The notes beneath the pieces were generated by a model that was not told where the DNA came from, did not search any database, and saw only the letters and a program-made list of their open reading frames with translations. A stretch of DNA of 64,000 bases from Sinosporangium siamense (GTDB taxonomy: Bacteria > Actinomycetota > Actinomycetes > Streptosporangiales > Streptosporangiaceae): the NCBI RefSeq assembly GCF_016863435.1, contig NZ_BOOW01000006.1, positions 496,001 to 560,000 on the forward strand, written 5' to 3'. Shown here piece after piece: positions 1-64,000 of the stretch (position 1 is its first letter; the number at the start of each line of letters is the position of its first letter). Both the position numbers and the translations under genes were made by a program.

Positions 1-2
1 GC

Positions 3-935
3 ATCGCCGCGCTGGACTGGCTGGAGAACTCGCTGGAGGAGCTAATGGCCGTGCAGGCCGACGCCCACACCAGGGGGATGCACGAGCTGGTATGGCCGTT
101 CAGCGAGGCGCTGCGGGCCTTGTTCCTGCACCGCCGCTGCTACCGGGCCTGGGATGAGGTCACCGGGCTGGCGCTGGCCTCGGCCCGTGCCCTGGACGAC
201 CCCGAGGTGCTGGGCCGGATGCTGACGGGCAGAGCGTCCTACCTTCAGCACGCCGACCGGCCCGGGGAGGCCGGGCCGATGCTCACCGAAGCGGTGGAGC
301 AGGCCGAGGAAGCTGCCGACGTGCTCGGGCAGGCGTCCGCCCTGTCCACCCAGGGGGCCATCGCCCAGCACAGCGGCGACCCGCAAGGCGCCCGCGACCT
401 GTATGAGCGGGCGATCCCCCTGTTCGAGCACGGCGGCTGGGTACGCGGAGTGGCCCTGATGACCCGCCGCTCGGGTGAGCTGGCGCTGGAGGCCGCCGAC
501 CCCGCCGCGACCGACATCCTGGGCAGCGCGTGCGGCCTGTTCGAGACCCTCGGCGACGACTACAACCACGCCAGGGCCCTCACCTTCCTGGGACAGGCCC
601 ACCTGATGCTCGACGACCCCGGACAGGCCGGTGAGAGGTTCTGCACAGCGTTGGAGCTGGCGGAGCGGATCGGCGCGCTCGCCCAGATCGCCGACCTGTG
701 CCTGCATCTGGGCGACCTGGCCGCCCGAGCGGGTGACCAGGAGCAGGCGGCGACCTGCTACCGCCGCTCCGATGAGCTGTACCGGCGCATCGCCTCCCCC
801 TTCGCTAAGAAGGCTGAGGAGAGGCTACGCGCCTTGGAGGCCGGCGACGGCACTGTCCAGCCGACCACCGTGATTCCCCCTGAGCAGAAGTCGCGCGGGC
901 CGAACTCGGCCCATCATGCGATCAGGCGGGCCTGA
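3..935 (+). CDS. C-terminal part of a TPR-repeat protein, probably a regulator (5' end outside window)
   Basis: The reading frame is open from the left edge through an internal ATG at 45 to a stop at 935, so the gene is cut by the window. The visible product is about 310 residues of helical, Ala/Leu/Glu-rich sequence with repeated pairs of helices of tetratricopeptide type (for example the ERFCTALELAERIGALAQI and YRRSDELYRR stretches). In actinomycetes such C-terminal TPR halves usually follow an N-terminal XRE or SARP helix-turn-helix, but that half is not visible. It precedes the radical SAM gene in the same direction, with the stop about 80 bases before the preferred radical SAM start, and may regulate or belong to that operon. 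The fold class is fairly sure; the function is inference. Confidence 0.6.
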   Translation: MAALDWLENSLEELMAVQADAHTRGMHELVWPFSEALRALFLHRRCYRAWDEVTGLALASARALDDPEVLGRMLTGRASYLQHADRPGEAGPMLTEAVEQAEEAADVLGQASALSTQGAIAQHSGDPQGARDLYERAIPLFEHGGWVRGVALMTRRSGELALEAADPAATDILGSACGLFETLGDDYNHARALTFLGQAHLMLDDPGQAGERFCTALELAERIGALAQIADLCLHLGDLAARAGDQEQAATCYRRSDELYRRIASPFAKKAEERLRALEAGDGTVQPTTVIPPEQKSRGPNSAHHAIRRA

Positions 936-1014
936 GCAAGGCCCGCCACACGGCACGACAGCACGACCCGGCAAGACGCCTTGCCGACACCGAGCCACCT
1001 CTGGGAGGTTGTCC

Positions 1015-2124
1015 GTGCGCAGATCCCTGATCGTCGACACCGCCGCCAGCTCCTGCTACTTCCGCACCTCGGTCGGCGGCGACGGACGCAAAGCGCTCAT
1101 CCAGATCAGCGAGCGCTGCAACCTGCACTGCGCCCACTGCTTCGTCTCATCCGTCAAAGAAGGGCGGGACCTCTCCCTCGCCGAACTCACCACCACCGTC
1201 ATCCCGCGCCTGCGGCGCGCTCGCGTGGAACGGATCACCCTGACCGGCGGGGAACCCTTCGTCCACCCCGACATCATGGGGCTGTGCACCCACCTGGCCG
1301 ATCTGGGAATGCCCGTCGGCATCTGCACCAATGCCACCCAGACCAGCGATGCGCAGATCGAGAGGATGGCCGCGCTCGGCAACATCCACATCAACGTCAG
1401 CCTGGACGGCTTCCGCCCCGCCAGCCACGGCAGGTTCCGAGGCGACCGGTCCTCCTTCGAGGTGACGGTGGCCACCGTCCGCAAGTTCGCCGAAGCGGGG
1501 CTCCTGCAAGGGCTGCTGTCCACGCCCAACATGCTCACCACCGTGGAGGAGTTCGCCGACCTGTGCGAGTTCGCCGTCGAGGTCGGCGCCGAGTACGTCT
1601 TGATGAACCCGCTGTCGTCCATGGGCCGGGGCGTGAAGAGCCAGGCGCGCCTGGCCGCCGACACCGACACCATGCGCGCCATCCAGACTGTCACCGAGCG
1701 GTTCCGGCCGCGCGGAGTGGATCTGGTCCACATCCGCTTCCCCAACGACGAGCTGCCGCTGGCCGGATGCGACGCGGGCAAGCTCATCTACGTCTTCGCC
1801 GATGGGGCCACCGCGGTCTGCCCCTACCTGGTCTTCGCCGCCCGAAGCCCTCACTCGCTCTACCCCGACAGCGACTTCCTGGTCGGCAACATCCTCCACG
1901 ACGAGGTCGCCCCCGCGCTGGACGCCTTCGACCTTCCCGCCACCCTGGCCATGGGCGCCAACCCCACCTGCACCGCCTGCTCGCTGAACAGCTCCTGCGG
2001 CAAGGGCTGCCCGGCCGCCGTCATCTCACGCGGCCTGGCCATCGGCGCGGTGGACGACGAGCAGTGTCCCCGCACCGGCGGACCGGGCAGGCCGCTGTTG
2101 CAGATCGGGCGGCGGCCCGCATGA
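1015..2124 (+). CDS. Radical SAM/SPASM-like protein
   Basis: The 369-residue product carries the radical SAM cluster motif CNLHCAHC about 35 residues in, preceded by QISERC, and a GGEPF SAM-binding motif. The C-terminal third has a Cys-rich stretch (CDAGK, then CTACSLNSSCGKGC) typical of SPASM or twitch domains holding auxiliary Fe-S clusters. I chose GTG 1015 because GGGAGG lies six bases upstream and the conserved part begins just after it; an ATG at 916 would overlap the preceding gene and add unlike sequence. The stop overlaps the next start as ATGA, so it is co-translated with the kinase-like gene. SPASM enzymes often modify peptides, but no peptide substrate is visible here and the real substrate is unknown. 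Confidence 0.8.
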   Translation: MRRSLIVDTAASSCYFRTSVGGDGRKALIQISERCNLHCAHCFVSSVKEGRDLSLAELTTTVIPRLRRARVERITLTGGEPFVHPDIMGLCTHLADLGMPVGICTNATQTSDAQIERMAALGNIHINVSLDGFRPASHGRFRGDRSSFEVTVATVRKFAEAGLLQGLLSTPNMLTTVEEFADLCEFAVEVGAEYVLMNPLSSMGRGVKSQARLAADTDTMRAIQTVTERFRPRGVDLVHIRFPNDELPLAGCDAGKLIYVFADGATAVCPYLVFAARSPHSLYPDSDFLVGNILHDEVAPALDAFDLPATLAMGANPTCTACSLNSSCGKGCPAAVISRGLAIGAVDDEQCPRTGGPGRPLLQIGRRPA

Positions 2125-2732
2125 CCGGCACCGCAGGCGGTTGCTTCATCGCTGTGGAAGGCCCCAACGGTGTCGGCAAGAGCACCACAGCCCTCGCACT
2201 GACCACCCGCCTGGAAAGCCGGGGCATCCCGGTCCTCCTGACCGGGGAACCCTCCGACAGCCCGCTGGGCAAGCTGACCCGCAGCGCCGAATCCGGGCTG
2301 GCGGGGCGGCCACTGGCGCTGGCCATCGCCGCCGACCGCGCCGCCCACATCGCCGGCACCATCGAACCCGCGCTTTCGGCCGGGCACTATGTGGTCAGCG
2401 ACCGCTATCTGCCATCCTCCCTGGTGTTGCAGCGCCTGGACGGGCTGGCTACCGCCGAGATCTGGCAGTACAACTCCTTCGCAGTCGCACCCGACATCAC
2501 CTTCTACCTCGAACACGACCCGGCGATCATCCAGAACCGGTTGAATCAGCGACGGCACCGCTCCCGGCTGGAACGCATCGGCTCACCCAAGCGTGAACTG
2601 ACCCTCTACGCCGAAGCACACCGGTTCCTAGCCGCGCTCGGCTGGCGGCAGGAGCATATCGACTGCCGGGGGCTGACCACGGACGTCATCGTGACCGCCA
2701 TGCTCGGTCACCTCGACCAGCCGATCATCTGA
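2121..2732 (+). CDS. Thymidylate-kinase-like P-loop nucleotide kinase
   Basis: A 203-residue protein with the Walker A GPNGVGKST near residue 15 and the DRY-type motif (VVSDRYLPSS) characteristic of dTMP kinases, which phosphorylate nucleoside monophosphates with ATP. It is about the length of Tmk but diverged, and the gene is embedded in an unusual operon (radical SAM, EEP, CYTH) rather than at a housekeeping locus, so it is probably a specialised kinase. The ATG overlaps the upstream stop by four bases, and the next gene starts two bases after the stop. The family assignment is well supported by motifs; the substrate is inference. Confidence 0.75.
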   Translation: MTGTAGGCFIAVEGPNGVGKSTTALALTTRLESRGIPVLLTGEPSDSPLGKLTRSAESGLAGRPLALAIAADRAAHIAGTIEPALSAGHYVVSDRYLPSSLVLQRLDGLATAEIWQYNSFAVAPDITFYLEHDPAIIQNRLNQRRHRSRLERIGSPKRELTLYAEAHRFLAALGWRQEHIDCRGLTTDVIVTAMLGHLDQPII

Positions 2733-2734
2733 GC

Positions 2735-3550
2735 ATGAGAGGAGACCCCATCGTGCTGTCGGTGCTCACGGTCAACATCGGCGCGGCCTCCCGCGAGCGA
2801 GCCGAACGGCTGCTGGGCTGGCTCGCCACGCGCCCCGAGCAGGTGGTGCTGCTCACCGAGACCAGCGCGGGCACCGGCACCGCCTTCCTGCTGGAGGAAT
2901 TCTCGCGGGCGGGCTGGAGGGTGGTTAACACCCCCGACGACGGCGACCGGGGGGCTGCCCTGGTCAGCCGGATCGCCCTCACCGACCAAAGCGTGGACCT
3001 CGGCGCGGTATCGATTCCGGGCCGCATCGCCGCAGCCGTACTCGACACCAGCCCGCAGATATGTGTGGCGGCGGTGTACGTGCCTTCGCGCGATCGCAGC
3101 CTGGCCAAGACCGAACGCAAGGAGACCTTCATCACCTCCCTGCTCAAGACACTGGCCGCGCTGCCCGAGCAGACCCGCCGGCATCTGGTTCTGGGCGGGG
3201 ACTACAACGTCATCGGGCGTACCCACCGTCCCCTCCACCGGGGGTTCCTGCCGTTCGAGTTCGGCCTGCTGGAGGCCCTGAACGAGCAGGGCCTGCGCGA
3301 CGCCCACGATCTGCTGCGGACCGAGGAGCAGCCGTACAGCTGGATCGGCCGCACCGGCGACGGCTACCGCTACGACTACCTCCACGTCGGCGCGGAACTG
3401 GCCGGGCGTATCGACGCGTGTGCCTACCTGCATGAGACTCGCGAGCAGGGCTTGACCGATCACGCTGCGCTCACCGCCACGTTGCGGGTCGCAGGGTGCG
3501 CTCTGAGCACCGGCTCGTTCGGGGAGCGTTCGGAGATCGCCCTGTTCTAA
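2735..3550 (+). CDS. Endonuclease/exonuclease/phosphatase (EEP) family protein
   Basis: The 271-residue product shows the EEP metal-dependent phosphoesterase fold. An N-terminal VNIGAAS strand is followed by LLTETS (metal-binding Glu), GGDYNV (catalytic Asp/Asn), a YDYLHVG strand and the C-terminal TDHAALT (Asp-His). Such enzymes cleave phosphodiester bonds in nucleic acids, phosphoinositides or small nucleotides. No signal peptide is seen. It follows the kinase gene by two bases, so the kinase and phosphoesterase are co-expressed. Its stop overlaps the stop of the convergent CYTH gene. The substrate is unknown; with a nucleotide kinase and a CYTH triphosphatase-like neighbour, nucleotide or polyphosphate chemistry is the obvious guess. 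Confidence 0.75.
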   Translation: MRGDPIVLSVLTVNIGAASRERAERLLGWLATRPEQVVLLTETSAGTGTAFLLEEFSRAGWRVVNTPDDGDRGAALVSRIALTDQSVDLGAVSIPGRIAAAVLDTSPQICVAAVYVPSRDRSLAKTERKETFITSLLKTLAALPEQTRRHLVLGGDYNVIGRTHRPLHRGFLPFEFGLLEALNEQGLRDAHDLLRTEEQPYSWIGRTGDGYRYDYLHVGAELAGRIDACAYLHETREQGLTDHAALTATLRVAGCALSTGSFGERSEIALF

Positions 3551-4089
3551 GCCGGTGACAGCGCTTGCCGGATCAGGGAGTCGTAGGTGTCGTTCACCCG
3601 GTGCAACTCGACTCCGAGCGAGCGGGCGAAGCCGTCCAGCCGTGCCTGTGCGGCCGTGCCCGACTCAGTTGCCGCAGCCACCGTCTCCAGCTCCAGGAAC
3701 AGCCCCGCCTGCTCGACCTGGTCCACACACAGGGCGATGCCGTCCAGGTACGCGGTACGTCGGATTTTGACGATCCGCACCGTGGGCCGGAAACCCATCT
3801 GCTTGATCGCCTCGTGCATCTGGTCGCGGTCGGCGACCTGCGACTCGTGCTCCAGGCAGGCCATCTCGTTGGCCAGCGGGGTCTTGACCGTGAACAGGTG
3901 ACGCCCCTCCTGGGTGCGCAGCCGCGCGAATGTCACGCCGATCTTGGACTGGCCGTAGGACCAGCCGGACTGCGCGTATGCCTGGTCGTCCTGGTGGACG
4001 GGCGCTGAAAGGGTGACGTCGCGCTGGGCCAGTGCTGCCTCAAGGGCGGTCAGCTCGTGCAGGCGGTATTTGACCTCGATCTCCTGCAA
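3547..4089 (-). CDS. CYTH-domain protein (class IV adenylate cyclase/ThTPase-like)
   Basis: The conserved protein begins with the signature EIEVKYR close to the N-terminus, the hallmark of CYTH tunnel phosphatases/cyclases, followed by alternating charged strands (RLRTQEGRHLFTVKTPL, VRIVKIRRTAYLDGIALCVDQVEQAGLFLELET). These enzymes act on triphosphorylated substrates such as ATP, thiamine triphosphate or inorganic triphosphate in a metal-dependent way. The open frame extends to 4320, but that extension is compositionally unlike the domain. I prefer the TTG at 4089, preceded by GGGAG and placing EIEVKYR at residue 3. It converges on, and overlaps by a few bases, the EEP gene. The exact start is uncertain. 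Confidence 0.65.
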   Translation of the reverse strand: MQEIEVKYRLHELTALEAALAQRDVTLSAPVHQDDQAYAQSGWSYGQSKIGVTFARLRTQEGRHLFTVKTPLANEMACLEHESQVADRDQMHEAIKQMGFRPTVRIVKIRRTAYLDGIALCVDQVEQAGLFLELETVAAATESGTAAQARLDGFARSLGVELHRVNDTYDSLIRQALSPA

Positions 4090-4410
4090 AGGTCGCTCCC
4101 GCCGTGGATCGCTGATCGCTGGACGGCGAAAGCCTAACGGATCAGCGCCTCTCAAGTGGGGTGGCCACTCACTGCATTCCGACCAGGCTGAGGGGCCGTT
4201 CAGCCGCTTGATGAGAGCCCAGCTCGCTGGTCCGGATGGTGGGAGAGGAGAGGCGTCGAGCCTGCCCGGACCCATCACAAACCCATCACTCGTCCCGCAA
4301 ACTACGGAGAACAACGACAAACAACAAGAAGCCCCAGACTCTCGGCTGGTGCCGTGAGCTGGGGCTATATCTTGCGTTTGACCAGGTCAGACCAGGTCTG
4401 CTATGGAACC
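4090..4410. other. Non-coding stretch between the CYTH gene and tRNA-Val
   Basis: No convincing gene is visible here. It lies directly beyond the 3' end of tRNA-Val, where tRNA-targeted integrative elements end, and it contains the terminator of the tRNA operon. A short direct repeat (ACCAGGTC...ACCAGGTCT around 4381-4399, with a related AACCTGGT at 4407-4414) lies next to the tRNA end. No integrase gene or clear attachment-site duplication is visible in the window. Confidence 0.4.
4310..4366 (-). terminator. Rho-independent terminator of the tRNA operon
   Basis: An 8-bp inverted repeat (AGCCCCAG at 4330-4337 with CTGGGGCT at 4359-4366) is followed, on the minus strand, by a T-rich run (TCTTGTTGTTTG). 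It lies about 45 bases beyond the 3' end of tRNA-Val, the last gene of the minus-strand tRNA operon. Confidence 0.7.
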
Positions 4411-4485
4411 TGGTGGGCGATACTGGGATTGAACCAGTGGCCTCTACCGTGTCAAGGTAGCGCTCTCCCACTGAGCTAATCGCCC
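4411..4485 (-). tRNA. tRNA-Val (anticodon GAC)
   Basis: The minus strand folds as a cloverleaf. A 7-bp acceptor stem starts GGGCGAT and is closed by ATCGCCC; the D arm has TAGCTCAGTGGGAGAGC, the anticodon loop TTGACAC lies in a CTACC/GGTAG stem, and the T arm carries GGTTCAATCCC. The discriminator is A and the CCA end is encoded, unlike its two neighbours. It is the last tRNA of the Gly-Cys-Val set. Confidence 0.95.
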
Positions 4486-4495
4486 CGGTAGCACG

Positions 4496-4566
4496 AGGTG
4501 GAGACGGGATTTGAACCCGTGTAGACGGCTTTGCAGGCCGTTGCCTCGCCTCTCGGCCACTCCACC
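4496..4566 (-). tRNA. tRNA-Cys (anticodon GCA)
   Basis: On the minus strand the acceptor stem GGTGGAG pairs with CTCCACC, the anticodon loop CTGCAAA is held by ACGGC/GCCGT, and the T arm reads GGGTTCAAATCCC. The discriminator is U, as expected for tRNA-Cys. CCA is not encoded. It is 71 bases long and lies 10 bases from tRNA-Val. Confidence 0.95.
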
Positions 4567-4595
4567 GAGTGAGGCCAGACAGGTTGACCTCTCCG

Positions 4596-4668
4596 AGCGG
4601 ACGACGGGATTCGAACCCGCGACCCTCACCTTGGCAAGGTGATGCTCTACCAACTGAGCCACGTCCGC
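4596..4668 (-). tRNA. tRNA-Gly (anticodon GCC)
   Basis: The minus strand has acceptor stem GCGGACG pairing with CGTCCGC, anticodon loop TTGCCAA in a CACC/GGTG stem, and T arm GGGTTCGAATCCC, with discriminator U. CCA is not encoded. It is the first tRNA of the Gly-Cys-Val operon. Confidence 0.95.
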
Positions 4669-4800
4669 GTGTCTGCCGGTCGGGTTTCGCCGCCGGTGAC
4701 GTGAAGAACTCTAGCGGGTTTTGGGCGCAGGTGTGTAACTGAATGCGCGGAGAGGAGGGGGTTGCGATCATGTGGGGGAGTGGTGTTGAGGAGGTTTGTG

Positions 4801-5343
4801 GTGAATGAGCGGCGGATGGTCAGGGTGTCGAAGTACCTCGCGCGGCATCTCAGGCATTGTCCGGATCGCATTGAGGTCACGTTGGATGCGGGGGGTTGGG
4901 TGGATGTGCGGGTGTTGCTGGAGGCTGCGGAGGCGCATGGGTTTCCGATCTCGGAGGCCGAGTTGCGCCAGGTCGTGGCGGCCAATGACAAGCAGAGGTT
5001 TGTGATAGCGGGCGACCGTATCCGGGCGAGTCAGGGGCATTCGGTGCCGGTGGAGTTGGATCTGCCGGTGATCGAGCCGCCGGAGGTGCTCTTCCACGGG
5101 ACTGTCGGGCGGAATGTGGCGGCTATTCGGGAGCAGGGGTTGTTGCCGATGGGGCGGCATCATGTGCATTTGTCGGCGGATCGGGTGACCGCGACGGCTG
5201 TGGGGGCGCGGCGGGGGGTTCCCGTGGTGCTGGTGGTCGCGGCGGGGGAGATGTGGGCCGATGGGCACGAGTTCCGGGTGAGTGCCAACGGGGTTTGGCT
5301 GGTGGACCAGGTGCCGGTTGGTTATCTCCAGCTTCCGGGGTGA
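4801..5343 (+). CDS. kptA: RNA 2'-phosphotransferase (KptA/Tpt1 family)
   Basis: A 180-residue protein beginning with the family signature VSKYLARHLRHCP and containing RASQGHS, LFHGT and HHVHLS, the NAD- and phosphate-binding residues of Tpt1/KptA. These enzymes move an internal 2'-phosphate from RNA to NAD+; in bacteria the physiological substrate is unsettled. GTG 4801 is chosen because GAGGAGG lies six bases upstream and the protein then has normal family length; an ATG at 4762 would add 13 unlike residues. It is transcribed away from the tRNA operon. Identity is well supported. Confidence 0.9.
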   Translation: MNERRMVRVSKYLARHLRHCPDRIEVTLDAGGWVDVRVLLEAAEAHGFPISEAELRQVVAANDKQRFVIAGDRIRASQGHSVPVELDLPVIEPPEVLFHGTVGRNVAAIREQGLLPMGRHHVHLSADRVTATAVGARRGVPVVLVVAAGEMWADGHEFRVSANGVWLVDQVPVGYLQLPG

Positions 5344-5455
5344 GGCGGATGCTAATGCCGGGGTGAGGCGCGCGCCAAGGCCGGGGCTCCTGGGGTTCAC
5401 TACAAGGTCGGCTGTGGATTCCGGAGGGGGTTTGGGGGGCCGCTAACCTCGGAGG

Positions 5456-6568
5456 GTGAGAATCGGGGGGATCGAAGTGTGGCCGCCCGTGGTGCTCGCG
5501 CCGATGGCCGGCATCACCAGTGCGCCCTTTCGTGTGCTCTGCCGGGAGCAGGGCGGTGGGTTGTTCGTGTCGGAGATGATCACGACGCGGGCGCTGGTGG
5601 AGCGTAACGCCAAGACGCTGAAGATGATCCGCTTCGATCCCGGCGAGCGCACACGCAGCATCCAGTTGTACGGAGTGGACCCCGATGTCGTGGGCCGCGC
5701 GGCGCGGATGGTGGCCGATGAGGGGCTGGCCGACCACATTGACCTGAACTTCGGCTGTCCCGCGCCGAAGGTGACGAGGCGTGGTGGAGGGTCGGCTCTG
5801 CCGTACAAGCGGAAGTTGTTCCGGGCGATCGTGCGGGCGGCGGTGGAGGGTGCCGGCGGGTTGCCGGTGACGGTGAAGATGCGTAAAGGCATCGATGACC
5901 GGCATCTGACCTATCTGTCGGCGGGGCGTGCGGCGGCCGAGGAGGGGGCGAGCGCGGTGGCGCTGCACGGCCGTACGGCGGTGCAGCATTACGGCGGTGT
6001 GGCGGACTGGGAGGCGGTGGCGCGGCTGAAGGAGGCTGTGCCCGACATTCCGGTGCTCGGCAATGGGGACATCTGGTGCGCCGACGATGCGGTTCGCATG
6101 ATGCGTGAGACGGGATGCGACGGGGTCGTGGTGGGCCGGGGCTGCCTGGGGCGGCCTTGGTTGTTTGGGGATCTGGCGCGAGCGATGGAGGGGGACGCGG
6201 GGCGGGCGCGGCCGGGGCTAGGCGAGGTGGCGGCGATGATGGCGCGGCACGCGGGGCTGCTGGCCGAGTGGCACGGGTCCGAGACGCAGGCGGTGACGGA
6301 GTTCCGCAAGCACGTCGGCTGGTATCTCAAGGGCTTCGAGGTAGGCGGCGACGTGCGCCGCGGCCTCACGACGTCCCTGTCGCTGACCGAGTTGCGCGAT
6401 CGTCTGGCGGAGCTCGATCCCGGCCAGGCCTGGCCGGCGGACGCCGACGGGCCGCGGGGCAAGAGTTCGGAGCGCTCGCACGTGCACCTGCCGGACGGCT
6501 GGCTGGACGACGCCGACGACTGCGCGGTGCCCGGGGCCGCGGCGGAGCTCGACATCTCCGGGGGCTGA
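5456..6568 (+). CDS. dusB: tRNA-dihydrouridine synthase (DusB type)
   Basis: The 370-residue protein starts with the FMN-barrel signature VVLAPMAGITSAPFR and contains NFGCPAPKVTRRGGGSAL (catalytic Cys loop), TVKMRKG, ALHGRT and GNGDI, with VVGRGCLGRPWLF near the end of the barrel, all typical of Dus enzymes that reduce uridines in tRNA with NADPH. The start is a GTG directly after a GGAGG-like site. The last roughly 60 residues are charged and family-variable. It stands alone about 110 bases after kptA; both act on RNA but no operon is evident. Assignment to the DusB subtype rests on length and overall motif spelling. Confidence 0.9.
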   Translation: MRIGGIEVWPPVVLAPMAGITSAPFRVLCREQGGGLFVSEMITTRALVERNAKTLKMIRFDPGERTRSIQLYGVDPDVVGRAARMVADEGLADHIDLNFGCPAPKVTRRGGGSALPYKRKLFRAIVRAAVEGAGGLPVTVKMRKGIDDRHLTYLSAGRAAAEEGASAVALHGRTAVQHYGGVADWEAVARLKEAVPDIPVLGNGDIWCADDAVRMMRETGCDGVVVGRGCLGRPWLFGDLARAMEGDAGRARPGLGEVAAMMARHAGLLAEWHGSETQAVTEFRKHVGWYLKGFEVGGDVRRGLTTSLSLTELRDRLAELDPGQAWPADADGPRGKSSERSHVHLPDGWLDDADDCAVPGAAAELDISGG

Positions 6569-6810
6569 CGGTGGCGCGCGGGCCTGGGCGGACGTAAAGC
6601 GTGAGGCGCGAGGTCCGCAAGGCTCACGCCGTACGGCACAAGCCTGAGAGATGGCGTGCCGGAATGATATGCCTTTGTGGGTCTATGTCTATTTCCAGGG
6701 GTCATCCCTGTGAGATGCGGAGATGTTGGGAAATCGGGGCGAACTTCTGGCAAGGTTGCGGCGTCTGATCATGTGGCACGTTGCAACAACCCAAGTGAGA
6801 GGGAAGTCCA

Positions 6811-7449
6811 GTGAAGAAGTTCGTGTATGGGTCCGTGGTCGTGGCGGGGATGCTGTTCGCCGCTGCGGCGGCGTCGCCTGCGGCGGCGTCCGCGGCGGGC
6901 GCCATCCCCAAGGGCTTCCTCCTTTACGAGCAGAAGGCTGTGACGCAGGGCAAGAAGGACCCCGAGCACCAGTGGTCGATCAGCAACAAGCTGACCGCCC
7001 GCTTCGGGGTGAACCCCTGCTCCAAGTCGGGACTGGCGATCGCCGATCGCCAGGTGGCCCGCACCATCAACTACGCCGGGGTGCCGGACTTCAAGCGCGT
7101 CGAGCAGGTCATCGTCTACGCCGACAGCGACGCGGCGGCGAGCGCGGTCAACGAGGTGCGCGCCGCGCTGCGTAAGTGCCGTTCGATCGCCGGGGGGTCC
7201 TACCGCTACAGCCAGGCGCCGGTGAAGGTCGGCGACGAGGCGGTCCGGGTTATCGGGCACAGCTACCAGAAGGGCAAGGCGCAGCTCCTCGGCGAGCGCG
7301 CGGTGGTGGCGCGGCGCGGCAACGCGGTGTTCGTCTACTCCGAGGCGGGCGAGTGGGGCAAGCCCGCGCTGAGCCATTTCAAGAGTGTGCTGGCGGACGC
7401 GAAGAAGATGTCGGCCAAGGTGTGTGGCACCGTCGCGGTCTGCGACTGA
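6811..7449 (+). CDS. Secreted protein of unknown function
   Basis: A 212-residue protein with a clear Sec signal peptide: MKKF start, a hydrophobic core to about residue 22, then an Ala-rich region with ASA-type cleavage near residue 28. The mature part has four cysteines (PCSK, RKCRS, KVCGT, AVCD) that could form two disulfides, and a mixed alpha/beta look resembling the sensor-like extracellular domains of actinobacterial lipoproteins and kinases. No catalytic motif is recognised. The start has AAGTGAGAGGGAAG upstream. It appears monocistronic. Secretion is well supported; function is unknown. Confidence 0.7.
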   Translation: MKKFVYGSVVVAGMLFAAAAASPAAASAAGAIPKGFLLYEQKAVTQGKKDPEHQWSISNKLTARFGVNPCSKSGLAIADRQVARTINYAGVPDFKRVEQVIVYADSDAAASAVNEVRAALRKCRSIAGGSYRYSQAPVKVGDEAVRVIGHSYQKGKAQLLGERAVVARRGNAVFVYSEAGEWGKPALSHFKSVLADAKKMSAKVCGTVAVCD

Positions 7450-7634
7450 CTCATGCACTCCGGGTGATTCTGCCGGACGCTGAGGATGAGCTGTGGATTA
7501 CTGGGGGTAATTGTTCACGCGAAGCGGCCGGTTAAAAGCGCCTAAAGAGAGTTCGGCTTCAAGGGGATGTCGTTCAAGCAAGTAAACTGACTTGTCGGTT
7601 CGGTCGCTCAGGGGGGCGACATCCCCGTTTGAAT

Positions 7635-7669
7635 GCCTCGCCACAGAGTGGCGAGGCGGTCTCTTTTTG
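7635..7669 (+). terminator. Hairpin with T-run just upstream of a membrane protein gene
   Basis: A perfect 10-bp stem (GCCTCGCCAC 7635-7644 with GTGGCGAGGC 7648-7657, loop AGA) is followed by GGTCTCTTTTT. This is a strong intrinsic-terminator shape. It ends only a few bases before the ribosome site (GGAG 7669-7672) of the next gene, so it may attenuate that gene rather than only end the previous transcript 190 bases away. Confidence 0.7.
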
Positions 7670-7679
7670 GAGTTCGCGC

Positions 7680-8420
7680 ATGACCACCGGAGAGCCCCGG
7701 CCTCATCGCACGACCAAGGTGACGCAGAAGGCGTCGATGCACCTCTTTTTGTGGGTTCTCTTCCCGCTGATCGGCGTCGGTCTCGGCGGGCTGCTGGTAT
7801 TCCTGATCGGCTGGCTGGCGGACCTTCCCTGGGTGCCGTTCAAGGGGCCGATCGACCTGATCGACTCCATTCCCGACCCTTGGCTCGCGGTCGGACTGCC
7901 GGCGGCCGGGCTGCTGATCGGGCTGGTCGTGAGCATGATCACCCTCCACGAGAGCGTGTCGGTGACGATCTCCGACGACAGGGTGGCCCTGACCACCATG
8001 GGCAAGGAGCGCGCTTTTCCGCGCGAGGCCGTGGAGGCGGTTTTCGTCGACGCGAAACACCTCGTAGTGCTGGGCCACCACACGGAGGAGCTGGCGCGGG
8101 AAAAACACGAGGGCCTGCCGATTTCCCAGCTTGAGGCGGCGTTCACCGGTCACGGCTACCGATACCTCGACGGGGATCCGCACAAGGCGGACTTCCGCCG
8201 CTGGGTGCCGGATATGCCCGGCCTGCCGCCAGGCGCCGACGCACTGCTCAAAGCCCGGCAGAAGGCACTGGAGAAAAGCGACCAGTCCGACGTCCGAGAC
8301 CTACGCCACGAGCTGGGCAAGATCGGCGTCGTGGTCAAGGAGGAGGGCAAGCGCCAGTTCTGGCGCCCCTCCCAGCGCCCCGGCCCCCAGAGCCTCCCCG
8401 CGAGCGACCTGCACCCCTGA
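7680..8420 (+). CDS. Two-helix membrane protein with cytoplasmic domain (YqeB-like)
   Basis: The 246-residue product has two N-terminal membrane segments (about residues 21-48, LFLWVLFPLIGVGLGG..., and 65-85, WLAVGLPAAGLLIGLVV) and then a soluble domain starting with a PH-like strand pattern (SVTISDDRVALTTMGKERAFPREAVEAVFVD). The layout resembles actinobacterial proteins annotated YqeB. That name is given with low certainty, and the function is not known. ATG 7680 is preferred since GGAG lies seven bases upstream; the open frame extends to a TTG at 7629 inside the hairpin. Confidence 0.6.
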   Translation: MTTGEPRPHRTTKVTQKASMHLFLWVLFPLIGVGLGGLLVFLIGWLADLPWVPFKGPIDLIDSIPDPWLAVGLPAAGLLIGLVVSMITLHESVSVTISDDRVALTTMGKERAFPREAVEAVFVDAKHLVVLGHHTEELAREKHEGLPISQLEAAFTGHGYRYLDGDPHKADFRRWVPDMPGLPPGADALLKARQKALEKSDQSDVRDLRHELGKIGVVVKEEGKRQFWRPSQRPGPQSLPASDLHP

Positions 8421-8512
8421 GCCCGCCCGGCAGACGCCGGCCACCAGGTGTCCCGAGGTCCCCGCACACCGCAGCCGGCGGGTACGGCGAAGCCCGGCCA
8501 CGGCCGGGCAGC

Positions 8513-8548
8513 GTGTACGGCAGAGCCCGGCCAGGCTCTGCCGTACAC
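8513..8548. terminator. Long hairpin between convergent genes
   Basis: A perfect 15-bp inverted repeat, GTGTACGGCAGAGCC at 8513-8527 and its complement at 8534-8548, with a 6-base loop. It lies between the stop of the membrane protein gene and the stop of the convergent helicase, so it can serve both. The stem is built from a GTACGGCRGAGCC motif that recurs elsewhere in the window. Confidence 0.7.
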
Positions 8549-8556
8549 AGGATGGG

Positions 8557-11055
8557 TCAGAGCCGGTCCACCGCCGTGACGTGCACGACCGCGCGGCCCT
8601 CCTCGTCGGACGCGGCCAGGTCGACCTGGGCGGAGATGCCCCAGTCGCGGTCCCCCGCCGGGTCGTGGAAGGTCTGCCGGACCCGCCACAGCTCCTTCTC
8701 CTCGGTGATCTGCAGCAGCGCCGGCCCGCGGGCGTCGGGGCCGGTGCCGAGCTCGTCGTATTCCTCGAAGTAGGCGTCGAGCGCGCCCTCCCAGTCGATG
8801 TCCGGGGCGAGCTCCTCCAGCTCGTCGTATTTCTCCAGCGCGGACAGCTCGACCAGCCGGAACATCGCGTTGCGCACCAGCACGCGGAAGGCGCGGGCGT
8901 TGGCGGTGACGGGACGCGGCTTGGACTCCAGCTCCCGCTGCTGCTCCTCCATGGCCGCGGCGGGGTTGGCGAGCGCCTCCCACTCGTCGAGCAGGCTGGA
9001 GTCGACCTGCCGGACGAGTTCGCCCAGCCATTCGATGAGATCGACGAGGTCGTCGGTCTTGAGATGCTCGGGGATGGTACGGGCGAGCGCCCGGTAGGCG
9101 TCGGCGAGATAACGCAGGACCGAACCCTCCGAGCGGGTCAGGTCGTAGTACTGAATGAAGTCCGTGAAGGTCATCGCCTTCTCGTACATATCCCGCACGA
9201 CGGTCTTGGGGCTCACGACGTGGTCGCCCACCCACGGGTGGCCGCGGCGGTAGGTCTCGTAGGCCCCGAGCAGCAGGTCCTCCAGCGGCATCGGGTAGGT
9301 GACCTCGGTGAGGAGCTCCATGCGCTCCTCGTATTCGATGCCGTCGGCCTTCATCTGCGCGACGGCCTCCGCCTTGGCCTTGTTGAGCTGGGCGGAGAGG
9401 ATCTGCCGGGGGTCGTCCAGGGTGGACTCCACGATCGACACCATGTCGAGGGCATAGCTCGGCGACTCGGTGTCCAGCAGCTCGAACGCCGCCAGCGCGA
9501 ACGTGGACAGCGCCTGGTTCAGCGCGAAGTCCTCCTGCAGGTCGACGGTCAGCCGCGCCATGCGGCCCTGCTCGTCAGGCTCGGCGAGTTTCTCCACGAT
9601 GCCGCCCGCCAGAAGCGAGCGGTAGATCGCGATCGCGTGGCTGATGTGGCGGCGCCGCCGCTTGCTGTCCTCGTGGTTGTCGGTGAGCAGCTGGCGCATG
9701 GCCGCGAAGCAGTCGCCCGGCCGGTTGATCACCGCGAGCAGCATGGCGTTGGTCACCTTGAAGCGGGAGGTGAGCGCCTCGGGCTCGGCGTGGCGCATCT
9801 TCTCGAAGGTCTCCTCGCTCCAGTTCACGAAGCCTTCGGGAGCCTTCTTGCGCACGACCTTGCGCCGCTTCTTCGGGTCGTCGCCGGCCTTGGCGAGCGC
9901 CTTCTCATTCTCCACTACGTGGTCGGGGGCCTGGCACACCACATAGCCGGCCGTGTCGAAGCCCGCGCGGCCGGCCCGTCCGGCGATCTGGTGGAAATCG
10001 CGGGCGCGCAGGAGCCGCACCCGGTTGCCGTCGTATTTCGACAACGCCGTGAACAACACCGTGCGGATCGGCACGTTGACCCCCACGCCGAGGGTGTCGG
10101 TGCCGCAGATGACCTTCAGGAGCCCGGCCTGCGCGAGCCGCTCGACCAGCCTGCGGTATTTCGGCAGCATGCCGGCGTGATGCACCCCGATGCCGTGGCG
10201 CACGAGCCGGGAGAGCGCGCGGCCGAAGCGGGTGGTGAACCGGAAGTTGCCGATGAGCGCGGCGATGGCCTCCTTCTCCGCCTTGGTGGACATGTTGATG
10301 CTCATGAGTGCCTGAGCGCGCTCCAGGGCGGCGGCCTGGGTGAAATGCACCACGTAGACGGGAGCCTGCTGGGTGGCGAGCAACTCTTCGAGCGTCTCGT
10401 GCAGCGGCGTCAACCGGTAGGAGTAGTAGAGCGGGACGGGACGTTCGGCGTCCTTGACCACCGAAGTGGGGCGGTCGGTGCGGCGACTGAGATCCTTCTC
10501 GAACCTCGCGACATCCCCTAGCGTCGCCGACATCAGGATGAACTGCGCCTGCGGCAGCTCCAGCAGCGGCACCTGCCATGCCCAGCCGCGGTCGGGCTCG
10601 GCGTAGAAGTGGAACTCGTCCATCACCACCTGGTTGACGTCGGCCCGCGCGCCGTCGCGCAGCGCGATGTAGGCCAGGATCTCGGCGGTGCAGCAAATGA
10701 TCGGCGCCCCGGCATTGACGCTCGCGTCACCTGTCATCATGCCGACGTTCTCCGTGCCGAACATGGCGCAGAGGTCGAAGAATTTCTCGCTCACCAAGGC
10801 CTTGATGGGCGCGGTGTAGAACGTGCGCACATCGCGGGTGAGCGCGGCGAAATGCGCTCCGGCCGCCACAAGGCTCTTACCGGAGCCGGTCGGCGTGGAA
10901 AGGATCAGGTTGTTGCCGGAGACGACCTCGATCAAGGCCTCCTCCTGGTGCGGATAGAGCGTGAAGCCTCTCTCGGTGTTCCACCGGACGAACGCGTCGA
11001 AGACGGTGTCGGGGTCGGCGTCGATGTCTTCGGGCAGGTAGTCGATGAGGTTCAC
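8557..11055 (-). CDS. DEAD/DEAH-box superfamily II RNA helicase with DUF3516-like C-terminus
   Basis: An 832-residue helicase. Motifs run in order: YPHQEEAL (Q-like), STPTGSGKSLVA (motif I), TAPIKALVSEKF (Ia), MDEFHFY (II), MSATLGD (III), GVHHAGMLPKYRRLVERL (IV/V), GTDTLGVGVNVP, and HQIAGRAGRAGFDT (VI). These make it a Ski2/Mtr4-like RNA helicase. The second half matches the long helical region found in actinobacterial DUF3516 helicases. It begins at ATG 11055. Such proteins are thought to remodel or help degrade RNA. It is transcribed alone, converging on the membrane protein gene. Confidence 0.85.
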   Translation of the reverse strand: MNLIDYLPEDIDADPDTVFDAFVRWNTERGFTLYPHQEEALIEVVSGNNLILSTPTGSGKSLVAAGAHFAALTRDVRTFYTAPIKALVSEKFFDLCAMFGTENVGMMTGDASVNAGAPIICCTAEILAYIALRDGARADVNQVVMDEFHFYAEPDRGWAWQVPLLELPQAQFILMSATLGDVARFEKDLSRRTDRPTSVVKDAERPVPLYYSYRLTPLHETLEELLATQQAPVYVVHFTQAAALERAQALMSINMSTKAEKEAIAALIGNFRFTTRFGRALSRLVRHGIGVHHAGMLPKYRRLVERLAQAGLLKVICGTDTLGVGVNVPIRTVLFTALSKYDGNRVRLLRARDFHQIAGRAGRAGFDTAGYVVCQAPDHVVENEKALAKAGDDPKKRRKVVRKKAPEGFVNWSEETFEKMRHAEPEALTSRFKVTNAMLLAVINRPGDCFAAMRQLLTDNHEDSKRRRRHISHAIAIYRSLLAGGIVEKLAEPDEQGRMARLTVDLQEDFALNQALSTFALAAFELLDTESPSYALDMVSIVESTLDDPRQILSAQLNKAKAEAVAQMKADGIEYEERMELLTEVTYPMPLEDLLLGAYETYRRGHPWVGDHVVSPKTVVRDMYEKAMTFTDFIQYYDLTRSEGSVLRYLADAYRALARTIPEHLKTDDLVDLIEWLGELVRQVDSSLLDEWEALANPAAAMEEQQRELESKPRPVTANARAFRVLVRNAMFRLVELSALEKYDELEELAPDIDWEGALDAYFEEYDELGTGPDARGPALLQITEEKELWRVRQTFHDPAGDRDWGISAQVDLAASDEEGRAVVHVTAVDRL

Positions 11056-11947
11056 CCCTCAATTCTGCCGAACCCGACACAAGATCACTTACCCTCCGTT
11101 GCGGAGAGGGAGAATTCTTATCCCTCTTGCCCCCTCAACCGCCGGGCGGTTAGGCGTTTTGGGGCTTCGGTGCTGTCCGTCAGCCGGTGGGGATTCAGCC
11201 CGACGGCCGGGCGGACGGATGGTCGGGTGGGGATTCGACCTGATGGCCGGGTCGGCTGACGGTCGGATGGAGACTCCGGCAGCCGGGTGGGTTGTGGGTG
11301 GCGGGCGCTGGATCTTGGGCCCGGTTCGCGATCCCGCCCCGGGGCCGGTTCGAGAGCACGCTCAAATGCGAGGCGCTGCCGTACGGAACCCTTTGTGCCG
11401 CTGGGCCGTTGGGCATGGTGATCGCGTACTTCAAAGGGTGCGCTACCGGCGATATCCGTCATGTTTCCTCATCTATGCGATGGGAACCGTTGACTAACCT
11501 GGTCTGACCGTTACAGACTTCCGGCCATGCCAGTCGGCAGACCGTGGGGGGTGAGACACCCCGGTCGCCGCACTCAGGATCCACCTCTGGGGAAGCCGTG
11601 GGGCCCAAAACCTCGCAGCCGGACCCATCTCCGGAGGTGGTGCCGCCCCCGGGGGAGCCGGGATCCCGATCCCGGTCGGGTTCATCCCTGGGGGCGGTGC
11701 TCATTCCCCGAACCGGCTTCCCCGAACCGGCTTCCCAAACCCGGTCGCGCCGGCCCCGGCACTCCCGCCGATAGCCGATAGCGGATAGCGGATTGCCGAC
11801 AGCGGTAAGCACTCCCGGCAATCCCAAAAGCCCCGTCGGCAGCCCAGGCGGAAACCCCTCACGGCCCTCCTGACACGCACAGTGACGCAAGGCCCCAGTG
11901 GGCGGGACATAATGTGCGCACCTTTTCCGTGATTGAGGAGACGTCAA
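11056..11947. other. Long non-coding region with short degenerate repeats
   Basis: About 890 bases hold no convincing gene; open frames here are low-complexity shadows. Visible features are direct repeats of CCCGAACCGGCTTCC in tandem (about 11707-11736), a run of GATAGC/GGATTGCC near-repeats (about 11770-11805), and repeated GGTCGG(G/A)TGG blocks near 11218-11270. The first part must hold the helicase promoter on the minus strand and the last part the promoter of the downstream kinase. Confidence 0.6.
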
Positions 11948-12979
11948 TTGAGGGTCCACGACCTCTCCGCCGGGGACGACGTCCTGACCAGAGTCGAGAG
12001 GGCGGCCCGCCGGGCCGTCGCGGCCTACGATCTTTCCCCGTCGTCCGAGGTCACGCTGATCAACGTCTCGGAGAACGCGACATTCCGGGTCGACGACCCC
12101 GTCAGCGGCGAGCGGGCGATCCTGCGGGTGCACCGGCTCGGCTACCACTCGCTCGCCGCCATCCGGTCCGAGCTCGACTGGCTCACCGCGCTGCGGGACG
12201 AGGCGGGGGTCCGCACCCCGCGTGTACGGCGGAGCCGGGCCGGCGAGCGGGTCGTCACGGTGGACGGCACCGGGGAGGGCGAGCCCCGGCGGTGTGTGAT
12301 GTTCGAGTTCCTGCCGGGCGCTGAGCCCGCCGAGGAGGGGCTTGTCGAGGGGTTCGAGGCCCTCGGGGCGCTCACCGCCCGCATGCACGTGCACGCGCGG
12401 TCCTGGGCCGCGCCGGAGGGGTTCACGAGGTTTCACTGGGACTACGAGGCCGCCTTGGGGGCCGTGGCGCGCTGGGGGCGCTGGCAGGAGGGCGTCGGGG
12501 TCGGCGGCGAGGCTTTGGCCGTGCTCGGGCGGCTCGACCGTGAGCTGCGCGGGCGGCTCGGCGCGTGGGGCACGGGCGCGGACCGCTACGGCCTGATCCA
12601 CGCCGACCTGCGGCTCGCCAATCTGCTGGTGGACGGCTCGCCGACGCCGAGCGTCATCGACTTCGACGACTGCGGCCACGGGTGGTATCTCTACGATCTG
12701 GCGGCGGCGCTGAGCTTCATCGAGCACCACCCGAGGGTGCCGGAGATGATCGACGCGTGGCTGCGCGGCTATCGCACGGTGCTCGACCTCCCCGCCGAGG
12801 ACGAGGCCGAGATCTGGACGTTCGTGATGTTCCGCAGGCTGCAACTGGTCGCCTGGATCGGCACCCACCCGGGCGCGGAGATCGCGGGGGAGCTGGGCGC
12901 GGGTTACACGCTGGGCAGTTGCGAGCTCGCCGAGCGCTACCTCACCGGCCGGCTGCCCACGCTCGGAAGACACCGCTGA
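11948..12979 (+). CDS. APH-like kinase (stress response kinase A/HSK2 type)
   Basis: The 343-residue protein has the aminoglycoside phosphotransferase fold. A nucleotide-binding N-lobe with SENATFRV and AILRVHRLGYHS is followed by the catalytic loop YGLIHADLRLANLLV (HxDxxxxN) and the metal-binding VIDFDDCGHGWYLYDLA. The wording of the last motif resembles SrkA/YihE and homoserine kinase II groups rather than drug-resistance enzymes. I favour TTG 11948, which has GAGGAG seven bases upstream. It stands alone before the GntR gene. The substrate (protein or small molecule) is unknown. Confidence 0.75.
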   Translation: MRVHDLSAGDDVLTRVERAARRAVAAYDLSPSSEVTLINVSENATFRVDDPVSGERAILRVHRLGYHSLAAIRSELDWLTALRDEAGVRTPRVRRSRAGERVVTVDGTGEGEPRRCVMFEFLPGAEPAEEGLVEGFEALGALTARMHVHARSWAAPEGFTRFHWDYEAALGAVARWGRWQEGVGVGGEALAVLGRLDRELRGRLGAWGTGADRYGLIHADLRLANLLVDGSPTPSVIDFDDCGHGWYLYDLAAALSFIEHHPRVPEMIDAWLRGYRTVLDLPAEDEAEIWTFVMFRRLQLVAWIGTHPGAEIAGELGAGYTLGSCELAERYLTGRLPTLGRHR

Positions 12980-13134
12980 AGGCGAAGACGCCGCTGAAGG
13001 CGAAGACGCCGCCGAAGGGGACGGCGCCGCCGAAAGCCGTGCCCCGCCCCGATCGGCGCGTGCCGTTGACCGGCCCGTGATCCGGTCTGACCATATCCTG
13101 AAGCCTCTAGAGACCAACACGAGCGGGTGACTGC

Positions 13135-13956
13135 GTGCCGGGAGAAACCACCAACAGCACGGCGGGCCGGACGGTTCCCGGCACAGGGGAGAAGACCGCC
13201 GTCGCCGGGGCACACCGCCGCCTCCTGGAGATGATCTCCTCGGGCGAACTCCAGCCCGGTGAGCGCCTCGGCGCCGAGCGCGAACTCTCCCTCGACCTCG
13301 GCGTGAGCCGGGCCACGCTCCGCCAGGCACTGGTCCTGCTGGAGCAGACCGGGGCCGTGCGCAGGGTTCCCGGCCGGGGCGGCGGCACCTTCGTGAGCCG
13401 CCCCAAGATCGAACGTGACCTCTCCCGGGTCGTCGGCATCCCCGCGATGCTGCGCGAACAGGGTTTCACCGCCGGGTCGCGCGTCGTCAGCGCGTCCATC
13501 ACCGGCGCCGACCAGACGACCGCCACCGCGCTCTCCCTCCAGGCCGGCGACCTCGTCACCGAGATCGTCCGCATCCGTCTGGCAGACGGCCACCCCATCT
13601 CCCTGGAGAACGCCCGCTTCCCCGCGCTGCGTTTCCCCGGCCTGCTCGACATGCACCTCGGCGGCTCGATCTACGAACTGCTGAGCGAGGTGTACGGCGT
13701 GCGCCCGGGTGACGCCACCGAGCGCATCGAGGCGATCCCGGCCGGCCCGACCGAGGCCGCCGTCCTCGACATCGCCGAGAACGCCCCGCTGCTGGCCATC
13801 ACCCGCACCACCCGCGACCCCGGCGGCGTGGCCTTCGAGTTCTCCCACGACCTGTTCCGCGCCGACCGCACCCGGATCCTGGTGCACACCACCGGCGTCA
13901 ACCGCGTCACGGACTCCGCCCGCACCCAGGGACGCCCGGTCGACCTCGACCGCTGA
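13135..13956 (+). CDS. GntR-family transcriptional regulator (HutC/UTRA type)
   Basis: The 273-residue protein has an N-terminal winged helix (GELQPGERLGAERELSLDLGVSRATLRQALVLLEQTGAVRRVPGRGGGTFV, about residues 36-90), the classic GntR signature. It continues into a UTRA ligand-binding domain of about 150 residues with the usual SLENARFP and FEFSHDLFRADR elements. It starts at GTG 13135. HutC-type members bind small effectors such as sugars or amino acids. No obvious target operon is adjacent; the next gene, menB, has its own promoter. Confidence 0.85.
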   Translation: MPGETTNSTAGRTVPGTGEKTAVAGAHRRLLEMISSGELQPGERLGAERELSLDLGVSRATLRQALVLLEQTGAVRRVPGRGGGTFVSRPKIERDLSRVVGIPAMLREQGFTAGSRVVSASITGADQTTATALSLQAGDLVTEIVRIRLADGHPISLENARFPALRFPGLLDMHLGGSIYELLSEVYGVRPGDATERIEAIPAGPTEAAVLDIAENAPLLAITRTTRDPGGVAFEFSHDLFRADRTRILVHTTGVNRVTDSARTQGRPVDLDR

Positions 13957-14152
13957 CGGCGGCATCGCGGGGCCCTGCCGCACTCGTTTTCCCGCTTTTC
14001 CGTGAGCATTTGCAGAAGGCGGCGTGAAAATGTGGCCCTGGGCATGGGAATTGTCCCTGGAAAAAGTCCGGACAGGTGGTTCTCCGCAACCTCGGCCAGG
14101 CCATAGGCCCTGCGCGGCAGGGCATGCCGGAAAAGCCGCGGGGACGGACGGC

Positions 14153-14158
14153 TATAAT
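14153..14158 (+). promoter_or_regulatory. -10 hexamer TATAAT positioned for leaderless menB transcription
   Basis: A perfect TATAAT lies seven bases upstream of the menB ATG (14166), exactly where transcription would begin at or next to the start codon. No Shine-Dalgarno sequence is visible between them. No good -35 element is apparent. Confidence 0.6.
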
Positions 14159-14165
14159 GCCGGGC

Positions 14166-15089
14166 ATGGCAGACGACAGGGTTTCCGAGCTCTTCGACCC
14201 GGAAGCGTGGGTGCAAGTCGAGGGATTCAAATTCACCGACATCACCTATCACCGCACGGCCGAGAGCCGGTCCGGAAAGCGGGCGGTGCGCATCGCCTTC
14301 GACCGCCCCGAGGTGCGCAACGCGTTCCGCCCCCACACGGTCGACGAGCTTTACAGCGCACTCGAGCACGCCCGGACGAGCCCCGACGTCGGCTGCGTGT
14401 TGCTCACCGGCAACGGCCCTTCTCCCAAGGACGGCGGCTGGGCCTTCTGCTCGGGCGGTGACCAGCGCATCCGCGGCCGGTCCGGTTATCGCTACGCCAC
14501 GGGCGAGACGGCCGAGACCGTCGACCCGGCGCGCGCCGGGCGGCTCCACATCCTGGAGTGCCAGCGTTTGATCCGGTTTATGCCGAAGGTCGTCATCGCG
14601 GTCGTGCCGGGCTGGGCGGCGGGCGGTGGGCACTCGCTGCACGTGGTCTGCGACCTCACCCTGGCCTCTGCCGAGCACGCACGTTTCAAGCAGACCGACG
14701 CCGACGTGGGCTCCTTCGACGGGGGCTACGGCTCGGCCTATCTCGCGCGCCAGGTGGGGCAGAAGTTCGCGCGGGAGATCTTCTTCCTCGGCGAGGCATA
14801 TTCCGCCGAGCAGATGCACCGCATGGGGGCGGTCAACGCCGCCGTGCCCCACGCCGAGCTGGAGTCGACCGCGCTTGACTGGGCGTGGAAGATCATGGGC
14901 AAGTCGCCGACCGCCCAGCGCATGCTGAAATATTCGTTCAACCTGATCGACGACGGCCTGGTCGGCCAGCAGATCTTCGCCGGGGAGACCACACGCCTCG
15001 CCTATATGCAGGACGAGGCGGTCGAGGGCCGCGACTCGTTCCTGGAGAAGCGCGACCCCGACTGGTCGGACTATCCCTACCACTACTGA
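14166..15089 (+). CDS. menB: 1,4-dihydroxy-2-naphthoyl-CoA synthase
   Basis: A 307-residue crotonase-fold protein with the MenB hallmarks: RPEVRNAFRPHTVDEL, WAFCSGGDQRIRG (oxyanion loop and bicarbonate/acid region), GWAAGGGHSLHVVCDLTLAS, QTDADVGSFDGGYGSAYLARQVG and the C-terminal RDPDWSDYPYHY-like tail. It closes the second ring of menaquinone by Dieckmann-type condensation of succinylbenzoyl-CoA. No other men genes are in the window. The message is probably leaderless (TATAAT 7 bases before ATG). Identity is secure. Confidence 0.95.
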   Translation: MADDRVSELFDPEAWVQVEGFKFTDITYHRTAESRSGKRAVRIAFDRPEVRNAFRPHTVDELYSALEHARTSPDVGCVLLTGNGPSPKDGGWAFCSGGDQRIRGRSGYRYATGETAETVDPARAGRLHILECQRLIRFMPKVVIAVVPGWAAGGGHSLHVVCDLTLASAEHARFKQTDADVGSFDGGYGSAYLARQVGQKFAREIFFLGEAYSAEQMHRMGAVNAAVPHAELESTALDWAWKIMGKSPTAQRMLKYSFNLIDDGLVGQQIFAGETTRLAYMQDEAVEGRDSFLEKRDPDWSDYPYHY

Positions 15090-15110
15090 CGCGTCACGCT
15101 CGCTGCAGGC

Positions 15111-15153
15111 AAAGCACACGGCCCCGCCGGGAAGAAGCGGGGCCGTGTGCTTT
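15111..15153 (+). terminator. Terminator after menB
   Basis: A perfect 17-bp stem (15111-15127 with 15137-15153) with a 9-base loop starts 22 bases after the menB stop. It separates menB from the following riboswitch. Confidence 0.85.
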
Positions 15154-15167
15154 GCGCGCAATGTGGG

Positions 15168-15345
15168 TTATGCGACCATGGACGGCGAAGGTGACGGCGG
15201 AACGAGGAAGCCGGTGCGACTCCGGCGCGGTCCCGCCACTGTGATCGGCGAGCGGATCCCGACACCGCCACTGCCCGCATATGGGTGGGAAGGCCGGGAC
15301 GAGCTGTGACCCGAAAGCCAGGAGACTCACGCGGTCACCTCCTCA
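15168..15345 (+). promoter_or_regulatory. Cobalamin (AdoCbl) riboswitch
   Basis: The leader contains the conserved cobalamin-riboswitch blocks in order: GAAGCCGGTGCGACTCCGGC (about 15211-15230), GCGGTCCCGCCACTGTGA directly after it, and the B12 box AGCCAGGAGAC at 15316-15326. A pyrimidine-rich CACCTCCTC follows, which could act as expression platform. It lies about 30 bases before the start of a 2Fe-2S protein gene, so that operon should be repressed by B12. The outer boundaries are approximate. Confidence 0.85.
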
Positions 15346-15376
15346 CGGAAATTGGGGCGGATCTCCCCAAGAGAGG

Positions 15377-16366
15377 ATGGGATTGCCTGTGTCGCCGGTG
15401 CCATGTGACATTTTCGGATTGGCGGTGGCCGACATCTCCGCCATCGGCGGTTTCTTCTCCTTGCAGATCGGCCCCGCGGACACCGGGTGGCGCCCCCTGA
15501 CGGAGTTGCTCGGCGACAAGGCCGTGCTGGACGAGAGGGTCACGCTGGTGGCCGACCGGCTCGGCGCGTCCGAGCGCCGGATCGCGGCGTCCATCCTGTT
15601 TCAGGGGCTCGCGGCCCGCTTCCTGTCGCCGCCGTTCGGTGTGGCCGCCGTGCACGGCCTGCTCGTGGACTTCACGCCTGACCGTCTGCACTGGCGGCCG
15701 GTGCCGAGCGGCCCGCTGCCCCTGCGGACCGTGCACGCCGATGCGACGAGGGTGTGGAGCGCACGGTGTACGGCGGACCCCGGAGACGTGACCGCCCCGC
15801 ACGCCGAGAGCCCCGGTGAGGTTACGCGAACGGCCGGGCCCACTGGCCCGCACGAGGCAAGCCCCGCCGAGGTTACGCGAACGGCCGGGCTCACCGCCCC
15901 GCACGAGGCAAGCCCCGGTGAGGTTACGCAAACGGCCGGGCCCACCGGCCGCCGCACGGCGAGCCCCGGCGAGCTGGCCGAGGGGTTGTACCGCATGGTC
16001 GTGGAAGGGGTGCTGGAGCCGCTCGCCGGGACCCTGCGCGAGATCGTCAAGATCGCGCCCGGCCTGCTCTGGGGCAACGCGGCCTCCTGCGTCGCCGAGG
16101 CCATGCGCGCCGTGGAGCGTGAGCGGGCCGGGGCGGCGGAGACCGCGGGCGCGCTCGGCCGGGCGCTGCTGGAGATCGGGCGGCTGCGCGGCAACGGCGA
16201 GCTGGCGGAGCCGGCCCCCGGCCACACCTTCTTCGTACGGCGGAGCTGCTGCCTCTACTACCGCGTGGCCCCGGACGCCCTGTGCGGCGACTGCGCCCTG
16301 CTCGACCCCGAGGTGCGCCGTGAGCAGTGGGCGCGAGCCGTACGGCACGGCGGGGGAGCCGGGTGA
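15377..16366 (+). CDS. (2Fe-2S)-binding FhuF-like reductase under B12 riboswitch control
   Basis: The 329-residue protein ends with SCCLYYRVAPDALCGDC, the Cys-Cys-x10-Cys-x2-Cys 2Fe-2S motif of FhuF-type ferric-siderophore reductases. The upstream half looks like the IucA/IucC-FhuF C-terminal region. In between is a Pro/Thr/Glu-rich linker made of three tandem 17-residue repeats. It follows a cobalamin riboswitch, so a role in reducing or handling cobalamin or its metal is more likely than siderophore use; that is inference. The start is ambiguous: ATG 15377 has the purine-rich AGAGAGG immediately before it, and TTG 15383 and GTG 15389 are in-frame alternatives. Its stop overlaps the next gene (GTGA). 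Confidence 0.75.
   Translation: MGLPVSPVPCDIFGLAVADISAIGGFFSLQIGPADTGWRPLTELLGDKAVLDERVTLVADRLGASERRIAASILFQGLAARFLSPPFGVAAVHGLLVDFTPDRLHWRPVPSGPLPLRTVHADATRVWSARCTADPGDVTAPHAESPGEVTRTAGPTGPHEASPAEVTRTAGLTAPHEASPGEVTQTAGPTGRRTASPGELAEGLYRMVVEGVLEPLAGTLREIVKIAPGLLWGNAASCVAEAMRAVERERAGAAETAGALGRALLEIGRLRGNGELAEPAPGHTFFVRRSCCLYYRVAPDALCGDCALLDPEVRREQWARAVRHGGGAG
15818..15970 (+). repeat. Three tandem 51-bp repeats inside the FhuF-like gene
   Basis: Units starting at 15818, 15869 and 15920 each encode a 17-residue block of the type EVT(R/Q)TAG(P/L)T...ASP(G/A). The copies are nearly identical at DNA level (GAGGTTACGC(G/A)AACGGCCGGGC), indicating recent expansion or slippage of an inter-domain linker. 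Confidence 0.85.
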
Positions 16367-16707
16367 GCGGGGTCGTCGTCTGCCGGGGATGCTGCTGCGG
16401 CACCGTGCGCAAGGTGCCGGCCCTGGATCACGATGAGCAGGTGCGGCGCCTGTCGGAGGTCGCGGAGGTGCGGGTCGTCGACTGCCTGGACGTGTGCGAG
16501 CAGGCCAACGTCATCGTCGTAAGGCCGTCACGGGAGGGGCGTGCCGCGGGCGGGCGCCCGGTGTGGCTGGGGCTGGTCAACCAGGCGGAGGCCGCGGACG
16601 ACATCGCGGCGTGGGTCCGCGCGGGTGGTCCGGGATTGGCGGATCCGCCGGATATTCTCGGCCTTTATATGATTTCCCCTCCACGACGTATAAGCCCGAA
16701 GCGCTGA
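16363..16707 (+). CDS. Small (2Fe-2S) ferredoxin-like protein, thioredoxin fold
   Basis: A 114-residue protein with cysteines arranged VCRGCCCGT...DCLDVCEQAN, the pattern of thioredoxin-like 2Fe-2S ferredoxins (about 8 residues between N-terminal ligands and a second pair about 35 residues later). It starts at GTG 16363, overlapping the FhuF-like stop by four bases, so the two are translated together under the same cobalamin riboswitch. It most likely passes electrons to or from its neighbour. The C-terminal 20 residues are AT-richer and may be unconserved. Confidence 0.7.
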   Translation: MSGVVVCRGCCCGTVRKVPALDHDEQVRRLSEVAEVRVVDCLDVCEQANVIVVRPSREGRAAGGRPVWLGLVNQAEAADDIAAWVRAGGPGLADPPDILGLYMISPPRRISPKR

Positions 16708-16864
16708 TTTGCTTTCCTGGCTTATAGCGTTTATTTGCCAGGCTGAGTGGTCCGTCGGGCATCCTCCGACATTGACCGGGGTATCTCTCGATCCGCACCA
16801 ATGATCATGGTGCCGAGAACGTCGCGCGACTTTCTCGGTTATAGAGGGATACGGGGGGAAGAGG

Positions 16865-17782
16865 TTGATTCCTCATCAGAAAAGCCGGATAGCCGGCCTG
16901 ACACGCAGCAAGAGTCTGCGCGTCGGCCTGCTGGCCGTGGCGGTGACGACCGGCCTGTCGGGGCTGACGGGGTCGGCGTCGGGGGTAGCCGCCAAGCACA
17001 GTGCGGAGATGTCCCGGGTTGCTCCGGAGCCGGCCCCTGCTGAAGCAGCCCGGCTCGACCCTAGAACTGCGAGCAACCCTGAATGGGAAGACTGGGTCAG
17101 GCACCGGTGCTGCAAGCACAAGAAGTGCAAGTGCCCGCCCGGTCCGAGTGGTCCTCCCGGTCCGAGTGGTCCTCCCGGACCTAGCGGCCCGCCTGGACCG
17201 TCCGGTCCGCCCGGACCTTCTGGTCCTCCGGGACCGTCCGGTCCGCCTGGACCGAGCGGTTCGACCGGTCCGTCCGGTCCTCCGGGACCGTCCGGCCCGC
17301 CTGGATCGTCCGGTCCGCCCGGTCCGAGCGGCCCGCCCGGACCGTCCGGCCCGCCTGGATCGTCCGGTCCGCCCGGTCCGAGCGGCCCGCCCGGACCGTC
17401 CGGACCGAGTGGTCCTCCCGGGCCTCCCGGAACGACCAGCTGCATCAGCACCACCTTCCAGGGCAACAACAAGTTCATCGGTCTCGCGTCCGGCAACGGC
17501 ACCGTGCAGATCCGTGACCCGCGCACAACGCCGCCGTGGCACACCATCACCCAGGCGCCGGCCGACGTGACCTGTGTCGCTCTGTCCACCATGGGCAACG
17601 ACGTCCACGTGACCGTGCTGACCAGCGGTGGAGGCGTGGCGCAGAGCTCGTGCACCGTGAATCCCACCCCGGGCACAGGCAGCAACCCCGCCTGGCCCGG
17701 CAACTGCACCGCGTTCGTCAACCTGACACCGCCTCTCCGGGCGGCCGCGCAGCGCAACATGCAGAACACCGCAGGACGGTGA
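16865..17782 (+). CDS. Secreted collagen-like protein
   Basis: A 305-residue protein. An N-terminal signal sequence ([24 protein letters not shown]) is followed by a spacer ending in a Cys/Lys knot ([11 protein letters not shown], about residues 79-89). Then come roughly 30 Gly-x-y triplets, mostly GPS and GPP with some GSS, and a C-terminal domain of about 110 residues with three cysteines. Gly-Pro-Ser/Pro triplets form collagen-like triple helices in bacterial surface proteins. The start is TTG 16865 with GGGGGGAAGAGG upstream. The local region before it is AT-richer than its surroundings. No anchoring motif is seen, so release or Cys cross-linking is likely. Confidence 0.8.
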
Positions 17783-17788
17783 TCTGAC

Positions 17789-17818
17789 GACGGGTGGGGA
17801 CAATCGTCCCCACCCGTC
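17789..17818 (+). terminator. Terminator after the collagen-like gene
   Basis: A perfect 13-bp stem (GACGGGTGGGGAC 17789-17801 with its complement 17806-17818) and a 4-base loop start seven bases after the stop codon. Confidence 0.8.
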
Positions 17819-17856
17819 CGCCGTACGCTGGGCCTCCTCAGCAAGGAGGAGTTTCA

Positions 17857-18756
17857 TTGCTAGCGGTGTACGGCAGTGCCAACATGGACGTAGTCGCCTA
17901 CGTCTCCAAAGCCCCCCAGCGCGGCGAGACGGTGACCGGCAGGGCGTTCCGCACGATCCCCGGTGGCAAAGGCGCCAACCAGGCCATCGCCGCCGCCAGA
18001 GCGGGCGCGGACGTCGCCTTCCTCGGCGCAGTCGGGGACGACGCCTTCGGTGCCGGGCTCCGCCGTACTCTCGCCGACGCCGGCGTCTCCGTCGAACGCC
18101 TGCGCACGGTGCCGGGCCCGTCCGGCGTGGCGCACATCGTGGTGGACGACGGCGCCGGCAACTCGATCATCGTGGTGCCGGGTGCGAACGGCACCCTGAC
18201 CGGCCCCGACGCCGGCGACCGGGCGCTGCTCGCCGGTGCGAGTGCCCTGCTCCTCCAGCTTGAGCTCCCCATGTCCGCCGTGATCGCCGCCGCCCGTGCC
18301 GCCCGCGAGGCGCGAGTGCAGGTCGTGCTGACCCCGGCCCCCGTCGTCGCCCTCCCCGCCGAGCTGCTGGAATGTGTCACCCTGATCGTGCCCAACGAGC
18401 ACGAGGCCGAGGGGATCACCGGCTGCTCCGACCCGGGGAAGGCGCTGTCGGCGCTGCTCGACCTGGTGCCGGAGGCGGTCGTCACCCTCGGCGGACGCGG
18501 CGCTGTATACGGTTCGCGCACGGGTGAGCGCCTGACCGAGCCGGCCCGCCGGGTGCGCGCGGTGGACACGACGGCGGCGGGTGACACGTTCGTCGGCGCG
18601 CTGGCGGTGGCGCGGACCGAGGGGCGGCCTCCCGCGCAGGCGCTGAGGTTCGCCTCGGCGGCGGCGTCGCTCGCGGTGCAGCGCGAGGGGGCGAGCACGT
18701 CGATGCCGCTGCGCGCCGAGATCGACGAGGTGCTGGAAGCACACCGGGGCGCCTGA
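17857..18756 (+). CDS. rbsK: Ribokinase-like PfkB-family sugar kinase
   Basis: A 299-residue protein with both PfkB signatures: IPGGKGANQAIAAARAGADVAFLGAVGDD near residue 35 and VDTTAAGDTFVGAL near residue 230 (catalytic Asp). The motif spelling and YGSANMDVVAYV start match ribokinase, which makes ribose 5-phosphate from ribose and ATP. TTG 17857 is preferred because AAGGAGGA ends six bases upstream; the open frame extends to 17794. No ribose transporter is adjacent, so the exact sugar is not certain. Confidence 0.85.
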   Translation: MLAVYGSANMDVVAYVSKAPQRGETVTGRAFRTIPGGKGANQAIAAARAGADVAFLGAVGDDAFGAGLRRTLADAGVSVERLRTVPGPSGVAHIVVDDGAGNSIIVVPGANGTLTGPDAGDRALLAGASALLLQLELPMSAVIAAARAAREARVQVVLTPAPVVALPAELLECVTLIVPNEHEAEGITGCSDPGKALSALLDLVPEAVVTLGGRGAVYGSRTGERLTEPARRVRAVDTTAAGDTFVGALAVARTEGRPPAQALRFASAAASLAVQREGASTSMPLRAEIDEVLEAHRGA

Positions 18757-18834
18757 ACAGGCCCCTGCGCACCCAGCGCTAAAGAGGCACATCCAACCCC
18801 AGGATCGGGCACCCCACCACAACCCGCCCCCCTA

Positions 18835-18878
18835 GGCCATGCGAAATAGGTGCTTTCGCATGGCCTTTCGTGTTTTTA
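18835..18878 (+). terminator. Rho-independent terminator after the sugar kinase
   Basis: A perfect 12-bp stem (GGCCATGCGAAA 18835-18846 with TTTCGCATGGCC 18854-18865), 7-base loop, followed by TTTCGTGTTTTT. Confidence 0.9.
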
Positions 18879-19039
18879 TCATGCACCTAATCACGTGACA
18901 ACCTGCCCAGCGCCGAGTTCGGAAAAGCTCGTGGAACGCGCCAAGTTCCCCCGCTATCCCCATTAATGAGGATTCTGGCCTGGCCTGCTCTTACGTAGTG
19001 TTGGTAGGGAATCGCCACGAACGGGGAGGGCAATCAGGG

Positions 19040-21394
19040 ATGGCTCAACACACCGGCGCACACCCCGCGGCGCCGACGCCGGACCACCGGGCCGCGATGG
19101 CCGCGGCACAGGCCAAGGTGGACGGCCTGCTCGAAGCCCTCCGGGCGGCCGGACCGCTCCCCGACCTGGGCGAGGCCCTGAGACGCCTGCACACCTCCGC
19201 CGACGAGATCCGCGCCCTGGTCGCCGAACCCGTGCGCCTCGCGCTCATCGGGCGCTACAGCTCCGGCAAGTCCCGCCTCATCGGCACACTCCTCGGCAAC
19301 CCGGCTCTCCTGCCGAGCGAGTGGGACCCGACCACCGGAAACGTGACCGTGCTCAGGCTCCGGGCCGCCGACGTCGGCACCGCGATCCGCAGCGGCACCC
19401 AGGTCTGGTTTCTCACCGAAGACGACCTCAGGCAGTGCATCACCTCCATGGCCGGCTCGGTCGCCGCCATGGTGCGCGGCCTCGCCGTACCCGGCGGACC
19501 CGACCCGGCGGCCCTGGAGGCCGCCGACCCGGGCGACACCGCCGCGCTGCGCGCCTTCCTGGAGCGTGCCTGGCGGCTCGACATCAGCCCGCTGCGCACC
19601 CGCCTGGCCGAGCTCAACCGGCTGCTCGGCGCCTACGAGAACGGCAGGGACCTGCTCGGCGCGACCTTCGTCGTCGACGACGAGATCCTCCGCGAGGTGT
19701 CGGCCATCCAGCGCCGCAAGGACGCCGAGGAGTCGGCCGTGCTCCCCGCGATCCCCGTCCGGAAGGTACGGCGAGGCGACAGGTTGACCGCGGAGACCGC
19801 CGAGGCGGTGTTCGACCTGATCGACCACATCGAGATCACGGTCGACGTGCCGCACGGGAGCTGGGGCGCGACGCTCCTCGGCGACGGCGGCCTCATCTAC
19901 GACTTCCCCGGCGCGGGCAACAACGAGACCGGCCTGCGCGACCGCTACCTGGCCCGCCGCGACCTGCGGCACGTCACCGTCTCCCTGGTCGCCGTCGACG
20001 CGAGCCTCCCGCACGACCACGCCCCGTTCCAGATGATCGAGGACTTCTACGTCGGCGGCCAGGCCACCCAGAGCCGCCGCGACCACGGCCGCCTGGCCTG
20101 CGGCACCAAGGCCGACCTGCTGCACGGCGACGTGAAGTGGCTCGCCCAGGCGGCAAGGCCCCTGACCTCCGCAGTGCTGGAGTCGCGGGCGGCCCACCTC
20201 GCGGCCGTCGTGCAGCAGTGCCGCCGCGCCTCGCCGGGCGGCAGGGCAGCCGAGACCCTGCTGGTCTCCGCGCACTACCACCGTGAGCCGCCCGGCGGCG
20301 ACGACTACGCGGCGGCCGCGGCGGTGCTGCGCGAGGACCTGCCGTCGCACGAGGAACTCGCGACGGCGCTCGCCGCCCTCGCCGAGGACGGGGGAGTGGG
20401 CCGGCTGCGCGAAGTGATCGGCCGCCACGTAACGAAATACGGCCTGGTCCTGGCCGCGGAGAAGGTGGGCCGCCAGGTCGCGGGCGCCGCGGTGGCCGCC
20501 CGCGACATCGCCGAGCGGCTGGCCGCCGCCGACCGCAGGAAGGCCTCACCGCAGGGGCAGCTCGCCACGCGGGAGCTGCTGCGCCTGTCGGAGAAGCTCC
20601 GCACCGAGTACACCAGGTTGCAGCGCGCCGTCGAGGCCGAGATGAGCGACCTGCACCGCCGCCCCTACGGCGACGGCCGGACCCTCGTGGAGATCACCGA
20701 GGCCGCCGTCGCGCGCATGGTGAGCGACTGGCCCGAATGGGAGCCGCTATATGCGAGTGTGCGCGGCGGCGTCGTGGTGCCGGAGGAGGGCGGCCCCGAC
20801 CTGCCCGCCACGACCGTGCCGTTCCGGGAGCGCTTCCTCGACGCCCACGACGAGCTCGGCGGTGTGATCGGCGCCATCGCCCGCGACGTCGTCGCCGCGT
20901 GGCGGCGCGGCCAGACCGAGCGTATGGCCGAGCTGCGCGCCTCCCTGGCCCGCACGGCCGCCGACCACCCCGAGCTGGCCGGCCCGCTGGCCAGGCTCGC
21001 GCCGTACGCAGAACTGCCGTGGGTGGCGGATGTGGAGCCCGTGGCGAGCGACGGCGGCGGCCTCGACCCGGCGGCGCGGTTTCCCCTGCGCGACTCCTAC
21101 ATGCTGCCGTGGCACGCCGACGCGTCGTTCACCCGCGCCGAGACGCGGGGTGCGATGCGCCACCAGATCCACGTGCGCCGCCTGCACCGCGAACTCACCG
21201 CCGCGCTGCTCGACGTCGCCACCGACCGGCTCGCCGACACCCTGCGCTCCACGGCGGCCCAGATCAAGGCCGAACTCTCCCGCCGCAGATTCCCAACCCC
21301 CGCCGAACTGCGCTCCGCCCCGCCCCGCGAGGCGGCGGGGGAGCGGCGTTCGCCCTACGCCGACCTGATCGACAAGCTGCGGAGCTTTGAGTGA
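19040..21394 (+). CDS. Dynamin-like GTPase (SrfC-like), first gene of a three-gene operon
   Basis: A 784-residue protein with a GTPase domain: G1 GRYSSGKSRLIG about residue 75, G3 DFPGAGNNETG about 290, and G4-like GTKADLL about 355. The second half is long and helical with many Arg/Glu/Ala heptads, as in dynamin-like membrane-remodelling GTPases. ATG 19040 is preceded by GGGGAGGG; the open frame extends to 18998. Its stop overlaps the next start (GTGA). With an Hsp70-like neighbour it recalls the SrfB/SrfC gene pair known in proteobacteria. The GTPase call is strong; the biological role is unknown. Confidence 0.75.
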   Translation: MAQHTGAHPAAPTPDHRAAMAAAQAKVDGLLEALRAAGPLPDLGEALRRLHTSADEIRALVAEPVRLALIGRYSSGKSRLIGTLLGNPALLPSEWDPTTGNVTVLRLRAADVGTAIRSGTQVWFLTEDDLRQCITSMAGSVAAMVRGLAVPGGPDPAALEAADPGDTAALRAFLERAWRLDISPLRTRLAELNRLLGAYENGRDLLGATFVVDDEILREVSAIQRRKDAEESAVLPAIPVRKVRRGDRLTAETAEAVFDLIDHIEITVDVPHGSWGATLLGDGGLIYDFPGAGNNETGLRDRYLARRDLRHVTVSLVAVDASLPHDHAPFQMIEDFYVGGQATQSRRDHGRLACGTKADLLHGDVKWLAQAARPLTSAVLESRAAHLAAVVQQCRRASPGGRAAETLLVSAHYHREPPGGDDYAAAAAVLREDLPSHEELATALAALAEDGGVGRLREVIGRHVTKYGLVLAAEKVGRQVAGAAVAARDIAERLAAADRRKASPQGQLATRELLRLSEKLRTEYTRLQRAVEAEMSDLHRRPYGDGRTLVEITEAAVARMVSDWPEWEPLYASVRGGVVVPEEGGPDLPATTVPFRERFLDAHDELGGVIGAIARDVVAAWRRGQTERMAELRASLARTAADHPELAGPLARLAPYAELPWVADVEPVASDGGGLDPAARFPLRDSYMLPWHADASFTRAETRGAMRHQIHVRRLHRELTAALLDVATDRLADTLRSTAAQIKAELSRRRFPTPAELRSAPPREAAGERRSPYADLIDKLRSFE

Positions 21395-24300
21395 CGCCGG
21401 AGCCGCGCATCGCCGCCTCGGTCCCCGACGGCAGCGGCGCGGTCGTGCGGGGCATGCTCGGCGTCTTCACGCTGCGCCCCCGCGACGGGTGGTATGACCT
21501 GCCCGCGCTGGAGGTGCTCGGGCTCGGCCCCCACGGCGCGCGGTTGCAGCGGCTCAAGGTCGACGTCGAGGACGCCCCCTCACTCGACCTCGACATGGCG
21601 GTCCAGGCCGCCGTCGAACGTGTCGCGCTGCCCGAAGGCGTCGTGCGCGGCCGGGTGCGGCTGCCCGCCGTGCGCCTGCCCGCCGAGGCGATCAGCCGCC
21701 CCTGCGACCTGCGGCTGCGCTTCCGGCTCGTCTGCCAGGACGCCGATCCTGCCGACCCCGCCTACCACCGAATGAGGAAAGACATGTCGCTGCGATTCTC
21801 GCAAGACCCGGTCACGCCGCGCGAGCAGCGTCCTGCCGACGTTCCCGAGGCGCGGCACGAGGAGGCGGACCGGACCCGCGAGCTGCGTTTCGACCATGCG
21901 AACCCGCCCCGCCAGGAGGCCTACGGCCCGAACGACGCCACCCAGGTCATGTGGCGCCCCCAGGCCCGCCCGTCCCGGGATGTACGGCAGGAGCCTCCCG
22001 AGGCCCCGCCCGCCGACCAGGAGCAGGCGGTCGCCCCGAGGGAGCGGCCCGAGCAGGTCCACCAGGGGTATGCCGCCCTCGACTTCGGCACCAGCCAGTC
22101 GACCGTGACCCTGCTCGACCGGTGGCGCCCCACCCGCTCGGCCTTCCCGCCGTCGCAGACCGAGGTGCTGCGCCGCGAGGCCCTGGTCCTGCTGACGCCC
22201 GCCCCGCCCGGGCTGCCCCGCGACTGCGAGGAGGAGTGGCTGCTCATCCTCGACACCCTCGCCGACCGCATGGACGTCTACACGGGCGCCGGGGACAGCG
22301 ACGACCGGCTGCGCGCCCTGCTGAACGGCGAGGCAGGCATCCGGGGCGACAACCTCCACCGGATGCTGCTGGAGCTGGAGGACATCTACGTCTACCGCGA
22401 CGACGACGAGATCCGCGACTGGCTGGCGCTGCGGCTGCATCGCGCCTACGACGCGGCGTTCTCCGCCCCCGCTCTCGACCGCTGGGACCTGCACCGGGTC
22501 GTGCTCGACTCCGCCAAGGGCGGCAAGGAGATCGCGAGCCGCGTCGAGGTGCGGCAGAGCAGGCCGCTGACGGTCCGCGTCGGCGACTCGGTGCTCGCGG
22601 TCGCCTCCGGCGACGCGGCGGGCGATGTGTTCCTCGGGCTGAAGCAGAAGCTCAACGAGTTCGGCGACCACACCCTGGCCGACGGCACCGCCGTGTCCAC
22701 GCTCGATCTCATCGGCGCGGCCTACAAGGACCTCATCGAACGCACCGACGCCTTCATCGCCGCCTCCCCCGACCGGCTGGGCAGCGGCGGCACCGACCAG
22801 GTCATCATCACCTACCCCACGATGGCGGGCCCCGGGGTGCGGGCGAGCCTGGAGCGGGTGGCCCGCGAACGGCTCGGCATGTCGGACGTCGAGATGCGGT
22901 TCGACGAGGCCGTGGCCGCCGCGTTCTTCTTCCTGATGCGCGACCTCGGCGGCGACCCCGCCACCGGCATCGAGGCGCTGCGCGCCCGCTCCCGCCGCCT
23001 CGGCGAGGGGCTGTGGCGGCACAACATGCTGGTCGTCGACATCGGCGGCGGCACCACCGACATCGCCCTGCTCGCCCTCACCCTGCGCGACGAGACCCCC
23101 GTCCTGCCCGGCGTCGAACCCGGCAAGATCGGGCGCAGCGGACGCTACTGGCGCATCATCCCGAGCCTGCTCGGCGCGGGAGGAGACACCCAGCACGGGG
23201 GAGACCACCTCACCCTTGAGGTGTTCCACTGGCTGAAGACCGCCTTCGCCGAGCGTGTGCTGTCGGTGTGGGGCGAACGCGGCACCGTCGCCTCGATGAT
23301 GGACCTCCTGGACGAGCCCTTCGGCCGCCCCGGCACGCCATACCGCACGGGAGCCCTGCTGGAGCACGCCGTCGAGCAGGTCAACGCCATCCAGACTCTC
23401 GCGCCCCTGCCCAAGCAGGACGCCGCCACCAAGGCCCGCCACGCCCAGGTCGAACGCGCCGTGCCCACCCACTGGGAAGAGGACGCCGACCGGCGGGCGC
23501 TCTTCGACGCTTTGTGGCGGCTCGCCGAGAAGACCAAGCACGAACTCGGCGCCGCCATCGACGGCCGGCCCGGCGAGCCCTACACCCTCGACGAGTCCGA
23601 CGTGGACGAGGTCGTCGTGCTGCTGGAGCGCGCCCACCCCGGCCCCGGCGGCGACCAGCTCGGCCCGATCAGCCTCGACAGCAGCGTGTTCCAGCGGCTC
23701 GCCACCAAACACGTCGAGGACGTCTGCGCCCTGGCCACCGAGGTGGCCCGCGGCAGGCTCGGCGGCCAGCCGCTCGACCGGCTGATCCTCACCGGCAACG
23801 CCACCAGGCTGCCCCTGGTGACCGGCGTGTTCGCCGAGCGGTTCGGCCGCGACGAGCAGCGGCAGCTCGTGCTCGCCCGGCTGCCGAAGGAGGTGACCGT
23901 CGAACGCGAATACGCCAAGCACGCCACCTCCGTCGGAGCCTGCTTCGCCAAGCACCTGCGGGCCTTCGTGCACGACCGGCCCAAGCACGCGGCCGACCTG
24001 CTGCTCCGCGGCGACACGGTCATCTACGTCGACGTGGACAACCTCTTCCTCGAACTCCCCTGCGGGTTCCAGCGGGTGCTGCAGGGCGACGTCACAGCGC
24101 CGGTGATGGACGCCGGCGAGTCGATGCACGTGCTCGGCGACGGGCATCGCACCCGGATCCGCCGCGAGACCGGCGCGCTCACCGAGACCTACCAGGTGGA
24201 GCGCGACGGACTGATGACCTGGATGCAGTTCAAGTATCTCGAATACCTGGAGAAGGAACGCAAGGAACGGCTGATCCCGGCCGGCTGGCAGCACGACAGG

Positions 24301-24924
24301 TCGGTCTGGGTGGGGCAGTCCGCGGAGATCCACACCGCCTTCGAGATCGACGAGCGCCTCCTGCCCACCTTGCACCTGTGGCGCGGCGAGCGTCCCCACT
24401 ACACGATCGACGAGACCCCGGTGTGCCACCTCGACTCCGACACGGCCGGAGCCCGGCAGGCCCCCCTCGACAGGCTGACCGGCGACATCGTGGTGTCGCG
24501 CGGCCACGACGTGCAGAGCGACGGGCTGCCGCTCTTCAGCGCCACCCGCGAGGGCGAGCCGTCGCCGTTCACTGAGACGTTCCACCTCAAGGACGGCAGC
24601 GTGCGCAAAGGCATGATCGCCGGTCCGCTGCCACCGCCGATCGGCGGCGCGTGGACCATCGAGTTCTGGCCGAACGGCTCCGCCGACCGCCCCGAGGCCC
24701 TCGGCACCGTCAAGCAGCTCACCCAGCAGCGGGGCGCCGCGCACTACGTCAGCCTCGACGACGCCGGCGAACTCCGGCTGCACCTCGCAGAACCCGCCTA
24801 CCGCGAGGCGGCGAACCTCAAGGAGGTCGAGGACACGCCGGGCGCGGTCCGCTCCTACCAGGTGGTTCAGCACCGCGACACGGACTGGCAGGAGAGCCGT
24901 CACCCGTTCAGCGGGCGCCAGTGA
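21391..24924 (+). CDS. Large Hsp70-like ATPase (SrfB-like)
   Basis: An 1177-residue protein. After an N-terminal beta-rich region and a charged linker (about residues 130-225) comes an actin/Hsp70-type ATPase: AALDFGTSQSTVTLL (phosphate 1, about 230), VVDIGGGTTDIALLAL (phosphate 2, about 550) and LILTGNATRLPLVTGVF (adenosine motif, about 800). The C-terminal roughly 330 residues are a beta-rich domain of unknown type. Size and layout match SrfB-type proteins. GTG 21391 overlaps the GTPase stop, and its own stop overlaps the following start, so the three genes are translationally coupled. The partner relationship is inferred from coupling. Confidence 0.75.
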   Translation: MTPEPRIAASVPDGSGAVVRGMLGVFTLRPRDGWYDLPALEVLGLGPHGARLQRLKVDVEDAPSLDLDMAVQAAVERVALPEGVVRGRVRLPAVRLPAEAISRPCDLRLRFRLVCQDADPADPAYHRMRKDMSLRFSQDPVTPREQRPADVPEARHEEADRTRELRFDHANPPRQEAYGPNDATQVMWRPQARPSRDVRQEPPEAPPADQEQAVAPRERPEQVHQGYAALDFGTSQSTVTLLDRWRPTRSAFPPSQTEVLRREALVLLTPAPPGLPRDCEEEWLLILDTLADRMDVYTGAGDSDDRLRALLNGEAGIRGDNLHRMLLELEDIYVYRDDDEIRDWLALRLHRAYDAAFSAPALDRWDLHRVVLDSAKGGKEIASRVEVRQSRPLTVRVGDSVLAVASGDAAGDVFLGLKQKLNEFGDHTLADGTAVSTLDLIGAAYKDLIERTDAFIAASPDRLGSGGTDQVIITYPTMAGPGVRASLERVARERLGMSDVEMRFDEAVAAAFFFLMRDLGGDPATGIEALRARSRRLGEGLWRHNMLVVDIGGGTTDIALLALTLRDETPVLPGVEPGKIGRSGRYWRIIPSLLGAGGDTQHGGDHLTLEVFHWLKTAFAERVLSVWGERGTVASMMDLLDEPFGRPGTPYRTGALLEHAVEQVNAIQTLAPLPKQDAATKARHAQVERAVPTHWEEDADRRALFDALWRLAEKTKHELGAAIDGRPGEPYTLDESDVDEVVVLLERAHPGPGGDQLGPISLDSSVFQRLATKHVEDVCALATEVARGRLGGQPLDRLILTGNATRLPLVTGVFAERFGRDEQRQLVLARLPKEVTVEREYAKHATSVGACFAKHLRAFVHDRPKHAADLLLRGDTVIYVDVDNLFLELPCGFQRVLQGDVTAPVMDAGESMHVLGDGHRTRIRRETGALTETYQVERDGLMTWMQFKYLEYLEKERKERLIPAGWQHDRSVWVGQSAEIHTAFEIDERLLPTLHLWRGERPHYTIDETPVCHLDSDTAGARQAPLDRLTGDIVVSRGHDVQSDGLPLFSATREGEPSPFTETFHLKDGSVRKGMIAGPLPPPIGGAWTIEFWPNGSADRPEALGTVKQLTQQRGAAHYVSLDDAGELRLHLAEPAYREAANLKEVEDTPGAVRSYQVVQHRDTDWQESRHPFSGRQ

Positions 24925-25991
24925 ACGACCCATTCGCCGACCTGCTGCGTGTGCCCGGCTCTGAGCTGGCCAGGCGGCTGCGCGCCGGACTCGAACTGAT
25001 CGACGCCGCCCTCCGGGACGGCAGCACCGCCGCGGGCGACCCGGGGGCCGCCCACTATCCGGAGGTCAGAGAGCATCTGCTGCGACTGCTCGCGCCCCAC
25101 TCGGCGGCCCCCGCCCCGGCGCAGCCGCCCGCCCCCGTGCCCTCGCCCGCGGTCAGCAGGCAGATCCTGCTGCTGGAGGAGTTCGCAGGGAGCACCGCCG
25201 CCCGCGCACTCGGTCCGAGGCCCGTCCCGCACGATCCGGCGCAGGCATGGGAGAGGTTCCACCTCGACCTGCTGCGGCTCCCCGAGCCCGAGGCCCGCCC
25301 CTGGTCGCGGCGGGCCGAACAGCTCAAGGTGAGCAGGACCGCCCAGTGGATCGACCTGCCCGCCTGGGGCGACCCCGAGGTGCTCGTGTATCCGTGGCCG
25401 AAGGCCGGCGTGGCCGGGCTGCGCACCGCGCGCGGGGCGGCGCCGTACCCCGAGGTGGTCGCCGCCCTCGGCAACGCGCCCGGCGCCGCGCGCCTCGCCG
25501 TACTCTGCACGCACCTGCTCGCGGTCGCCGAGCGCGACCGCGAACTCTACGACTGGGCCTCCGGCGTGCACGACCGCATGCCGCTGCTGAGCGACCCGCA
25601 GGTGCGCGACCTGCTGCGGGGCCGGTTGCTCAAACGGCTGGAGGCGTACGGCAGAGCCGGTGACGCCGAGACCGCGCTCACGAGGTTCGTCGAGGTGGAC
25701 GAGTATCTCTGCTCGGTGGTCCACCTTCCGCTCCCCGCCGGGGAAAGCTGGTGGTCGCGGCTGTGGCAGGCGTCGCGCGCCGAGCTTTTGCCGCTGCGGG
25801 GCAGGGTGCCCGGCGCCGTCGTACGACGGTTCGACGCGCCGGGCACCCGCATGGACGAGATCGCCAAGTGGACATCGGGAGACGTCCGGGTGGAGGGGCA
25901 GGACGGGCGTGTCCTGCACTGCCTCCGGGTCTACGCGGAGGTGGGAGGGAGACAGCGGCCCGGGCGCGTCATCTTCGGCGCCCGGTCGTGA
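24921..25991 (+). CDS. Unknown protein coupled to the dynamin-like/Hsp70-like pair
   Basis: A 356-residue protein that I do not recognise. It has a Pro/Ala-rich linker around residues 55-80 (APAPAQPPAPVPSPA) separating an N-terminal helical segment from a larger alpha/beta region rich in Trp and Arg. No signal peptide, membrane helix or catalytic motif is visible. GTG 24921 overlaps the stop of the Hsp70-like gene (GTGA), so it is the third component of the same operon. By position it could be the counterpart of SrfA, but I see no sequence basis for that. Confidence 0.65.
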   Translation: MNDPFADLLRVPGSELARRLRAGLELIDAALRDGSTAAGDPGAAHYPEVREHLLRLLAPHSAAPAPAQPPAPVPSPAVSRQILLLEEFAGSTAARALGPRPVPHDPAQAWERFHLDLLRLPEPEARPWSRRAEQLKVSRTAQWIDLPAWGDPEVLVYPWPKAGVAGLRTARGAAPYPEVVAALGNAPGAARLAVLCTHLLAVAERDRELYDWASGVHDRMPLLSDPQVRDLLRGRLLKRLEAYGRAGDAETALTRFVEVDEYLCSVVHLPLPAGESWWSRLWQASRAELLPLRGRVPGAVVRRFDAPGTRMDEIAKWTSGDVRVEGQDGRVLHCLRVYAEVGGRQRPGRVIFGARS

Positions 25992-25997
25992 CCTAGG

Positions 25998-26948
25998 TCA
26001 GTTCCACTCCCAGCGGATGCCGTGCACCCCCGCCCGCGACTCGAACTCGAAGAGGTGGACGGTGTTCCAGTTGTCGATCCGCAGCTCCTGCAGGTCGGCC
26101 GCCGCGGTCTCGACGTTGGGCTGCCAGGTCTGGTAGCAGCGCGGCGGCACCGCGGCCTCGTCGAAGCGGATCTGCAGGAGGTATTCGCGGGTTGGGAAGC
26201 GGAAGCCACGGACATATTGCGTGGCTGCCGGGCCGCCGCCCGTGGTGGTGAACGCGTATTCCACCACGTAGGTCTCACCGCTCGTCAGCGGACGGTCGAA
26301 CAGCAGCTCCGCCGCCGTCAGGCCGCGCGCGGGGTCGGACCGTATCCGCCCGATCCGGCACAGGTCGCTGGTGACGTCGATGGGGGCGACTCCTTCCTCG
26401 TTGTGGTGGATGGCGATGTACCGGTCGACGCCGTCGCAGCGTGCCCGGAACACCACTCGGGAGCGGGCGGCGAGCTCCTCGCGGCGGGGGCCGATGAGAT
26501 AGCTCTCGTGGTGGCTGAGCGTCTCCAGCTGGCCGTCGACGGGGTTGTCGATGCCGTCGAGCAGCGAGCCCAGGCCGTGGTGGGCCTGGCAGACGTCCTG
26601 GTAGGTGAGGGAGCCGGGCACGTGCCCCAGCCAGCGTCCCCTCGGGCGGCGCGGGCCGATAAGAGTGACCAGGGAGTCGGGGGCGAGGTCGAGGATCTCC
26701 TCCAGGGCCCGCACCGCGAGCATCGAGCTCGGGCGCTCGGGACGGCTGATGCCGCGTTGCCAATAGCTGAGGCTCGCGACGCTGACGGGTATGCCGCGTT
26801 CGGCGAGCCTGGAATGTATACGTTCGAGGCTGAGGCCTCGGGATTGGATCGCGAGTTGAAGTGCTCGGTCGAAGGGGCCGGTGCGTAGGGCGTCGCCGAG
26901 AGCGGGATGCTCCTCCGGCGGCTTAGGTGGGTTAACACGCCGTGACAT
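25998..26948 (-). CDS. XRE-like helix-turn-helix regulator with unknown C-terminal domain
   Basis: A 316-residue protein. Residues about 25-90 form a lambda-repressor-type DNA-binding region (LQLAIQSRGLSLERIHSRLAERGIPVSVASLSYWQRGISRPER). The rest is a beta-rich domain with Arg/Asp/His-rich strands (DRYIAIHHNEEG, TYVVEYAFTTTGG) that I cannot name. ATG 26948 is chosen since GGAG lies seven bases upstream; the open frame extends to 27020. It converges on the dynamin/Hsp70 operon, ending six bases from it. The C-terminal half may be a sensor. Confidence 0.65.
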   Translation of the reverse strand: MSRRVNPPKPPEEHPALGDALRTGPFDRALQLAIQSRGLSLERIHSRLAERGIPVSVASLSYWQRGISRPERPSSMLAVRALEEILDLAPDSLVTLIGPRRPRGRWLGHVPGSLTYQDVCQAHHGLGSLLDGIDNPVDGQLETLSHHESYLIGPRREELAARSRVVFRARCDGVDRYIAIHHNEEGVAPIDVTSDLCRIGRIRSDPARGLTAAELLFDRPLTSGETYVVEYAFTTTGGGPAATQYVRGFRFPTREYLLQIRFDEAAVPPRCYQTWQPNVETAAADLQELRIDNWNTVHLFEFESRAGVHGIRWEWN

Positions 26949-27243
26949 CGCAGGACTCCAGATGATGTCGTCAGCCTTACGGAGGCAACATCTTGTGGGA
27001 GGGAGCCCTGCGATGTCCATTATGAGCTAGTGAGGCGGATGTGGTGGGCCATTTGCCTCCAGTGGGTTATGGGGGGGATCGGTGTGCTTTGTGTTTTTTC
27101 GTTGTGCTTTGGCCGCACCTGCGGGTCGCGCGGGTGTCTGGCCGGCTGCCGGGCGAGGGCCGAAGGGTGATCGGTCCACCGCCGTCTTGTGAAACGGGTC
27201 TTGGGGTTGGCTCTTGCGGCCGGCTCTTATGGTTGGCCGCGCC

Positions 27244-28233
27244 TTATTGCGCGTTAGGGCCGAAGTTGCGCAGCATGCCGCGCACACCGACGGTGGTGCC
27301 CCCCCGGCGGGCACCACCGCTGTAGGCGCGGGACCCCTCGAAATATGTCCAGCCGCCGATCGTCTTGCCGGCCAGCGGCACGAAGGAACCACCCTGTTTG
27401 AGGCCGAAGTGCACGTGGTTGCTCCCGGCCGAGCCTCCGCAGGGGATGCGGGTGCTCGTCATGCCGAGATAATCTCCCATGCGCACCGGGGTGCCGTTGG
27501 GGCGTAGTTCCCGGGCCAGGTGGTAGTACTCGGTGGTCCACCCGTTGTCGTGAACGATCCTGATGTGTCCGCCGTTTCGGCACATGTCGTAGGCACGGCC
27601 GGACTGGGCGGCCAGCACCTGGTAGGCGCCGGATCCGAATGTTTTGTTGAGATCGATGGAGCTCCACGGCCGTGGCTGCCCGCTCCATCCGTGCGGTCCG
27701 CCGATGATCGCCCAGCTGTCGCCCACCGGATAGGGGAGCGACAGGCCCGTCGGGGCCATCGCGCTTTCCGCTGACTTCGCCGCGTTCCGCGCGTGGTTGA
27801 CGAAGGTCTGCTTTTCCGCCTGCCCGACGAGCGCGTCCGGCGACTGCGCCACCAGATCGGCGAACGGCTGCGACCCCTCCAGGCCGATGGTCCACTCGCC
27901 GTTCACCTCCTTCGCGATGAACAACCATCCCTCCGGCGCGGTGTGATCGCCCTTGGCGACGGTGATCACGCTCGTGCCGAAGGCCCACGGCCCGTTTCGC
28001 CGCTGGACGTTCACCTGCGTCTGCTGCTGCCGCGCACTGAGCGCCGCCGCCGTCGTGCCACTGCGCCCGACCACCGCCGCGGCCACGGCGGCCTCAAGGC
28101 CGCGCTGCGGTTGTACGGCGGAGCCCTGACCTGTGCCGGCTCCGGGGTCCGCCGCGCTCGCGGGCCCGATGGGAACCGACAGGATCAGTGCGCTCATGGC
28201 GGCGGCGATCCGGAATCTGCCTCGCAACCTCAT
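27244..28233 (-). CDS. Secreted M23-family peptidase
   Basis: A 329-residue exported protein with a signal peptide ending ASA near residue 28. The C-terminal domain has LysM/M23-like features: GHIRIVHDNGWTTEYYHLA, VRMGDYLGM and the HVHFGL motif whose histidines bind zinc in lysostaphin-type endopeptidases that cut peptidoglycan cross-bridges. The first metal-ligand His of the usual HxxxD motif is replaced here by a PWSSIDL-type segment, so activity may differ. It diverges from the sortase gene. The family is well supported. Confidence 0.8.
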   Translation of the reverse strand: MRLRGRFRIAAAMSALILSVPIGPASAADPGAGTGQGSAVQPQRGLEAAVAAAVVGRSGTTAAALSARQQQTQVNVQRRNGPWAFGTSVITVAKGDHTAPEGWLFIAKEVNGEWTIGLEGSQPFADLVAQSPDALVGQAEKQTFVNHARNAAKSAESAMAPTGLSLPYPVGDSWAIIGGPHGWSGQPRPWSSIDLNKTFGSGAYQVLAAQSGRAYDMCRNGGHIRIVHDNGWTTEYYHLARELRPNGTPVRMGDYLGMTSTRIPCGGSAGSNHVHFGLKQGGSFVPLAGKTIGGWTYFEGSRAYSGGARRGGTTVGVRGMLRNFGPNAQ

Positions 28234-28569
28234 CGGCTGCTCCCTTCACGTGAGGGGGGTTGGGACGTGAGCGGGTTTTGCAGGAGATTCGGGTAATCGG
28301 TCCTGTCTGGGCAAGGGCCCTGTCGCGGGGGGCGGCAATACTCTTAATGCCGCTTCAACTCCTCCTTAACGGGGCGGCCGGGGGAGCTCCTCTAGCTGCG
28401 ACGACGTGTGCGGTTTGATGGCCGGCCTTTCTCCTTCGTTGGAATTTAAGTGAATACGCTCGGCATCCGTGAGGAGCCTCTCATAACCGGCTCATGATGG
28501 CGTAACAGGTGAAAACCACCCTTAACCCATCCGCAGAGCGGCTGCGGGACAAGAGCAGGGAGGACCTCC
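28234..28569. other. Divergent promoter region between peptidase and sortase genes
   Basis: About 335 bases with no gene. It must hold promoters for the leftward M23 peptidase and the rightward sortase. AAGAGCAGGGAGG just before 28570 is the sortase ribosome site. No clear operator was recognised. Confidence 0.5.
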
Positions 28570-29442
28570 ATGGCCCTGGCATTACGGCGGCGGATGTCGG
28601 TCACCCTCGCGGTCATCCTCGGGTTCACCGCGTACGGTGCGCCCCAGGCCGCCGGGCAGACCCTCACCCCCCAGACGGGCACCGCCCTTACCCAGGCCGA
28701 TGCGCAGGACGACCACGACGACGATGACGGTGACGACGACAGCGGGGACGATGACGATGACGACGACCGCCGCGTGAGTGGCGGCGGGGACGATGACGAC
28801 GACCGGAGCGTTCCACGCGGGGGAGTGGAGACCGGCCTCGGCGGCGGCCACGACGACGACGATGACGACGATGACGACGACGGAGGCGTGCCCCGAGGCG
28901 GCGTGGCCACGGGGGCGGGCGGCGCGGCCGGCGACGACGATGACGAGGACAGGCGGGTTCCCCGCGGTGGCGTGGAGACCGGCGCCGGCGGGATGTGGAA
29001 CGTTCAAGCGGCCGACCCCGTGCGTCTGCGCATCCCCGCCATCGGCGTGACCACCAAGGTCATCGCCCTCAGACTCGACGCCAAGGGCAAGCTCGTCGCG
29101 CCCAAACGCTACGACGTCGCCGGCTGGAACCGCCGCGGCCCCGAGCCCGGCGAGCGCGGCGCTGCCGTCATCGCCGGCCACGTCGACTCCAAATCGGGCC
29201 CGGCGGTGTTCTACCGGCTACGCCAGTTGCGCTCCGGCGACAAGGTCCACGTCGACCGCGCCGACGGCACGACCGTCACCTTCCGGGTGAGCGAACTGGC
29301 CCGATATTCCAAGAGCCGCGTCCCCTCGCGCACGGTGTACGGCGCGACCAAGGACGCCCAGCTCCGCCTGATCACGTGCGGCGGCTCCTTCGACAGCGAG
29401 AAGCGGAGCTACCGCGACAACATCGTGGTCTTCGCCCGTTGA
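28570..29442 (+). CDS. Class F sortase with Asp-rich N-terminal repeats
   Basis: A 290-residue exported protein. After the signal peptide (to about residue 30) comes a stretch to about residue 140 of poly-Asp runs alternating with VPRGGV(E/A)TG units (three clear copies and one degenerate). The C-terminal catalytic domain has the sortase residues: AGHVDS (His), LITCGG (Cys) and YRDNIVVFA (Arg, here preceded by a Lys/Arg/Ser loop), as in class F sortases of actinobacteria. These cleave sorting signals and attach proteins to the wall or pilin. The Asp runs could bind calcium. No partner substrate gene is adjacent. Confidence 0.8.
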   Translation: MALALRRRMSVTLAVILGFTAYGAPQAAGQTLTPQTGTALTQADAQDDHDDDDGDDDSGDDDDDDDRRVSGGGDDDDDRSVPRGGVETGLGGGHDDDDDDDDDDGGVPRGGVATGAGGAAGDDDDEDRRVPRGGVETGAGGMWNVQAADPVRLRIPAIGVTTKVIALRLDAKGKLVAPKRYDVAGWNRRGPEPGERGAAVIAGHVDSKSGPAVFYRLRQLRSGDKVHVDRADGTTVTFRVSELARYSKSRVPSRTVYGATKDAQLRLITCGGSFDSEKRSYRDNIVVFAR

Positions 29443-29470
29443 CGCGGGTCCATCCTCATCCAGGTGGCAG

Positions 29471-29496
29471 GGCCGTACGGATCACTCCGTACGGCC
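29471..29496. terminator. Bidirectional terminator between sortase and LysR genes
   Basis: An 11-bp inverted repeat (GGCCGTACGGA 29471-29481 with TCCGTACGGCC 29486-29496), 4-base loop, followed on the plus strand by TTTA. It overlaps the last codons of the convergent LysR gene. Confidence 0.75.
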
Positions 29497-30399
29497 TTTA
29501 CTCAATCCCGCGGCGGCGTACTCGGCCAGAGTGCGTGCGCGTCGCGAAAGGGCCAGGTGCTCAGGCCACACGGCCACCACCGATGTCTTGCCGGCACGTG
29601 GGCTGAGCGGCCGCTCGACGATGTGCCGGCCCTCAACGCTGACCGGCGACTGGTTTGGCCGCGACATCACCAGGCTGTAGCCGAGTCCGCGGCCGACCAG
29701 CGCGCGAACCAGTTCAAGGGTCGGCATCGACGTGGTGATGCGCGGATTGATGCCAAGCTCTCGGAAGATGCGATAAGTGTTCGCTGTGCTCGGCACGGAA
29801 TCCAGCAAGATGAATGGATCGTCGGCAAGGCTGCGCAACTCGACCGCCGGCTGTCCTGCGAGAGGATGATCCGCGGGCAGGAGGGCTACGACCTCGGTGC
29901 GGTAAACGGGCAACTGCTGGAGCTTGGGCGGTAGGTCCATGTCATACACAACGGCGATGTCGAGCCGCCCGGATTCGAGCGCGGGCAGGATCTCGTCGTT
30001 GGGCCCCACGGTGACGGCGATCTCCACGGCCGGATGGATGCGGGGGAAGCCGTCCAGGAGCGGCGGCACGATTGTCGGCCCGAGTCCGGTGTAGCACCCG
30101 AGGTGCGCGGGCCCTCGCAACTCGCCGTCGGCACCGGCGAGGTCGCCGGCGATGGCGTCCGCGTCGTGGATGATTCGGCGGGCCCGCTCGGCCACGTGTC
30201 TCCCGGCGGGAGTCAGCGAGAACCCGCGCGCCTTTCTGCGGATGCACAGCTGCTCACCGACGGCGCGTTCGAGCTCCGTCACGGCGTGCGACAGGGCGGA
30301 CTCAGACATTGACAGGGCGGCGGCGGCCGACGCGAGTGTTTCGTGGGCGGGCAACGCCGAGAAGAGTTCGAGTTGCCGCAGGGTCAGGCGAATCTGCAT
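29482..30399 (-). CDS. LysR-family transcriptional regulator
   Basis: A 305-residue protein with the standard LysR N-terminal helix-turn-helix (LTLRQLELFSALPAHETLASAAAALSMSESALSHAVTELERAVGEQL) and a periplasmic-binding-like effector domain. It is divergent from a cytochrome P450 gene with about 100 bases between the starts, the usual arrangement for a LysR protein controlling its neighbour and itself. The effector is unknown. It may mark the left border of the biosynthetic cluster or be independent of it. Confidence 0.9.
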   Translation of the reverse strand: MQIRLTLRQLELFSALPAHETLASAAAALSMSESALSHAVTELERAVGEQLCIRRKARGFSLTPAGRHVAERARRIIHDADAIAGDLAGADGELRGPAHLGCYTGLGPTIVPPLLDGFPRIHPAVEIAVTVGPNDEILPALESGRLDIAVVYDMDLPPKLQQLPVYRTEVVALLPADHPLAGQPAVELRSLADDPFILLDSVPSTANTYRIFRELGINPRITTSMPTLELVRALVGRGLGYSLVMSRPNQSPVSVEGRHIVERPLSPRAGKTSVVAVWPEHLALSRRARTLAEYAAAGLSKGRTE

Positions 30400-30503
30400 C
30401 TTCGACCCAATCGCGGATGTTGGCCGTTTTTCTTCACTTTACTCGCACATATGGTCGGTGCCACAGTCGCTTCAAGCCCGAGCGAGCCGAGAGGACGAGT
30501 CAC

Positions 30504-31736
30504 ATGAGTCAGAGGGGAACCGCAGCGCACGATGCATCCGAGACGTTCTCGGGCCCAGGCGACGCGCCGGTCGCCGATTGGGTGGACGCCGGAGACCTGT
30601 CCGCCGACCCGTACCCGGCGTACTCGAAACTGCGTGACCAGTCGCCTGTGGTCTGGGTGCCACTCGTCCGGAAGTTTCTGGTCACCTCCTTCGACGCCTG
30701 CCACACTGTCGAAAGCGACCAGGAGCTCTATTCGGCGGACGTGACGGGTGCGACGATGAACCGCGCGGTGGGCGGCCGGCCGATGCTCCGGAAGGACGGC
30801 CCCGATCATCGGACCGCCCGGGCGCCGATCAACCCTGTGTTGCGTCCTCGCAGCATTCGCGAGGCATGGGCGCCGATCTTCGAGCGCAACGCCCGGCGGC
30901 GGCTTGACGTGATGCGTGAGATAGGGCCTTCGGCGGCCGACCTGAACCGTGACTACGCGGCGCCGCTGGCCTCACAGAACCTCATCGACATGCTCGGCCT
31001 GCACGACGTCACGGTCGGCGACATGCAGCGGTGGTCCCACGCCTTCATCGCGGGCATAGGGAACGTCCTCGACGACGAGGAGACATGGACACGTTCCGAG
31101 CGGGCGTCCACGGAGGTCTCGCACCTTCTTGACGAACTGATTCCGTGGTATCGCGATCATCCGGACGCGTCGATGACATCCGCTTTCGCCAACTCGGATC
31201 TCTCAACAGCGGACGTCCACGCGAACATCAAGCTGGTTATCTCGGGCGGCATGAACGAGCCACAACACATGATCACGACCATCGTGTGGGCCCTCGACAA
31301 GCATCCCGACCAGAAGGCACGCGCCCTTGGCGGCGAGAGCCTGTGGCAGGACGTGTTCGACGAGGCCGCTCGATGGCGTTCGCCCATCGGGATGTATCCA
31401 CGCGAGACCACCCGGCCATGCGAGCTCGCCGGCGTTCGCCTTCCTGCACGCGCACCGCTTGGAGTGGTCGTCGCGGCAGCCAACCGCGATCCCGAAGCCT
31501 TCGGCGCCGACGCGCACGAGTTCGACGTTCAGCGCCCCAAGCGGCCACACCTCGCCTTCGGGGACGGGGTCCATCTCTGCGCCGGTCATTGGGCGGCCCG
31601 CATTTCGATCGGCCAGATCGCGGTGCCACTCCTCTACCAGGAGCTTCCCACCCTGCGAATCGACCGGAACCGGCCGGCCACGTGGGAGGGGTGGGTCTTC
31701 CGCGGCCTGACCCAGTGCCCGGTGACCTGGGCTTGA
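30504..31736 (+). CDS. Cytochrome P450
   Basis: A 410-residue bacterial class I P450. The heme loop LAFGDGVHLCAGHWAAR carries the Cys ligand, and the ExxR-like helix and PRETTRP region are present. The I-helix reads ISGGMNEPQHM, a GGxNEP form in place of the common AGxxT, as found in some P450 families. ATG 30504 has GAGAGGA eight bases upstream. It is divergent from the LysR gene. A ferredoxin partner is not adjacent. The substrate is unknown: it could tailor the neighbouring peptide or lipid, but it lacks the regulatory palindrome of that cluster. Confidence 0.85.
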   Translation: MSQRGTAAHDASETFSGPGDAPVADWVDAGDLSADPYPAYSKLRDQSPVVWVPLVRKFLVTSFDACHTVESDQELYSADVTGATMNRAVGGRPMLRKDGPDHRTARAPINPVLRPRSIREAWAPIFERNARRRLDVMREIGPSAADLNRDYAAPLASQNLIDMLGLHDVTVGDMQRWSHAFIAGIGNVLDDEETWTRSERASTEVSHLLDELIPWYRDHPDASMTSAFANSDLSTADVHANIKLVISGGMNEPQHMITTIVWALDKHPDQKARALGGESLWQDVFDEAARWRSPIGMYPRETTRPCELAGVRLPARAPLGVVVAAANRDPEAFGADAHEFDVQRPKRPHLAFGDGVHLCAGHWAARISIGQIAVPLLYQELPTLRIDRNRPATWEGWVFRGLTQCPVTWA

Positions 31737-31899
31737 TGCACCGCACGGCGCCAAGAACCGGTCAGGCGGCGACGCGTAGCCTACGTCACTCGTGGTGGCG
31801 CTGAACGACCTCTTCGACCGCGTTCCCCTGCCGGGCTGATCGGGGGTATGGGGGCGCCCCGCCTTCCCAGCCGAGCCCGGCCCCAGCGCCGGCCGCCTC

Positions 31900-32766
31900 T
31901 CAGTCGGTTCTGCGGAACTGGGCGACCGCCATGAGCAGGAAGAACAGCCCGAGGACCGCCACGACCAGGATCTCCACCGCCACCGGCACGGTCCAGTCGC
32001 CCCAGGTGACCCCGGGGTTGTAGACCGCGTGGATCTCGGGTGACGCCTCGACCCGGGCGAACACGGCCTGGCGCACCGGGTCGACGGCATAGGTCAGCGG
32101 GTTGACCAGCGTGATGGTGCCGAGCCAGGACGGCAGGTTCGTCACGGGGAACAGCGCCCCGGACAGGAACGTCAGCGGCATGACCGCCATCTGGGACACG
32201 CCGAGGAACGCCTCCATGCTGGTGATGCGCGCCGCGACCATCGCCCCGAAGGCCGTCATCGTGAGCGCGATCAGGAAGACCAGGCCCGCCATCTGCAAGA
32301 TGAGCACGGGGTCGTACGGCACGCCGACGAGACCGGCGACCGACATGATCGCCATGCCCTGGAGGGTGGCGACGAGGGCGCCGCCGAGGACCTTGCCGAT
32401 CACGATCGCGGTGCGGCTTACCGGGGCCACGAGCATCTCGCGCAGGAAGCCGAACTCGCGGTCCCAGACGATCGAGGCGGCCGAGAACACCGAGGTGGAG
32501 ACGACGATCATGGAGATGACACCGGGGAACATGAACGTCTGCAGATCGACGTCCCCGGGTCCGCCGGGCATGAGCGAACCGAAGCCCGAGCCCAGGACGA
32601 ACAACCAGAGCACGGCCTGGAAGAGCATGGCGACGACGCGGTTACCGTCGTTGGCGAACCTGATCAGCTCGCGTTTGAGCACGATCTTGACGGCCCGCAG
32701 GTTGTGGCCGGTGCCTCGCCTCCCCACATGGGACGCGCGGGCCGGATGGGGCCGGGTGGCGGTCAT
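31900..32766 (-). CDS. ABC-2 type transporter permease (export of the lanthipeptide)
   Basis: A 288-residue integral membrane protein with about six hydrophobic segments (for example VVAMLFQAVLWLFVLGSGF, MIVVSTSVFSAASIV, ILVVAVLGLFFLLMAVAQF) and the ABC-2 signature region around LVNPLTYAVDPVRQAVF, as in DrrB-type drug exporters. It starts three bases after the ATPase stop in the LanKC operon, so it is the membrane half of a two-gene exporter, presumably for the mature peptide or for self-resistance. Confidence 0.85.
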   Translation of the reverse strand: MTATRPHPARASHVGRRGTGHNLRAVKIVLKRELIRFANDGNRVVAMLFQAVLWLFVLGSGFGSLMPGGPGDVDLQTFMFPGVISMIVVSTSVFSAASIVWDREFGFLREMLVAPVSRTAIVIGKVLGGALVATLQGMAIMSVAGLVGVPYDPVLILQMAGLVFLIALTMTAFGAMVAARITSMEAFLGVSQMAVMPLTFLSGALFPVTNLPSWLGTITLVNPLTYAVDPVRQAVFARVEASPEIHAVYNPGVTWGDWTVPVAVEILVVAVLGLFFLLMAVAQFRRTD

Positions 32767-32769
32767 GTC

Positions 32770-33747
32770 TCACCTCACCATCATGTGTTTCCAGCCCTCG
32801 TCCGGGCTCTGCTCCGCGTCGCGAATGGTCGTGCCGGTGTAATTGAGGAACACATCGTCGAGGGACGGGCCGGCCACGTTGACCGACTTGATCGGCACCC
32901 CGAGCTCGGTGAACAGGCGGGGCACGAACTTCTCACCCTCCGGGACCGCGAAGGTGACCGCTCCGTCGCGCAGGACGGCCTCGACGTTGAGGAATTCGCG
33001 CAGCGCCACGACCGCGGCCTCGTCGTCGGCGGTCTGAATGCGCAGGCGGTCGGCGCCGACGGAGGCTTTGAGGTTGCCGGGGCTGTCGAGCGCCACGATC
33101 GCGCCGTGATCCATGATGGCGATGCGATCGCAGTACTCCGCCTCCTCCATGTAGTGCGTCGTCATGAAGATGGTGAGCCGCTCGTGCTTGCGGAGGTCCT
33201 CGATGTACTTCCAGATCGCGGCCCGGGTCTGCGGGTCGAGGCCCACGGTGGGCTCGTCGAGGAACAACACGTCGGGGGAGTGCAGCAGGCCGCGTGCGAT
33301 CTCCAGCCGCCGCCGCATGCCGCCCGAGTAGGTCTCGGCCTTGCTCTTTCTGCGCTCCCACAGGCCGACCATGTCGAGGACCTCCTTCACGCGGTCGTCG
33401 ACGGTCTCCTTCGGCACGCCGTACAACTCCGCGTGGAAGCGGAGGTTCTGCTCGCCGGTGAGGTAGCCGTCCACGGTCGGGTCCTGGAACACCAGGCCGA
33501 TCGACCGGCGCACCTCGTCGCGTTCGAGCACGACGTCGTAACCGGCGACCCACGCCGTGCCGCCGGTGGGCCGGGACAGGGTGCAGAGCATGTTGATCGT
33601 CGTGGTCTTGCCCGCGCCGTTGGGGCCGAGGAAGCCGAACACCTCGCCGCGTGCCACCTCGAAGTCGATGCCCTTGACCGCCTCGACTTCGTCGTACTTC
33701 TTGGCGAGTCCCTGGACGACGAGCGCCGCGCCGCCGTCCGGGCTCAC
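32770..33747 (-). CDS. ABC transporter ATPase, DrrA-like
   Basis: A 325-residue ATPase with Walker A GPNGAGKTT, signature YSGGMRRRLEIARGL, Walker B VLFLDEPTVGLDP, the H-loop TTHYMEEAE, and the roughly 100-residue C-terminal extension ending SLDDVFLNYTG that marks DrrA-type drug and lantibiotic exporters. It starts at GTG 33747, which overlaps the LanKC stop by four bases (GTGA), so it is coupled to the synthetase. The open frame runs much further upstream inside LanKC, but that part is a shadow. It works with the permease at 31900. Confidence 0.9.
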   Translation of the reverse strand: MSPDGGAALVVQGLAKKYDEVEAVKGIDFEVARGEVFGFLGPNGAGKTTTINMLCTLSRPTGGTAWVAGYDVVLERDEVRRSIGLVFQDPTVDGYLTGEQNLRFHAELYGVPKETVDDRVKEVLDMVGLWERRKSKAETYSGGMRRRLEIARGLLHSPDVLFLDEPTVGLDPQTRAAIWKYIEDLRKHERLTIFMTTHYMEEAEYCDRIAIMDHGAIVALDSPGNLKASVGADRLRIQTADDEAAVVALREFLNVEAVLRDGAVTFAVPEGEKFVPRLFTELGVPIKSVNVAGPSLDDVFLNYTGTTIRDAEQSPDEGWKHMMVR

Positions 33748-36344
33748 GCCTGCCCCGTCCGGGGGGAGAAGAACGGGAGGAACGGGATGTCTCCCGGCGA
33801 TGCCGCGGCGGCGACGGCCAGCAGCACACCGGCGCCGCCGGTCGCCAGGTCCATGGACAGCCGGAAGCCGAGGTTGCCGGGGAAGGCCACGTGGCCGCGG
33901 AACGCTATCGCGTGCCAGGAGAGTTCGCGCAGGTGGCGGTCGAGGGTCGTGCGGTCGTAGGTGATCTGGCGCATCCTTGCCAGTGTCGTGATGTGGCCGC
34001 TCTTGCCGCGGAAGAGCCCCGACTGGACCGAAAGCCGCCCGGAGCAGGCGTGCAGCAGCCTGGGCAGCGCTTCGCGCATGCGGTCGTCGTCGCGGTAGTG
34101 CGCCAGTTCGTCGATGACGAGTGCGATGCCCGCGCTGCCGATCTCCAGATAGGGCATCATCCGCACATTGGCCTCCTCCACCATGAGAGCGCCGTGCGAG
34201 TTGACCACGCACAGGTCGAGGTCGCGGTGGACCGCCTGAAGCGCGAGGTCGAGGTAGGCGGTGTCCGACGTCTCCTCATACAGCCGGATGAGGAAGAGCG
34301 CCACGCCGGACCACCCGCGCATCAGCCCGGCCTCGACGGACCTGGGGGCGGGGGGCCGCTCCGGCCTGAGGTGGGGGCGGCCCTCGCGCACCGCGCCGGC
34401 GAGGCGTTCCGCGATCGCGATCGCCTTCTCACGGTGGGCGCCGTCGCCGTGGCGGCGGCCGAAGTGCAGGTGTGCGGCGCCGATCCCGGCGAGCCCGGAG
34501 AAGAGCGTCATACCGCAGTGCTCGGGGGCCGGGTGGCGTTCCAGCAGGTCGGCGGCCTCGTCCTCGTGGCCCAGGTAATCCAGTGTGTAGGCGAGCCCGG
34601 CGACGCCGTCGTAGAAGCCGGGCCGTGGCGCCCGGGATCTGTTCACCGCCTCGATCAGCCACTTCTCGTGGTCGGGGAACCTGCCGTGGCCGGTGACGTC
34701 GAGAGCCCACAACACGCCGGCGGCGCCGTAGGCGAAGGAGAGCCCGCCGGAGACGAACTGCTGCACGTCGCCGGGGAACAGGCGGTCCTGCCGTTCGGGG
34801 GTCGCCGTGCTGAGGATGCCTTCGGCGATGGATCCGCCCACCGCGTCCCAGTCGACGACCGGGGCGTGCACGTCGACGGGGTTCGCCTCCTCCGCCTGCG
34901 CGCCTGCGTGCCCGGCGGGGGCGAGCTCCTTGAGGATCCGCTCCGCCCAGCCGGGAGGGACGGGGAAGTTGTCGGTCATGACCCGGACGAGCTGGAAGAC
35001 CTTGCTCGGCTGGAGCACCGAGATCTTGCTGAAGGACAGGAAGACGGCCAGGCGCACCGCCTCCAGCGCGTGCGTGTCGAGCGCCACGCCCGTTTTGCCG
35101 CGGCCGACGAAGCCGGTGGCGCCCAGTCCCGGACGCCAGTCCGTCCACGACGTATCGAACGCCAGTTCGAAATCGACTAACGCGGCCGTGCCGTCGGGGC
35201 GCACGAGCACATTGCCCAGATGCAGGTCGCCGAAGGCGACATCCCGCTCGTGGATGGCGCCGAGCAGGGCTTCGAGGCTGTCCATGAGCCTCACCGCCTT
35301 GCGGGTGTAGTCCGCGAGTTCGTCTTGCGTGGCCTCGGCTTTGACCACCCAGGGGTGCTGCGTGCCGATCCACACGGCGAGCGGCTCGCCCTCGACGAAC
35401 TCCTCCGCCAGGAACATGTGGTCGTCGACGGAGAACTCGTCGTACCACCGCGGGACGCCGTCGATCCCTTCCAGCTTCCGGAGCGCCCAGCTCTCGGTCT
35501 TGAGCCGGTGCTGGGAGTCGAGGTGGTTGTTGTCCAGAGCGGTGTGCGGCCGCGCCTCCTTGAGTACGGCGGTGACCCCGTCGGTCTGCCGAGTGGCGAC
35601 GTAGACGCCTCCCGCGTTGGAGAAGTGCAGGGCGCGCTCGACGCGATAGGGCGGTCCCTGGCCGGCCTTGCGGCTCTTCCTGGCCTCGGCGTGCGGACGG
35701 AGGACCTCCGGCAGCGGCGCCCACGAGGGGGGATCGAAGTACGGCTTGCGCCTGTCGGGCACCAGGGTGCCGTCCGGGTGGCGGATCGCGAGTGCGGTCT
35801 CCCCGCTCTCGTCCACGCACCGCATCTCCGTGAAGCCGCCGTACCGCACATACAGCGGACCCCCGCCATAGCGGAGATCGCTGAGGATGTACGGCCCGGT
35901 CTCGCCCTCGGTGAGCGCGGACAACTCGCGCAAGGTGGTGGACAGCTCTTCCTCGTCCGCCGGATAGATGGTGATCAGCTTGCTGCCCGACCCGCGCGGT
36001 GTGTACTTCGCGTTGAAGACCAGCAGCATGTTGCGGTTGAGCAGGTGCTTGAACGGGATCCTCCGCGGCACGCAGTAGTCCCAGACCGCGGTGCAGAGGC
36101 GGTCGGCGTTCTCCAGCGTGGCCGAGACGTGGATCTTCCACCCCTGCTCGGGCCCGGGGCGGTCGTCCGGTCGCATCGACTGCCAGACGGTCCGGGGCGC
36201 CCTGGTCCACCCCGCCGGGGTGGGCCGGGAGGAGACGGTGAACTCGCCGTCGGCGATGTATCCCGCCCCCTGCCGCCACAGGCTCGCGTCTTCGAAGAAG
36301 AGAGGATCGGCCAGCGTGTAGATCTGCATCAGCTCGTGCTGCAT
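33744..36344 (-). CDS. Class III lanthipeptide synthetase (LanKC)
   Basis: An 866-residue three-domain enzyme. An N-terminal phosphoSer/Thr lyase domain (about 1-210) is followed by a Ser/Thr-kinase-like domain with the catalytic loop FGDLHLGNVLV (Asp373, Asn378) and metal motif VDFE (Asp391). A LanC-like cyclase domain starts about 510 (GLSFAYGAAGVLWAL, TLFSGLAGIGAAHLHFG, MRGWSGVALFLIRL) and shows no WCxG/CHG zinc triad, the mark of class III rather than class IV. It should phosphorylate, dehydrate and cyclise Ser residues of the 31-residue precursor into a labionin/avionin-type ring. AGGAG precedes the ATG. Codon 389 is TTA. It sits between LanD and the exporter. Confidence 0.92.
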   Translation of the reverse strand: MQHELMQIYTLADPLFFEDASLWRQGAGYIADGEFTVSSRPTPAGWTRAPRTVWQSMRPDDRPGPEQGWKIHVSATLENADRLCTAVWDYCVPRRIPFKHLLNRNMLLVFNAKYTPRGSGSKLITIYPADEEELSTTLRELSALTEGETGPYILSDLRYGGGPLYVRYGGFTEMRCVDESGETALAIRHPDGTLVPDRRKPYFDPPSWAPLPEVLRPHAEARKSRKAGQGPPYRVERALHFSNAGGVYVATRQTDGVTAVLKEARPHTALDNNHLDSQHRLKTESWALRKLEGIDGVPRWYDEFSVDDHMFLAEEFVEGEPLAVWIGTQHPWVVKAEATQDELADYTRKAVRLMDSLEALLGAIHERDVAFGDLHLGNVLVRPDGTAALVDFELAFDTSWTDWRPGLGATGFVGRGKTGVALDTHALEAVRLAVFLSFSKISVLQPSKVFQLVRVMTDNFPVPPGWAERILKELAPAGHAGAQAEEANPVDVHAPVVDWDAVGGSIAEGILSTATPERQDRLFPGDVQQFVSGGLSFAYGAAGVLWALDVTGHGRFPDHEKWLIEAVNRSRAPRPGFYDGVAGLAYTLDYLGHEDEAADLLERHPAPEHCGMTLFSGLAGIGAAHLHFGRRHGDGAHREKAIAIAERLAGAVREGRPHLRPERPPAPRSVEAGLMRGWSGVALFLIRLYEETSDTAYLDLALQAVHRDLDLCVVNSHGALMVEEANVRMMPYLEIGSAGIALVIDELAHYRDDDRMREALPRLLHACSGRLSVQSGLFRGKSGHITTLARMRQITYDRTTLDRHLRELSWHAIAFRGHVAFPGNLGFRLSMDLATGGAGVLLAVAAAASPGDIPFLPFFSPRTGQA

Positions 36345-36384
36345 GTGTCTCCTCTCGCGGGCGCGGGCCCGGACGTCCGGCGGG

Positions 36385-37008
36385 TCACGTGGTAGGCCCC
36401 GGGGCCTCGTCGCCTGCGGTCTCCGCTGCCAGGTCGCGCCGGAGCCCCTCGACGAGCTCGATCACCTTCCACAGCGGCGGGGCGCCCGCGGCGTCCTTCC
36501 GGCCCGTGGTCGCGCTGGTGGCCGCCTGAGTCGGGGCCACCACCACATTGGGGCGCTCCTCCAGCGACTTCAGGTGACCGGTGAACGTCGGGTTCCGCAG
36601 GGCGCCGGGCGGCAGCGAGGGGGCCACGGCGATGGGGGAGGGGGTGCACTGCAGGGCCAGCAGCGCGGGGGTGTCGGCGAGGCCGAGGGCGAGCCGGGAC
36701 ACGAAATTCATGCAGGCGGGGTAGACGATGACGCTGTCGCTCCACTCCGTGAGCCGCACGTGCAGGGCCTGCGCCTGCGGTTCGGCCGGCCAGCGGTCGC
36801 TGATCGTCTCGCGGCCCACGAGCACGCTCAGCGCGTGCGAGCTGACGAACTGCTCCGCGCTCCTGGTGAGCACGACCTCCACCTCAAGCTCCGGATAGGA
36901 GGAGGTCAGCCAGGTGAGCCAGAACGGGAGCTGCATCACCGAGATGGCGCCGCTGCCCACGACGAGCAGACGGCGTGCGCCGAACTCGGGAACCTGGCGT
37001 GCGTTCAT
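36385..37008 (-). CDS. LanD-type flavoprotein peptidyl-cysteine decarboxylase
   Basis: A 207-residue HFCD-family flavoprotein. Seen features are a Rossmann-like start (RRLLVVGSGAISVMQLPFWLTWL), His83 in ALHVRLTEWSD matching the catalytic His of EpiD, the flavin/substrate motif YPACMN (97-101) equivalent to PASANT, and a substrate-clamp region after TPSPIAVAPSLPP. Family members oxidatively decarboxylate a C-terminal Cys to an enethiol that closes AviCys or avionin rings; the precursor here ends in Cys. ATG 37008 overlaps the GNAT stop (ATGA), and LanKC follows 40 bases later. Confidence in the family is high. Confidence 0.9.
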   Translation of the reverse strand: MNARQVPEFGARRLLVVGSGAISVMQLPFWLTWLTSSYPELEVEVVLTRSAEQFVSSHALSVLVGRETISDRWPAEPQAQALHVRLTEWSDSVIVYPACMNFVSRLALGLADTPALLALQCTPSPIAVAPSLPPGALRNPTFTGHLKSLEERPNVVVAPTQAATSATTGRKDAAGAPPLWKVIELVEGLRRDLAAETAGDEAPGPTT

Positions 37009-37667
37009 ATCCGCGACCCCGTGTGATTCCGCAGCTTCTCGAACGGTCTGCGCGCCAGCCATTTGACGCTCTCCACGAAGTAGACCCAGCGGGTCACCGT
37101 GTATTCCTCTTCCGGCTCTTCCTGCGGAGCGCCGTCGATGAGCCGGGAGAGGAGTCCTGCGCCCTGCTCCTCCCACATCTGCCGGCGGACGGAGTAGATG
37201 TAGACGTCCCACAGCCGGCCGCGGAAGAACATGTGCTGGGGAAGGGTGGCCTCCCGTGTCGCCGTCCTGCTCATGGCGCCGAAGCGGGCCAGGCTGGCGT
37301 CGGTCGTCATGAAATAGACCTTCCTGAGTTCGCCCCAGCGGGTGAACGCGTAGTTCATGAGCAGCATCATCGCCTCGCCGCCGACGCCGTATCCGGCCCG
37401 CTCCTGGTCAAGGAAGATGCCGGCCTGGATGTGCCCGGCCGGATCGAGGCCCTGTAAGGAGGCGAAACCCACCGTCTCGTCGGACTGCCGGGCTCTGACG
37501 ACGAACTGCACATCGACCCAGTCGTTGTCGAATGACGCGACGAACGATTCCAGTGGGGGCAGGCTGTGCAGACCGAGCTTCAGCAGAAGCCGATAGAGCG
37601 TGGTCGCGTCCTTGGCGTCGGCGGGGACAAGAGCCGTCCGCGGAGTCTCGACATGGAGAATGAGCAC
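37005..37667 (-). CDS. GNAT-family N-acyltransferase, first gene of the LanKC operon
   Basis: A 220-residue GNAT-fold protein with central strands VQFVVRARQSDETVGFASLQGLD, the MLLMNYAFTRWGELRKVYFMTTDASLARF region and a C-terminal tail. It is a clear relative of the second GNAT at 58641 (shared ETVGFASL/RTVGFASL, NYAF..W..RKVYF). In goadvionin a GNAT joins a long acyl chain to the N-terminus of the avionin peptide, and the same role is likely here, from the ACP at 58336. GTG 37667 is chosen by comparison with the paralogue start. Its stop is coupled to LanD. Confidence 0.8.
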   Translation of the reverse strand: MLILHVETPRTALVPADAKDATTLYRLLLKLGLHSLPPLESFVASFDNDWVDVQFVVRARQSDETVGFASLQGLDPAGHIQAGIFLDQERAGYGVGGEAMMLLMNYAFTRWGELRKVYFMTTDASLARFGAMSRTATREATLPQHMFFRGRLWDVYIYSVRRQMWEEQGAGLLSRLIDGAPQEEPEEEYTVTRWVYFVESVKWLARRPFEKLRNHTGSRI

Positions 37668-38440
37668 GTGCCGCCCCCTGGACTTCTCACTCGAATTTGA
37701 AAATCGGATTTCAAACCCGCTCAACAGGTCATGGCCCCTGCGGTTTCCCGGAGACGTGATTTCAGGGACGCCGGTGATTTGCCGATCAACTCTGCCGAGA
37801 AGCATATGGCTTCCGCCTCGGACGCATCGGTCGCATCGGTCGCAGAAGCATCAGACGGCCGAACACTAGTTTTGGACGCCGCGCCGAGTCAATTGGGCCG
37901 CATGGCAGGCCCGCGTGGCGCTCGCCCCCGCCTCCCCCTGTTTTCCAGTGAAGTCTTGCCGTGAGCGTCTCGCCGGCGGGACGTGGCGCCGGCGAAATTC
38001 TCCGGCGGCGGCGCCGGCTGGAAACGTCCGCCCGCGGTGAGTGCCGGCGTCAGGGCGCCGAGCCGGTGCCGGCGGTGCGCATCTCCGATGTTCAACCGGC
38101 CCGCGTGGTCCACCGTACGCGTGCGCCGGCCTCGCGTCGGACCGGGCCGCCCGGCCGGGGGCGGGGGAGCGGAGCCGATCACCCGCTGCTCCGCCGAGGC
38201 TTTCCCGGGCGTCCGGCCGGCGCGTTGACGGGTTATTTCGCTTGGTGTGGGATCGGCGTTTTACCAGTTTTCGGCCGTGGTGCTGCATTTCCCCGCGTGG
38301 GATTCCGTACGGCTTTTCGAGCGATGGCTGTTGATTAAACAGAGCGGATATGTCAGCTTTTATTTGCCGACGCGGTCCGAATGGCCTGGCCCCCTCGGCC
38401 GGCCACTTCGACCGGGGAAGAATGAAAAGGAGGTGTGACC
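37668..38440. promoter_or_regulatory. Divergent control region between the LanKC operon and the precursor gene
   Basis: About 770 bases with no supported gene. It contains the regulatory palindrome at 37967-37982, an imperfect palindrome CTGTTGATTAAACAG at 38328-38342, and a strong ribosome site AAAAGGAGGTG just before the precursor ATG. The last 200 bases are AT-richer than the cluster average, fitting a strong promoter for the precursor. Confidence 0.6.
37967..37982. promoter_or_regulatory. Cluster palindrome, copy 1 (GTCTCGCCGGCGGGAC)
   Basis: An inverted repeat GTCTCGC-CG-GCGGGAC lies 300 bases upstream of the GNAT/LanD/LanKC operon start and 460 bases upstream of the precursor. Identical half-sites occur at 46674, 59292 and 63559, each in a divergent intergenic region. 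The core CGCCGGCG equals the palindrome I recall being reported for LmbU binding. It is probably the operator of the cluster regulator. Confidence 0.7.
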
Positions 38441-38536
38441 ATGGACCTGTCCAACATTCTCGAGCTCCAGGAGCTTGAGCCGGCGCCCGAGTACGCGGAG
38501 CTGCCCGGTAGCAACAACAGCACGATCACCTGCTGA
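38441..38536 (+). CDS. Lanthipeptide precursor, avionin type (31 residues)
   Basis: A short gene with an excellent ribosome site (AAAAGGAGGTG, six bases before ATG). The leader holds ILELQELE (residues 6-13), the class III box recognised by LanKC. The peptide ends in SNNSTITC (residues 24-31): Ser24-x2-Ser27-x3-Cys31 with Cys as last residue, exactly what LanKC plus LanD need to build an avionin. The likely core is these eight residues after LPG; whether a few more remain after leader removal is unknown. It diverges from the LanKC operon and is followed by a strong hairpin. There is only one copy. Confidence 0.9.
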   Translation: MDLSNILELQELEPAPEYAELPGSNNSTITC

Positions 38537-38544
38537 TAACCATC

Positions 38545-38579
38545 GGTGTGGGGGGTCATCCGCGATGATCCCCCACACC
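38545..38579 (+). terminator. Strong hairpin directly after the precursor gene
   Basis: A 16-bp stem with one G-T wobble (38545-38560 with 38564-38579) and a 3-base loop, nine bases after the stop codon. No T-run follows. It probably ends or stabilises the precursor message, so the peptide is made in excess over downstream genes. Confidence 0.75.
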
Positions 38580-38799
38580 GGTGGGCTGTTGTGGTTCGGC
38601 CGGGGATTACCGGCCGGGCCTGGATACGAAAAGATGAGGCCCTGGCGGTGAGATCCGGTATGTGCCATGCTGGGCATCTGACGTCGCCAAACTGATCAGA
38701 AGTCGAGAATTCGGACTTTTGTTACTACTGGGCGACTAATCGGTCTTTACGGGCTGGTCGTCTTGTCTGTCAGGAAGACCGTGTGATCAACTTGGCGTC

Positions 38800-39741
38800 A
38801 TGAGCGACGCGGTTCTGGCCTGCGATGGCCTACGAAAGCAATACGGCCAGATGGTCGCGGTAGACGGCATTGGGTTCTCCATCGCCGAGGGGGAGACGTA
38901 TGGTCTCCTCGGTCCGAACGGCGCGGGAAAGACGACATCGATCGCGATGATCGTCGGTGTGCTCGCGCGCGATGCCGGCGATGTGCTGATCGACGGGCAG
39001 AAACACGATGTCAACAGCGTCAAGACGAAATCGCTGATCGGTTATGTGCCCCAGGAGATGGCCCTCTACCCCGACCTCACGGCCCGGCAGAACCTCCGCT
39101 TCTTCGGTCGCATGTATGGCTTGAGCAGGAACGACATCAAGCGCAAGACGGATGAGGTGCTTGAGATCATCGGGCTCGCCGACCGCGCCGACGAGACCAT
39201 CGGCGGGTTCTCCGGCGGCATGATGCGCCGGCTCAACATCGGTGTCGGCCTCATCCACCGGCCACGCCTGCTGATCCTCGACGAGCCGACCGTGGGAGTC
39301 GACCCGCAGAGCCGCAACGCCATCCTCGACAGCGTCGAGCAACTGGCCGGCGAGGGCGTCGCGGTGCTCTACACCACCCACTACATGGAAGAGGCCGAGC
39401 GCCTCTGCGACCGTGTCGGCATCGTCGACAAGGGCCGGATGCAGGCCGAGGGCACACGCCGGGAGTTAGTCGCCATGGTCGGCGAGCACGACCGGGTGAC
39501 GCTCACCGCCGAGGGAGACCTGGCCCGCGCCGCCGCGGCCCTGCGTGAGATGCCGGAGGCCAGGCAGGTCAGCCATGACGAATCCAGGATCGAGCTCATG
39601 GTTCCCGAGGCCGGTGTCGTGCTGGCGCGGGCCCTTCACGAGGTGACGGAGGCGGGGGTCACGGTGCGCTCGGTCGAGGTGCGCGAGCCCGATCTGGAAG
39701 CGGTCTTCCTCCACCTCACCGGCAAGGCCCTGCGGGACTGA
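38800..39741 (+). CDS. ABC transporter ATPase (second transporter)
   Basis: A 313-residue ATPase with GPNGAGKTT, VPQEMALYPDLTARQNL (Q-loop), FSGGMMRRLNIGVGL, LLILDEPTVGVDP and TTHYMEEAERL. It forms a three-gene transporter with the two permeases downstream (gap 30 bases). This resembles multidrug or lantibiotic exporters with two different ABC-2 subunits. Codon 223 is TTA. It is separated from the precursor by a terminator-like hairpin and 260 bases, so it has its own promoter; a GTCTT...AAGAC inverted repeat lies near 38760-38780. Its likely role is export or immunity. Confidence 0.9.
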   Translation: MSDAVLACDGLRKQYGQMVAVDGIGFSIAEGETYGLLGPNGAGKTTSIAMIVGVLARDAGDVLIDGQKHDVNSVKTKSLIGYVPQEMALYPDLTARQNLRFFGRMYGLSRNDIKRKTDEVLEIIGLADRADETIGGFSGGMMRRLNIGVGLIHRPRLLILDEPTVGVDPQSRNAILDSVEQLAGEGVAVLYTTHYMEEAERLCDRVGIVDKGRMQAEGTRRELVAMVGEHDRVTLTAEGDLARAAAALREMPEARQVSHDESRIELMVPEAGVVLARALHEVTEAGVTVRSVEVREPDLEAVFLHLTGKALRD

Positions 39742-39771
39742 CGCGACTGCTACCTGAGCCGGAGAGCGACG

Positions 39772-40944
39772 ATGCGTGCCATCACAATCATTCTTTTCAA
39801 GGATCTGGCGCAGCGTGCCAGGGACAGCACACTGTTCGTGTTCGCCATCGGGCTTCCCCTCGGCATGGCGTTCGTCCTCAACCTCATCCTGGGAGGCGGG
39901 GGAAACTCGTTCACCGCGAAATACGCGCTCGTGGACGCGGACCGGGGCCCGATCGCGCAGGTCTTCACCGAGCAGGTCCTCGTGCCCTTGGAGAAACAGG
40001 GAACCCTCTCGCTGCGCAGGGTGGCCACGGCCGAGGAGGCCGGCCGGCTGACCGAGAGCCAGGAGGTCCAGGCGGCCTTCGTCCTGCCCGCGGGGTTCTC
40101 CGCCGGAGTGCAGGCAGGGGCCCCGGCCACCATTCAGGTGGTCGGCAGCGTCGACGCGCCCGTGGCGGTCCAGGTCGCGCGGGAGATCGGCGAGGCCTTC
40201 GCCACCGACCTGCGCTCGGTGCAACTGGCGGTCACGGTCGCGGGCGGGGCCACGCTGACGCAGGAGCAGCGTGAGCAGATCGCCGAACGCGCGCGGACCG
40301 TCGCCGCCCCCCTGTCGGTGCGGGACGACAGCAACGTCGCCACGAGGGAACTCGACACCACCACGTTCTACGCGGCGGGCATGGCGATGTTCTTCCTCTT
40401 CTTCTCCGTGGTGTTCAGCGTGACCAGCCTGTTCGACGAGCGCCGCTCCGGCACGCTGGCGAGGCTGCTCGCCGCGCCGATCCCGCGCTCGGCGATCCTC
40501 GCCGGCAAGCTGCTGAGCGGCGTGCTCGTGGGCATCGTGAGCACCGCGATCCTCGTCGTGGCCTCAAGCCTGCTGATGGGCGCGCGCTGGGGCGATCCGC
40601 TCGGGGTTGGGATCCTGATAGTCGCCGCGGTCCTCGCCGCGACCGGCATGATGGCCGCCGTCGCGACCTTCGCCCGCACCTCCGAGCAGGCGTCGAACTG
40701 GCAGTCGGTGATCGCGATGATCCTTGGCATGCTCGGGGGTGTCTTCTTCCCCGTCGCCAACCTCGGCTCGCTCGCCACCATCACCTTCGCGACCCCGCAC
40801 GGCTGGTTCCTGCGCGGGCTCTCGGATCTCGCCGGCGGAGGGTCGCTCTCGGCGATCCTCGTGCCGACGCTCGCCCTGCTGGCGTTCGCCGTGGTCGGCT
40901 TCGCGATGGCCTTGTTGCGTGTGGGAAGGATGCTCCAGTCATGA
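39772..40944 (+). CDS. ABC-2 permease subunit 1
   Basis: A 390-residue membrane protein of the ABC-2/NatB type: one N-terminal helix (LFVFAIGLPLGMAFVLNLIL), a large extracytoplasmic domain of about 170 residues (QVFTEQVLVPLEKQ..., AFVLPAGFSAGVQAG), then five or six helices from about residue 205 with the FDERRSGTLARLLAAPIPRSAILAGKLLSG cytoplasmic loop. The layout resembles its neighbour, so the pair probably forms a heterodimer. Its stop overlaps the second permease start (ATGA). Confidence 0.88.
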   Translation: MRAITIILFKDLAQRARDSTLFVFAIGLPLGMAFVLNLILGGGGNSFTAKYALVDADRGPIAQVFTEQVLVPLEKQGTLSLRRVATAEEAGRLTESQEVQAAFVLPAGFSAGVQAGAPATIQVVGSVDAPVAVQVAREIGEAFATDLRSVQLAVTVAGGATLTQEQREQIAERARTVAAPLSVRDDSNVATRELDTTTFYAAGMAMFFLFFSVVFSVTSLFDERRSGTLARLLAAPIPRSAILAGKLLSGVLVGIVSTAILVVASSLLMGARWGDPLGVGILIVAAVLAATGMMAAVATFARTSEQASNWQSVIAMILGMLGGVFFPVANLGSLATITFATPHGWFLRGLSDLAGGGSLSAILVPTLALLAFAVVGFAMALLRVGRMLQS

Positions 40945-42095
40945 AGGTTCTCGCCATCGCGATGGTGAACCTGCGCCGGGTTTTCCGCGAGAAGACCAAC
41001 ATCTTCTTCATCGTCATCACGCCGATCGCGACCGTCTTGATGATGGGCCTGCTCTTCGGCGGTGGTCAGGAAGTCCGGCTGGGTGTCGTGTCGGGGCCGG
41101 GTCCGCTGGCCGAGCGCCTGGTCAAGGCCGTGTCCGAGGGGGAGCGCATCCGCATCGAGCGGGTCGGCTCCGAGGCCGAGCTGCGCTCCCAGATCGAGCG
41201 CGGCGTCATCCAGGCCGGCCTCACCCTCCCGGCGAACTACGACCAGGAGCTTCTGGCCGGCCGGAACGTCGCCGTCAGCTTCGTGGCCAGACCGGGCGAC
41301 CCGCAGGCGCTCGAACTCGGCGTGTGGGTGCGCTCCGTCGGCGGCCAGGAGGGCGCGCTGCTCCGCGCCGCGCGGTTCGGGACGGCCGAGGGCAAGGGCT
41401 CCTTCGAGCAGACCCTGGCGGCGGCGGAGAAGGCGACCGTGCCCGGAATCGAGATCTCGGTGCGGACGACAGGCAAGGCCCTCTTCCCCGCGGGGTTCAA
41501 CTCCTTCGCCCTGTCGGCCCCGTCGCTGATGATCATGTTCATGTTCCTCACCTCCCTGACCGCGGCCATCGGCATCATCGAGACCCGCCTGCTCGGCGTC
41601 TCCCGGCGCATGTACTCCACCCCGACACCGGTCGGAGTCCTGGTGGCGGGGGAGTCGCTCGGCAGGATCCTGATCGCCTTGGTACAGGGCCTCCTGGTGA
41701 TGATCGGCTCCGCGCTGATCTTCGGCGTCAACTGGGGCGACCCGTTCGCCGCCGCCGTGTTGCTGGTGGTCTTCTCCCTGGTGGGCGGAGGCGCCGCCCT
41801 GCTCCTCGGCTCGGTCTTCCACGTCCCCGGCCCCGCGATCTCCCTCGCCCTGCTCCTCGGCCTGGGCCTCGCCGCGCTCGGCGGGGTGATGGTGCCACTG
41901 GAGTCGTTCAGCGGAACGATGCAGGCGATCGCCCACATCACACCACACGCATGGGCATACGAGGCGTTCGCCGAGCTTGTACGGCACGGCGGCGGCGTGG
42001 CCGACATCCTGCCGCAACTGGGCGTCCTCCTCGCCTTCGCCGCGGTCCTCTTCGGCATCGGCATGTCCAGGCTGCGCCAGGCCCTCATCCACTAA
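40941..42095 (+). CDS. ABC-2 permease subunit 2
   Basis: A 384-residue protein with the same architecture as the preceding permease (N-terminal helix, large external domain with SQIERGVIQAGLTLPANYDQEL, then helices with ETRLLGVSRRMYSTPTPVGVLVAGESLGR). The two are paralogues that act together with the ATPase at 38800. It is translationally coupled by ATGA overlap. A GC-rich inverted repeat follows the stop at 42132-42152. Confidence 0.88.
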   Translation: MKVLAIAMVNLRRVFREKTNIFFIVITPIATVLMMGLLFGGGQEVRLGVVSGPGPLAERLVKAVSEGERIRIERVGSEAELRSQIERGVIQAGLTLPANYDQELLAGRNVAVSFVARPGDPQALELGVWVRSVGGQEGALLRAARFGTAEGKGSFEQTLAAAEKATVPGIEISVRTTGKALFPAGFNSFALSAPSLMIMFMFLTSLTAAIGIIETRLLGVSRRMYSTPTPVGVLVAGESLGRILIALVQGLLVMIGSALIFGVNWGDPFAAAVLLVVFSLVGGGAALLLGSVFHVPGPAISLALLLGLGLAALGGVMVPLESFSGTMQAIAHITPHAWAYEAFAELVRHGGGVADILPQLGVLLAFAAVLFGIGMSRLRQALIH

Positions 42096-42507
42096 AGGCA
42101 CGCTCCTCTCCTGCCGCGACAAGACCGAGGGCCGGGCCCCACCACGGCCCGGCTCGCGGGTCTGCGTGTGCGCAGGGGCCCGCGCACACGCGTGCGATGC
42201 GAGCGCCGGTCAAGCCGGCTCCGCCGCACATCACGGGTTGCGTGGGCGTGGGCGAGGTCCGGTGAAGGCATTTCAGTTTCGTCCGGCGGGATTTACGAAT
42301 AGGGGGTCGGCGATAGGGGTTGTCATTACAACCCCCCGCGGACCACTATCAAACTCGATTTCGATATCGGGCATCGGAGGGTGAGCCCCCCTGAGACGGG
42401 GCGGCTTCACCACAGCACCGGTCGGCCGTCGCGAACCGATGGACAATCCCGGGATTCTTCGCGGCAATCGGTGCCATTGAATGGCGAAGTCGCCGGATGG
42501 AGCTGAT
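42096..42507. other. Intergenic region upstream of the nucleotide-sugar dehydrogenase
   Basis: About 410 bases without a gene. It starts with a terminator-like repeat (CCGGGCC 42132-42138 with GGCCCGG 42146-42152). A GC-poorer part (42260-42400) includes CCGGCGGGA at 42283-42291, resembling one half of the cluster palindrome but without a good second half, and a TTGTCATTACAACCCCC stretch near 42319. The promoter for the sugar genes is expected here. Confidence 0.5.
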
Positions 42508-43860
42508 ATGCGTTTCCTACCTGATGCGGAAGAATTGACGGCCGCGGTCGTGGGGCTGGGCTATGTCGGATCTTGTGTGGCCGCCGTGCTGGCCGAGAGC
42601 GGCATGAATGTGATCGGCGTCGACACCGATCACACGCTCATCGACGAATTGGAAGCCGGGCACTGCCGGTTCAGCGAGGCCGGTCTGCCCGAACTGATCG
42701 CCGGCAACCTCGCCGCGGGGCGGCTGCGCGTCACCACGGATTACGAGGGCGTGTCCGGCGCCGACGTCGTGGTCGTGGCCGTGGGCACACCGGCAGGCGA
42801 TCGAGGGGTGCTCGTCGAGACCCAGATCAGAGCGGCCTGCGACGAGCTGAGCAAGCACATCAGGGCCGGACAGCTCGTCATCGTCAAGAGCACGATGCCT
42901 CCCGGCCGCACCCGTGACCTGGTCATCCCGCTCCTCGAAGGCGGCGGCCTGGTGTGCGGCAGGGACTTCGGGCTGGCGACCTGCCCGGAACGGCTCTCAG
43001 AAGGCGTCGCGCTCAGTGAACTCCGCACTTTCCCGATCGTCGTCGGCGGTTGGTGTGAGGACAGCGGTACGGCGGCAGCCGCGTTCTGGCGCAGGGCCGT
43101 GGGCGTCGAAGTGATCGTCGTCGGCTCGCTGGAAGCCGCGGAGATGGTGAAACTCGCCGACAATTGGTGGATCGACCACAACATCGCCCTCGCGAATGAA
43201 CTCGCCAAGGTGTGCGCGCTTTTCGAGGTCGACGTGCTGAACGTCATCGCGGCCGCGAATACGATTGCCAAGGGCTCGGGCAACGTCAACATTCTTTTGC
43301 CGAGTGTCGGAGTGGGCGGTTCGTGTCTCACCAAGGACCCGTGGATGGTATGGCGCACCGCTCACGAGCGAAATGTTGACCTGCACACGATTCCGGCCGC
43401 CCGTGAAGTGAACGACTCGATGCCGCATTACACGGCCGGCCTCATCGTCGACGAACTCGCCAAACTCGGCAAGAAGCCCGGCGAGGCCAAGGTCGCCGTG
43501 CTCGGGCTGGCCTTCAAGAACAACACCGGCGACCTGCGGGCGACCCCGACTTTGCCGGTGGTGACGGCCCTGCGGGAGGCCGGCGCCGAGGTCGCCGTCT
43601 TCGACCCGCTGGTGAACGCCGACGAGGCGGAGAAGACCTTCGGCATGCGGATGGCGGCCTCCCTCGACGAGGCCGTCTCAGGTGCGGACTGCCTGGCGGT
43701 GCTGGCCCTGCACCGCGAGTTCGAGGCGGTCGACCTCGCCGCGCTCAAGGAGCGGGTCGCACCCTCGTGCGCCGTGGTCGACGGGCGTGCGTATTACCCG
43801 AGGAAGACGATCGATCGGCTTCGCGAGCTCGGCTTCGCCTATCGCGGGATCGGAAGGTAG
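42508..43860 (+). CDS. Nucleotide-sugar dehydrogenase (UDP-glucose/UDP-hexose 6-dehydrogenase family)
   Basis: A 450-residue NAD-dependent enzyme: Rossmann motif VVGLGYVGSCVAAVLAESG at the N-terminus, STMPPGRT, the conserved KLADNWWIDHNIALANELAKV helix, the catalytic Cys in SVGVGGSCLTKDPW, and the C-terminal AVLGLAFKNNTGDLRATPTLPV. It oxidises C6 of a nucleotide sugar to a uronic acid. ATG 42508 is preferred because GGAG lies five bases upstream; ATG 42481 has no ribosome site. The next gene follows after four bases and looks like a uronate decarboxylase or epimerase, giving a probable UDP-glucuronate to UDP-pentose route. Confidence 0.85.
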   Translation: MRFLPDAEELTAAVVGLGYVGSCVAAVLAESGMNVIGVDTDHTLIDELEAGHCRFSEAGLPELIAGNLAAGRLRVTTDYEGVSGADVVVVAVGTPAGDRGVLVETQIRAACDELSKHIRAGQLVIVKSTMPPGRTRDLVIPLLEGGGLVCGRDFGLATCPERLSEGVALSELRTFPIVVGGWCEDSGTAAAAFWRRAVGVEVIVVGSLEAAEMVKLADNWWIDHNIALANELAKVCALFEVDVLNVIAAANTIAKGSGNVNILLPSVGVGGSCLTKDPWMVWRTAHERNVDLHTIPAAREVNDSMPHYTAGLIVDELAKLGKKPGEAKVAVLGLAFKNNTGDLRATPTLPVVTALREAGAEVAVFDPLVNADEAEKTFGMRMAASLDEAVSGADCLAVLALHREFEAVDLAALKERVAPSCAVVDGRAYYPRKTIDRLRELGFAYRGIGR

Positions 43861-43864
43861 GGGC

Positions 43865-44848
43865 ATGGCCAAGGTCGTGGTCACCGGTGGGTGCGGCTTC
43901 GTCGGCAGCCACCTCGTCGAGCGCCTCGTCGAACAGGGCGACGAGGTGGTCGTGTTCGACGGAGCGGCGCCGCCGCCGGGCCAGGGCGCCCGGCAGGAAG
44001 CCGTGCGGTACATCGTGGGGGACATCAGATCCGAGGGGCAGCTCGCCTCGGCCGTCACCCGGGGCGTGGACGTCGTCTACCACCTCGCCGCCGTGGTCGG
44101 CGTCGACCGCTATGTCGACCGGCCTCTCGACGTCATCGACATCAATCTGAACGGCACACGCAACGTGCTGGAGCTCTCGGAGAAGGCCGGCGCGAGAGTC
44201 GTCGTCGCGAGCACCAGCGAGGTCTTCGGCAAGAACCCCGTGGTGCCGTGGGACGAGGACGCCGACCGTGTGGTCGGCAGCACCGCCACGGAGCGCTGGA
44301 GCTATTCGTCGAGCAAGGCGCTGGCCGAGCACCTGACCTTCGGCTACATCCGCCAGCACGGGCTCGCGGCCTCCATCGTGCGCTACTTCAACGTCTACGG
44401 TCCGCGCCAGCGCCCGGCCTTCGTCGTCAGCCGCAGTGTCCACCGCGCGCTGCGCGGCCTGCCTCCGCTCATCTACGACGACGGACGGCAGACCCGGTGC
44501 TTCACCTACGTCGGGGACGCCATCGACGCGACGATCACGGTCGCCGCCGCGGACAAGGCCCTCGGCGAGGCGTTCAACATCGGAAGCTCCCACGAGAGCA
44601 CCATCCGCCAGGTCGTCGAACTCGTCGTGGAACTCACCGGCGGAACCCTCGCGGTCCCCGTGGACCCCCGGGCGAGCTTCGGCGAGAGCTATCAGGACCT
44701 GTCCAGAAGGATCCCGGACACGGCGAAGGCACAGGCGCTCCTCGGCTGGAAGAGTACGGTCGACCTGCGCGAGGGCCTTACCCGGACGATCGAGTGGGCC
44801 CGCGCCAACCCCTGGTGGCTCGAACAGGACGACAGCGGCCCGTCCTGA
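43865..44848 (+). CDS. NAD-dependent epimerase/decarboxylase (UDP-glucuronate decarboxylase-like)
   Basis: A 327-residue extended short-chain dehydrogenase: VVVTGGCGFVGSHLVERL (NAD binding), STSEVFGKN, and the catalytic YSSSKALAEH. RYFNVYGPRQRP and the GEAFNIGSSHESTIRQVVEL tail place it among nucleotide-sugar epimerases and UDP-glucuronate decarboxylases. Coupling to the upstream dehydrogenase (four-base gap) favours a decarboxylase making a UDP-pentose, as in calicheamicin aminopentose formation; a 4-epimerase of the uronate is the alternative. A double terminator follows. Confidence 0.75.
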   Translation: MAKVVVTGGCGFVGSHLVERLVEQGDEVVVFDGAAPPPGQGARQEAVRYIVGDIRSEGQLASAVTRGVDVVYHLAAVVGVDRYVDRPLDVIDINLNGTRNVLELSEKAGARVVVASTSEVFGKNPVVPWDEDADRVVGSTATERWSYSSSKALAEHLTFGYIRQHGLAASIVRYFNVYGPRQRPAFVVSRSVHRALRGLPPLIYDDGRQTRCFTYVGDAIDATITVAAADKALGEAFNIGSSHESTIRQVVELVVELTGGTLAVPVDPRASFGESYQDLSRRIPDTAKAQALLGWKSTVDLREGLTRTIEWARANPWWLEQDDSGPS

Positions 44849-44870
44849 CCTGCCACCTCCGCAACCCAGG

Positions 44871-44899
44871 GGGCGGGCCGCCGGAAAGGCGGCCCGCCC
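44871..44899 (+). terminator. Terminator after the sugar decarboxylase gene
   Basis: A perfect 12-bp stem (GGGCGGGCCGCC 44871-44882 with its complement 44888-44899) around a GGAAA loop. Confidence 0.85.
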
Positions 44900-44964
44900 T
44901 GACGGTCTCTCCGCTGCGGCCACGGGCCGGGTCCGCGGTGCTCTTCGCCGGCACGAAGGCGTAT

Positions 44965-45025
44965 GGGCCCGTACGGCACAGCCGCGCTGGGCCTTCGGCC
45001 GTGTGTGCTTGTGCCGTACGGGCCC
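44965..45025. terminator. Second inverted repeat between convergent genes
   Basis: A perfect 16-bp inverted repeat (GGGCCCGTACGGCACA 44965-44980 with its complement 45010-45025) separated by 29 bases. It lies just before the stop of the convergent aminotransferase and can serve as its terminator. Confidence 0.7.
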
Positions 45026-45032
45026 TGGGTGC

Positions 45033-46136
45033 TCAGGTGCGTGAGGCCGCGATGAGGGCGCCGACGACCGTGTCGACGGCGTCGTCGCTCAGGTGCGGGC
45101 CCATCGGGAGGCTCAGCACCTCGTCCGCGAGCCGCTCGCTGATCGGGTAGGACGCACCAGGGGGCGTCTGCCCGGCGTAGGCGGTGGAACGGTGCACGGC
45201 GCCGGGATAGTGGATGAGCGTGCCGATGCCTGCGGCGGCCAGGGCGTCCTGGAAGTGCCGGCGGCGCGTGGTGCGTATGACGAACAGGTGCCACACCGGG
45301 TCGGCGTAGGGCGCGACCGCGGGGAGGACGAGCTCGTCGACGCCGGCGAGTTCTTTGAGGTAGCGGTCGGCGACGTGGGTGCGGCGGGTGTTCCACTCGT
45401 CCAGGTGGGCGAGTTTGACGCGCAGCACGGCGGCCTGGAGCTCGTCGAGCCGTGAGTTGGTCGCCTGGATCTCGTGTTCGTATTTGACCCGCGAGCCATA
45501 GTTGCGGAGCAGCCGCAGCCGCTCCGCCAGGGCGGCGTCACGGGTCACCACGGCTCCGCCGTCGCCGAGCGCGCCGAGGTTCTTGCCGGGGTAGAAGCTG
45601 AAGGCCGAGGTGAAGCGGGACCCTATGCGCCTGCCGCGATAGCGGGCCCCGTGCGCCTGTGCCGCGTCCTCGACGACGTGCAGGCCGTGCCGTACGGCGA
45701 TGGCCTCAAGGGCGTCCAGGTCGCAGGGATGGCCGTAGAGGTCGACCGGCATGATCGCCTTGGTGCGGGGGGTGACCGCCGCCTCGATGCGCGCCGGGTC
45801 GATGGTGAAGGTGTGCTCGTCGGGTTCGACCGGCACGGGACGCGCCCCGGTGGCCGAGACCGCGAGCCAGGTCGCGATGAAGGTGTGCGCCGGCACGATC
45901 ACCTCGTCGCCGGCGCCGATGTCCAGTGCGAGGAGCGTGAGTTCGAGCGCGTCGAGGCCGCTGCCGACGGCCACGCAGTGGTCGGTTTCGCAGTAGGCCG
46001 CGAACTCCTGCTCGAACGCGGTCACCTCGGCGCCGAGGAGATACCAGCCGGAGGAGAGCACACGCTGGACGGCGGCGTCGATGTCGGCCCGGAGTTCCTC
46101 GTAGGGGGCCTTGAGGTCGAGGAAGGGGATCTTCAC
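45033..46136 (-). CDS. DegT/DnrJ aminotransferase, 3-amino-3,6-dideoxyhexose type (QdtB/FdtB/DesV-like)
   Basis: A 367-residue PLP enzyme: start IPFLDLKAPYEELRADID, SGWYLLG, GSGLDALELTLLALDIGAGDEVIVPAHTFIATWLAV, the VVEDAAQAHGARYRG motif, and the lysine motif FSFYPGKNLGALGDGGAVVT. The wording matches QdtB/FdtB/TylB-type enzymes that aminate C3 of a dTDP-3-keto-6-deoxyhexose. It starts at GTG 46136, overlapping the ketoisomerase stop (GTGA), which is the known partner that makes its substrate. Product: dTDP-3-amino-3,6-dideoxyhexose. Confidence 0.85.
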   Translation of the reverse strand: MKIPFLDLKAPYEELRADIDAAVQRVLSSGWYLLGAEVTAFEQEFAAYCETDHCVAVGSGLDALELTLLALDIGAGDEVIVPAHTFIATWLAVSATGARPVPVEPDEHTFTIDPARIEAAVTPRTKAIMPVDLYGHPCDLDALEAIAVRHGLHVVEDAAQAHGARYRGRRIGSRFTSAFSFYPGKNLGALGDGGAVVTRDAALAERLRLLRNYGSRVKYEHEIQATNSRLDELQAAVLRVKLAHLDEWNTRRTHVADRYLKELAGVDELVLPAVAPYADPVWHLFVIRTTRRRHFQDALAAAGIGTLIHYPGAVHRSTAYAGQTPPGASYPISERLADEVLSLPMGPHLSDDAVDTVVGALIAASRT

Positions 46137-46588
46137 GCGAGTGCTCGCGCGTCGCGGAGGAACTCTTCCCGGTCGCGGTAGTAGTCCCCCTCGTCGTAGA
46201 CGTCGGACACCAGCCACAACCCCACCGTGCCCGGCGCGAAATTAATCATGTCCCGCCAGACCATCGGGCCCATGTAGAGACCCTTGCTGGGGTGGTCCAG
46301 CACGAACGTGGCCTGGGAGAAGCCGTCGTCCACGACGACCTCGAACCGGCCGTGCACGGCGATGATGATCTGCCGGAGCCTGCGGTGACCGTGCGCGCCT
46401 CTGGCGGCTCCCTCCGGCATGCCGTACATGTAGTAGGCGCGCTTGATGTCGAAGTCGATCTCCTTGCCGCTCTGGACGACGCAGAGATGTCCGCGTTGAT
46501 CGCTGATCTCCTTGAGGTCGATGATGTGGCACGGTTCCACCCTGCCGACGGTGGGGCTCCCGCCGCCGGCATTCGAAGAAGAATTCAC
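46133..46588 (-). CDS. dTDP-4-keto-6-deoxyhexose 3,4-ketoisomerase (FdtA/QdtA/TylM3 family)
   Basis: A 151-residue cupin: ISDQRGHLCVVQSGKEIDFDIKRAYYMYG, RGAHGHRRLRQIIIAVHGRFEVVVDDG and VWRDMINFAPGTVGLWLVSDVYDEGDYYRDREEFL are the strands and His residues of FdtA/QdtA. It moves the keto group from C4 to C3 of dTDP-4-keto-6-deoxyglucose. GTG 46588 gives normal family length; the open frame runs to 46690, into the operator. It is coupled to the downstream 3-aminotransferase. The upstream palindrome at 46674 is shared with the divergent 2,3-dehydratase. Confidence 0.85.
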   Translation of the reverse strand: MNSSSNAGGGSPTVGRVEPCHIIDLKEISDQRGHLCVVQSGKEIDFDIKRAYYMYGMPEGAARGAHGHRRLRQIIIAVHGRFEVVVDDGFSQATFVLDHPSKGLYMGPMVWRDMINFAPGTVGLWLVSDVYDEGDYYRDREEFLRDARALA

Positions 46589-46673
46589 AGACCCTTCGCC
46601 TTCCTTTAGTGGGGCGCCGTTCTCTGCCGTCCCGTGCATTGTTTTCCGTACAATTAGCGGAGAACGTGCTCCG

Positions 46674-46689
46674 TCTCGCCAGCGGGACA
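46674..46689. promoter_or_regulatory. Cluster palindrome, copy 2 (GTCTCGCCAGCGGGAC)
   Basis: It lies between the divergent ketoisomerase and 2,3-dehydratase genes. It is identical to copy 3 at 59292 over the palindrome, and the similarity continues rightward for about 12 bases (ACGCTA(T/G)TTCTG), suggesting a conserved promoter module. Confidence 0.8.
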
Positions 46690-46792
46690 AACGCTATTTC
46701 TGGAGCGCCTGATGGTCAAGGACGATTGATCATCGCCTCTACTGTGCATCCGCGGTGGACGTCGCCCGCCGAACAGATCGGAGATGCCGTTT

Positions 46793-48220
46793 ATGAGGAA
46801 ACCTGCCCTTCTATCAGATCCGCCGGGCGTGGAGAATGAGGAGTTCGGGCGCCTGCTGGTGAAGTCGGCATTGGCCGGGGACAGCTCCGTCGTGCCGCTC
46901 GCGGAGTTCGAGGAATGGTATGCGCGGCAACTGCACACGGCTCGGGCCGATGTGGAAAGGATCCCGTTCGCCGAACTCGAGGGGTGGGATTTCGACCCGG
47001 CCACAGGCAACCTCGGGCACCGCAGCGGGCGCTTCTTCAGCGTCGAGGGGCTGGCCGTGACCATGCGCAGCGAGCCCTTCCTGGCCTGGTCACAGCCGAT
47101 CATCGATCAGCCCGAAGTCGGCATCCTCGGCCTGCTGGCCAAGGAGATCGACGGCGTGCTGCACTTTCTGATGCAGGGCAAGATGGAGCCAGGCAACATC
47201 AACTCCGTCCAGCTCTCGCCGACGGTGCAGGCCACCCACAGCAACTACATCGGGGTGCACCGCGGCGCCAACGTGCCCTATCTGGACTACTTCATCGAGC
47301 CGAGACCGGGCCGCGTCATCCTCGACGTGCTCCAGTCGGAGCACGGCTCGTGGTTCTGGTGCAAGCGCAACAGGAACATCGTGGTCCTGGTCGACGACGA
47401 CGTGCCCGCCCGCGACGGATTCTGCTGGCTCACGCTCGGCCAGCTCCACGAACTGCTGCGCGTCGACAACCTGATCAACATGGATTCGCGCACGGTGCTC
47501 GCCTGCCTGCCCTTTCCCGTGCCCGCCTCCGCGCCGGGCGGTGGGAGCGAGTTTCACGACGCGCTTGTGCGCTCGTCGCGGGAGGACGTCCGGGGACTTC
47601 ACTCGGCCGAGGAGAACCAGAGCTGGTTCACCGAGGCCCGCACGCGGCCCCTGGTGGAACGCCGGCGTGTGGGCCTTGGCGGGATTCCCGGCTGGAGCCG
47701 TTCCGAGCGGGAGATCACCCATGAGGACGGCAAATACTTCAAGGTCGCGGCGGTCGCCGTACAGGCCGGGAACCGGGAGGTGCGGCAGTGGACGCAGCCG
47801 CTCTTCGTGCCGGTGGGCCACGGCGTGGCCGCCTTCCTCACCAAGACGATCGGCGGGGTGCTCCACCTGCTGGTCCAGGCCCGGCTGGAGCCCGGCCTGC
47901 TGGACGTGGTGGAACTCGGGCCGACCGTGCAGTGCACACCGGAGAACTACGCCGGCGGGGAGCGGCCGGCCTTCCTGGACTATGTGCTGGCCGCGGACGC
48001 GGGCAAGATCAGATATGAGGCGCGGCTGTCGGAGGAGGGAGGGCGGTTCCTGCACGCCGTCAGCAGATATCTCGTGATCGAGACGGACGAGGATTTCCCC
48101 CTCGACGTCCCGCCCGGCCACCGGTGGATGACGGTCGCGCAGCTCACCGGCTTGCTTCGGCACAGTTACTACTTGAACGTGCAGGCACGCACGCTGATCG
48201 CCTGTCTGCGGAGCCTTTAG
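46793..48220 (+). CDS. NDP-hexose 2,3-dehydratase (EvaA/TylX3 family)
   Basis: A 475-residue protein made of two homologous halves of about 220 residues. Each has a nucleotide-sugar binding strand set: GILGLLAKEIDGVLHFLMQGKMEPGNINSVQLSPTVQATHSNY in the first, and GVAAFLTKTIGGVLHLLVQARLEPGLLDVVELGPTVQCTPENY in the second. This tandem arrangement is the signature of EvaA/TylX3/OleV enzymes, which remove the C2 hydroxyl of dTDP-4-keto-6-deoxyglucose. ATG 46793 has GGAG nine bases upstream; ATG 46784 directly abuts it. It heads a rightward operon with a 3-ketoreductase and C-methyltransferase. Confidence 0.9.
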   Translation: MRKPALLSDPPGVENEEFGRLLVKSALAGDSSVVPLAEFEEWYARQLHTARADVERIPFAELEGWDFDPATGNLGHRSGRFFSVEGLAVTMRSEPFLAWSQPIIDQPEVGILGLLAKEIDGVLHFLMQGKMEPGNINSVQLSPTVQATHSNYIGVHRGANVPYLDYFIEPRPGRVILDVLQSEHGSWFWCKRNRNIVVLVDDDVPARDGFCWLTLGQLHELLRVDNLINMDSRTVLACLPFPVPASAPGGGSEFHDALVRSSREDVRGLHSAEENQSWFTEARTRPLVERRRVGLGGIPGWSRSEREITHEDGKYFKVAAVAVQAGNREVRQWTQPLFVPVGHGVAAFLTKTIGGVLHLLVQARLEPGLLDVVELGPTVQCTPENYAGGERPAFLDYVLAADAGKIRYEARLSEEGGRFLHAVSRYLVIETDEDFPLDVPPGHRWMTVAQLTGLLRHSYYLNVQARTLIACLRSL

Positions 48221-48232
48221 AGAGGGGACCTC

Positions 48233-49231
48233 GTGAAGGTTGAACCCGTCCGCATGGGCGTGATCTCAGGGGCGGACATCGCCTGGCGGCGCACCGTGCC
48301 CGCCATGCTGGCGAGCCGCAACGTCGAATTGCTCGCCGTGGCCAGCCGCGACGCGGGCAAGGCGGAGCGATTCGCCCGGCGGTTCGGGTGCGACCCCGTC
48401 GTCGGCTACGACGGCCTGCTGGAGCGCGACGATGTGGAAGCCGTCTATATTCCGCTGCCGACGGGCCTGCGGCGGCAGTGGGTGGAGCGCTCATTGGCGG
48501 CCGGCAAACACGTGCTCGCGGAAAAGCCGCTGGCCACCGGTCATGCGGAGGCCGAGGCGCTGGTGGAGGCGGCGGAGACGCTCGGCTTGACGCTGGCGGA
48601 GAATCTCACGTTCACCGCGCATTCGCAGCACGCGACCGTGCACCGGCTGCTCGCAGAAGGGGCCGTCGGGGAGTTGCGGGCGTTCACCAGCGACTTCGGC
48701 ATCCCGCCGCGGGCCGTCGAGGACTTTCGCGCTCGGCCTGAGCTCGGCGGCGGCGCGCTGCTGGAGGTGGGGGTCTACCCGATCCGGGCGGCGCAGCTCT
48801 TTCTCGGCCCGGAGCTTGAGGTCCGCGGGGCGTCCCTGACCCACGACCGCCCCGGCGGGGTGGACGTCGGGGGCGCCGCGCTGTTCGCCTCCGCCGAGGG
48901 CCTCACGGCCCAGATCGGCTTCGGTTTCCGGCACTCCTACCGCAGCGTCTACACGCTGTGGGGGGAGAAGGGCACGCTCACCGTGAACCGGGCGTTCACG
49001 CCGCCCGACACGCTGCGGCCTGTGGTGCGGATCGAACGGCAGGACCACGTCGAGGAAATCACTCTCGACGCCGACGGTCAGTTCGTCAACGCCCTCGACG
49101 CCTTCGCCCAGGCCGTGCGTGAGGGAAAGGGGGGTGGATTGGGGGCGGAATCAATGCTCGCACAGGCGAGATTGGTGGACGGGATTCGTGCCTTCGCAAG
49201 CATGGAGTCGCCCCTTCCGAGAAATCCTTAG
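48233..49231 (+). CDS. NDP-hexose 3-ketoreductase (Gfo/Idh/MocA family, KijD10-like)
   Basis: A 332-residue NAD(P)-dependent oxidoreductase. The N-terminal Rossmann (RMGVISGADIAWRRTVPAML), VYIPLPTGLRRQWVERSLAAGKHVLAEKPLA (catalytic Lys in EKP) and the beta-sheet domain with GGGALLEVGVYPIRAAQLF are typical of 3-ketoreductases in deoxysugar pathways. It takes the unstable 3,4-diketo product of the 2,3-dehydratase, its upstream neighbour (12-base gap), to a 2,6-dideoxy-4-keto sugar. GTG 48233 follows GAGGGGACC. Confidence 0.85.
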   Translation: MKVEPVRMGVISGADIAWRRTVPAMLASRNVELLAVASRDAGKAERFARRFGCDPVVGYDGLLERDDVEAVYIPLPTGLRRQWVERSLAAGKHVLAEKPLATGHAEAEALVEAAETLGLTLAENLTFTAHSQHATVHRLLAEGAVGELRAFTSDFGIPPRAVEDFRARPELGGGALLEVGVYPIRAAQLFLGPELEVRGASLTHDRPGGVDVGGAALFASAEGLTAQIGFGFRHSYRSVYTLWGEKGTLTVNRAFTPPDTLRPVVRIERQDHVEEITLDADGQFVNALDAFAQAVREGKGGGLGAESMLAQARLVDGIRAFASMESPLPRNP

Positions 49232-49344
49232 AAATCGCTACTTAGCCCGTGGACTGGGCTCGTGTATGTTGAAGACAACCCCGGACTTTGAGCACGCGCA
49301 TCCCGTGGTGCCGGTCCCGGTGAGATGCATCCGAGGAGCTCGCA

Positions 49345-50571
49345 ATGACCCATACGACTCGGTGCCGCATTTGCGATGGCGCCGTGGAAGAATTCTTTGA
49401 TTTCGGTCGCCAGCCGCTTTCTGACCGCTTCGTCCGACCCGACGAGCTGGAAAACGAGTTCTTCTTCCGTCTCGCGGTGGGAATATGTGCGTCCTGCGCG
49501 ATGGTGCAGCTGATGGAAGAGGTTCCCCGCACGCACATGTTCCACGAGGATTATCCGTACCTCTCCTCCGGCTCCTCGGTGATGCGCTCGCACTTCGAGG
49601 AGCTGGCGAAGCGGTTCCTGGCCACCGAGCTCGGCGGGCCCGACCCGTTCATCGTCGAGCTCGGCTGCAACGACGGCGTCATGCTCAAGACTGTCGCCGA
49701 CGCCGGGGTCCGGCACCTCGGGGTGGAGCCCTCGGGCGGTGTGGCCGAGCTGGCCAGGGCCAAGGGGATCGAGGTGCGCAAGGACTTCTTCGAGGAGTCG
49801 ACCGCGAACGACATCCGGGACGGGAAGGGGCCGGCCGACGTCATCTACGCGGCCAACACACTTTGCCACATTCCCTACATGGAGTCCGTGCTCCGCGGGG
49901 TGACGGCGCTGCTCAAGCCGTCCGGTGTGTTCGTGTTCGAGGACCCCTACTTCGGCGACATCGTGGAGCGGGCGTCCTTCGACCAGATCTACGACGAGCA
50001 CTTCTACTTCTTCACCGCCACGTCGGTGCGGTCGATGGCCCGGCGTTTCGGCCTCGACCTGGTCGACGTCGAGCGGATCCCGGTGCACGGCGGCGAGGTG
50101 CGCTACACGCTGGCTCCTGCGGGGCAGCGCACCCCGGCGCCCGCGGTCGCGGAGCTGCTGGCGGAGGAGGAGGCACGCGCGCTGTCCGGCCGTGACACGC
50201 TGCTGGGCTTCGCCAGGCGAGTCGAGACGATCCGCGAGCAGTTGCGCGAAGTGCTCCAGCGGGCCAAGGCCGAGGGCAAGACGGTCGTCGGCTACGGCGC
50301 GACCGCGAAGAGCGCCACCGTGACCAACTTTTGCGGGATAAATCCGGACCTGGTGTCGTTCGTGTGTGACACGACCGAGGCCAAGCAGGGACGGCTCACC
50401 CCGGGTGTCCACATCCCGGTGCGCGGGCCTGAGGCCTTCCGCGACCCCTACCCGGACTACGCCCTGCTGTTCGCCTGGAACCACGCCGACGAGATCATGG
50501 CCAAGGAGCACGAGTTCCGCGCCGCCGGCGGCAAGTGGATCCGCTATGTGCCCGAGGTTCACGTCGTCTGA
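49345..50571 (+). CDS. NDP-sugar C-3 methyltransferase (TylCIII/EvaC/KijD1 family)
   Basis: A 408-residue protein: N-terminal zinc module (CRICDG...CASC), SAM-binding VELGCNDGVMLKTVADAG, the active-site segment DEHFYFFTATSV, and a C-terminal Rossmann-like domain (KTVVGYGATAKSATVTNF, VCDTTEAKQGRLTPG). These four parts define the sugar C-methyltransferases that add a methyl branch at C3. It lies about 110 bases after the 3-ketoreductase. With a 3-aminotransferase in the same cluster, a 3-amino-3-C-methyl sugar is likely. Confidence 0.9.
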   Translation: MTHTTRCRICDGAVEEFFDFGRQPLSDRFVRPDELENEFFFRLAVGICASCAMVQLMEEVPRTHMFHEDYPYLSSGSSVMRSHFEELAKRFLATELGGPDPFIVELGCNDGVMLKTVADAGVRHLGVEPSGGVAELARAKGIEVRKDFFEESTANDIRDGKGPADVIYAANTLCHIPYMESVLRGVTALLKPSGVFVFEDPYFGDIVERASFDQIYDEHFYFFTATSVRSMARRFGLDLVDVERIPVHGGEVRYTLAPAGQRTPAPAVAELLAEEEARALSGRDTLLGFARRVETIREQLREVLQRAKAEGKTVVGYGATAKSATVTNFCGINPDLVSFVCDTTEAKQGRLTPGVHIPVRGPEAFRDPYPDYALLFAWNHADEIMAKEHEFRAAGGKWIRYVPEVHVV

Positions 50572-50579
50572 CCGGAGTC

Positions 50580-50628
50580 ACTCGCCATCGCCCACCGTTT
50601 ACGAGCGGTGGGCGATGGCGAGTTTTTC
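50580..50628. terminator. Bidirectional terminator between C-methyltransferase and glycosyltransferase
   Basis: A perfect 18-bp stem (50580-50597 with 50606-50623), 8-base loop, followed by TTTTT on the plus strand. The right arm lies inside the last codons of the convergent glycosyltransferase, whose TAA stop is in the loop. Confidence 0.9.
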
Positions 50629-51852
50629 CAGTTCGGGGATGATGTCGGCGGGGGAGGGCATGGCGAGCATCTCGTCGCGAAGGCGGCCGGCTTCGCGGGT
50701 GTGGGAGGGGTCGGTGAGCAGCCGGCGGACGGCGTCGCGTACGGCGGGGCCGGCCGCCTGGCCGGAGGGGATGAAGATCCCGGCGCCGCGGTCGTGCAGC
50801 AGCTGCCCTTTGACGGGGGCGTCCATCATGTCGGCCAGGACAAGCTGGGGGACGCCGTGAAGTGAGCTGGTGGAGAAGGAGCCGCCGCCGCCGTGGTGGA
50901 TGACGGCGGAGCAGGTGGGGACAAGGACGCTGAGGGGGACGAACGGAACGGTCCTGACGTTGTCCGGGACGTGGGTGAGCTGGTCCCGCTGGGCGTCGGG
51001 GATGGTGGCGACGACTTCGATGTCGAGGTCGCCCAGGGAGGTGAGGATGTCCTGGATGGGGACGCTGTAGCCGTCGAGCCGTTCGGTGGCGGAGGTGCCG
51101 AGGGTGAGGCAGACGCGGGGCCGCTTGGGCGGGGTGCGGAGCCAGTCGGGCACGGTGCCGGTGCCGTTGTAGGGGACATAGCGCAGCGGCACGTGATGGT
51201 AGTCGAGGTCGAAGCGCATGGAGGGCGGGGTGTAGTCGAGGGTGAAGTGCCCGGTGGTCATGTCCTCGGTGAACTCGACGCCGAACTGCGCGCCCTGTGA
51301 CCCGATCCACTCGGCCAGGCTGTCCTCGCGCCGCTGCTCGGGCTGTTCGTCCCGCAGCCGCACATAGTGGGCCCGCATCCGGGCGAACACGTCGAGTCCC
51401 CACATGAACCGTGCGTGCGCCGCGCCTGACGCCTTGGCCGCGATCGGCCCGGCGAAGGAGATCGGCTCCCAGATCACCAGATCCGGCCGCCAATACCGGC
51501 AGAAGTCGGTCAGGTCGGCGATCATGGGATTGTTGATCACCCGCCACCACCAGGGCACCAGCGACCGGTACCCCCACGACAGGTACTCCCAGGTGAGCTT
51601 CTCCGGCCTGACGTCGGCCAGCTCGAACGCCGGGAGCCCCGCCCCCTTCTCCTTCACCATGGCCGAGATGCGGCGCAGCCGGTGGTCGGTGCCGACGGGC
51701 ACGGCGGTCAGCCCGGCGTGGGTGATGGTGCCGGTCAGCTCGGGCTGACTGGCGACCCGCACCTCGTGCCCCGCGATGTGCAGGGCCCACGCCAGCGGCG
51801 CCATGCCCAGAAAATGCGATTTATCGGCGTATGAGGTGAACAGGATGCGCAT
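50599..51852 (-). CDS. Glycosyltransferase 1 (activator-dependent type, GT1/GT-B)
   Basis: A 417-residue GT-B glycosyltransferase with the family start MRILFTSYADKSHFLGMAPLAWALHIAGHEVRVASQPEL, the donor-site region VCLTLGTSATER and the C-terminal HHGGGGSFSTSSLHGVPQLVL. The wording matches the DesVII/EryCIII-like activator-dependent family used for deoxysugars. ATG 51852 follows GGGAGACC; the open frame runs upstream into the next gene as a shadow. It is last of three tandem copies (gap 8). Its middle third is almost identical in DNA to glycosyltransferase 2. Confidence 0.88.
   Translation of the reverse strand: MRILFTSYADKSHFLGMAPLAWALHIAGHEVRVASQPELTGTITHAGLTAVPVGTDHRLRRISAMVKEKGAGLPAFELADVRPEKLTWEYLSWGYRSLVPWWWRVINNPMIADLTDFCRYWRPDLVIWEPISFAGPIAAKASGAAHARFMWGLDVFARMRAHYVRLRDEQPEQRREDSLAEWIGSQGAQFGVEFTEDMTTGHFTLDYTPPSMRFDLDYHHVPLRYVPYNGTGTVPDWLRTPPKRPRVCLTLGTSATERLDGYSVPIQDILTSLGDLDIEVVATIPDAQRDQLTHVPDNVRTVPFVPLSVLVPTCSAVIHHGGGGSFSTSSLHGVPQLVLADMMDAPVKGQLLHDRGAGIFIPSGQAAGPAVRDAVRRLLTDPSHTREAGRLRDEMLAMPSPADIIPELEKLAIAHRS
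50941..51253. repeat. Near-identical tract shared with 52227-52539
   Basis: About 313 bases in glycosyltransferase 1 match the same part of glycosyltransferase 2 at an offset of 1286 bases, with about two differences seen by eye. Flanking parts of the genes differ clearly. This looks like gene conversion rather than a recent whole-gene duplication. Confidence 0.85.
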
Positions 51853-51860
51853 GGTCTCCC

Positions 51861-53135
51861 TCAACGATGAGCGGCCTGTGCCGGGGCAGCGCGATATTCG
51901 AAGGCGAGCTTTTCCAGCTCGGGAACGACGTCGGCCGGGGAGGGCATGGCGAACATCTCCTCGCGGAGGCGTCCGGCGTCGCGGCGGTAGGAGGGCTCGG
52001 TGAGCAGCCGGTGGAGGGCCTCCCGCACGGCGGGGCCGGTGGCCTGCTCGGACGGGATGAAGATCCCCGCGCCGCGATCGTGCAGCATCTGGCCCTTGAT
52101 GGGAGCGTCCACCATGTTGGCGAGCACGAGCTGCGGGACACCGTTGATCGAACTGGTGGAGAAGGAGCCGCCGCCACCGTGGTGGATGACCGCCGAGCAG
52201 GTGGGCACCAGAGCACTGAGAGGAACGAACGGAACGGTCCTGACATTGTCCGGGACGTGGGTGAGCTGGTCCCGCTGGGCGTCCGGGATGGTGGCGACGA
52301 CTTCGATGTCGAGGTCGCCCAGGGAGGTGAGGATGTCCTGGATGGGGACGCTGTAGCCGTCGAGCCGTTCGGTGGCGGAGGTGCCGAGGGTGAGGCAGAC
52401 GCGGGGCCGCTTGGGCGGGGTGCGGAGCCAGTCGGGCACGGTGCCGGTGCCGTTGTAGGGGACATAGCGCAGCGGCACGTGATGGTAGTCGAGGTCGAAG
52501 CGCATGGAGGGCGGGGTGTAGTCGAGGGTGAAGTGCCCGGTGCTCATGTCCTCGCTGAACTCCACGCCGTATTGCTCGCCGCGTGCGTTGATCCAGTCGG
52601 CCAGGCTGTCCTGCCGCTGGGCCGGCGGCTGCTCGGCTCCCACCCGCAGGTAGTGACTGCGGATTCTGGCGAACACGTCGAGTCCCCACATGAACCGCGC
52701 GTGCGCCGCGCCTACCGCCTTGGCCGCGATCGGCCCGGCGAACGTGACCGGCTCCCAGATCACCAGATCGGGCCGCCAATACAGGCTGAAGTCGGTCACG
52801 TCCTTGAGGATCGAATCGTTCACGAGGCGGGCCCACCACACCACGAAGCCCCGGTACCTCGGCTTCAGGTGATCCCAGGGAAGGTGCTCGGGCCGGTTCT
52901 CGGCCATGTCGAAGTCATACTCGTCGCCGAGTTGCCGGCAGATGTCCAGGACCCGGGTCAGATGGTGATCTTTACCGACGGGCACAGCGGTCAGCCCGGC
53001 GTGGGTGATGGTGCTGGTCAGCTCCGGGTGGCTGGCGACACGCACCTCGTGGCCCGCGTTGTGCAGGGCCCACGCCAGCGGCACCATCCCAATGAAATGT
53101 GTTTTCTCTGCATAAGAGACGAACAGGACGCGCAT
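51861..53135 (-). CDS. Glycosyltransferase 2 (activator-dependent type)
   Basis: A 424-residue enzyme, start MRVLFVSYAEKTHFIGMVPLAWALHNAGHEVRVASHPEL, donor site VCLTLGTSATERLDGYSVPIQ and HHGGGGSFSTSSINGVPQLVL. From about residue 220 to 330 it equals glycosyltransferase 1, while the N-terminal acceptor half differs, so the two may use the same donor sugar but different acceptors. ATG 53135 is chosen by homology; a longer frame to 53207 exists. It sits 8 bases before glycosyltransferase 1 and 7 bases after glycosyltransferase 3. Confidence 0.88.
   Translation of the reverse strand: MRVLFVSYAEKTHFIGMVPLAWALHNAGHEVRVASHPELTSTITHAGLTAVPVGKDHHLTRVLDICRQLGDEYDFDMAENRPEHLPWDHLKPRYRGFVVWWARLVNDSILKDVTDFSLYWRPDLVIWEPVTFAGPIAAKAVGAAHARFMWGLDVFARIRSHYLRVGAEQPPAQRQDSLADWINARGEQYGVEFSEDMSTGHFTLDYTPPSMRFDLDYHHVPLRYVPYNGTGTVPDWLRTPPKRPRVCLTLGTSATERLDGYSVPIQDILTSLGDLDIEVVATIPDAQRDQLTHVPDNVRTVPFVPLSALVPTCSAVIHHGGGGSFSTSSINGVPQLVLANMVDAPIKGQMLHDRGAGIFIPSEQATGPAVREALHRLLTEPSYRRDAGRLREEMFAMPSPADVVPELEKLAFEYRAAPAQAAHR
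52227..52539. repeat. Near-identical tract shared with 50941-51253
   Basis: Partner of the tract in glycosyltransferase 1; see that entry for extent and interpretation. Confidence 0.85.
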
Positions 53136-53142
53136 GACTCCC

Positions 53143-54462
53143 TCATCGGTGAGTGGTGTGTGCCGGGAGGCCACGAGTGGGGTAAGCCGGAACGCCGCTG
53201 ATGCCACGGTGATCGGCGACCAGCCGCTCCAACGTCGGCACCAGGGCGGCGGGTGAAGGCATGGCGAGCATCTCGCCGCGGATCCTCGCGGCGCCCGCGC
53301 GCAGCGACGGTTCGTTCAGCAGCCGCCGCACGTGATCGGCGATCAGCGTCCCCTTGGCCGCATCGGGGGCGATCGTCAGGCCGGCCCCGTGCTCGGCGAG
53401 CCGCCGCGCGAGGATCAGCTCGTCGAACACGCTCGGCAGGACAAGCTGCGGCACGCCGTACGTCAGTGCGGTGAACACCGTGCCGGGACCGCCGTGGTTG
53501 ATGACCGCCGAGCACGTGGGCAGGAGCACGTTGAGCGGGACGAAGTCAGCGATCGTCGTGTTGGGCGGGACGCCGGTGAGTCGTTCCGCCTGAGATCGGG
53601 GGAGGGTGGCGACGACCTCGACGTCGAGCTCGCCCAGCGAGGTGAGGACGTCCTGGACGGAGACCTTGAAGGCGTCGTGGTGACCGACCGCCGACGTGCC
53701 GAGGGTGAGGCAGACGCGGGGGCGCTCCGGGGGAGCGCGGAGCCAATCCGGCACGACGGACCGTCCGGTGTACGGAGTGAACCGCAGCGGGACGTAGTCG
53801 AGATCGACGTCCAGGCGCAGGGACGGCGGGGTGTAGTCGATCGTCGCCTGGCCTGTGGTCATGTCCTCGGAGAACTCGACCCCCGCGTACTTCTCCCCGC
53901 GCAGGCCGATCCACCGCGCGAGGGCGTCCTCGCGGGCGTCCGGCGGCTGCCGGTCCCGGACCTGCACATAGCGGCCGCGCATGGCGCCGAAGAGATCGGC
54001 GCTCCACACGAACCGCACGTGTGCGGCACCGCAGGCCTTGGCCGCGATCGGCCCCGCGAAGGTGATCGGTTCCCAGATCACGAGGTCGGGCCGCCACTGC
54101 CGGCAGAACTCCGTCAGCTCGCCGATCATGGGATCGTTGATCACCCGCCACCACCAGGGAACCACCTCGTCGCCGAATCCCGCCGTGAGGTAGTCCCAGG
54201 TGAGCTTCTCCGGCCGGTCCTCGGTGAAGTCGAACGGCGGTGGTGCGTCCGGGTCGAGGGTGTCGGCGAACTTCAGCAACATGCCCAGGTTGTGGTTGCC
54301 GCCGACGGGCACCGAGGTCAGGCCGGCTCGTGTGACGTGGCCGGTCATCGCCGGCTGGCTGGCGACCCGCACCTCGTGCCCCGCGTTGTGCAGAGCCCAT
54401 GCGAGCGGGACCATGCCGCTGAAGTGTGTCCATTCCGCATGGGTGGCGAACACGACGCGCAT
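53143..54462 (-). CDS. Glycosyltransferase 3 (activator-dependent type)
   Basis: A 439-residue homologue of the two genes downstream: MRVVFATHAEWTHFSGMVPLAWALHNAGHEVRVASQPAM, VCLTLGTSAVGHHDAFKVSVQ, and INHGGPGTVFTALTYGVPQLVLP. It is more diverged and lacks the converted tract, so it probably uses another donor. It follows the aminotransferase gene by 15 bases in the same leftward operon. Confidence 0.88.
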   Translation of the reverse strand: MRVVFATHAEWTHFSGMVPLAWALHNAGHEVRVASQPAMTGHVTRAGLTSVPVGGNHNLGMLLKFADTLDPDAPPPFDFTEDRPEKLTWDYLTAGFGDEVVPWWWRVINDPMIGELTEFCRQWRPDLVIWEPITFAGPIAAKACGAAHVRFVWSADLFGAMRGRYVQVRDRQPPDAREDALARWIGLRGEKYAGVEFSEDMTTGQATIDYTPPSLRLDVDLDYVPLRFTPYTGRSVVPDWLRAPPERPRVCLTLGTSAVGHHDAFKVSVQDVLTSLGELDVEVVATLPRSQAERLTGVPPNTTIADFVPLNVLLPTCSAVINHGGPGTVFTALTYGVPQLVLPSVFDELILARRLAEHGAGLTIAPDAAKGTLIADHVRRLLNEPSLRAGAARIRGEMLAMPSPAALVPTLERLVADHRGISGVPAYPTRGLPAHTTHR

Positions 54463-54477
54463 CGGTCTACACGCCCG

Positions 54478-55587
54478 TCACAGGTTCGCCAGCACGTCGC
54501 GGAGCGCGCCGATCACCTTGTCCTGATCGCTGATCGTCAGCGACGGATACATCGGGAGGGAGAAGATCTCCTTCGCCGCGGCCTCGGTGACCGGGAACGC
54601 ACCTTCCGCGTAGCCCAGGTGGGCGAAGCCGCTCATGGTGTGCACAGGCCACGGGTAGCTGATGTTGAGGGCGATGCCATACGACTTGAGCGACTCGATG
54701 ATCTTGTCTCGCGCCGGGTGCCGGACGACGTAGACGTAGTAGACGTGGTCGTTGCCGGGCGCCGTCGCGGGGAGCACGATGTCGGTGTCGGCGAGCGCCT
54801 CGGCATAACGCGCCGCCACGGCCCGGCGCCCGGCGATGTAGTCGTCGAGCCTGGTGAGCTTGCGCCGGAGCACCTCCGCGTGCACCTCGTCGAGGCGGCT
54901 GTTGTGGCCGGGCGTCCGGACCACGTAGTAGCGCTCCTCCATCCCGTAGTAGCGCAGCCGCCGCAGATTGGCGTCCACCTTGGGGTCGGAGGTGATCGCC
55001 GCCCCGCCGTCGCCGTAAGCGCCGAGAACCTTGGTCGGATAGAAGGAGAACGCCGCGGCGTGGCCCATCGAGCCGGCGATCCGGCCGTGGTGCCTCGCCC
55101 CGTGCGCTTGCGCGCAGTCCTCCAGGACCGCCAGGTCGTGCCGGGCCGCCAAGGCGAGCAGCGGCTCCATGTCGACGCACTGGCCGTACAGATGCACGGG
55201 TAGCAGGCAGCGTGTGCGCTCGGTGATGGCCGCCTCGACCTGGGCGACGTCCATCAGATAGGTGTCCGGGTGGACGTCGACGAAGACCGGGACCGCGCCG
55301 ACCGCGTCGATCGCCACGACGGTGGGCGCCGCCGTGTTGGACACGGTGATCACTTCGTCGCCGCGCTCGACGCCGAGCGCCTGAAGCCCGAGCACGAGCG
55401 CGTTGGTCCCGTTGTCGACGCTCGCGCAATGCGCGACGCCGTGATAATCGGCGAAGGCTTGTTCGAAGCCTCGCACACTCTGCCCGAGAACGAGCTGACC
55501 CGAGCGGAAGACCGAATCCACGGCATCGAGGATGTCGTCTCGCTCGTTCTCATATTCCTGCCGGTAATCCCAGACATGAAGAGTCAT
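54478..55587 (-). CDS. DegT/DnrJ aminotransferase, 2-deoxy-3-amino sugar type (EvaB/KijD2-like)
   Basis: A 369-residue PLP enzyme: [97 protein letters not shown] and the lysine motif [17 protein letters not shown]. This wording matches EvaB/DnmJ/KijD2-type enzymes that aminate C3 of the 2,3-dehydratase product, unlike the QdtB-like enzyme at 45033. With the C-methyltransferase it would make a 3-amino-3-C-methyl-2,3,6-trideoxy sugar. It lies between the acyl-AMP ligase (46-base gap) and the glycosyltransferases. Confidence 0.82.
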
Positions 55588-55633
55588 GGTCGTGCGTCAC
55601 CTCCGCAAATCCGTAAGCGGGTGAGCCGTATGG

Positions 55634-57472
55634 TCAGCGACCGCCCTGGCCGAACTCGCCGCGGAGGTACATCTCGCGGCAGGCGCCGCGCCGGACCTTC
55701 CCGCTCGTCGTCCGCGGCAGCGCGCCACGGCGCACCATAATGACGTCATGCGCGATCAGGCCGTGATGGCGTGAGATCTCACTGCGCAGAGACTGAACGA
55801 TTTCTCGCCGCTCGTCCTCGCCTGCGTCGAGGGTCTCCCTCGTGCTCTCGATGAGGACGATCAGGTGTTCCGCACCTCCGGTTCCCGCATCCGCGTCGCC
55901 ACCGCCGGCCTTGACGGCGAACGCGGCTGCCGAGTCGACGGGGCTCGCCGCGAGAACCGTCGACTCGATGTCCTCCGGATAGTGGTTCCGGCCGCGGATG
56001 ATGATCAGGTCTTTGACCCGTCCCGCCACGTGAAGCCGGCCGTCGAGCAGGAAGCCCAGGTCGCCGGTCCGCAACCACGAGCCCTCACTCTCGGTGCCGT
56101 CCGGGTTCAGAAGACGCCCGGCGAACACCTCGGCCGATCGCTCCGGCCGCCCCCAGTAACCGTCGGCGACATTCGGCCCGCTCACCCAGATCTCCCCGAC
56201 CTCGCCCTCCCGCTTGGCACGGTTGTCACCGGGATCGACGATCCGTACGGTGACCCCGGCGTGCGGCGGGCCGCAGTCGACGAGGCGAACAGCCCCGGGG
56301 GCGCCCGCCGCGCACAGGACGGCCCGCCCCTCGCCCAGCGCGACACGATCGATGTGGCGATCGGTCACTCCCTCACCCACCGGGGTGCCGGTGACCGGAA
56401 GGGTGGCCTCGGCAAGGCCATAGCAGGGCGTCGGGACCGCCGGCGCCATCCCGCACGAGGCGAACGCGGCGGCGAACGCCTCGGTCACCTCGGCGTACAC
56501 CGGCTCGGCGGCGACGCTGATCGTGCGCAGGCAGCTAAGGTCCAGGGTGCGTTTCTGTTCCTCGGTGACGCGGCGCACGCAGTGCAGCAGTGTGGAGGGA
56601 GGGGTTACGCTCCAGTCGGCCCGGTGGTCGCTGATCGCGCGCAGCCAGCGAGACGGGTCCTGAATGAAGGCCATCGGACTGAGGTGGACCGCGTGGGCGC
56701 CGGCGCTGAGCGGCGCCACGATCCCGCAGATCAACCCGAAGTCATGGAAGAACGGGAGCCAGGACACCACGGTGGCCGCGGGAAAGTGAGCGTAGAGCTG
56801 CTCCACTGCGACCGCCATGTTCTCCCGGGTGACTCGGACACCCGCGGGTGTCCGAGTGGAGCCGGAGGTGTATTGCAGGCAGGCGGGCGATCCCGGCGGG
56901 AGATCACGTCTCCGCCAGGCCGCGCCTGAGCCTGCCGCGACCACGTCCACGTCGATCACATGAGAGGGCTTGCGGTCCATCCGATCGAGCACCCCCGCCA
57001 CCGCCGTGTGCGCGGTGGTCGTGGTGAGAACGCAGGTGGGAAGGCAGTCGCCCATGGCCGACGACAGCCGGTCGTTCGCACGCATGCTCTCGGGGGCGTA
57101 GAGGGGAACCGCCACGACTCCCGCGTAGTCGCAGGCGAGGAACGCCACGACATAGTCGAGCCCCTGACGGCAGAGCACCGCCACCCGGGCACCGGGGGCG
57201 CACCGAAACTGGAGTTCCGCCGCTACGGCGCGGGCCCGCCGGTCGAGTTGGGCGTAGGTCAGCGTGGTCGCCGTGCCGCCCTCGCGAGTGCCGCTCCCAC
57301 GCCTGATCCCGTAGTCCAGGAACGTGACAGCGGGGGAGTTCCCGGACACCTCTGCGAAGTATCGGACCGCGTCCCCGAGATGGCGCGGCGGGCGGTGGTC
57401 GGACGATGCGCCGGATACCGGTCCCTGGATGGTGGTGTCGCTGTCCTGCGAAACGCCGATATCCGTGCTCAT
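55634..57472 (-). CDS. Fatty acyl-AMP ligase (FAAL)
   Basis: A 612-residue adenylating enzyme. Seen are YTSGSTRTPAGV (A3), SWLPFFHDFGLICGIVAPL (FAAL-type in place of the CoA-ligase pattern), TPCYGLAEATLPV (A5), WLRTGDLGFLLDGRLHVAGRVKDLIIIRGRNHYPEDIE (A7-A8) and LPRTTSGKVRRG (A10, catalytic Lys). The family activates a free fatty acid as acyl-AMP and loads it on a carrier protein, here almost certainly the ACP at 58336. It starts 24 bases after the LmbU-like stop and begins a run FAAL-aminotransferase-three glycosyltransferases. No PKS or FAS gene is near. Confidence 0.88.
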   Translation of the reverse strand: MSTDIGVSQDSDTTIQGPVSGASSDHRPPRHLGDAVRYFAEVSGNSPAVTFLDYGIRRGSGTREGGTATTLTYAQLDRRARAVAAELQFRCAPGARVAVLCRQGLDYVVAFLACDYAGVVAVPLYAPESMRANDRLSSAMGDCLPTCVLTTTTAHTAVAGVLDRMDRKPSHVIDVDVVAAGSGAAWRRRDLPPGSPACLQYTSGSTRTPAGVRVTRENMAVAVEQLYAHFPAATVVSWLPFFHDFGLICGIVAPLSAGAHAVHLSPMAFIQDPSRWLRAISDHRADWSVTPPSTLLHCVRRVTEEQKRTLDLSCLRTISVAAEPVYAEVTEAFAAAFASCGMAPAVPTPCYGLAEATLPVTGTPVGEGVTDRHIDRVALGEGRAVLCAAGAPGAVRLVDCGPPHAGVTVRIVDPGDNRAKREGEVGEIWVSGPNVADGYWGRPERSAEVFAGRLLNPDGTESEGSWLRTGDLGFLLDGRLHVAGRVKDLIIIRGRNHYPEDIESTVLAASPVDSAAAFAVKAGGGDADAGTGGAEHLIVLIESTRETLDAGEDERREIVQSLRSEISRHHGLIAHDVIMVRRGALPRTTSGKVRRGACREMYLRGEFGQGGR

Positions 57473-57496
57473 CTCTTCTCTCCTGCCCTCCTGTGC

Positions 57497-58207
57497 TTAG
57501 TGCTTACTGTCGGCCTGGGCGATCTCCCTCACAGGTCCGGGAGCTGAGCCGCCGTTCAGCTGTGGGTAGCCGTCCTTCACATCCAGCGTCGACCTGGCGG
57601 CGTTGTCCAGGATGGAGATGATCCAGGTCAGCAGATCCTGCTCGTGGGTCTTGGCCGCCTCTTGCCAGAGTTCCTTCTGCGGAGCTATGACACTCATCTG
57701 GATGTGAGTGACCTCCACGGCGCTCTGGCCGACGGTGCGGCCGGCCTTGATGCGCCGCCTCAGTTCGTTCCGAGACCACTTGAACCTCTCGGCCTTGTTG
57801 AGCCAGCTCTCCTGCTCCGCCTCCGGCAGGCTCGCGACCTCGGCGTGGTGCTGGAAGCTGAGCTTGTCCCGCCGCCGCGGCACGCTGAACTGCCTGGCCA
57901 CCCAGGCGTAGTTGCGCAGCGTCTGGTAGTCGAGCGACGTCTCGGCCACCGCACGCTTGTATCTGTCGGGGTATTGCGCCTGCCCGTAGATGAGCCAGTC
58001 GCCGAGCCACCACGCGGAAGAGTCCGAAATGATGAATATCTGCCGCCCCAAACGACTCCACTCGGCGATCGGCATGCCGACGGGCAGAGCGAGCGCGGTC
58101 CGTCTGGTCAAGCCGGGGCCGTTTAATGAGAGGCGATTGTTGTGGATGGGCTCGATCGGGTTGCGGTCCGTAGCCGCTAGGTGCTGGTGACCGTTCCCCT
58201 TGGGCAT
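57497..58207 (-). CDS. LmbU/NovE-family cluster regulator
   Basis: A 236-residue protein with the LmbU-family core: SSAWWLGDWLIYGQAQYPDRYKRAV, SLDYQTLRNYAWVARQFSVPRRRDKLSFQHHAEVASLP and WSRNELRRRIKAG. These proteins (LmbU, NovE, HrmB) are DNA-binding activators of antibiotic clusters. Codon 28 is TTA, so translation probably depends on the bldA tRNA. The palindromes at 37967, 46674, 59292 and 63559 are its likely targets. It is transcribed with FAAL and the sugar and glycosyltransferase genes, 128 bases after the ACP gene. Confidence 0.85.
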   Translation of the reverse strand: MPKGNGHQHLAATDRNPIEPIHNNRLSLNGPGLTRRTALALPVGMPIAEWSRLGRQIFIISDSSAWWLGDWLIYGQAQYPDRYKRAVAETSLDYQTLRNYAWVARQFSVPRRRDKLSFQHHAEVASLPEAEQESWLNKAERFKWSRNELRRRIKAGRTVGQSAVEVTHIQMSVIAPQKELWQEAAKTHEQDLLTWIISILDNAARSTLDVKDGYPQLNGGSAPGPVREIAQADSKH

Positions 58208-58335
58208 GGTCTCACATCCTTCGCTCGATCAACCGTCATCAAGGAGTGATTCTGCCCTAGCGGTTAGCGACCGTTTCTAGACAGGTTCTAGACGGCTGCG
58301 GCGTAAAACTTGGTGCCATTCGAGGTAGTCCGAGG

Positions 58336-58635
58336 TTATGAGCCGGCCTCTTGTTTAGGAAGCCGTTCAACGATGAAATCGGCTAGTTCGGCGAATGTCT
58401 TGCCGGAAAACGCGGCCATCTCATCAAGTAGTGGTATGCCGTACTTGTCTTCCAGGGCCAGGACCAGCAGCACGTAAGAGAAGGAGTCGAGCCCCCCGAG
58501 ATCGGTGAGCTCTGGGATATCGCCCAGGTCCAGCATCTCGTTCGCCGCCATCTCCTCGTTGCTGAAGAGAAGGATCTTGAGCGCCTCCCGCTCAACGCTG
58601 TCCTGGACTTCCTTCTTGACGTTCGCCACGACCAT
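58336..58635 (-). CDS. Acyl carrier protein
   Basis: A 99-residue protein, acidic and helical, with the phosphopantetheine site GGLDSFSYV (Ser51) and the second-helix pattern LLVLALEDKYGIPL typical of ACPs. It stands alone rather than in a PKS, five bases after the GNAT gene. It would carry the fatty acyl group loaded by FAAL and present it to one or both GNAT acyltransferases. Confidence 0.85.
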   Translation of the reverse strand: MVVANVKKEVQDSVEREALKILLFSNEEMAANEMLDLGDIPELTDLGGLDSFSYVLLVLALEDKYGIPLLDEMAAFSGKTFAELADFIVERLPKQEAGS

Positions 58636-58640
58636 CTCGA

Positions 58641-59231
58641 TCAGTGTCCTTCCATGCGGGGCCGGTCTGTCTGGTCCTCGGCCGAGCCGAGCGGGGTCTG
58701 CACAAGCCGTGCCAGGGTTCGCGGGCCCTCAGGCACCCACTGCTCCCGGTAGACGGCGGAGATATAGAGGTCACGAAGCTGCCCGCGGTCATACAGATGC
58801 TCTGAGAGCGTCGCCTCGTGGGCCGGCTTGAGAAAGGCACTACGGGCCTCGAAGCCGGTGTCCGCCGTCCAGAAGTAGACCTTCCTGATATTCCACATGG
58901 CAAAGGCGTAGTTGACGACGAGCATGGTCGCCTCCTCCGCCGTGCCGTCCGACGCCGCGCTCTCGTCGGTTACCACGCTCGCCTGAACGTGTCCGCCCGC
59001 CTGGTCGAGGTGGTGTAATGAGGCGAAGCCAACCGTCCTGCCGTTCTCGCGGCGTTCGACCATGAATTTGGCGGAGATGTCGCTCAGGTGCATCATCGCG
59101 AACAACTCCGCCGAGGAGAGATTCTCCAGACCGGCTTTCTGGAGGAGTTCGTAGACGGTGACCCCGTCTGGCGGATCGGCCGGCCGGAGCAGCGTCCTGC
59201 CGGTTTTGACATGCGGAAAGAGCACTGTCAT
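58641..59231 (-). CDS. Second GNAT-family N-acyltransferase
   Basis: A 196-residue GNAT relative of the gene at 37005 (FPHVKTGRTLLRPADPPDGVTVYELLQKAGL, ENGRTVGFASLHHLDQAG, LVVNYAFAMWNIRKVYFWTADTGFEARSAF). It lies directly before the ACP in the same operon and next to the palindrome at 59292, so acyl-ACP is its probable donor. One of the two GNATs should acylate the peptide N-terminus, the other perhaps an amino sugar; the sequence does not show which. Confidence 0.8.
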   Translation of the reverse strand: MTVLFPHVKTGRTLLRPADPPDGVTVYELLQKAGLENLSSAELFAMMHLSDISAKFMVERRENGRTVGFASLHHLDQAGGHVQASVVTDESAASDGTAEEATMLVVNYAFAMWNIRKVYFWTADTGFEARSAFLKPAHEATLSEHLYDRGQLRDLYISAVYREQWVPEGPRTLARLVQTPLGSAEDQTDRPRMEGH

Positions 59232-59291
59232 CCACCTTCATATTCGCTCGAGTGGATCTGGCTAATCTCGGTGCCGAGGGAAACTCGAACC

Positions 59292-59307
59292 GTCTCGCCA
59301 GCGGGAC
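59292..59307. promoter_or_regulatory. Cluster palindrome, copy 3 (GTCTCGCCAGCGGGAC)
   Basis: It lies between the divergent GNAT/ACP operon and the nitrososynthase-like/glycosyltransferase 4 operon, 61 bases from the GNAT start. The sequence around it is nearly identical to copy 2. Confidence 0.8.
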
Positions 59308-59565
59308 AGACGCTAGTTCTGACGTGCTCGGACAGTCAAGCCATTCCCGATGCGCGCCCCGTGTGCGAAACGATTCCATAAAATCTGCCGATCGGGCGTG
59401 GCCCGGCACCCCGGATCGCTATTGACCGGGGCAGGATTATTTAGGAATCCCGGGCCGCTCGGATTATGTCCGATCTCTTGTCATGCGGCCGCCGAATGGA
59501 CATCGTATTCGGTGGCGCAGATCTACAGGCCGGTTCGCACCGGAGGGAAGTGGGATGAGAACAGA

Positions 59566-60804
59566 ATGACACTGCAGATCGAGAAATCGCCGATCGTGGG
59601 GTCGCTTCGCGAGCCGATCACCCCGGAAGGCCGCGACCTGCTGGACATCGTCACGACGCATCTTCCCGCGATCGGTGCGGTGGCTGCGGAGAACGACAGG
59701 CAGGGCACCTTTCCGGCCGCCGTCTTCGAAGGGTTACGCAAGGACGGCGTCATGGGCGGGACGGTCCCCACCGAGTTCGGTGGGTTCGGCGTCGGGTGCA
59801 TGCACGACGTCGCTCTTGTGCTCATGAAGGTCGCCGAAGCCGACGCCTCCACAGCGCTGGCCCTGCATATGCAGCTCAGCCGCGGCCTGACACTGGCCTA
59901 CGAATGGCGGAGGGGGTCGTCGGTCGCGCGGTCGCTCGCCGAACGGGTCCTGCGCAAGATGGGCACGGAAGGCGCGGTCGTCTGCACGGGCGTCAAGGAC
60001 GCCCCCAAGGGCGGCATCGTCACGACGCTGCTCCCCGCCGAGGGGGGCGGCTGGACCTTGTCCGGACGTAAGACCTTGGTGAGCCTCGCGCCGATCGCCA
60101 CGGACTTCGCCATCTACGCACGCGCCCACGTCCCCGACGGTCCTCCCCGCTACGCGCTCGCCGTCCTGCCCAGGCAGTCGCCCGGCCTGACGGTGCTCGA
60201 CAACTGGGACGGCCTCGGCATGCGCGCCTCGGGCACCGTCGACATCGTCTTCGACAACTGCCCGATCGCGCCGGAGGACGTCCTCCTGCGCGAGGTCGCG
60301 GGTGAGCGGAACATCGCCATTCTCGCGGGGCAGACGGTCAGCTCCATCGCGATGCTGGGGATCTACACGGGCGTCGCCCAGGCCGCGCGCGACCTGGCGG
60401 TCGGTCAGCTCAAGCGGCGCGGCAAGGTGACCTCGGGCGCGGTGCGGACGCTGGTGGCCGAAATGGACGCCCGGCTGTTCACCCTGCGCTCCTCGGTCGC
60501 CGGCGCCCTCGCGGTCGCCGACGCCCTCGCCTATGACGAGGTGACCGATCCGGCGGAGCGCGGCCTTCAGATGATGACGCCGTTCCAATGCGCGAAGCTG
60601 ATGGTCAACCGGCTGGCTCCGGCGATCGTCTCCGATTGCCTCACGGTGGTCGGCGGCGCGTCGTATTCCGGGTCCAATCCGCTGTCGCGGCTCTACCGCG
60701 ACGTCCGCGCCGGCGGCTTCATGCAGCCGTACACCTACCCCGACGCCGTGGACTACCTGAGCGGTCAGGTGTTCGGGCCCCTCGATGAAGGACAGCAGGG
60801 ATAG
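59566..60804 (+). CDS. Acyl-CoA-dehydrogenase-fold flavoenzyme, probable amino-sugar nitrososynthase (KijD3/DnmZ-like)
   Basis: A 412-residue protein of the acyl-CoA dehydrogenase fold. Segments such as AAENDRQGTFPAAVFEGLRKDGV, ADASTALALHMQLSRGLTLAYEW, DNWDGLGMRASGTVDIVFDNCPI and GGASYSGSNPLSRLYRDVRAGGFMQPYTY are what I recall for KijD3, DnmZ and EvrORF36, flavin monooxygenases that oxidise amino sugars to hydroxylamino/nitroso/nitro sugars. It shows no YEGT-type catalytic Glu loop of true dehydrogenases. The setting (2,3-dehydratase, 3-aminotransferase, C-methyltransferase, glycosyltransferase next door) supports this. A role in fatty-acyl desaturation is the alternative. Codon 57 is TTA. 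ATG 59566 was chosen over an upstream frame to 59350. Confidence 0.75.
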   Translation: MTLQIEKSPIVGSLREPITPEGRDLLDIVTTHLPAIGAVAAENDRQGTFPAAVFEGLRKDGVMGGTVPTEFGGFGVGCMHDVALVLMKVAEADASTALALHMQLSRGLTLAYEWRRGSSVARSLAERVLRKMGTEGAVVCTGVKDAPKGGIVTTLLPAEGGGWTLSGRKTLVSLAPIATDFAIYARAHVPDGPPRYALAVLPRQSPGLTVLDNWDGLGMRASGTVDIVFDNCPIAPEDVLLREVAGERNIAILAGQTVSSIAMLGIYTGVAQAARDLAVGQLKRRGKVTSGAVRTLVAEMDARLFTLRSSVAGALAVADALAYDEVTDPAERGLQMMTPFQCAKLMVNRLAPAIVSDCLTVVGGASYSGSNPLSRLYRDVRAGGFMQPYTYPDAVDYLSGQVFGPLDEGQQG

Positions 60805-60812
60805 GAATCTGA

Positions 60813-62084
60813 ATGCGAGTACTATTCACAGCTTATGCTGAGAAGGCGCACTTCCTCGGCATGGTGCCGTTGGCGTGGGCCATGCAGAACGCGGGTCACG
60901 AGGTCCGGGTCGCCAGCCAGCCCGAACTGACCGACGTCATCACCCGCGCGGGACTCATCGCGGTCCCCGTCGGCAAGGACCACATTCTGCACAAGCTCGA
61001 CCACGGCCATGATCCCGGGGCGGACTTCGACTTCGACTTCGCGGAAACCCGCGAGGAGAAGCTCACCTGGGACTACGTGAAGAGCGGTTACGGCGATCTG
61101 TTCGTGCCCTGGTGGGCGCGGGTCGTCAACGATCCGATGATCGGCCAGCTCACGGAGTTCGCCCAGCAGTGGAAGCCGGATCTGGTGATCTGGGAACCGG
61201 TCACCTTCGCCGGCGCCATCGCGGCCAAGGTGTGTGGCGCGGCGCATGCTCGCTTCCTGTGGAGCATCGACCTGTTTGCCATGATGCGGGCGCGCTACAT
61301 GCAGTTTGTCAATGAAAAGCAGGATGTGCGGCAGGACGCTCTGCGGCGCTGGATCGACAACAGAGCCGAGAGGTTCGGAGCGTCCTTCTCCGAGGACATG
61401 GCCAGCGGGCACTTCACCATCGACTGCCTGCCCCCCTCGGTGCGGTTGCGGTTCGACGTCGACGTGAAGTACCAGTCGATGCGTTACGTGCCCTACAACG
61501 GGGTCGCCGAGCTGCCGAGGTGGCTGCGTGAGGATCCGGAGCGCCCGCGCGTGGCCATCACGCTCGGCACCTCGGCGACCGAACGCGTGGGCAACCTGCC
61601 GATCTCCGTACAGAACGTTCTCGATGCCGTCGCCGACCTCGACATCGAGGTCGTGGCGACGCTGCCGGAGGAGGAGCAGGCCAAGCTCACGGCCGTGCCG
61701 GACAACACCAGGCTGGTGCCGTTCGTGCCGCTGGACGCTCTGGCGCCGACCTGCTCGGCGGTGATCAACCACGGCGGCGGGGGCACCTTCATGACCACGC
61801 TGGTGCGGGGTGTGCCGCAGCTCATCCTGCCCTTCATGTTCGACGACGCGATGCGCGCGCGGCGGCTGGCCGCGGCCGGCGCGGGGATGAGCATGGAGAA
61901 GGGCGACGTGAGCACGGACACGGTGCGCACGAAGCTGCTGGCCCTGCTTGAGCAGCCGTCCTACAAGGAGAACGCCGCCAAGCTCCGGGACGAGGCCATG
62001 AGCATGCCCAGCCCGAGCGACTTCGTGCCCGAGCTTGAGCGCCTCACGGCCGAACACCGCGACGCGGCGGTCTCCGGCGCCTGA
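60813..62084 (+). CDS. Glycosyltransferase 4 (activator-dependent type)
   Basis: A 423-residue relative of the three leftward glycosyltransferases: MRVLFTAYAEKAHFLGMVPLAWAMQNAGHEVRVASQPEL, VAITLGTSATERVGNLPISVQ and INHGGGGTFMTTLVRGVPQLILPFMFD. It starts eight bases after the nitrososynthase-like gene, suggesting that it transfers that enzyme's sugar. No DesVIII/EryCII-type activator gene is visible in the window. Confidence 0.88.
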   Translation: MRVLFTAYAEKAHFLGMVPLAWAMQNAGHEVRVASQPELTDVITRAGLIAVPVGKDHILHKLDHGHDPGADFDFDFAETREEKLTWDYVKSGYGDLFVPWWARVVNDPMIGQLTEFAQQWKPDLVIWEPVTFAGAIAAKVCGAAHARFLWSIDLFAMMRARYMQFVNEKQDVRQDALRRWIDNRAERFGASFSEDMASGHFTIDCLPPSVRLRFDVDVKYQSMRYVPYNGVAELPRWLREDPERPRVAITLGTSATERVGNLPISVQNVLDAVADLDIEVVATLPEEEQAKLTAVPDNTRLVPFVPLDALAPTCSAVINHGGGGTFMTTLVRGVPQLILPFMFDDAMRARRLAAAGAGMSMEKGDVSTDTVRTKLLALLEQPSYKENAAKLRDEAMSMPSPSDFVPELERLTAEHRDAAVSGA

Positions 62085-62670
62085 CGGGCTAGGGGAGGGG
62101 GAGGACGGCGATCGGCCTCACCATGCGGGGCGTGACAGCCCGCGTGACTCCGGCACACGCCGCCGTCCTCCAGCGGGAGCCAGGGTGCACGCCACGGCGA
62201 TGCTGCGCACGTCCTTGAACGCGGGAGTCGTACTTCCGGCGTTCAAGGACGTGCGCAGCTCGTCTGCGGGGAGTCGGAGCAGGGCGGCTCTCGCGTCCGG
62301 CACACCTCACCGCCCTCGCTCTCACCCGCCGAGTACGGCATGAGCCTTGAGAGCGCCGGTCTCCGGGCCGGGCCTCGTTCCCGCGTTCGCCGCGAAGCTC
62401 GGCCGGCCCGCCCGCGTGGCAAGACCCTGTGTGGCTCGGCGTCCACGTGCTGGGGGAATGCGACCCCGCATGCCAATGAGGGCGCGCCCGGCGACGCCGG
62501 ACGGCCCTCACCGGCGGGCTTCGCCGCTCTCGCGGAACGGAGTCACTGTTCACCGCGACCGGGGACGCGGACACCCGGCTCCGCGGATGAGGACAGCGGC
62601 TCCGCGGATGGGGACTCCGTCCGCGCGCACGTTCCCGCCCGGGCACCCGCGGAGACCGCGAAGGGGCCGC
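62085..62670. other. Non-coding region with a long inverted repeat
   Basis: About 585 bases between convergent genes hold no supported gene; long open frames are Arg/Pro-rich shadows. It contains the inverted repeat at 62203-62258 and short direct repeats CTCCGCGGATG(A/G)GGA near 62579 and 62602. Confidence 0.6.
62203..62258. repeat. 20-bp perfect inverted repeat, extendable to about 26 bp
   Basis: Arm CTGCGCACGTCCTTGAACGC (62203-62222) is matched by its exact complement at 62239-62258. The 16-base loop can extend the stem through GGGAGT/ACTTCC with one G-T pair. There is no T-run. It lies 120 bases after glycosyltransferase 4 and could terminate both convergent operons or be a mobile-element remnant. 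Confidence 0.7.
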
Positions 62671-63444
62671 CTACCGGCGGCCGGAGGCCGGCGAGCCGTC
62701 GCCGAGCAAGCCCGTCGACTCGAGATAGCGGTCGATGACCGAGCGGTAATACTCGGGGCCGTAGTCCTCGTCGGTGACGGACGGCAGCACACGGCGCAGC
62801 TTCTCGACGGAGATCCAGTGCTCCGTGCCCTCGTCGATGACGTTCCGTTTGGGAGCGAGCCCAAGGCGGTGCTCCAGGTGGTCAAGGATCAGGCTGATCG
62901 GCACCGACTGCCCCGAGGCCATGTTGAGCACCTCGTGGGTGATGCCCGCGGTGAGGATCTTGTCGAGGAGCGACACCCAGTCGTCGACGTAGATGATGTC
63001 GCGCCTGGCCTGGCGATAGACCGTGACACTGCCCGACGTCATCTGATCGATCAGTGCGGGCATCAGGCGGTTGGCCGGGCCGCCGGGCCCGACGACATAG
63101 CCGAGCCGGAGGATGAGGTGTTTGACCCCTGAATCCCGGACGAGCTGCTCCAGTTTCAGCTTGTGCCAGCCGTAAGGAGTGACCGGGACGATTTCCTCGT
63201 CTTCTCGTCCGCTGCAACCGGGTGCGCCGTACATGCTCATTGACGCGGTCGACAGGAACACCAGCGTCCGGCCTTCGAGCACGCACCGTTTGTTGATTTT
63301 CTGGACGAGTTCGGTCTCTCGTTCGTAGTCGTCGTCGGAGTTCTTCCAAAGAGACACTCCTGCGGCGAGAACGAGTACGTCCGGGTGCGCGTCGGCAATC
63401 TGCTGGAGATGGTGAGCGAGAAATCCATTTCCAACGATCTCCAT
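62671..63444 (-). CDS. NDP-sugar 4-ketoreductase (NAD-dependent epimerase/dehydratase family)
   Basis: A 257-residue short SDR: Rossmann start MEIVGNGFLAHHL, LVFLSTASMSMYG, the catalytic TPYGWHKLKLEQLV (YxxxK) and LRLGYVVGPGGPANRLMPALI. It resembles the 4-ketoreductases (EvaE/DnmV-like) that finish deoxysugars. ATG 63444 puts the nucleotide-binding motif at the N-terminus; a frame to 63486 exists. The palindrome at 63559 lies upstream. It is probably the last step for one of the dTDP sugars. Confidence 0.7.
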   Translation of the reverse strand: MEIVGNGFLAHHLQQIADAHPDVLVLAAGVSLWKNSDDDYERETELVQKINKRCVLEGRTLVFLSTASMSMYGAPGCSGREDEEIVPVTPYGWHKLKLEQLVRDSGVKHLILRLGYVVGPGGPANRLMPALIDQMTSGSVTVYRQARRDIIYVDDWVSLLDKILTAGITHEVLNMASGQSVPISLILDHLEHRLGLAPKRNVIDEGTEHWISVEKLRRVLPSVTDEDYGPEYYRSVIDRYLESTGLLGDGSPASGRR

Positions 63445-63558
63445 TAAGGCACCGCTTTCAAACTCATGGCTCGGTGTCGGTTCCACTGCCCCCGTGCGGG
63501 GGGCGCCGAGACTCGTGTCGGATGAGGTGGCAGAAGAATGAAGACGGCATCACCATGT

Positions 63559-63574
63559 GTCCCGCCAGCGAGAC
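63559..63574. promoter_or_regulatory. Cluster palindrome, copy 4 (GTCCCGCCAGCGAGAC)
   Basis: Here the dyad extends to 18 bases (TGTCCCGC-CA-GCGAGACA, 63558-63575), so the repeat is perfect outside the central two bases. It lies between the divergent 4-ketoreductase and the ATPase regulator, 114 bases from the former. Confidence 0.8.
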
Positions 63575-63776
63575 ACGGTGAAGGCCGGTGGCAGGCGCTT
63601 TCCCTCGGTGTTTCCACAGGCATGAAATCCTATTTCTACGATCGTGCCGGACTGCGATGCGAAGAGCAAGATGTGCGCGGTTCCACGCGGAGTGCGTGAA
63701 GCGGGACGGCCGGATGATTCCCGAATTTTGTATGGTGTGCTCACGACAATAGGCCGGGGAATGAGGGGGTCGGCGT

Positions 63777-64000
63777 GTGAAGATGCTGGAACGTGATGAC
63801 GAGTTCGCTCTTCTGCGCGGTCTGCTGGCCGAATGCCGCAAAGGATTGGGCAGCGCGACGACCATCACAGGGGCGGTCGCGTCGGGAAAGACGGAGTTGT
63901 TGCACGCCTTCTCCGCGGAGGTGGCCGGCGGGGGGGTGCCGGTCCTGAGTGCCCTCGCCTCGTCGGCGGAGCGCACGCTGCCGCTCGGCGTGGTGGGCCA
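63777..64000 (+). CDS. N-terminus of a large ATP-binding LuxR-type regulator (LAL), cut by window end
   Basis: About 74 residues are visible: MLERDDEFALLRGLLAECRKGLGSATTITGAVASGKTELL, with a Walker A GAVASGKT about residue 32, as at the N-terminus of LAL (MalT-like) regulators with a C-terminal LuxR helix-turn-helix. GTG 63777 is preceded by AGGGGG seven bases upstream. The frame is open to the right edge. It is divergent from the 4-ketoreductase across the palindrome at 63559, so it is probably a second cluster regulator. Confidence 0.7.
   Translation, partial: MKMLERDDEFALLRGLLAECRKGLGSATTITGAVASGKTELLHAFSAEVAGGGVPVLSALASSAERTLPLGVVG

What the first reader, a model, noticed from the sequence alone, without database searches (positions are those of the whole stretch)
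31900..64000. Probable new glycosylated lipolanthine (avionin lipopeptide) gene cluster
Seen: precursor ending SxxSxxxC, LanKC, LanD, two GNATs, FAAL, ACP, four glycosyltransferases, at least ten sugar genes, two transporters, and a shared palindrome joining both halves. Known: LanKC plus LanD make avionin, and goadvionin and microvionin carry N-terminal acyl chains. Inference: the product is an N-acylated avionin peptide bearing several deoxysugars. I recall no described lipolanthine with an amino/nitro-sugar set, and lipolanthines known to me take their acyl chain from PKS or FAS genes in the cluster.
Basis: partly seen in the sequence, partly recalled or inferred. Interest (0 to 1): 0.95.

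Follow-up and report, generated by a model that had tools for sequence, protein, structure and literature searches.

The report
Sugar-decorated coumaroyl lanthipeptide gene cluster
An actinomycete carries a 48-kb gene cluster, with a near-complete copy in another genus and partial relatives elsewhere, that appears to make a tiny ring-containing ribosomal peptide, cap it with a plant-like phenolic acid and probably hang rare sugars on it; I found no such compound described.

Summary
Thirty-six of 39 genes are collinear in genome G590. Of 33 clusters collected by the ligase, 17 have LanKC within 40 kb, two look split across contigs, nine lack it, five are contig-limited. Precursors were found in 15 of the 17 and in 0 of the nine. 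The palindrome has six exact places in the genome, five of them here. So peptide, sugar and acyl genes form one regulon. Best model: an N-coumaroyl avionin peptide, glycosylated probably from that phenol with dimethylamino, nitro/amino and pentose sugars. Acyl identity and attachment points are inferred; no product is known. New variant of a known kind.

The parts
31900..32766 (-). ABC-2 permease of exporter 1
   Evidence: PF01061 123 bits; collinear in G590, 60%
32770..33768 (-). DrrA-type ATPase of exporter 1 (start uncertain)
   Evidence: TIGR01188 358 bits, cut-off 312; 54-65% homologue in 8 of the 32 other clusters; in G590 only a 34% hit outside the collinear block
33744..36344 (-). LanKC, class III lanthipeptide synthetase
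   Evidence: NF038151 957.6 bits, cut-off 575; RamC_N and LANC_like above, Pkinase just below its cut-off; GDLHLGN and DFE motifs
36385..37008 (-). LanD-type cysteine decarboxylase (avionin formation)
   Evidence: PF02441; CypD structure 76.9 bits; with LanKC found in own, G121, G590, G621 only
37005..37805 (-). GNAT1, putative peptide N-acyltransferase
   Evidence: PF13302 and PF00583 just above cut-off; RimJ/RimL-like PDB match 2.4e-5; tree
37967..37982 (.). operator palindrome before GNAT1-LanD-LanKC
   Evidence: exact match; 162 bases upstream of GNAT1
38441..38536 (+). precursor peptide gene, 31 aa, ending GSNNSTITC
   Evidence: 91% in G121, 76% in G590; codon comparison
38800..39741 (+). 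ABC ATPase of exporter 2
   Evidence: PF00005; 70% in G590
39772..40944 (+). ABC-2 permease of exporter 2
   Evidence: PF12698; 60% in G590
40941..42095 (+). ABC-2 permease of exporter 2
   Evidence: PF12698; 61% in G590
42481..43860 (+). nucleotide-sugar 6-dehydrogenase (UDP-glucose dehydrogenase type)
   Evidence: TIGR03026 374 bits, cut-off 190
43865..44848 (+). SDR like UDP-glucuronate decarboxylase (pentose branch)
   Evidence: UXS1 structure 167 bits; best match 8vr2 182 bits
45033..46217 (-). sugar aminotransferase, DesV type
   Evidence: PDB 2oga 513 bits (that 2oga is DesV is recalled)
46133..46690 (-). FdtA-type 3,4-ketoisomerase (longest reading; true start probably lower, since the operator lies inside this frame)
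   Evidence: PF05523 154.8 bits
46673..46688 (.). operator palindrome at the head of FdtA-aminotransferase / 2,3-dehydratase
   Evidence: exact match
46784..48220 (+). NDP-hexose 2,3-dehydratase
   Evidence: PF03559 524 bits
48233..49231 (+). GFO/IDH-type oxidoreductase, 3-ketoreductase type
   Evidence: PF01408 and PF22725; the ketoreductase role is inferred
49345..50571 (+). sugar 3-C-methyltransferase
   Evidence: TcaB9 648 bits; another sugar 3-C-methyltransferase structure 643 bits
50599..51852 (-). glycosyltransferase, recent duplicate of the next gene
   Evidence: 77% identical to 51861-53207
51861..53207 (-). glycosyltransferase
   Evidence: TIGR04516 551 bits, cut-off 440
53143..54462 (-). 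glycosyltransferase
   Evidence: TIGR04516 521 bits
54478..55587 (-). sugar aminotransferase (DegT/DnrJ)
   Evidence: PF01041 375.7 bits; 67-82% in the other clusters where it passed a 60% filter
55634..57472 (-). FAAL, fatty-acyl-AMP ligase
   Evidence: PF00501; NF004509 501 bits, below its cut-off 775; in 11 of 33 clusters
57497..58207 (-). LmbU-family regulator, candidate operator binder
   Evidence: NF038070 231 bits, cut-off 125
58336..58635 (-). acyl carrier protein
   Evidence: PF00550 20.9 bits, cut-off 20.8; LDSF serine motif
58641..59231 (-). GNAT2, second acyltransferase
   Evidence: PF00583 just above cut-off; second GNAT group in the tree
59292..59307 (.). operator palindrome between GNAT2-ACP-LmbU-FAAL and the nitrososynthase
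   Evidence: exact match
59350..60804 (+). amino-sugar N-oxygenase (nitrososynthase)
   Evidence: 4kcf 508.5, nitrososynthase 3mxl 468.9, DnmZ 440.7 bits
60813..62084 (+). glycosyltransferase
   Evidence: PF21036 and PF06722; 62% in G590
62671..63486 (-). NAD-dependent epimerase-family protein, putative ketoreductase
   Evidence: PF01370; 69% in G590
63559..63574 (.). operator palindrome between ketoreductase and AAA/LuxR regulator
   Evidence: exact match
63777..64000 (+). start of an AAA/LuxR regulator; the cluster continues to about 79.8 kb (see full report)

Best explanation
One regulon of about 48 kb (window 31.9 kb to continued coordinate 79.8 kb) makes a glycosylated, N-aroylated class III lanthipeptide. 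(1) LanKC phosphorylates and dehydrates the two serines of the ...SNNSTITC core, LanD oxidatively decarboxylates the C-terminal Cys, and the three close into an avionin. (2) The leader is removed by a protease outside the cluster. (3) Tyrosine ammonia-lyase turns tyrosine into p-coumarate; the short ligase activates it onto an ACP or CoA; in this FAAL/KS subtype the chain may be extended or joined by a fatty acyl unit. (4) One or both GNATs transfer the acyl group to the new peptide N-terminus. (5) Five glycosyltransferases build a deoxysugar chain, most likely starting on the coumaroyl phenol, from a dimethylamino-dideoxyhexose, a C-methylated nitro/amino-trideoxyhexose and a pentose. (6) Two ABC systems export it; a probably Tat-secreted AknOx-like oxidase finishes a sugar outside. 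An LmbU-type regulator acting on the shared palindrome is the likely switch. Shown by sequence: gene content, synteny, operator. Inferred: every chemical step, acyl identity, attachment points.
For: Right flank: RmlB, RmlA, glycosyltransferase, N,N-dimethyltransferase (3bxo 309 bits), FabF-like KS, ACP, coumarate-ligase-like protein, aromatic ammonia-lyase, AknOx-like oxidase 538 bits. Synteny: 36 of 39 genes collinear in G590, precursor included. In 33 ligase-bearing clusters LanKC lies within 40 kb in 17. Precursors in 15 of these 17, in 0 of 9 LanKC-negative clusters read over 40 kb or more. A precursor lies between a GNAT1 and a GNAT2 gene in G174, G183, G545 and G582, twice in G174 and G545. 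Operator: five of six exact genome places are here; in the 17 LanKC clusters it lies within 1.5 kb upstream of the ligase or its KS/ACP head gene in 17 and of LanKC or a GNAT in 13, the reversed control motif in 0. His-Leu at the lyase selectivity position and the ASG motif in 33 of 33. Precedent: in saccharomicin a TAL and the acyl-CoA-synthetase-like Sam7 are assigned to the cinnamoyl aglycone, and Sam20 puts the first sugar on its p-phenol (passages of PMC3469384 and PMC8234114).
Against: No product is known and no chemistry was tested. The ligase scores 48 bits against a cut-off of 335 and is below the Pfam AMP-binding cut-off. The lyase could be an aminomutase; its best PDB matches are histidine lyases; the His-Leu rule is recalled. 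Nine clusters have ligase and lyase, most with sugar genes, but no LanKC near, and in 7 of these 9 the operator precedes the ligase too: coumarate could serve the sugars rather than the peptide. In the own cluster and in G590 GNAT2 is 20 kb from the precursor side and next to an ACP. FAAL and KS are not needed for a plain coumaroyl cap. Four of 17 LanKC clusters have no operator upstream of LanKC or GNAT (G054, G063, G561, G584). In G121 and G621 ligase and lyase are not adjacent. The three glycosyltransferases scanned are of the activator-dependent family, but no activator, and no leader protease, was recognised among the annotated genes (neither was searched for specifically).
Confidence: 0.6

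Rival explanations
1. One reading: FAAL loads a fatty acid on ACP, a GNAT puts it on the peptide N-terminus as in other lipolanthines, and the sugars are attached directly to peptide side chains. Coumarate is then a decoration elsewhere.
For: FAAL, ACP and GNATs are present; in the Streptomyces clusters FAAL, a GNAT and LanKC are near neighbours.
Against: FAAL is in 8 of 17 LanKC clusters, ligase and lyase in 17 (ligase by the way they were collected). FAAL occurs in exactly the 11 of 33 clusters that also have the ACP found beside the ligase, so it looks tied to the coumarate branch. Limit: FAAL-like hits of 26-27% in G174 and G183 fell under my filter.
Confidence: 0.17
2. Two acyl groups: a fatty or chain-extended acyl on the peptide N-terminus, and coumarate on an amino group or hydroxyl of a sugar; the two GNATs divide the work.
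For: Two ligases, two ACPs and two GNATs in this cluster; own GNAT2 is 9 bases from an ACP and 20 kb from LanKC; the aminotransferase and 2,3-dehydratase accompany ligase and lyase in 6 of the 9 LanKC-negative clusters.
Against: In G174, G183, G545 and G582 the precursor lies between a GNAT1 and a GNAT2 gene, without FAAL, and in G174 and G545 the whole unit is doubled.
Confidence: 0.13
3. Two co-regulated products: an avionin peptide and, separately, a saccharomicin-like coumaroyl oligosaccharide, made side by side.
For: LanKC-negative clusters with ligase, lyase and eight or nine glycosyltransferases exist (G693, G082, G148), with the operator before the ligase.
Against: LanKC lies within 40 kb in 17 of 33 clusters across at least four named genera, with the operator at both ends in 13; LanKC-negative clusters had no precursor (0 of 9). 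I did not search for another amine acceptor.
Confidence: 0.1

Closest known systems
Lipolanthines (microvionin, nocavionin, goadvionins, nocaviogua)
   Same: LanKC plus LanD and an avionin expected; N-terminal acylation expected (passages of PMC10435860 and PMC10373908). The SxxSxxxC core rule and GNAT use in goadvionin are recalled.
   Different: Those passages describe a long fatty or polyketide chain and mention no sugars; here a coumarate branch, thirteen sugar genes and five glycosyltransferases.
Saccharomicins (sam cluster, Saccharothrix espanaensis)
   Same: Tyrosine ammonia-lyase, an acyl-CoA-synthetase-like ligase, deoxy-amino sugars and many glycosyltransferases; cinnamoyl amide as the sugar-bearing core (passages).
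   Different: The amine partner is taurine there and would be a lanthipeptide here; ten glycosyltransferases there, five here; a 4-coumarate 3-hydroxylase (Sam5) there, none recognised here; no sam sequence was compared.
NAI-112
   Same: Glycosylated class III lanthipeptide with labionin (passages of PMC10373908 and PMC12328550).
   Different: One deoxyhexose N-linked to Trp by AplG; this core has no Trp.
Nitrosugar genes of the kijanimicin, tetrocarcin and everninomicin kind
   Same: Nitrososynthase close to 4kcf, 3mxl and DnmZ, C-methyltransferase close to TcaB9; which antibiotics these serve is recalled.
   Different: There they decorate polyketides or orthosomycins (recalled).

Membership tests
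Class III lanthipeptide cluster | LanKC with lyase, kinase and cyclase parts | tested here: met
   NF038151 957.6 bits against cut-off 575; RamC_N and LANC_like above cut-off, Pkinase just below
Class III lanthipeptide cluster | Short precursor with ILxLQ-type leader and Ser/Cys core | tested here: met
Lipolanthine | LanD decarboxylase with a precursor ending in Cys | tested here: met
   the four clusters with LanD all have precursors ending in TITC. LanD is below the CypD-model cut-off
Lipolanthine | Avionin ring in the product | not testable with these tools
   needs MS or NMR
Lipolanthine | Long fatty acyl or polyketide chain on the N-terminus | tested here: inconclusive
   FAAL, KS and two ACPs are present, but FAAL is in 8 of 17 LanKC clusters and coumarate genes in 17
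Saccharomicin-type cinnamoyl glycoside | Tyrosine ammonia-lyase and coumarate-activating ligase | tested here: met
   PF00221 402 bits; His-Leu and ASG in 33 of 33 (rule recalled); ligase weak by score
Saccharomicin-type cinnamoyl glycoside | Direct sequence kinship with sam genes | not tested
   no sam sequence was reached by my calls
Saccharomicin-type cinnamoyl glycoside | First sugar on the phenol | not testable with these tools
   needs enzymology or MS/MS
LmbU regulon | Palindrome CGCCGGCG in target promoters | tested here: inconclusive
   Operator GTCYCGCCNGCGRGAC; LmbU site CGCCGGCG in a passage of PMC6510168. Only the 37967 site reads CGCCGGCG; the other four read CGCCAGCG or its complement. 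8 of 27 clusters have sites but no LmbU homologue was found

The most novel reading that the evidence does not exclude
A widespread, undescribed family of antibiotics in which a ribosomal lanthipeptide takes the place that taurine has in saccharomicin: an N-coumaroyl avionin or labionin peptide whose phenol carries a chain of amino, nitro and pentose sugars, so that peptide, phenylpropanoid and oligosaccharide chemistry meet in one molecule under one operator.
Probability: 0.45. Interest if true: 0.9.

Novelty: new variant of a known kind. Interest (0 to 1): 0.78.

Why it matters
In the passages I saw, NAI-112 carries one deoxyhexose and lipolanthines carry plain acyl chains; cacaoidin's disaccharide is recalled. 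A cluster that would join a ribosomal avionin peptide to a phenylpropanoid and a chain of rare sugars points to a new structural type of natural product. It is testable: LanKC occurs within 40 kb of the ligase in Streptomyces, Nonomuraea, Nocardiopsis and Streptomonospora, and four of the Streptomyces records are NRRL, CGMCC or JCM strains by their titles. It also offers GNAT and glycosyltransferase sets for peptide engineering and a regulator-operator handle for waking the cluster.

Tried and rejected
Sugars for a large polyketide right of 64 kb: not supported, no modular PKS or NRPS among the genes called and annotated up to 79 kb (the small protein at 79213 was not annotated). GNAT2 as a purely sugar-side enzyme: weakened by its place beside precursors in G174, G183, G545 and G582, but not excluded for the own cluster. 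P450-like gene at 30309 as part of the cluster: not supported, only 24-29% hits elsewhere. A longer guessed LmbU-like motif: 13 matches against 7.5 expected, 8 of 100 shuffles reach it, dropped. With two mismatches the operator's excess over the reversed control shrinks or vanishes in several clusters (for example G545 4 against 5). One glycosyltransferase common to all clusters: the tree (110 rows) shows lineage-specific expansions; one clade of nine RmlA-adjacent genes has no own member. Lyase against aminomutase: not settled by the PDB search.

Literature: ten searches, eight of them with lanthipeptide or lipolanthine terms (all but 45 and 71); most listings were capped. No listed title or abstract start reports a coumaroylated or multiply deoxyglycosylated LanKC peptide. 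The library holds open-licence papers only. I saw listings, and passages; no paper was read whole.

Drops before counts: ignores hits under set identity and coverage limits. Five contig-limited clusters (G576, G133, G056, G597, G046) cannot tell about LanKC; G674 has only about 25 kb on one side of the ligase. G004 and G568 have LanKC cut at, or 2.6 kb from, the end of another contig and are not in the 17. G590 has a second ligase (C79) not examined. G693 has a LanKC on its single chromosome, 2.7 Mb away. Precursor scans asked for a leader-like motif, a ribosome-binding-like site and a Ser/Cys core, so others would be missed (none found in G561, G694).
Full report
1. What is there. The window lies in contig C6 of an 8.86-Mb genome. 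Continued window coordinates are used for the right flank (L002 position plus 59000). Right of 64000 follow an AAA/LuxR regulator (63777-65237), RmlB (65201-66211), RmlA (66234-67109), a fifth glycosyltransferase (67811-69097), an N,N-dimethyltransferase (69171-69893; 3bxo 309 bits), a SARP-type regulator (69978-72095), a FabF-like ketosynthase (72291-73655), an ACP (73747-74004), a short ligase whose best NCBIfam match is 4-coumarate-CoA ligase (74045-75193; 48 bits, cut-off 335), an aromatic ammonia-lyase (75190-76707; PF00221 402 bits), an AknOx-like oxidase (77169-79178; 538 bits; a twin-arginine-like stretch SRRGFLATIAATG is visible) and a small protein at 79213-79782 not annotated further.

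2. Where it ends. G590, a genome of the same family with the genus label of G121, carries 36 of my 39 cluster genes in the same order and relative orientation, from the exporter permease at 31900 to the small protein at 79213, the precursor included (76%). Not matched in order: the ATPase at 32770, the SARP gene, and one of the two duplicated glycosyltransferases. G590 also has an extra LmbU-like and an extra FAAL-like stretch in the block. That sets the cluster at about 48 kb and puts the coumarate operon and the sugar genes with LanKC.

3. How widespread. A profile of the ligase (A1, five sequences) found it in 27 of 341 genomes of the family and in 15 loci of the named collection (Streptomyces, Nonomuraea, Nocardiopsis, Streptomonospora, Glycomyces, Amycolatopsis). 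These overlap; 33 distinct clusters, own included, were compared. LanKC lies within 40 kb of the ligase in 17; G004, of the window's own genus, and G568 have LanKC at or near the end of another contig; nine have none near; five are too short to say. Contig lengths and titles identify G121 as Nonomuraea indica, G054 as Nocardiopsis ansamitocini, G183 as Nocardiopsis ganjiahuensis and G545 as Streptomonospora nanhaiensis.

4. Precursors. A motif scan found precursors in 15 of the 17 LanKC clusters, own counted, one more in G004, and none in the nine LanKC-negative clusters. Cores: PGSNNSTITC (own, G121, G621), PGSGASTITC (G590), SGxS-type with mostly a short tail in the Nocardiopsis-like clusters, GSTGSVxC in Streptomyces, SSASxKxC in G063. 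The first two and the last read SxxSxxxC, the Streptomyces one SxxSxxC. LanD was found in own, G121, G590 and G621 only, and these are the precursors that end in TITC. But the Streptomyces precursors, two of three in G063 and two of five in G582 also end in Cys without a LanD found by my search. G582 has five precursors, G584 four, G174 three, G545 four.

5. Sugars. Thirteen donor genes point to three kinds. Dimethylamino-dideoxyhexose: RmlA, RmlB, FdtA, DesV-like aminotransferase (513 bits), dimethyltransferase. Branched nitro/amino-trideoxyhexose: 2,3-dehydratase, second aminotransferase, TcaB9-like C-methyltransferase (648 bits), nitrososynthase (508.5, 468.9 and 440.7 bits to 4kcf, 3mxl and DnmZ). 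Pentose: UDP-glucose-dehydrogenase-type enzyme plus a UDP-glucuronate-decarboxylase-like SDR (167 bits to UXS1). That 4kcf is KijD3, 2oga is DesV and 3bxo is DesVI is recalled. The sugar assignments are inference from these families.

6. Coumarate and acyl genes. Ligase and lyase are in all 33 clusters; in G121 they are about 18 kb apart and in G621 no lyase lies within 10 kb of the ligase (L053). His-Leu at the tyrosine-selectivity position (rule recalled) and the Ala-Ser-Gly cofactor motif are invariant in 33 of 33. FAAL and the ACP of the ligase operon occur in the same 11 of 33 clusters, the ketosynthase in six of those (with identity filters). So FAAL looks like part of a coumarate-extending subtype rather than the general acyl source. 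GNATs fall into a GNAT1 group (15 rows, support 96/93), a GNAT2 side (21 rows, 85/71) and a separate Streptomyces group. In G174, G183, G545 and G582 a precursor lies between a GNAT1 and a GNAT2 gene, twice in G174 and G545; in own and G590 GNAT1 is beside precursor and LanKC, but GNAT2 is 20 kb away beside an ACP. LanKC-minus rows are 13 of 49 (two of them from G004), which tells against a strict link.

7. One regulon. GTCYCGCCNGCGRGAC has exact matches at six places in the genome, five in this cluster: before GNAT1-LanD-LanKC, FdtA/2,3-dehydratase, GNAT2-ACP-LmbU-FAAL/nitrososynthase, ketoreductase/LuxR, and SARP/KS-ACP-ligase-lyase (with one mismatch 21 forward and 18 reverse matches against 12 and 13 for the reversed pattern). 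In 27 clusters scanned with up to one mismatch each has 1 to 9 sites, the reversed control 0 to 2; with two mismatches the difference shrinks or vanishes in several. In the 17 LanKC clusters a site lies within 1.5 kb upstream of the ligase or its KS/ACP head gene in 17 (in G121 and G621 at 1.3 kb), of LanKC or a GNAT in 13; the control in none; the ligase is preceded by a site also in 7 of the 9 LanKC-negative clusters. The centre resembles the LmbU site CGCCGGCG (passage of PMC6510168) and an LmbU-family gene lies in the cluster; but in 8 of the 27 clusters no LmbU homologue was found in the parts read, so another regulator is possible.

8. Mechanism. In saccharomicin the lyase and, by proposal, the ligase serve a caffeoyl-taurine, and Sam20 attaches the first fucose to its p-phenol (passages of PMC8234114 and PMC3469384). 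LanKC-negative clusters with eight or nine glycosyltransferases (G693, G082, G148) look like that pathway. By analogy I read the LanKC clusters as using the lanthipeptide amine in place of taurine. My estimates by step: one cluster 0.9; avionin 0.85; N-acyl peptide 0.8; coumaroyl as that acyl or its starter 0.6; sugars on the coumaroyl phenol 0.5.

9. Novelty. The ten searches of the open paper library listed in Tried and rejected showed NAI-112 and cacaoidin as glycosylated lanthipeptides and the lipolanthines as acylated ones; nothing listed joins coumarate, several sugars and a LanKC peptide. Listings were capped and subscription papers were not searchable. Each enzyme family is known; the combination is new to me, hence a new variant of a known kind.

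Noticed in passing
G693:C1:3150001-3210000 (L099-L101), G082:C8 (L102-L104), G148:C14 (L141-L143): Clusters without LanKC nearby but with eight or nine glycosyltransferases, ligase, lyase, RmlA, 2,3-dehydratase and aminotransferase: likely saccharomicin-like oligosaccharide clusters.
   Followed up: partly
window 50599-53207: Two tandem glycosyltransferases 77% identical, a recent duplication; G590 has one.
   Followed up: partly
G582:C1 (L115-L118), G584:C2 (L119-L122): Five and four precursor variants close together: a natural core-peptide library.
   Followed up: no
L056 18228-19808: A FAD-dependent, halogenase-like reading frame near a ligase-lyase cluster of Nocardiopsis terrae without LanKC nearby (judged by eye).
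   Followed up: no
G000:C11:17259-19811: A second LanKC (45% identical) in the window's genome, on a contig without the ligase.
   Followed up: no
window 4411-4668: tRNA-Val, tRNA-Cys and tRNA-Gly genes in a row, ordinary.
   Followed up: no
window 30309-31736: Cytochrome-P450-like gene just left of the cluster; Pfam match covers its C-terminal part only; not conserved with the cluster.
   Followed up: partly
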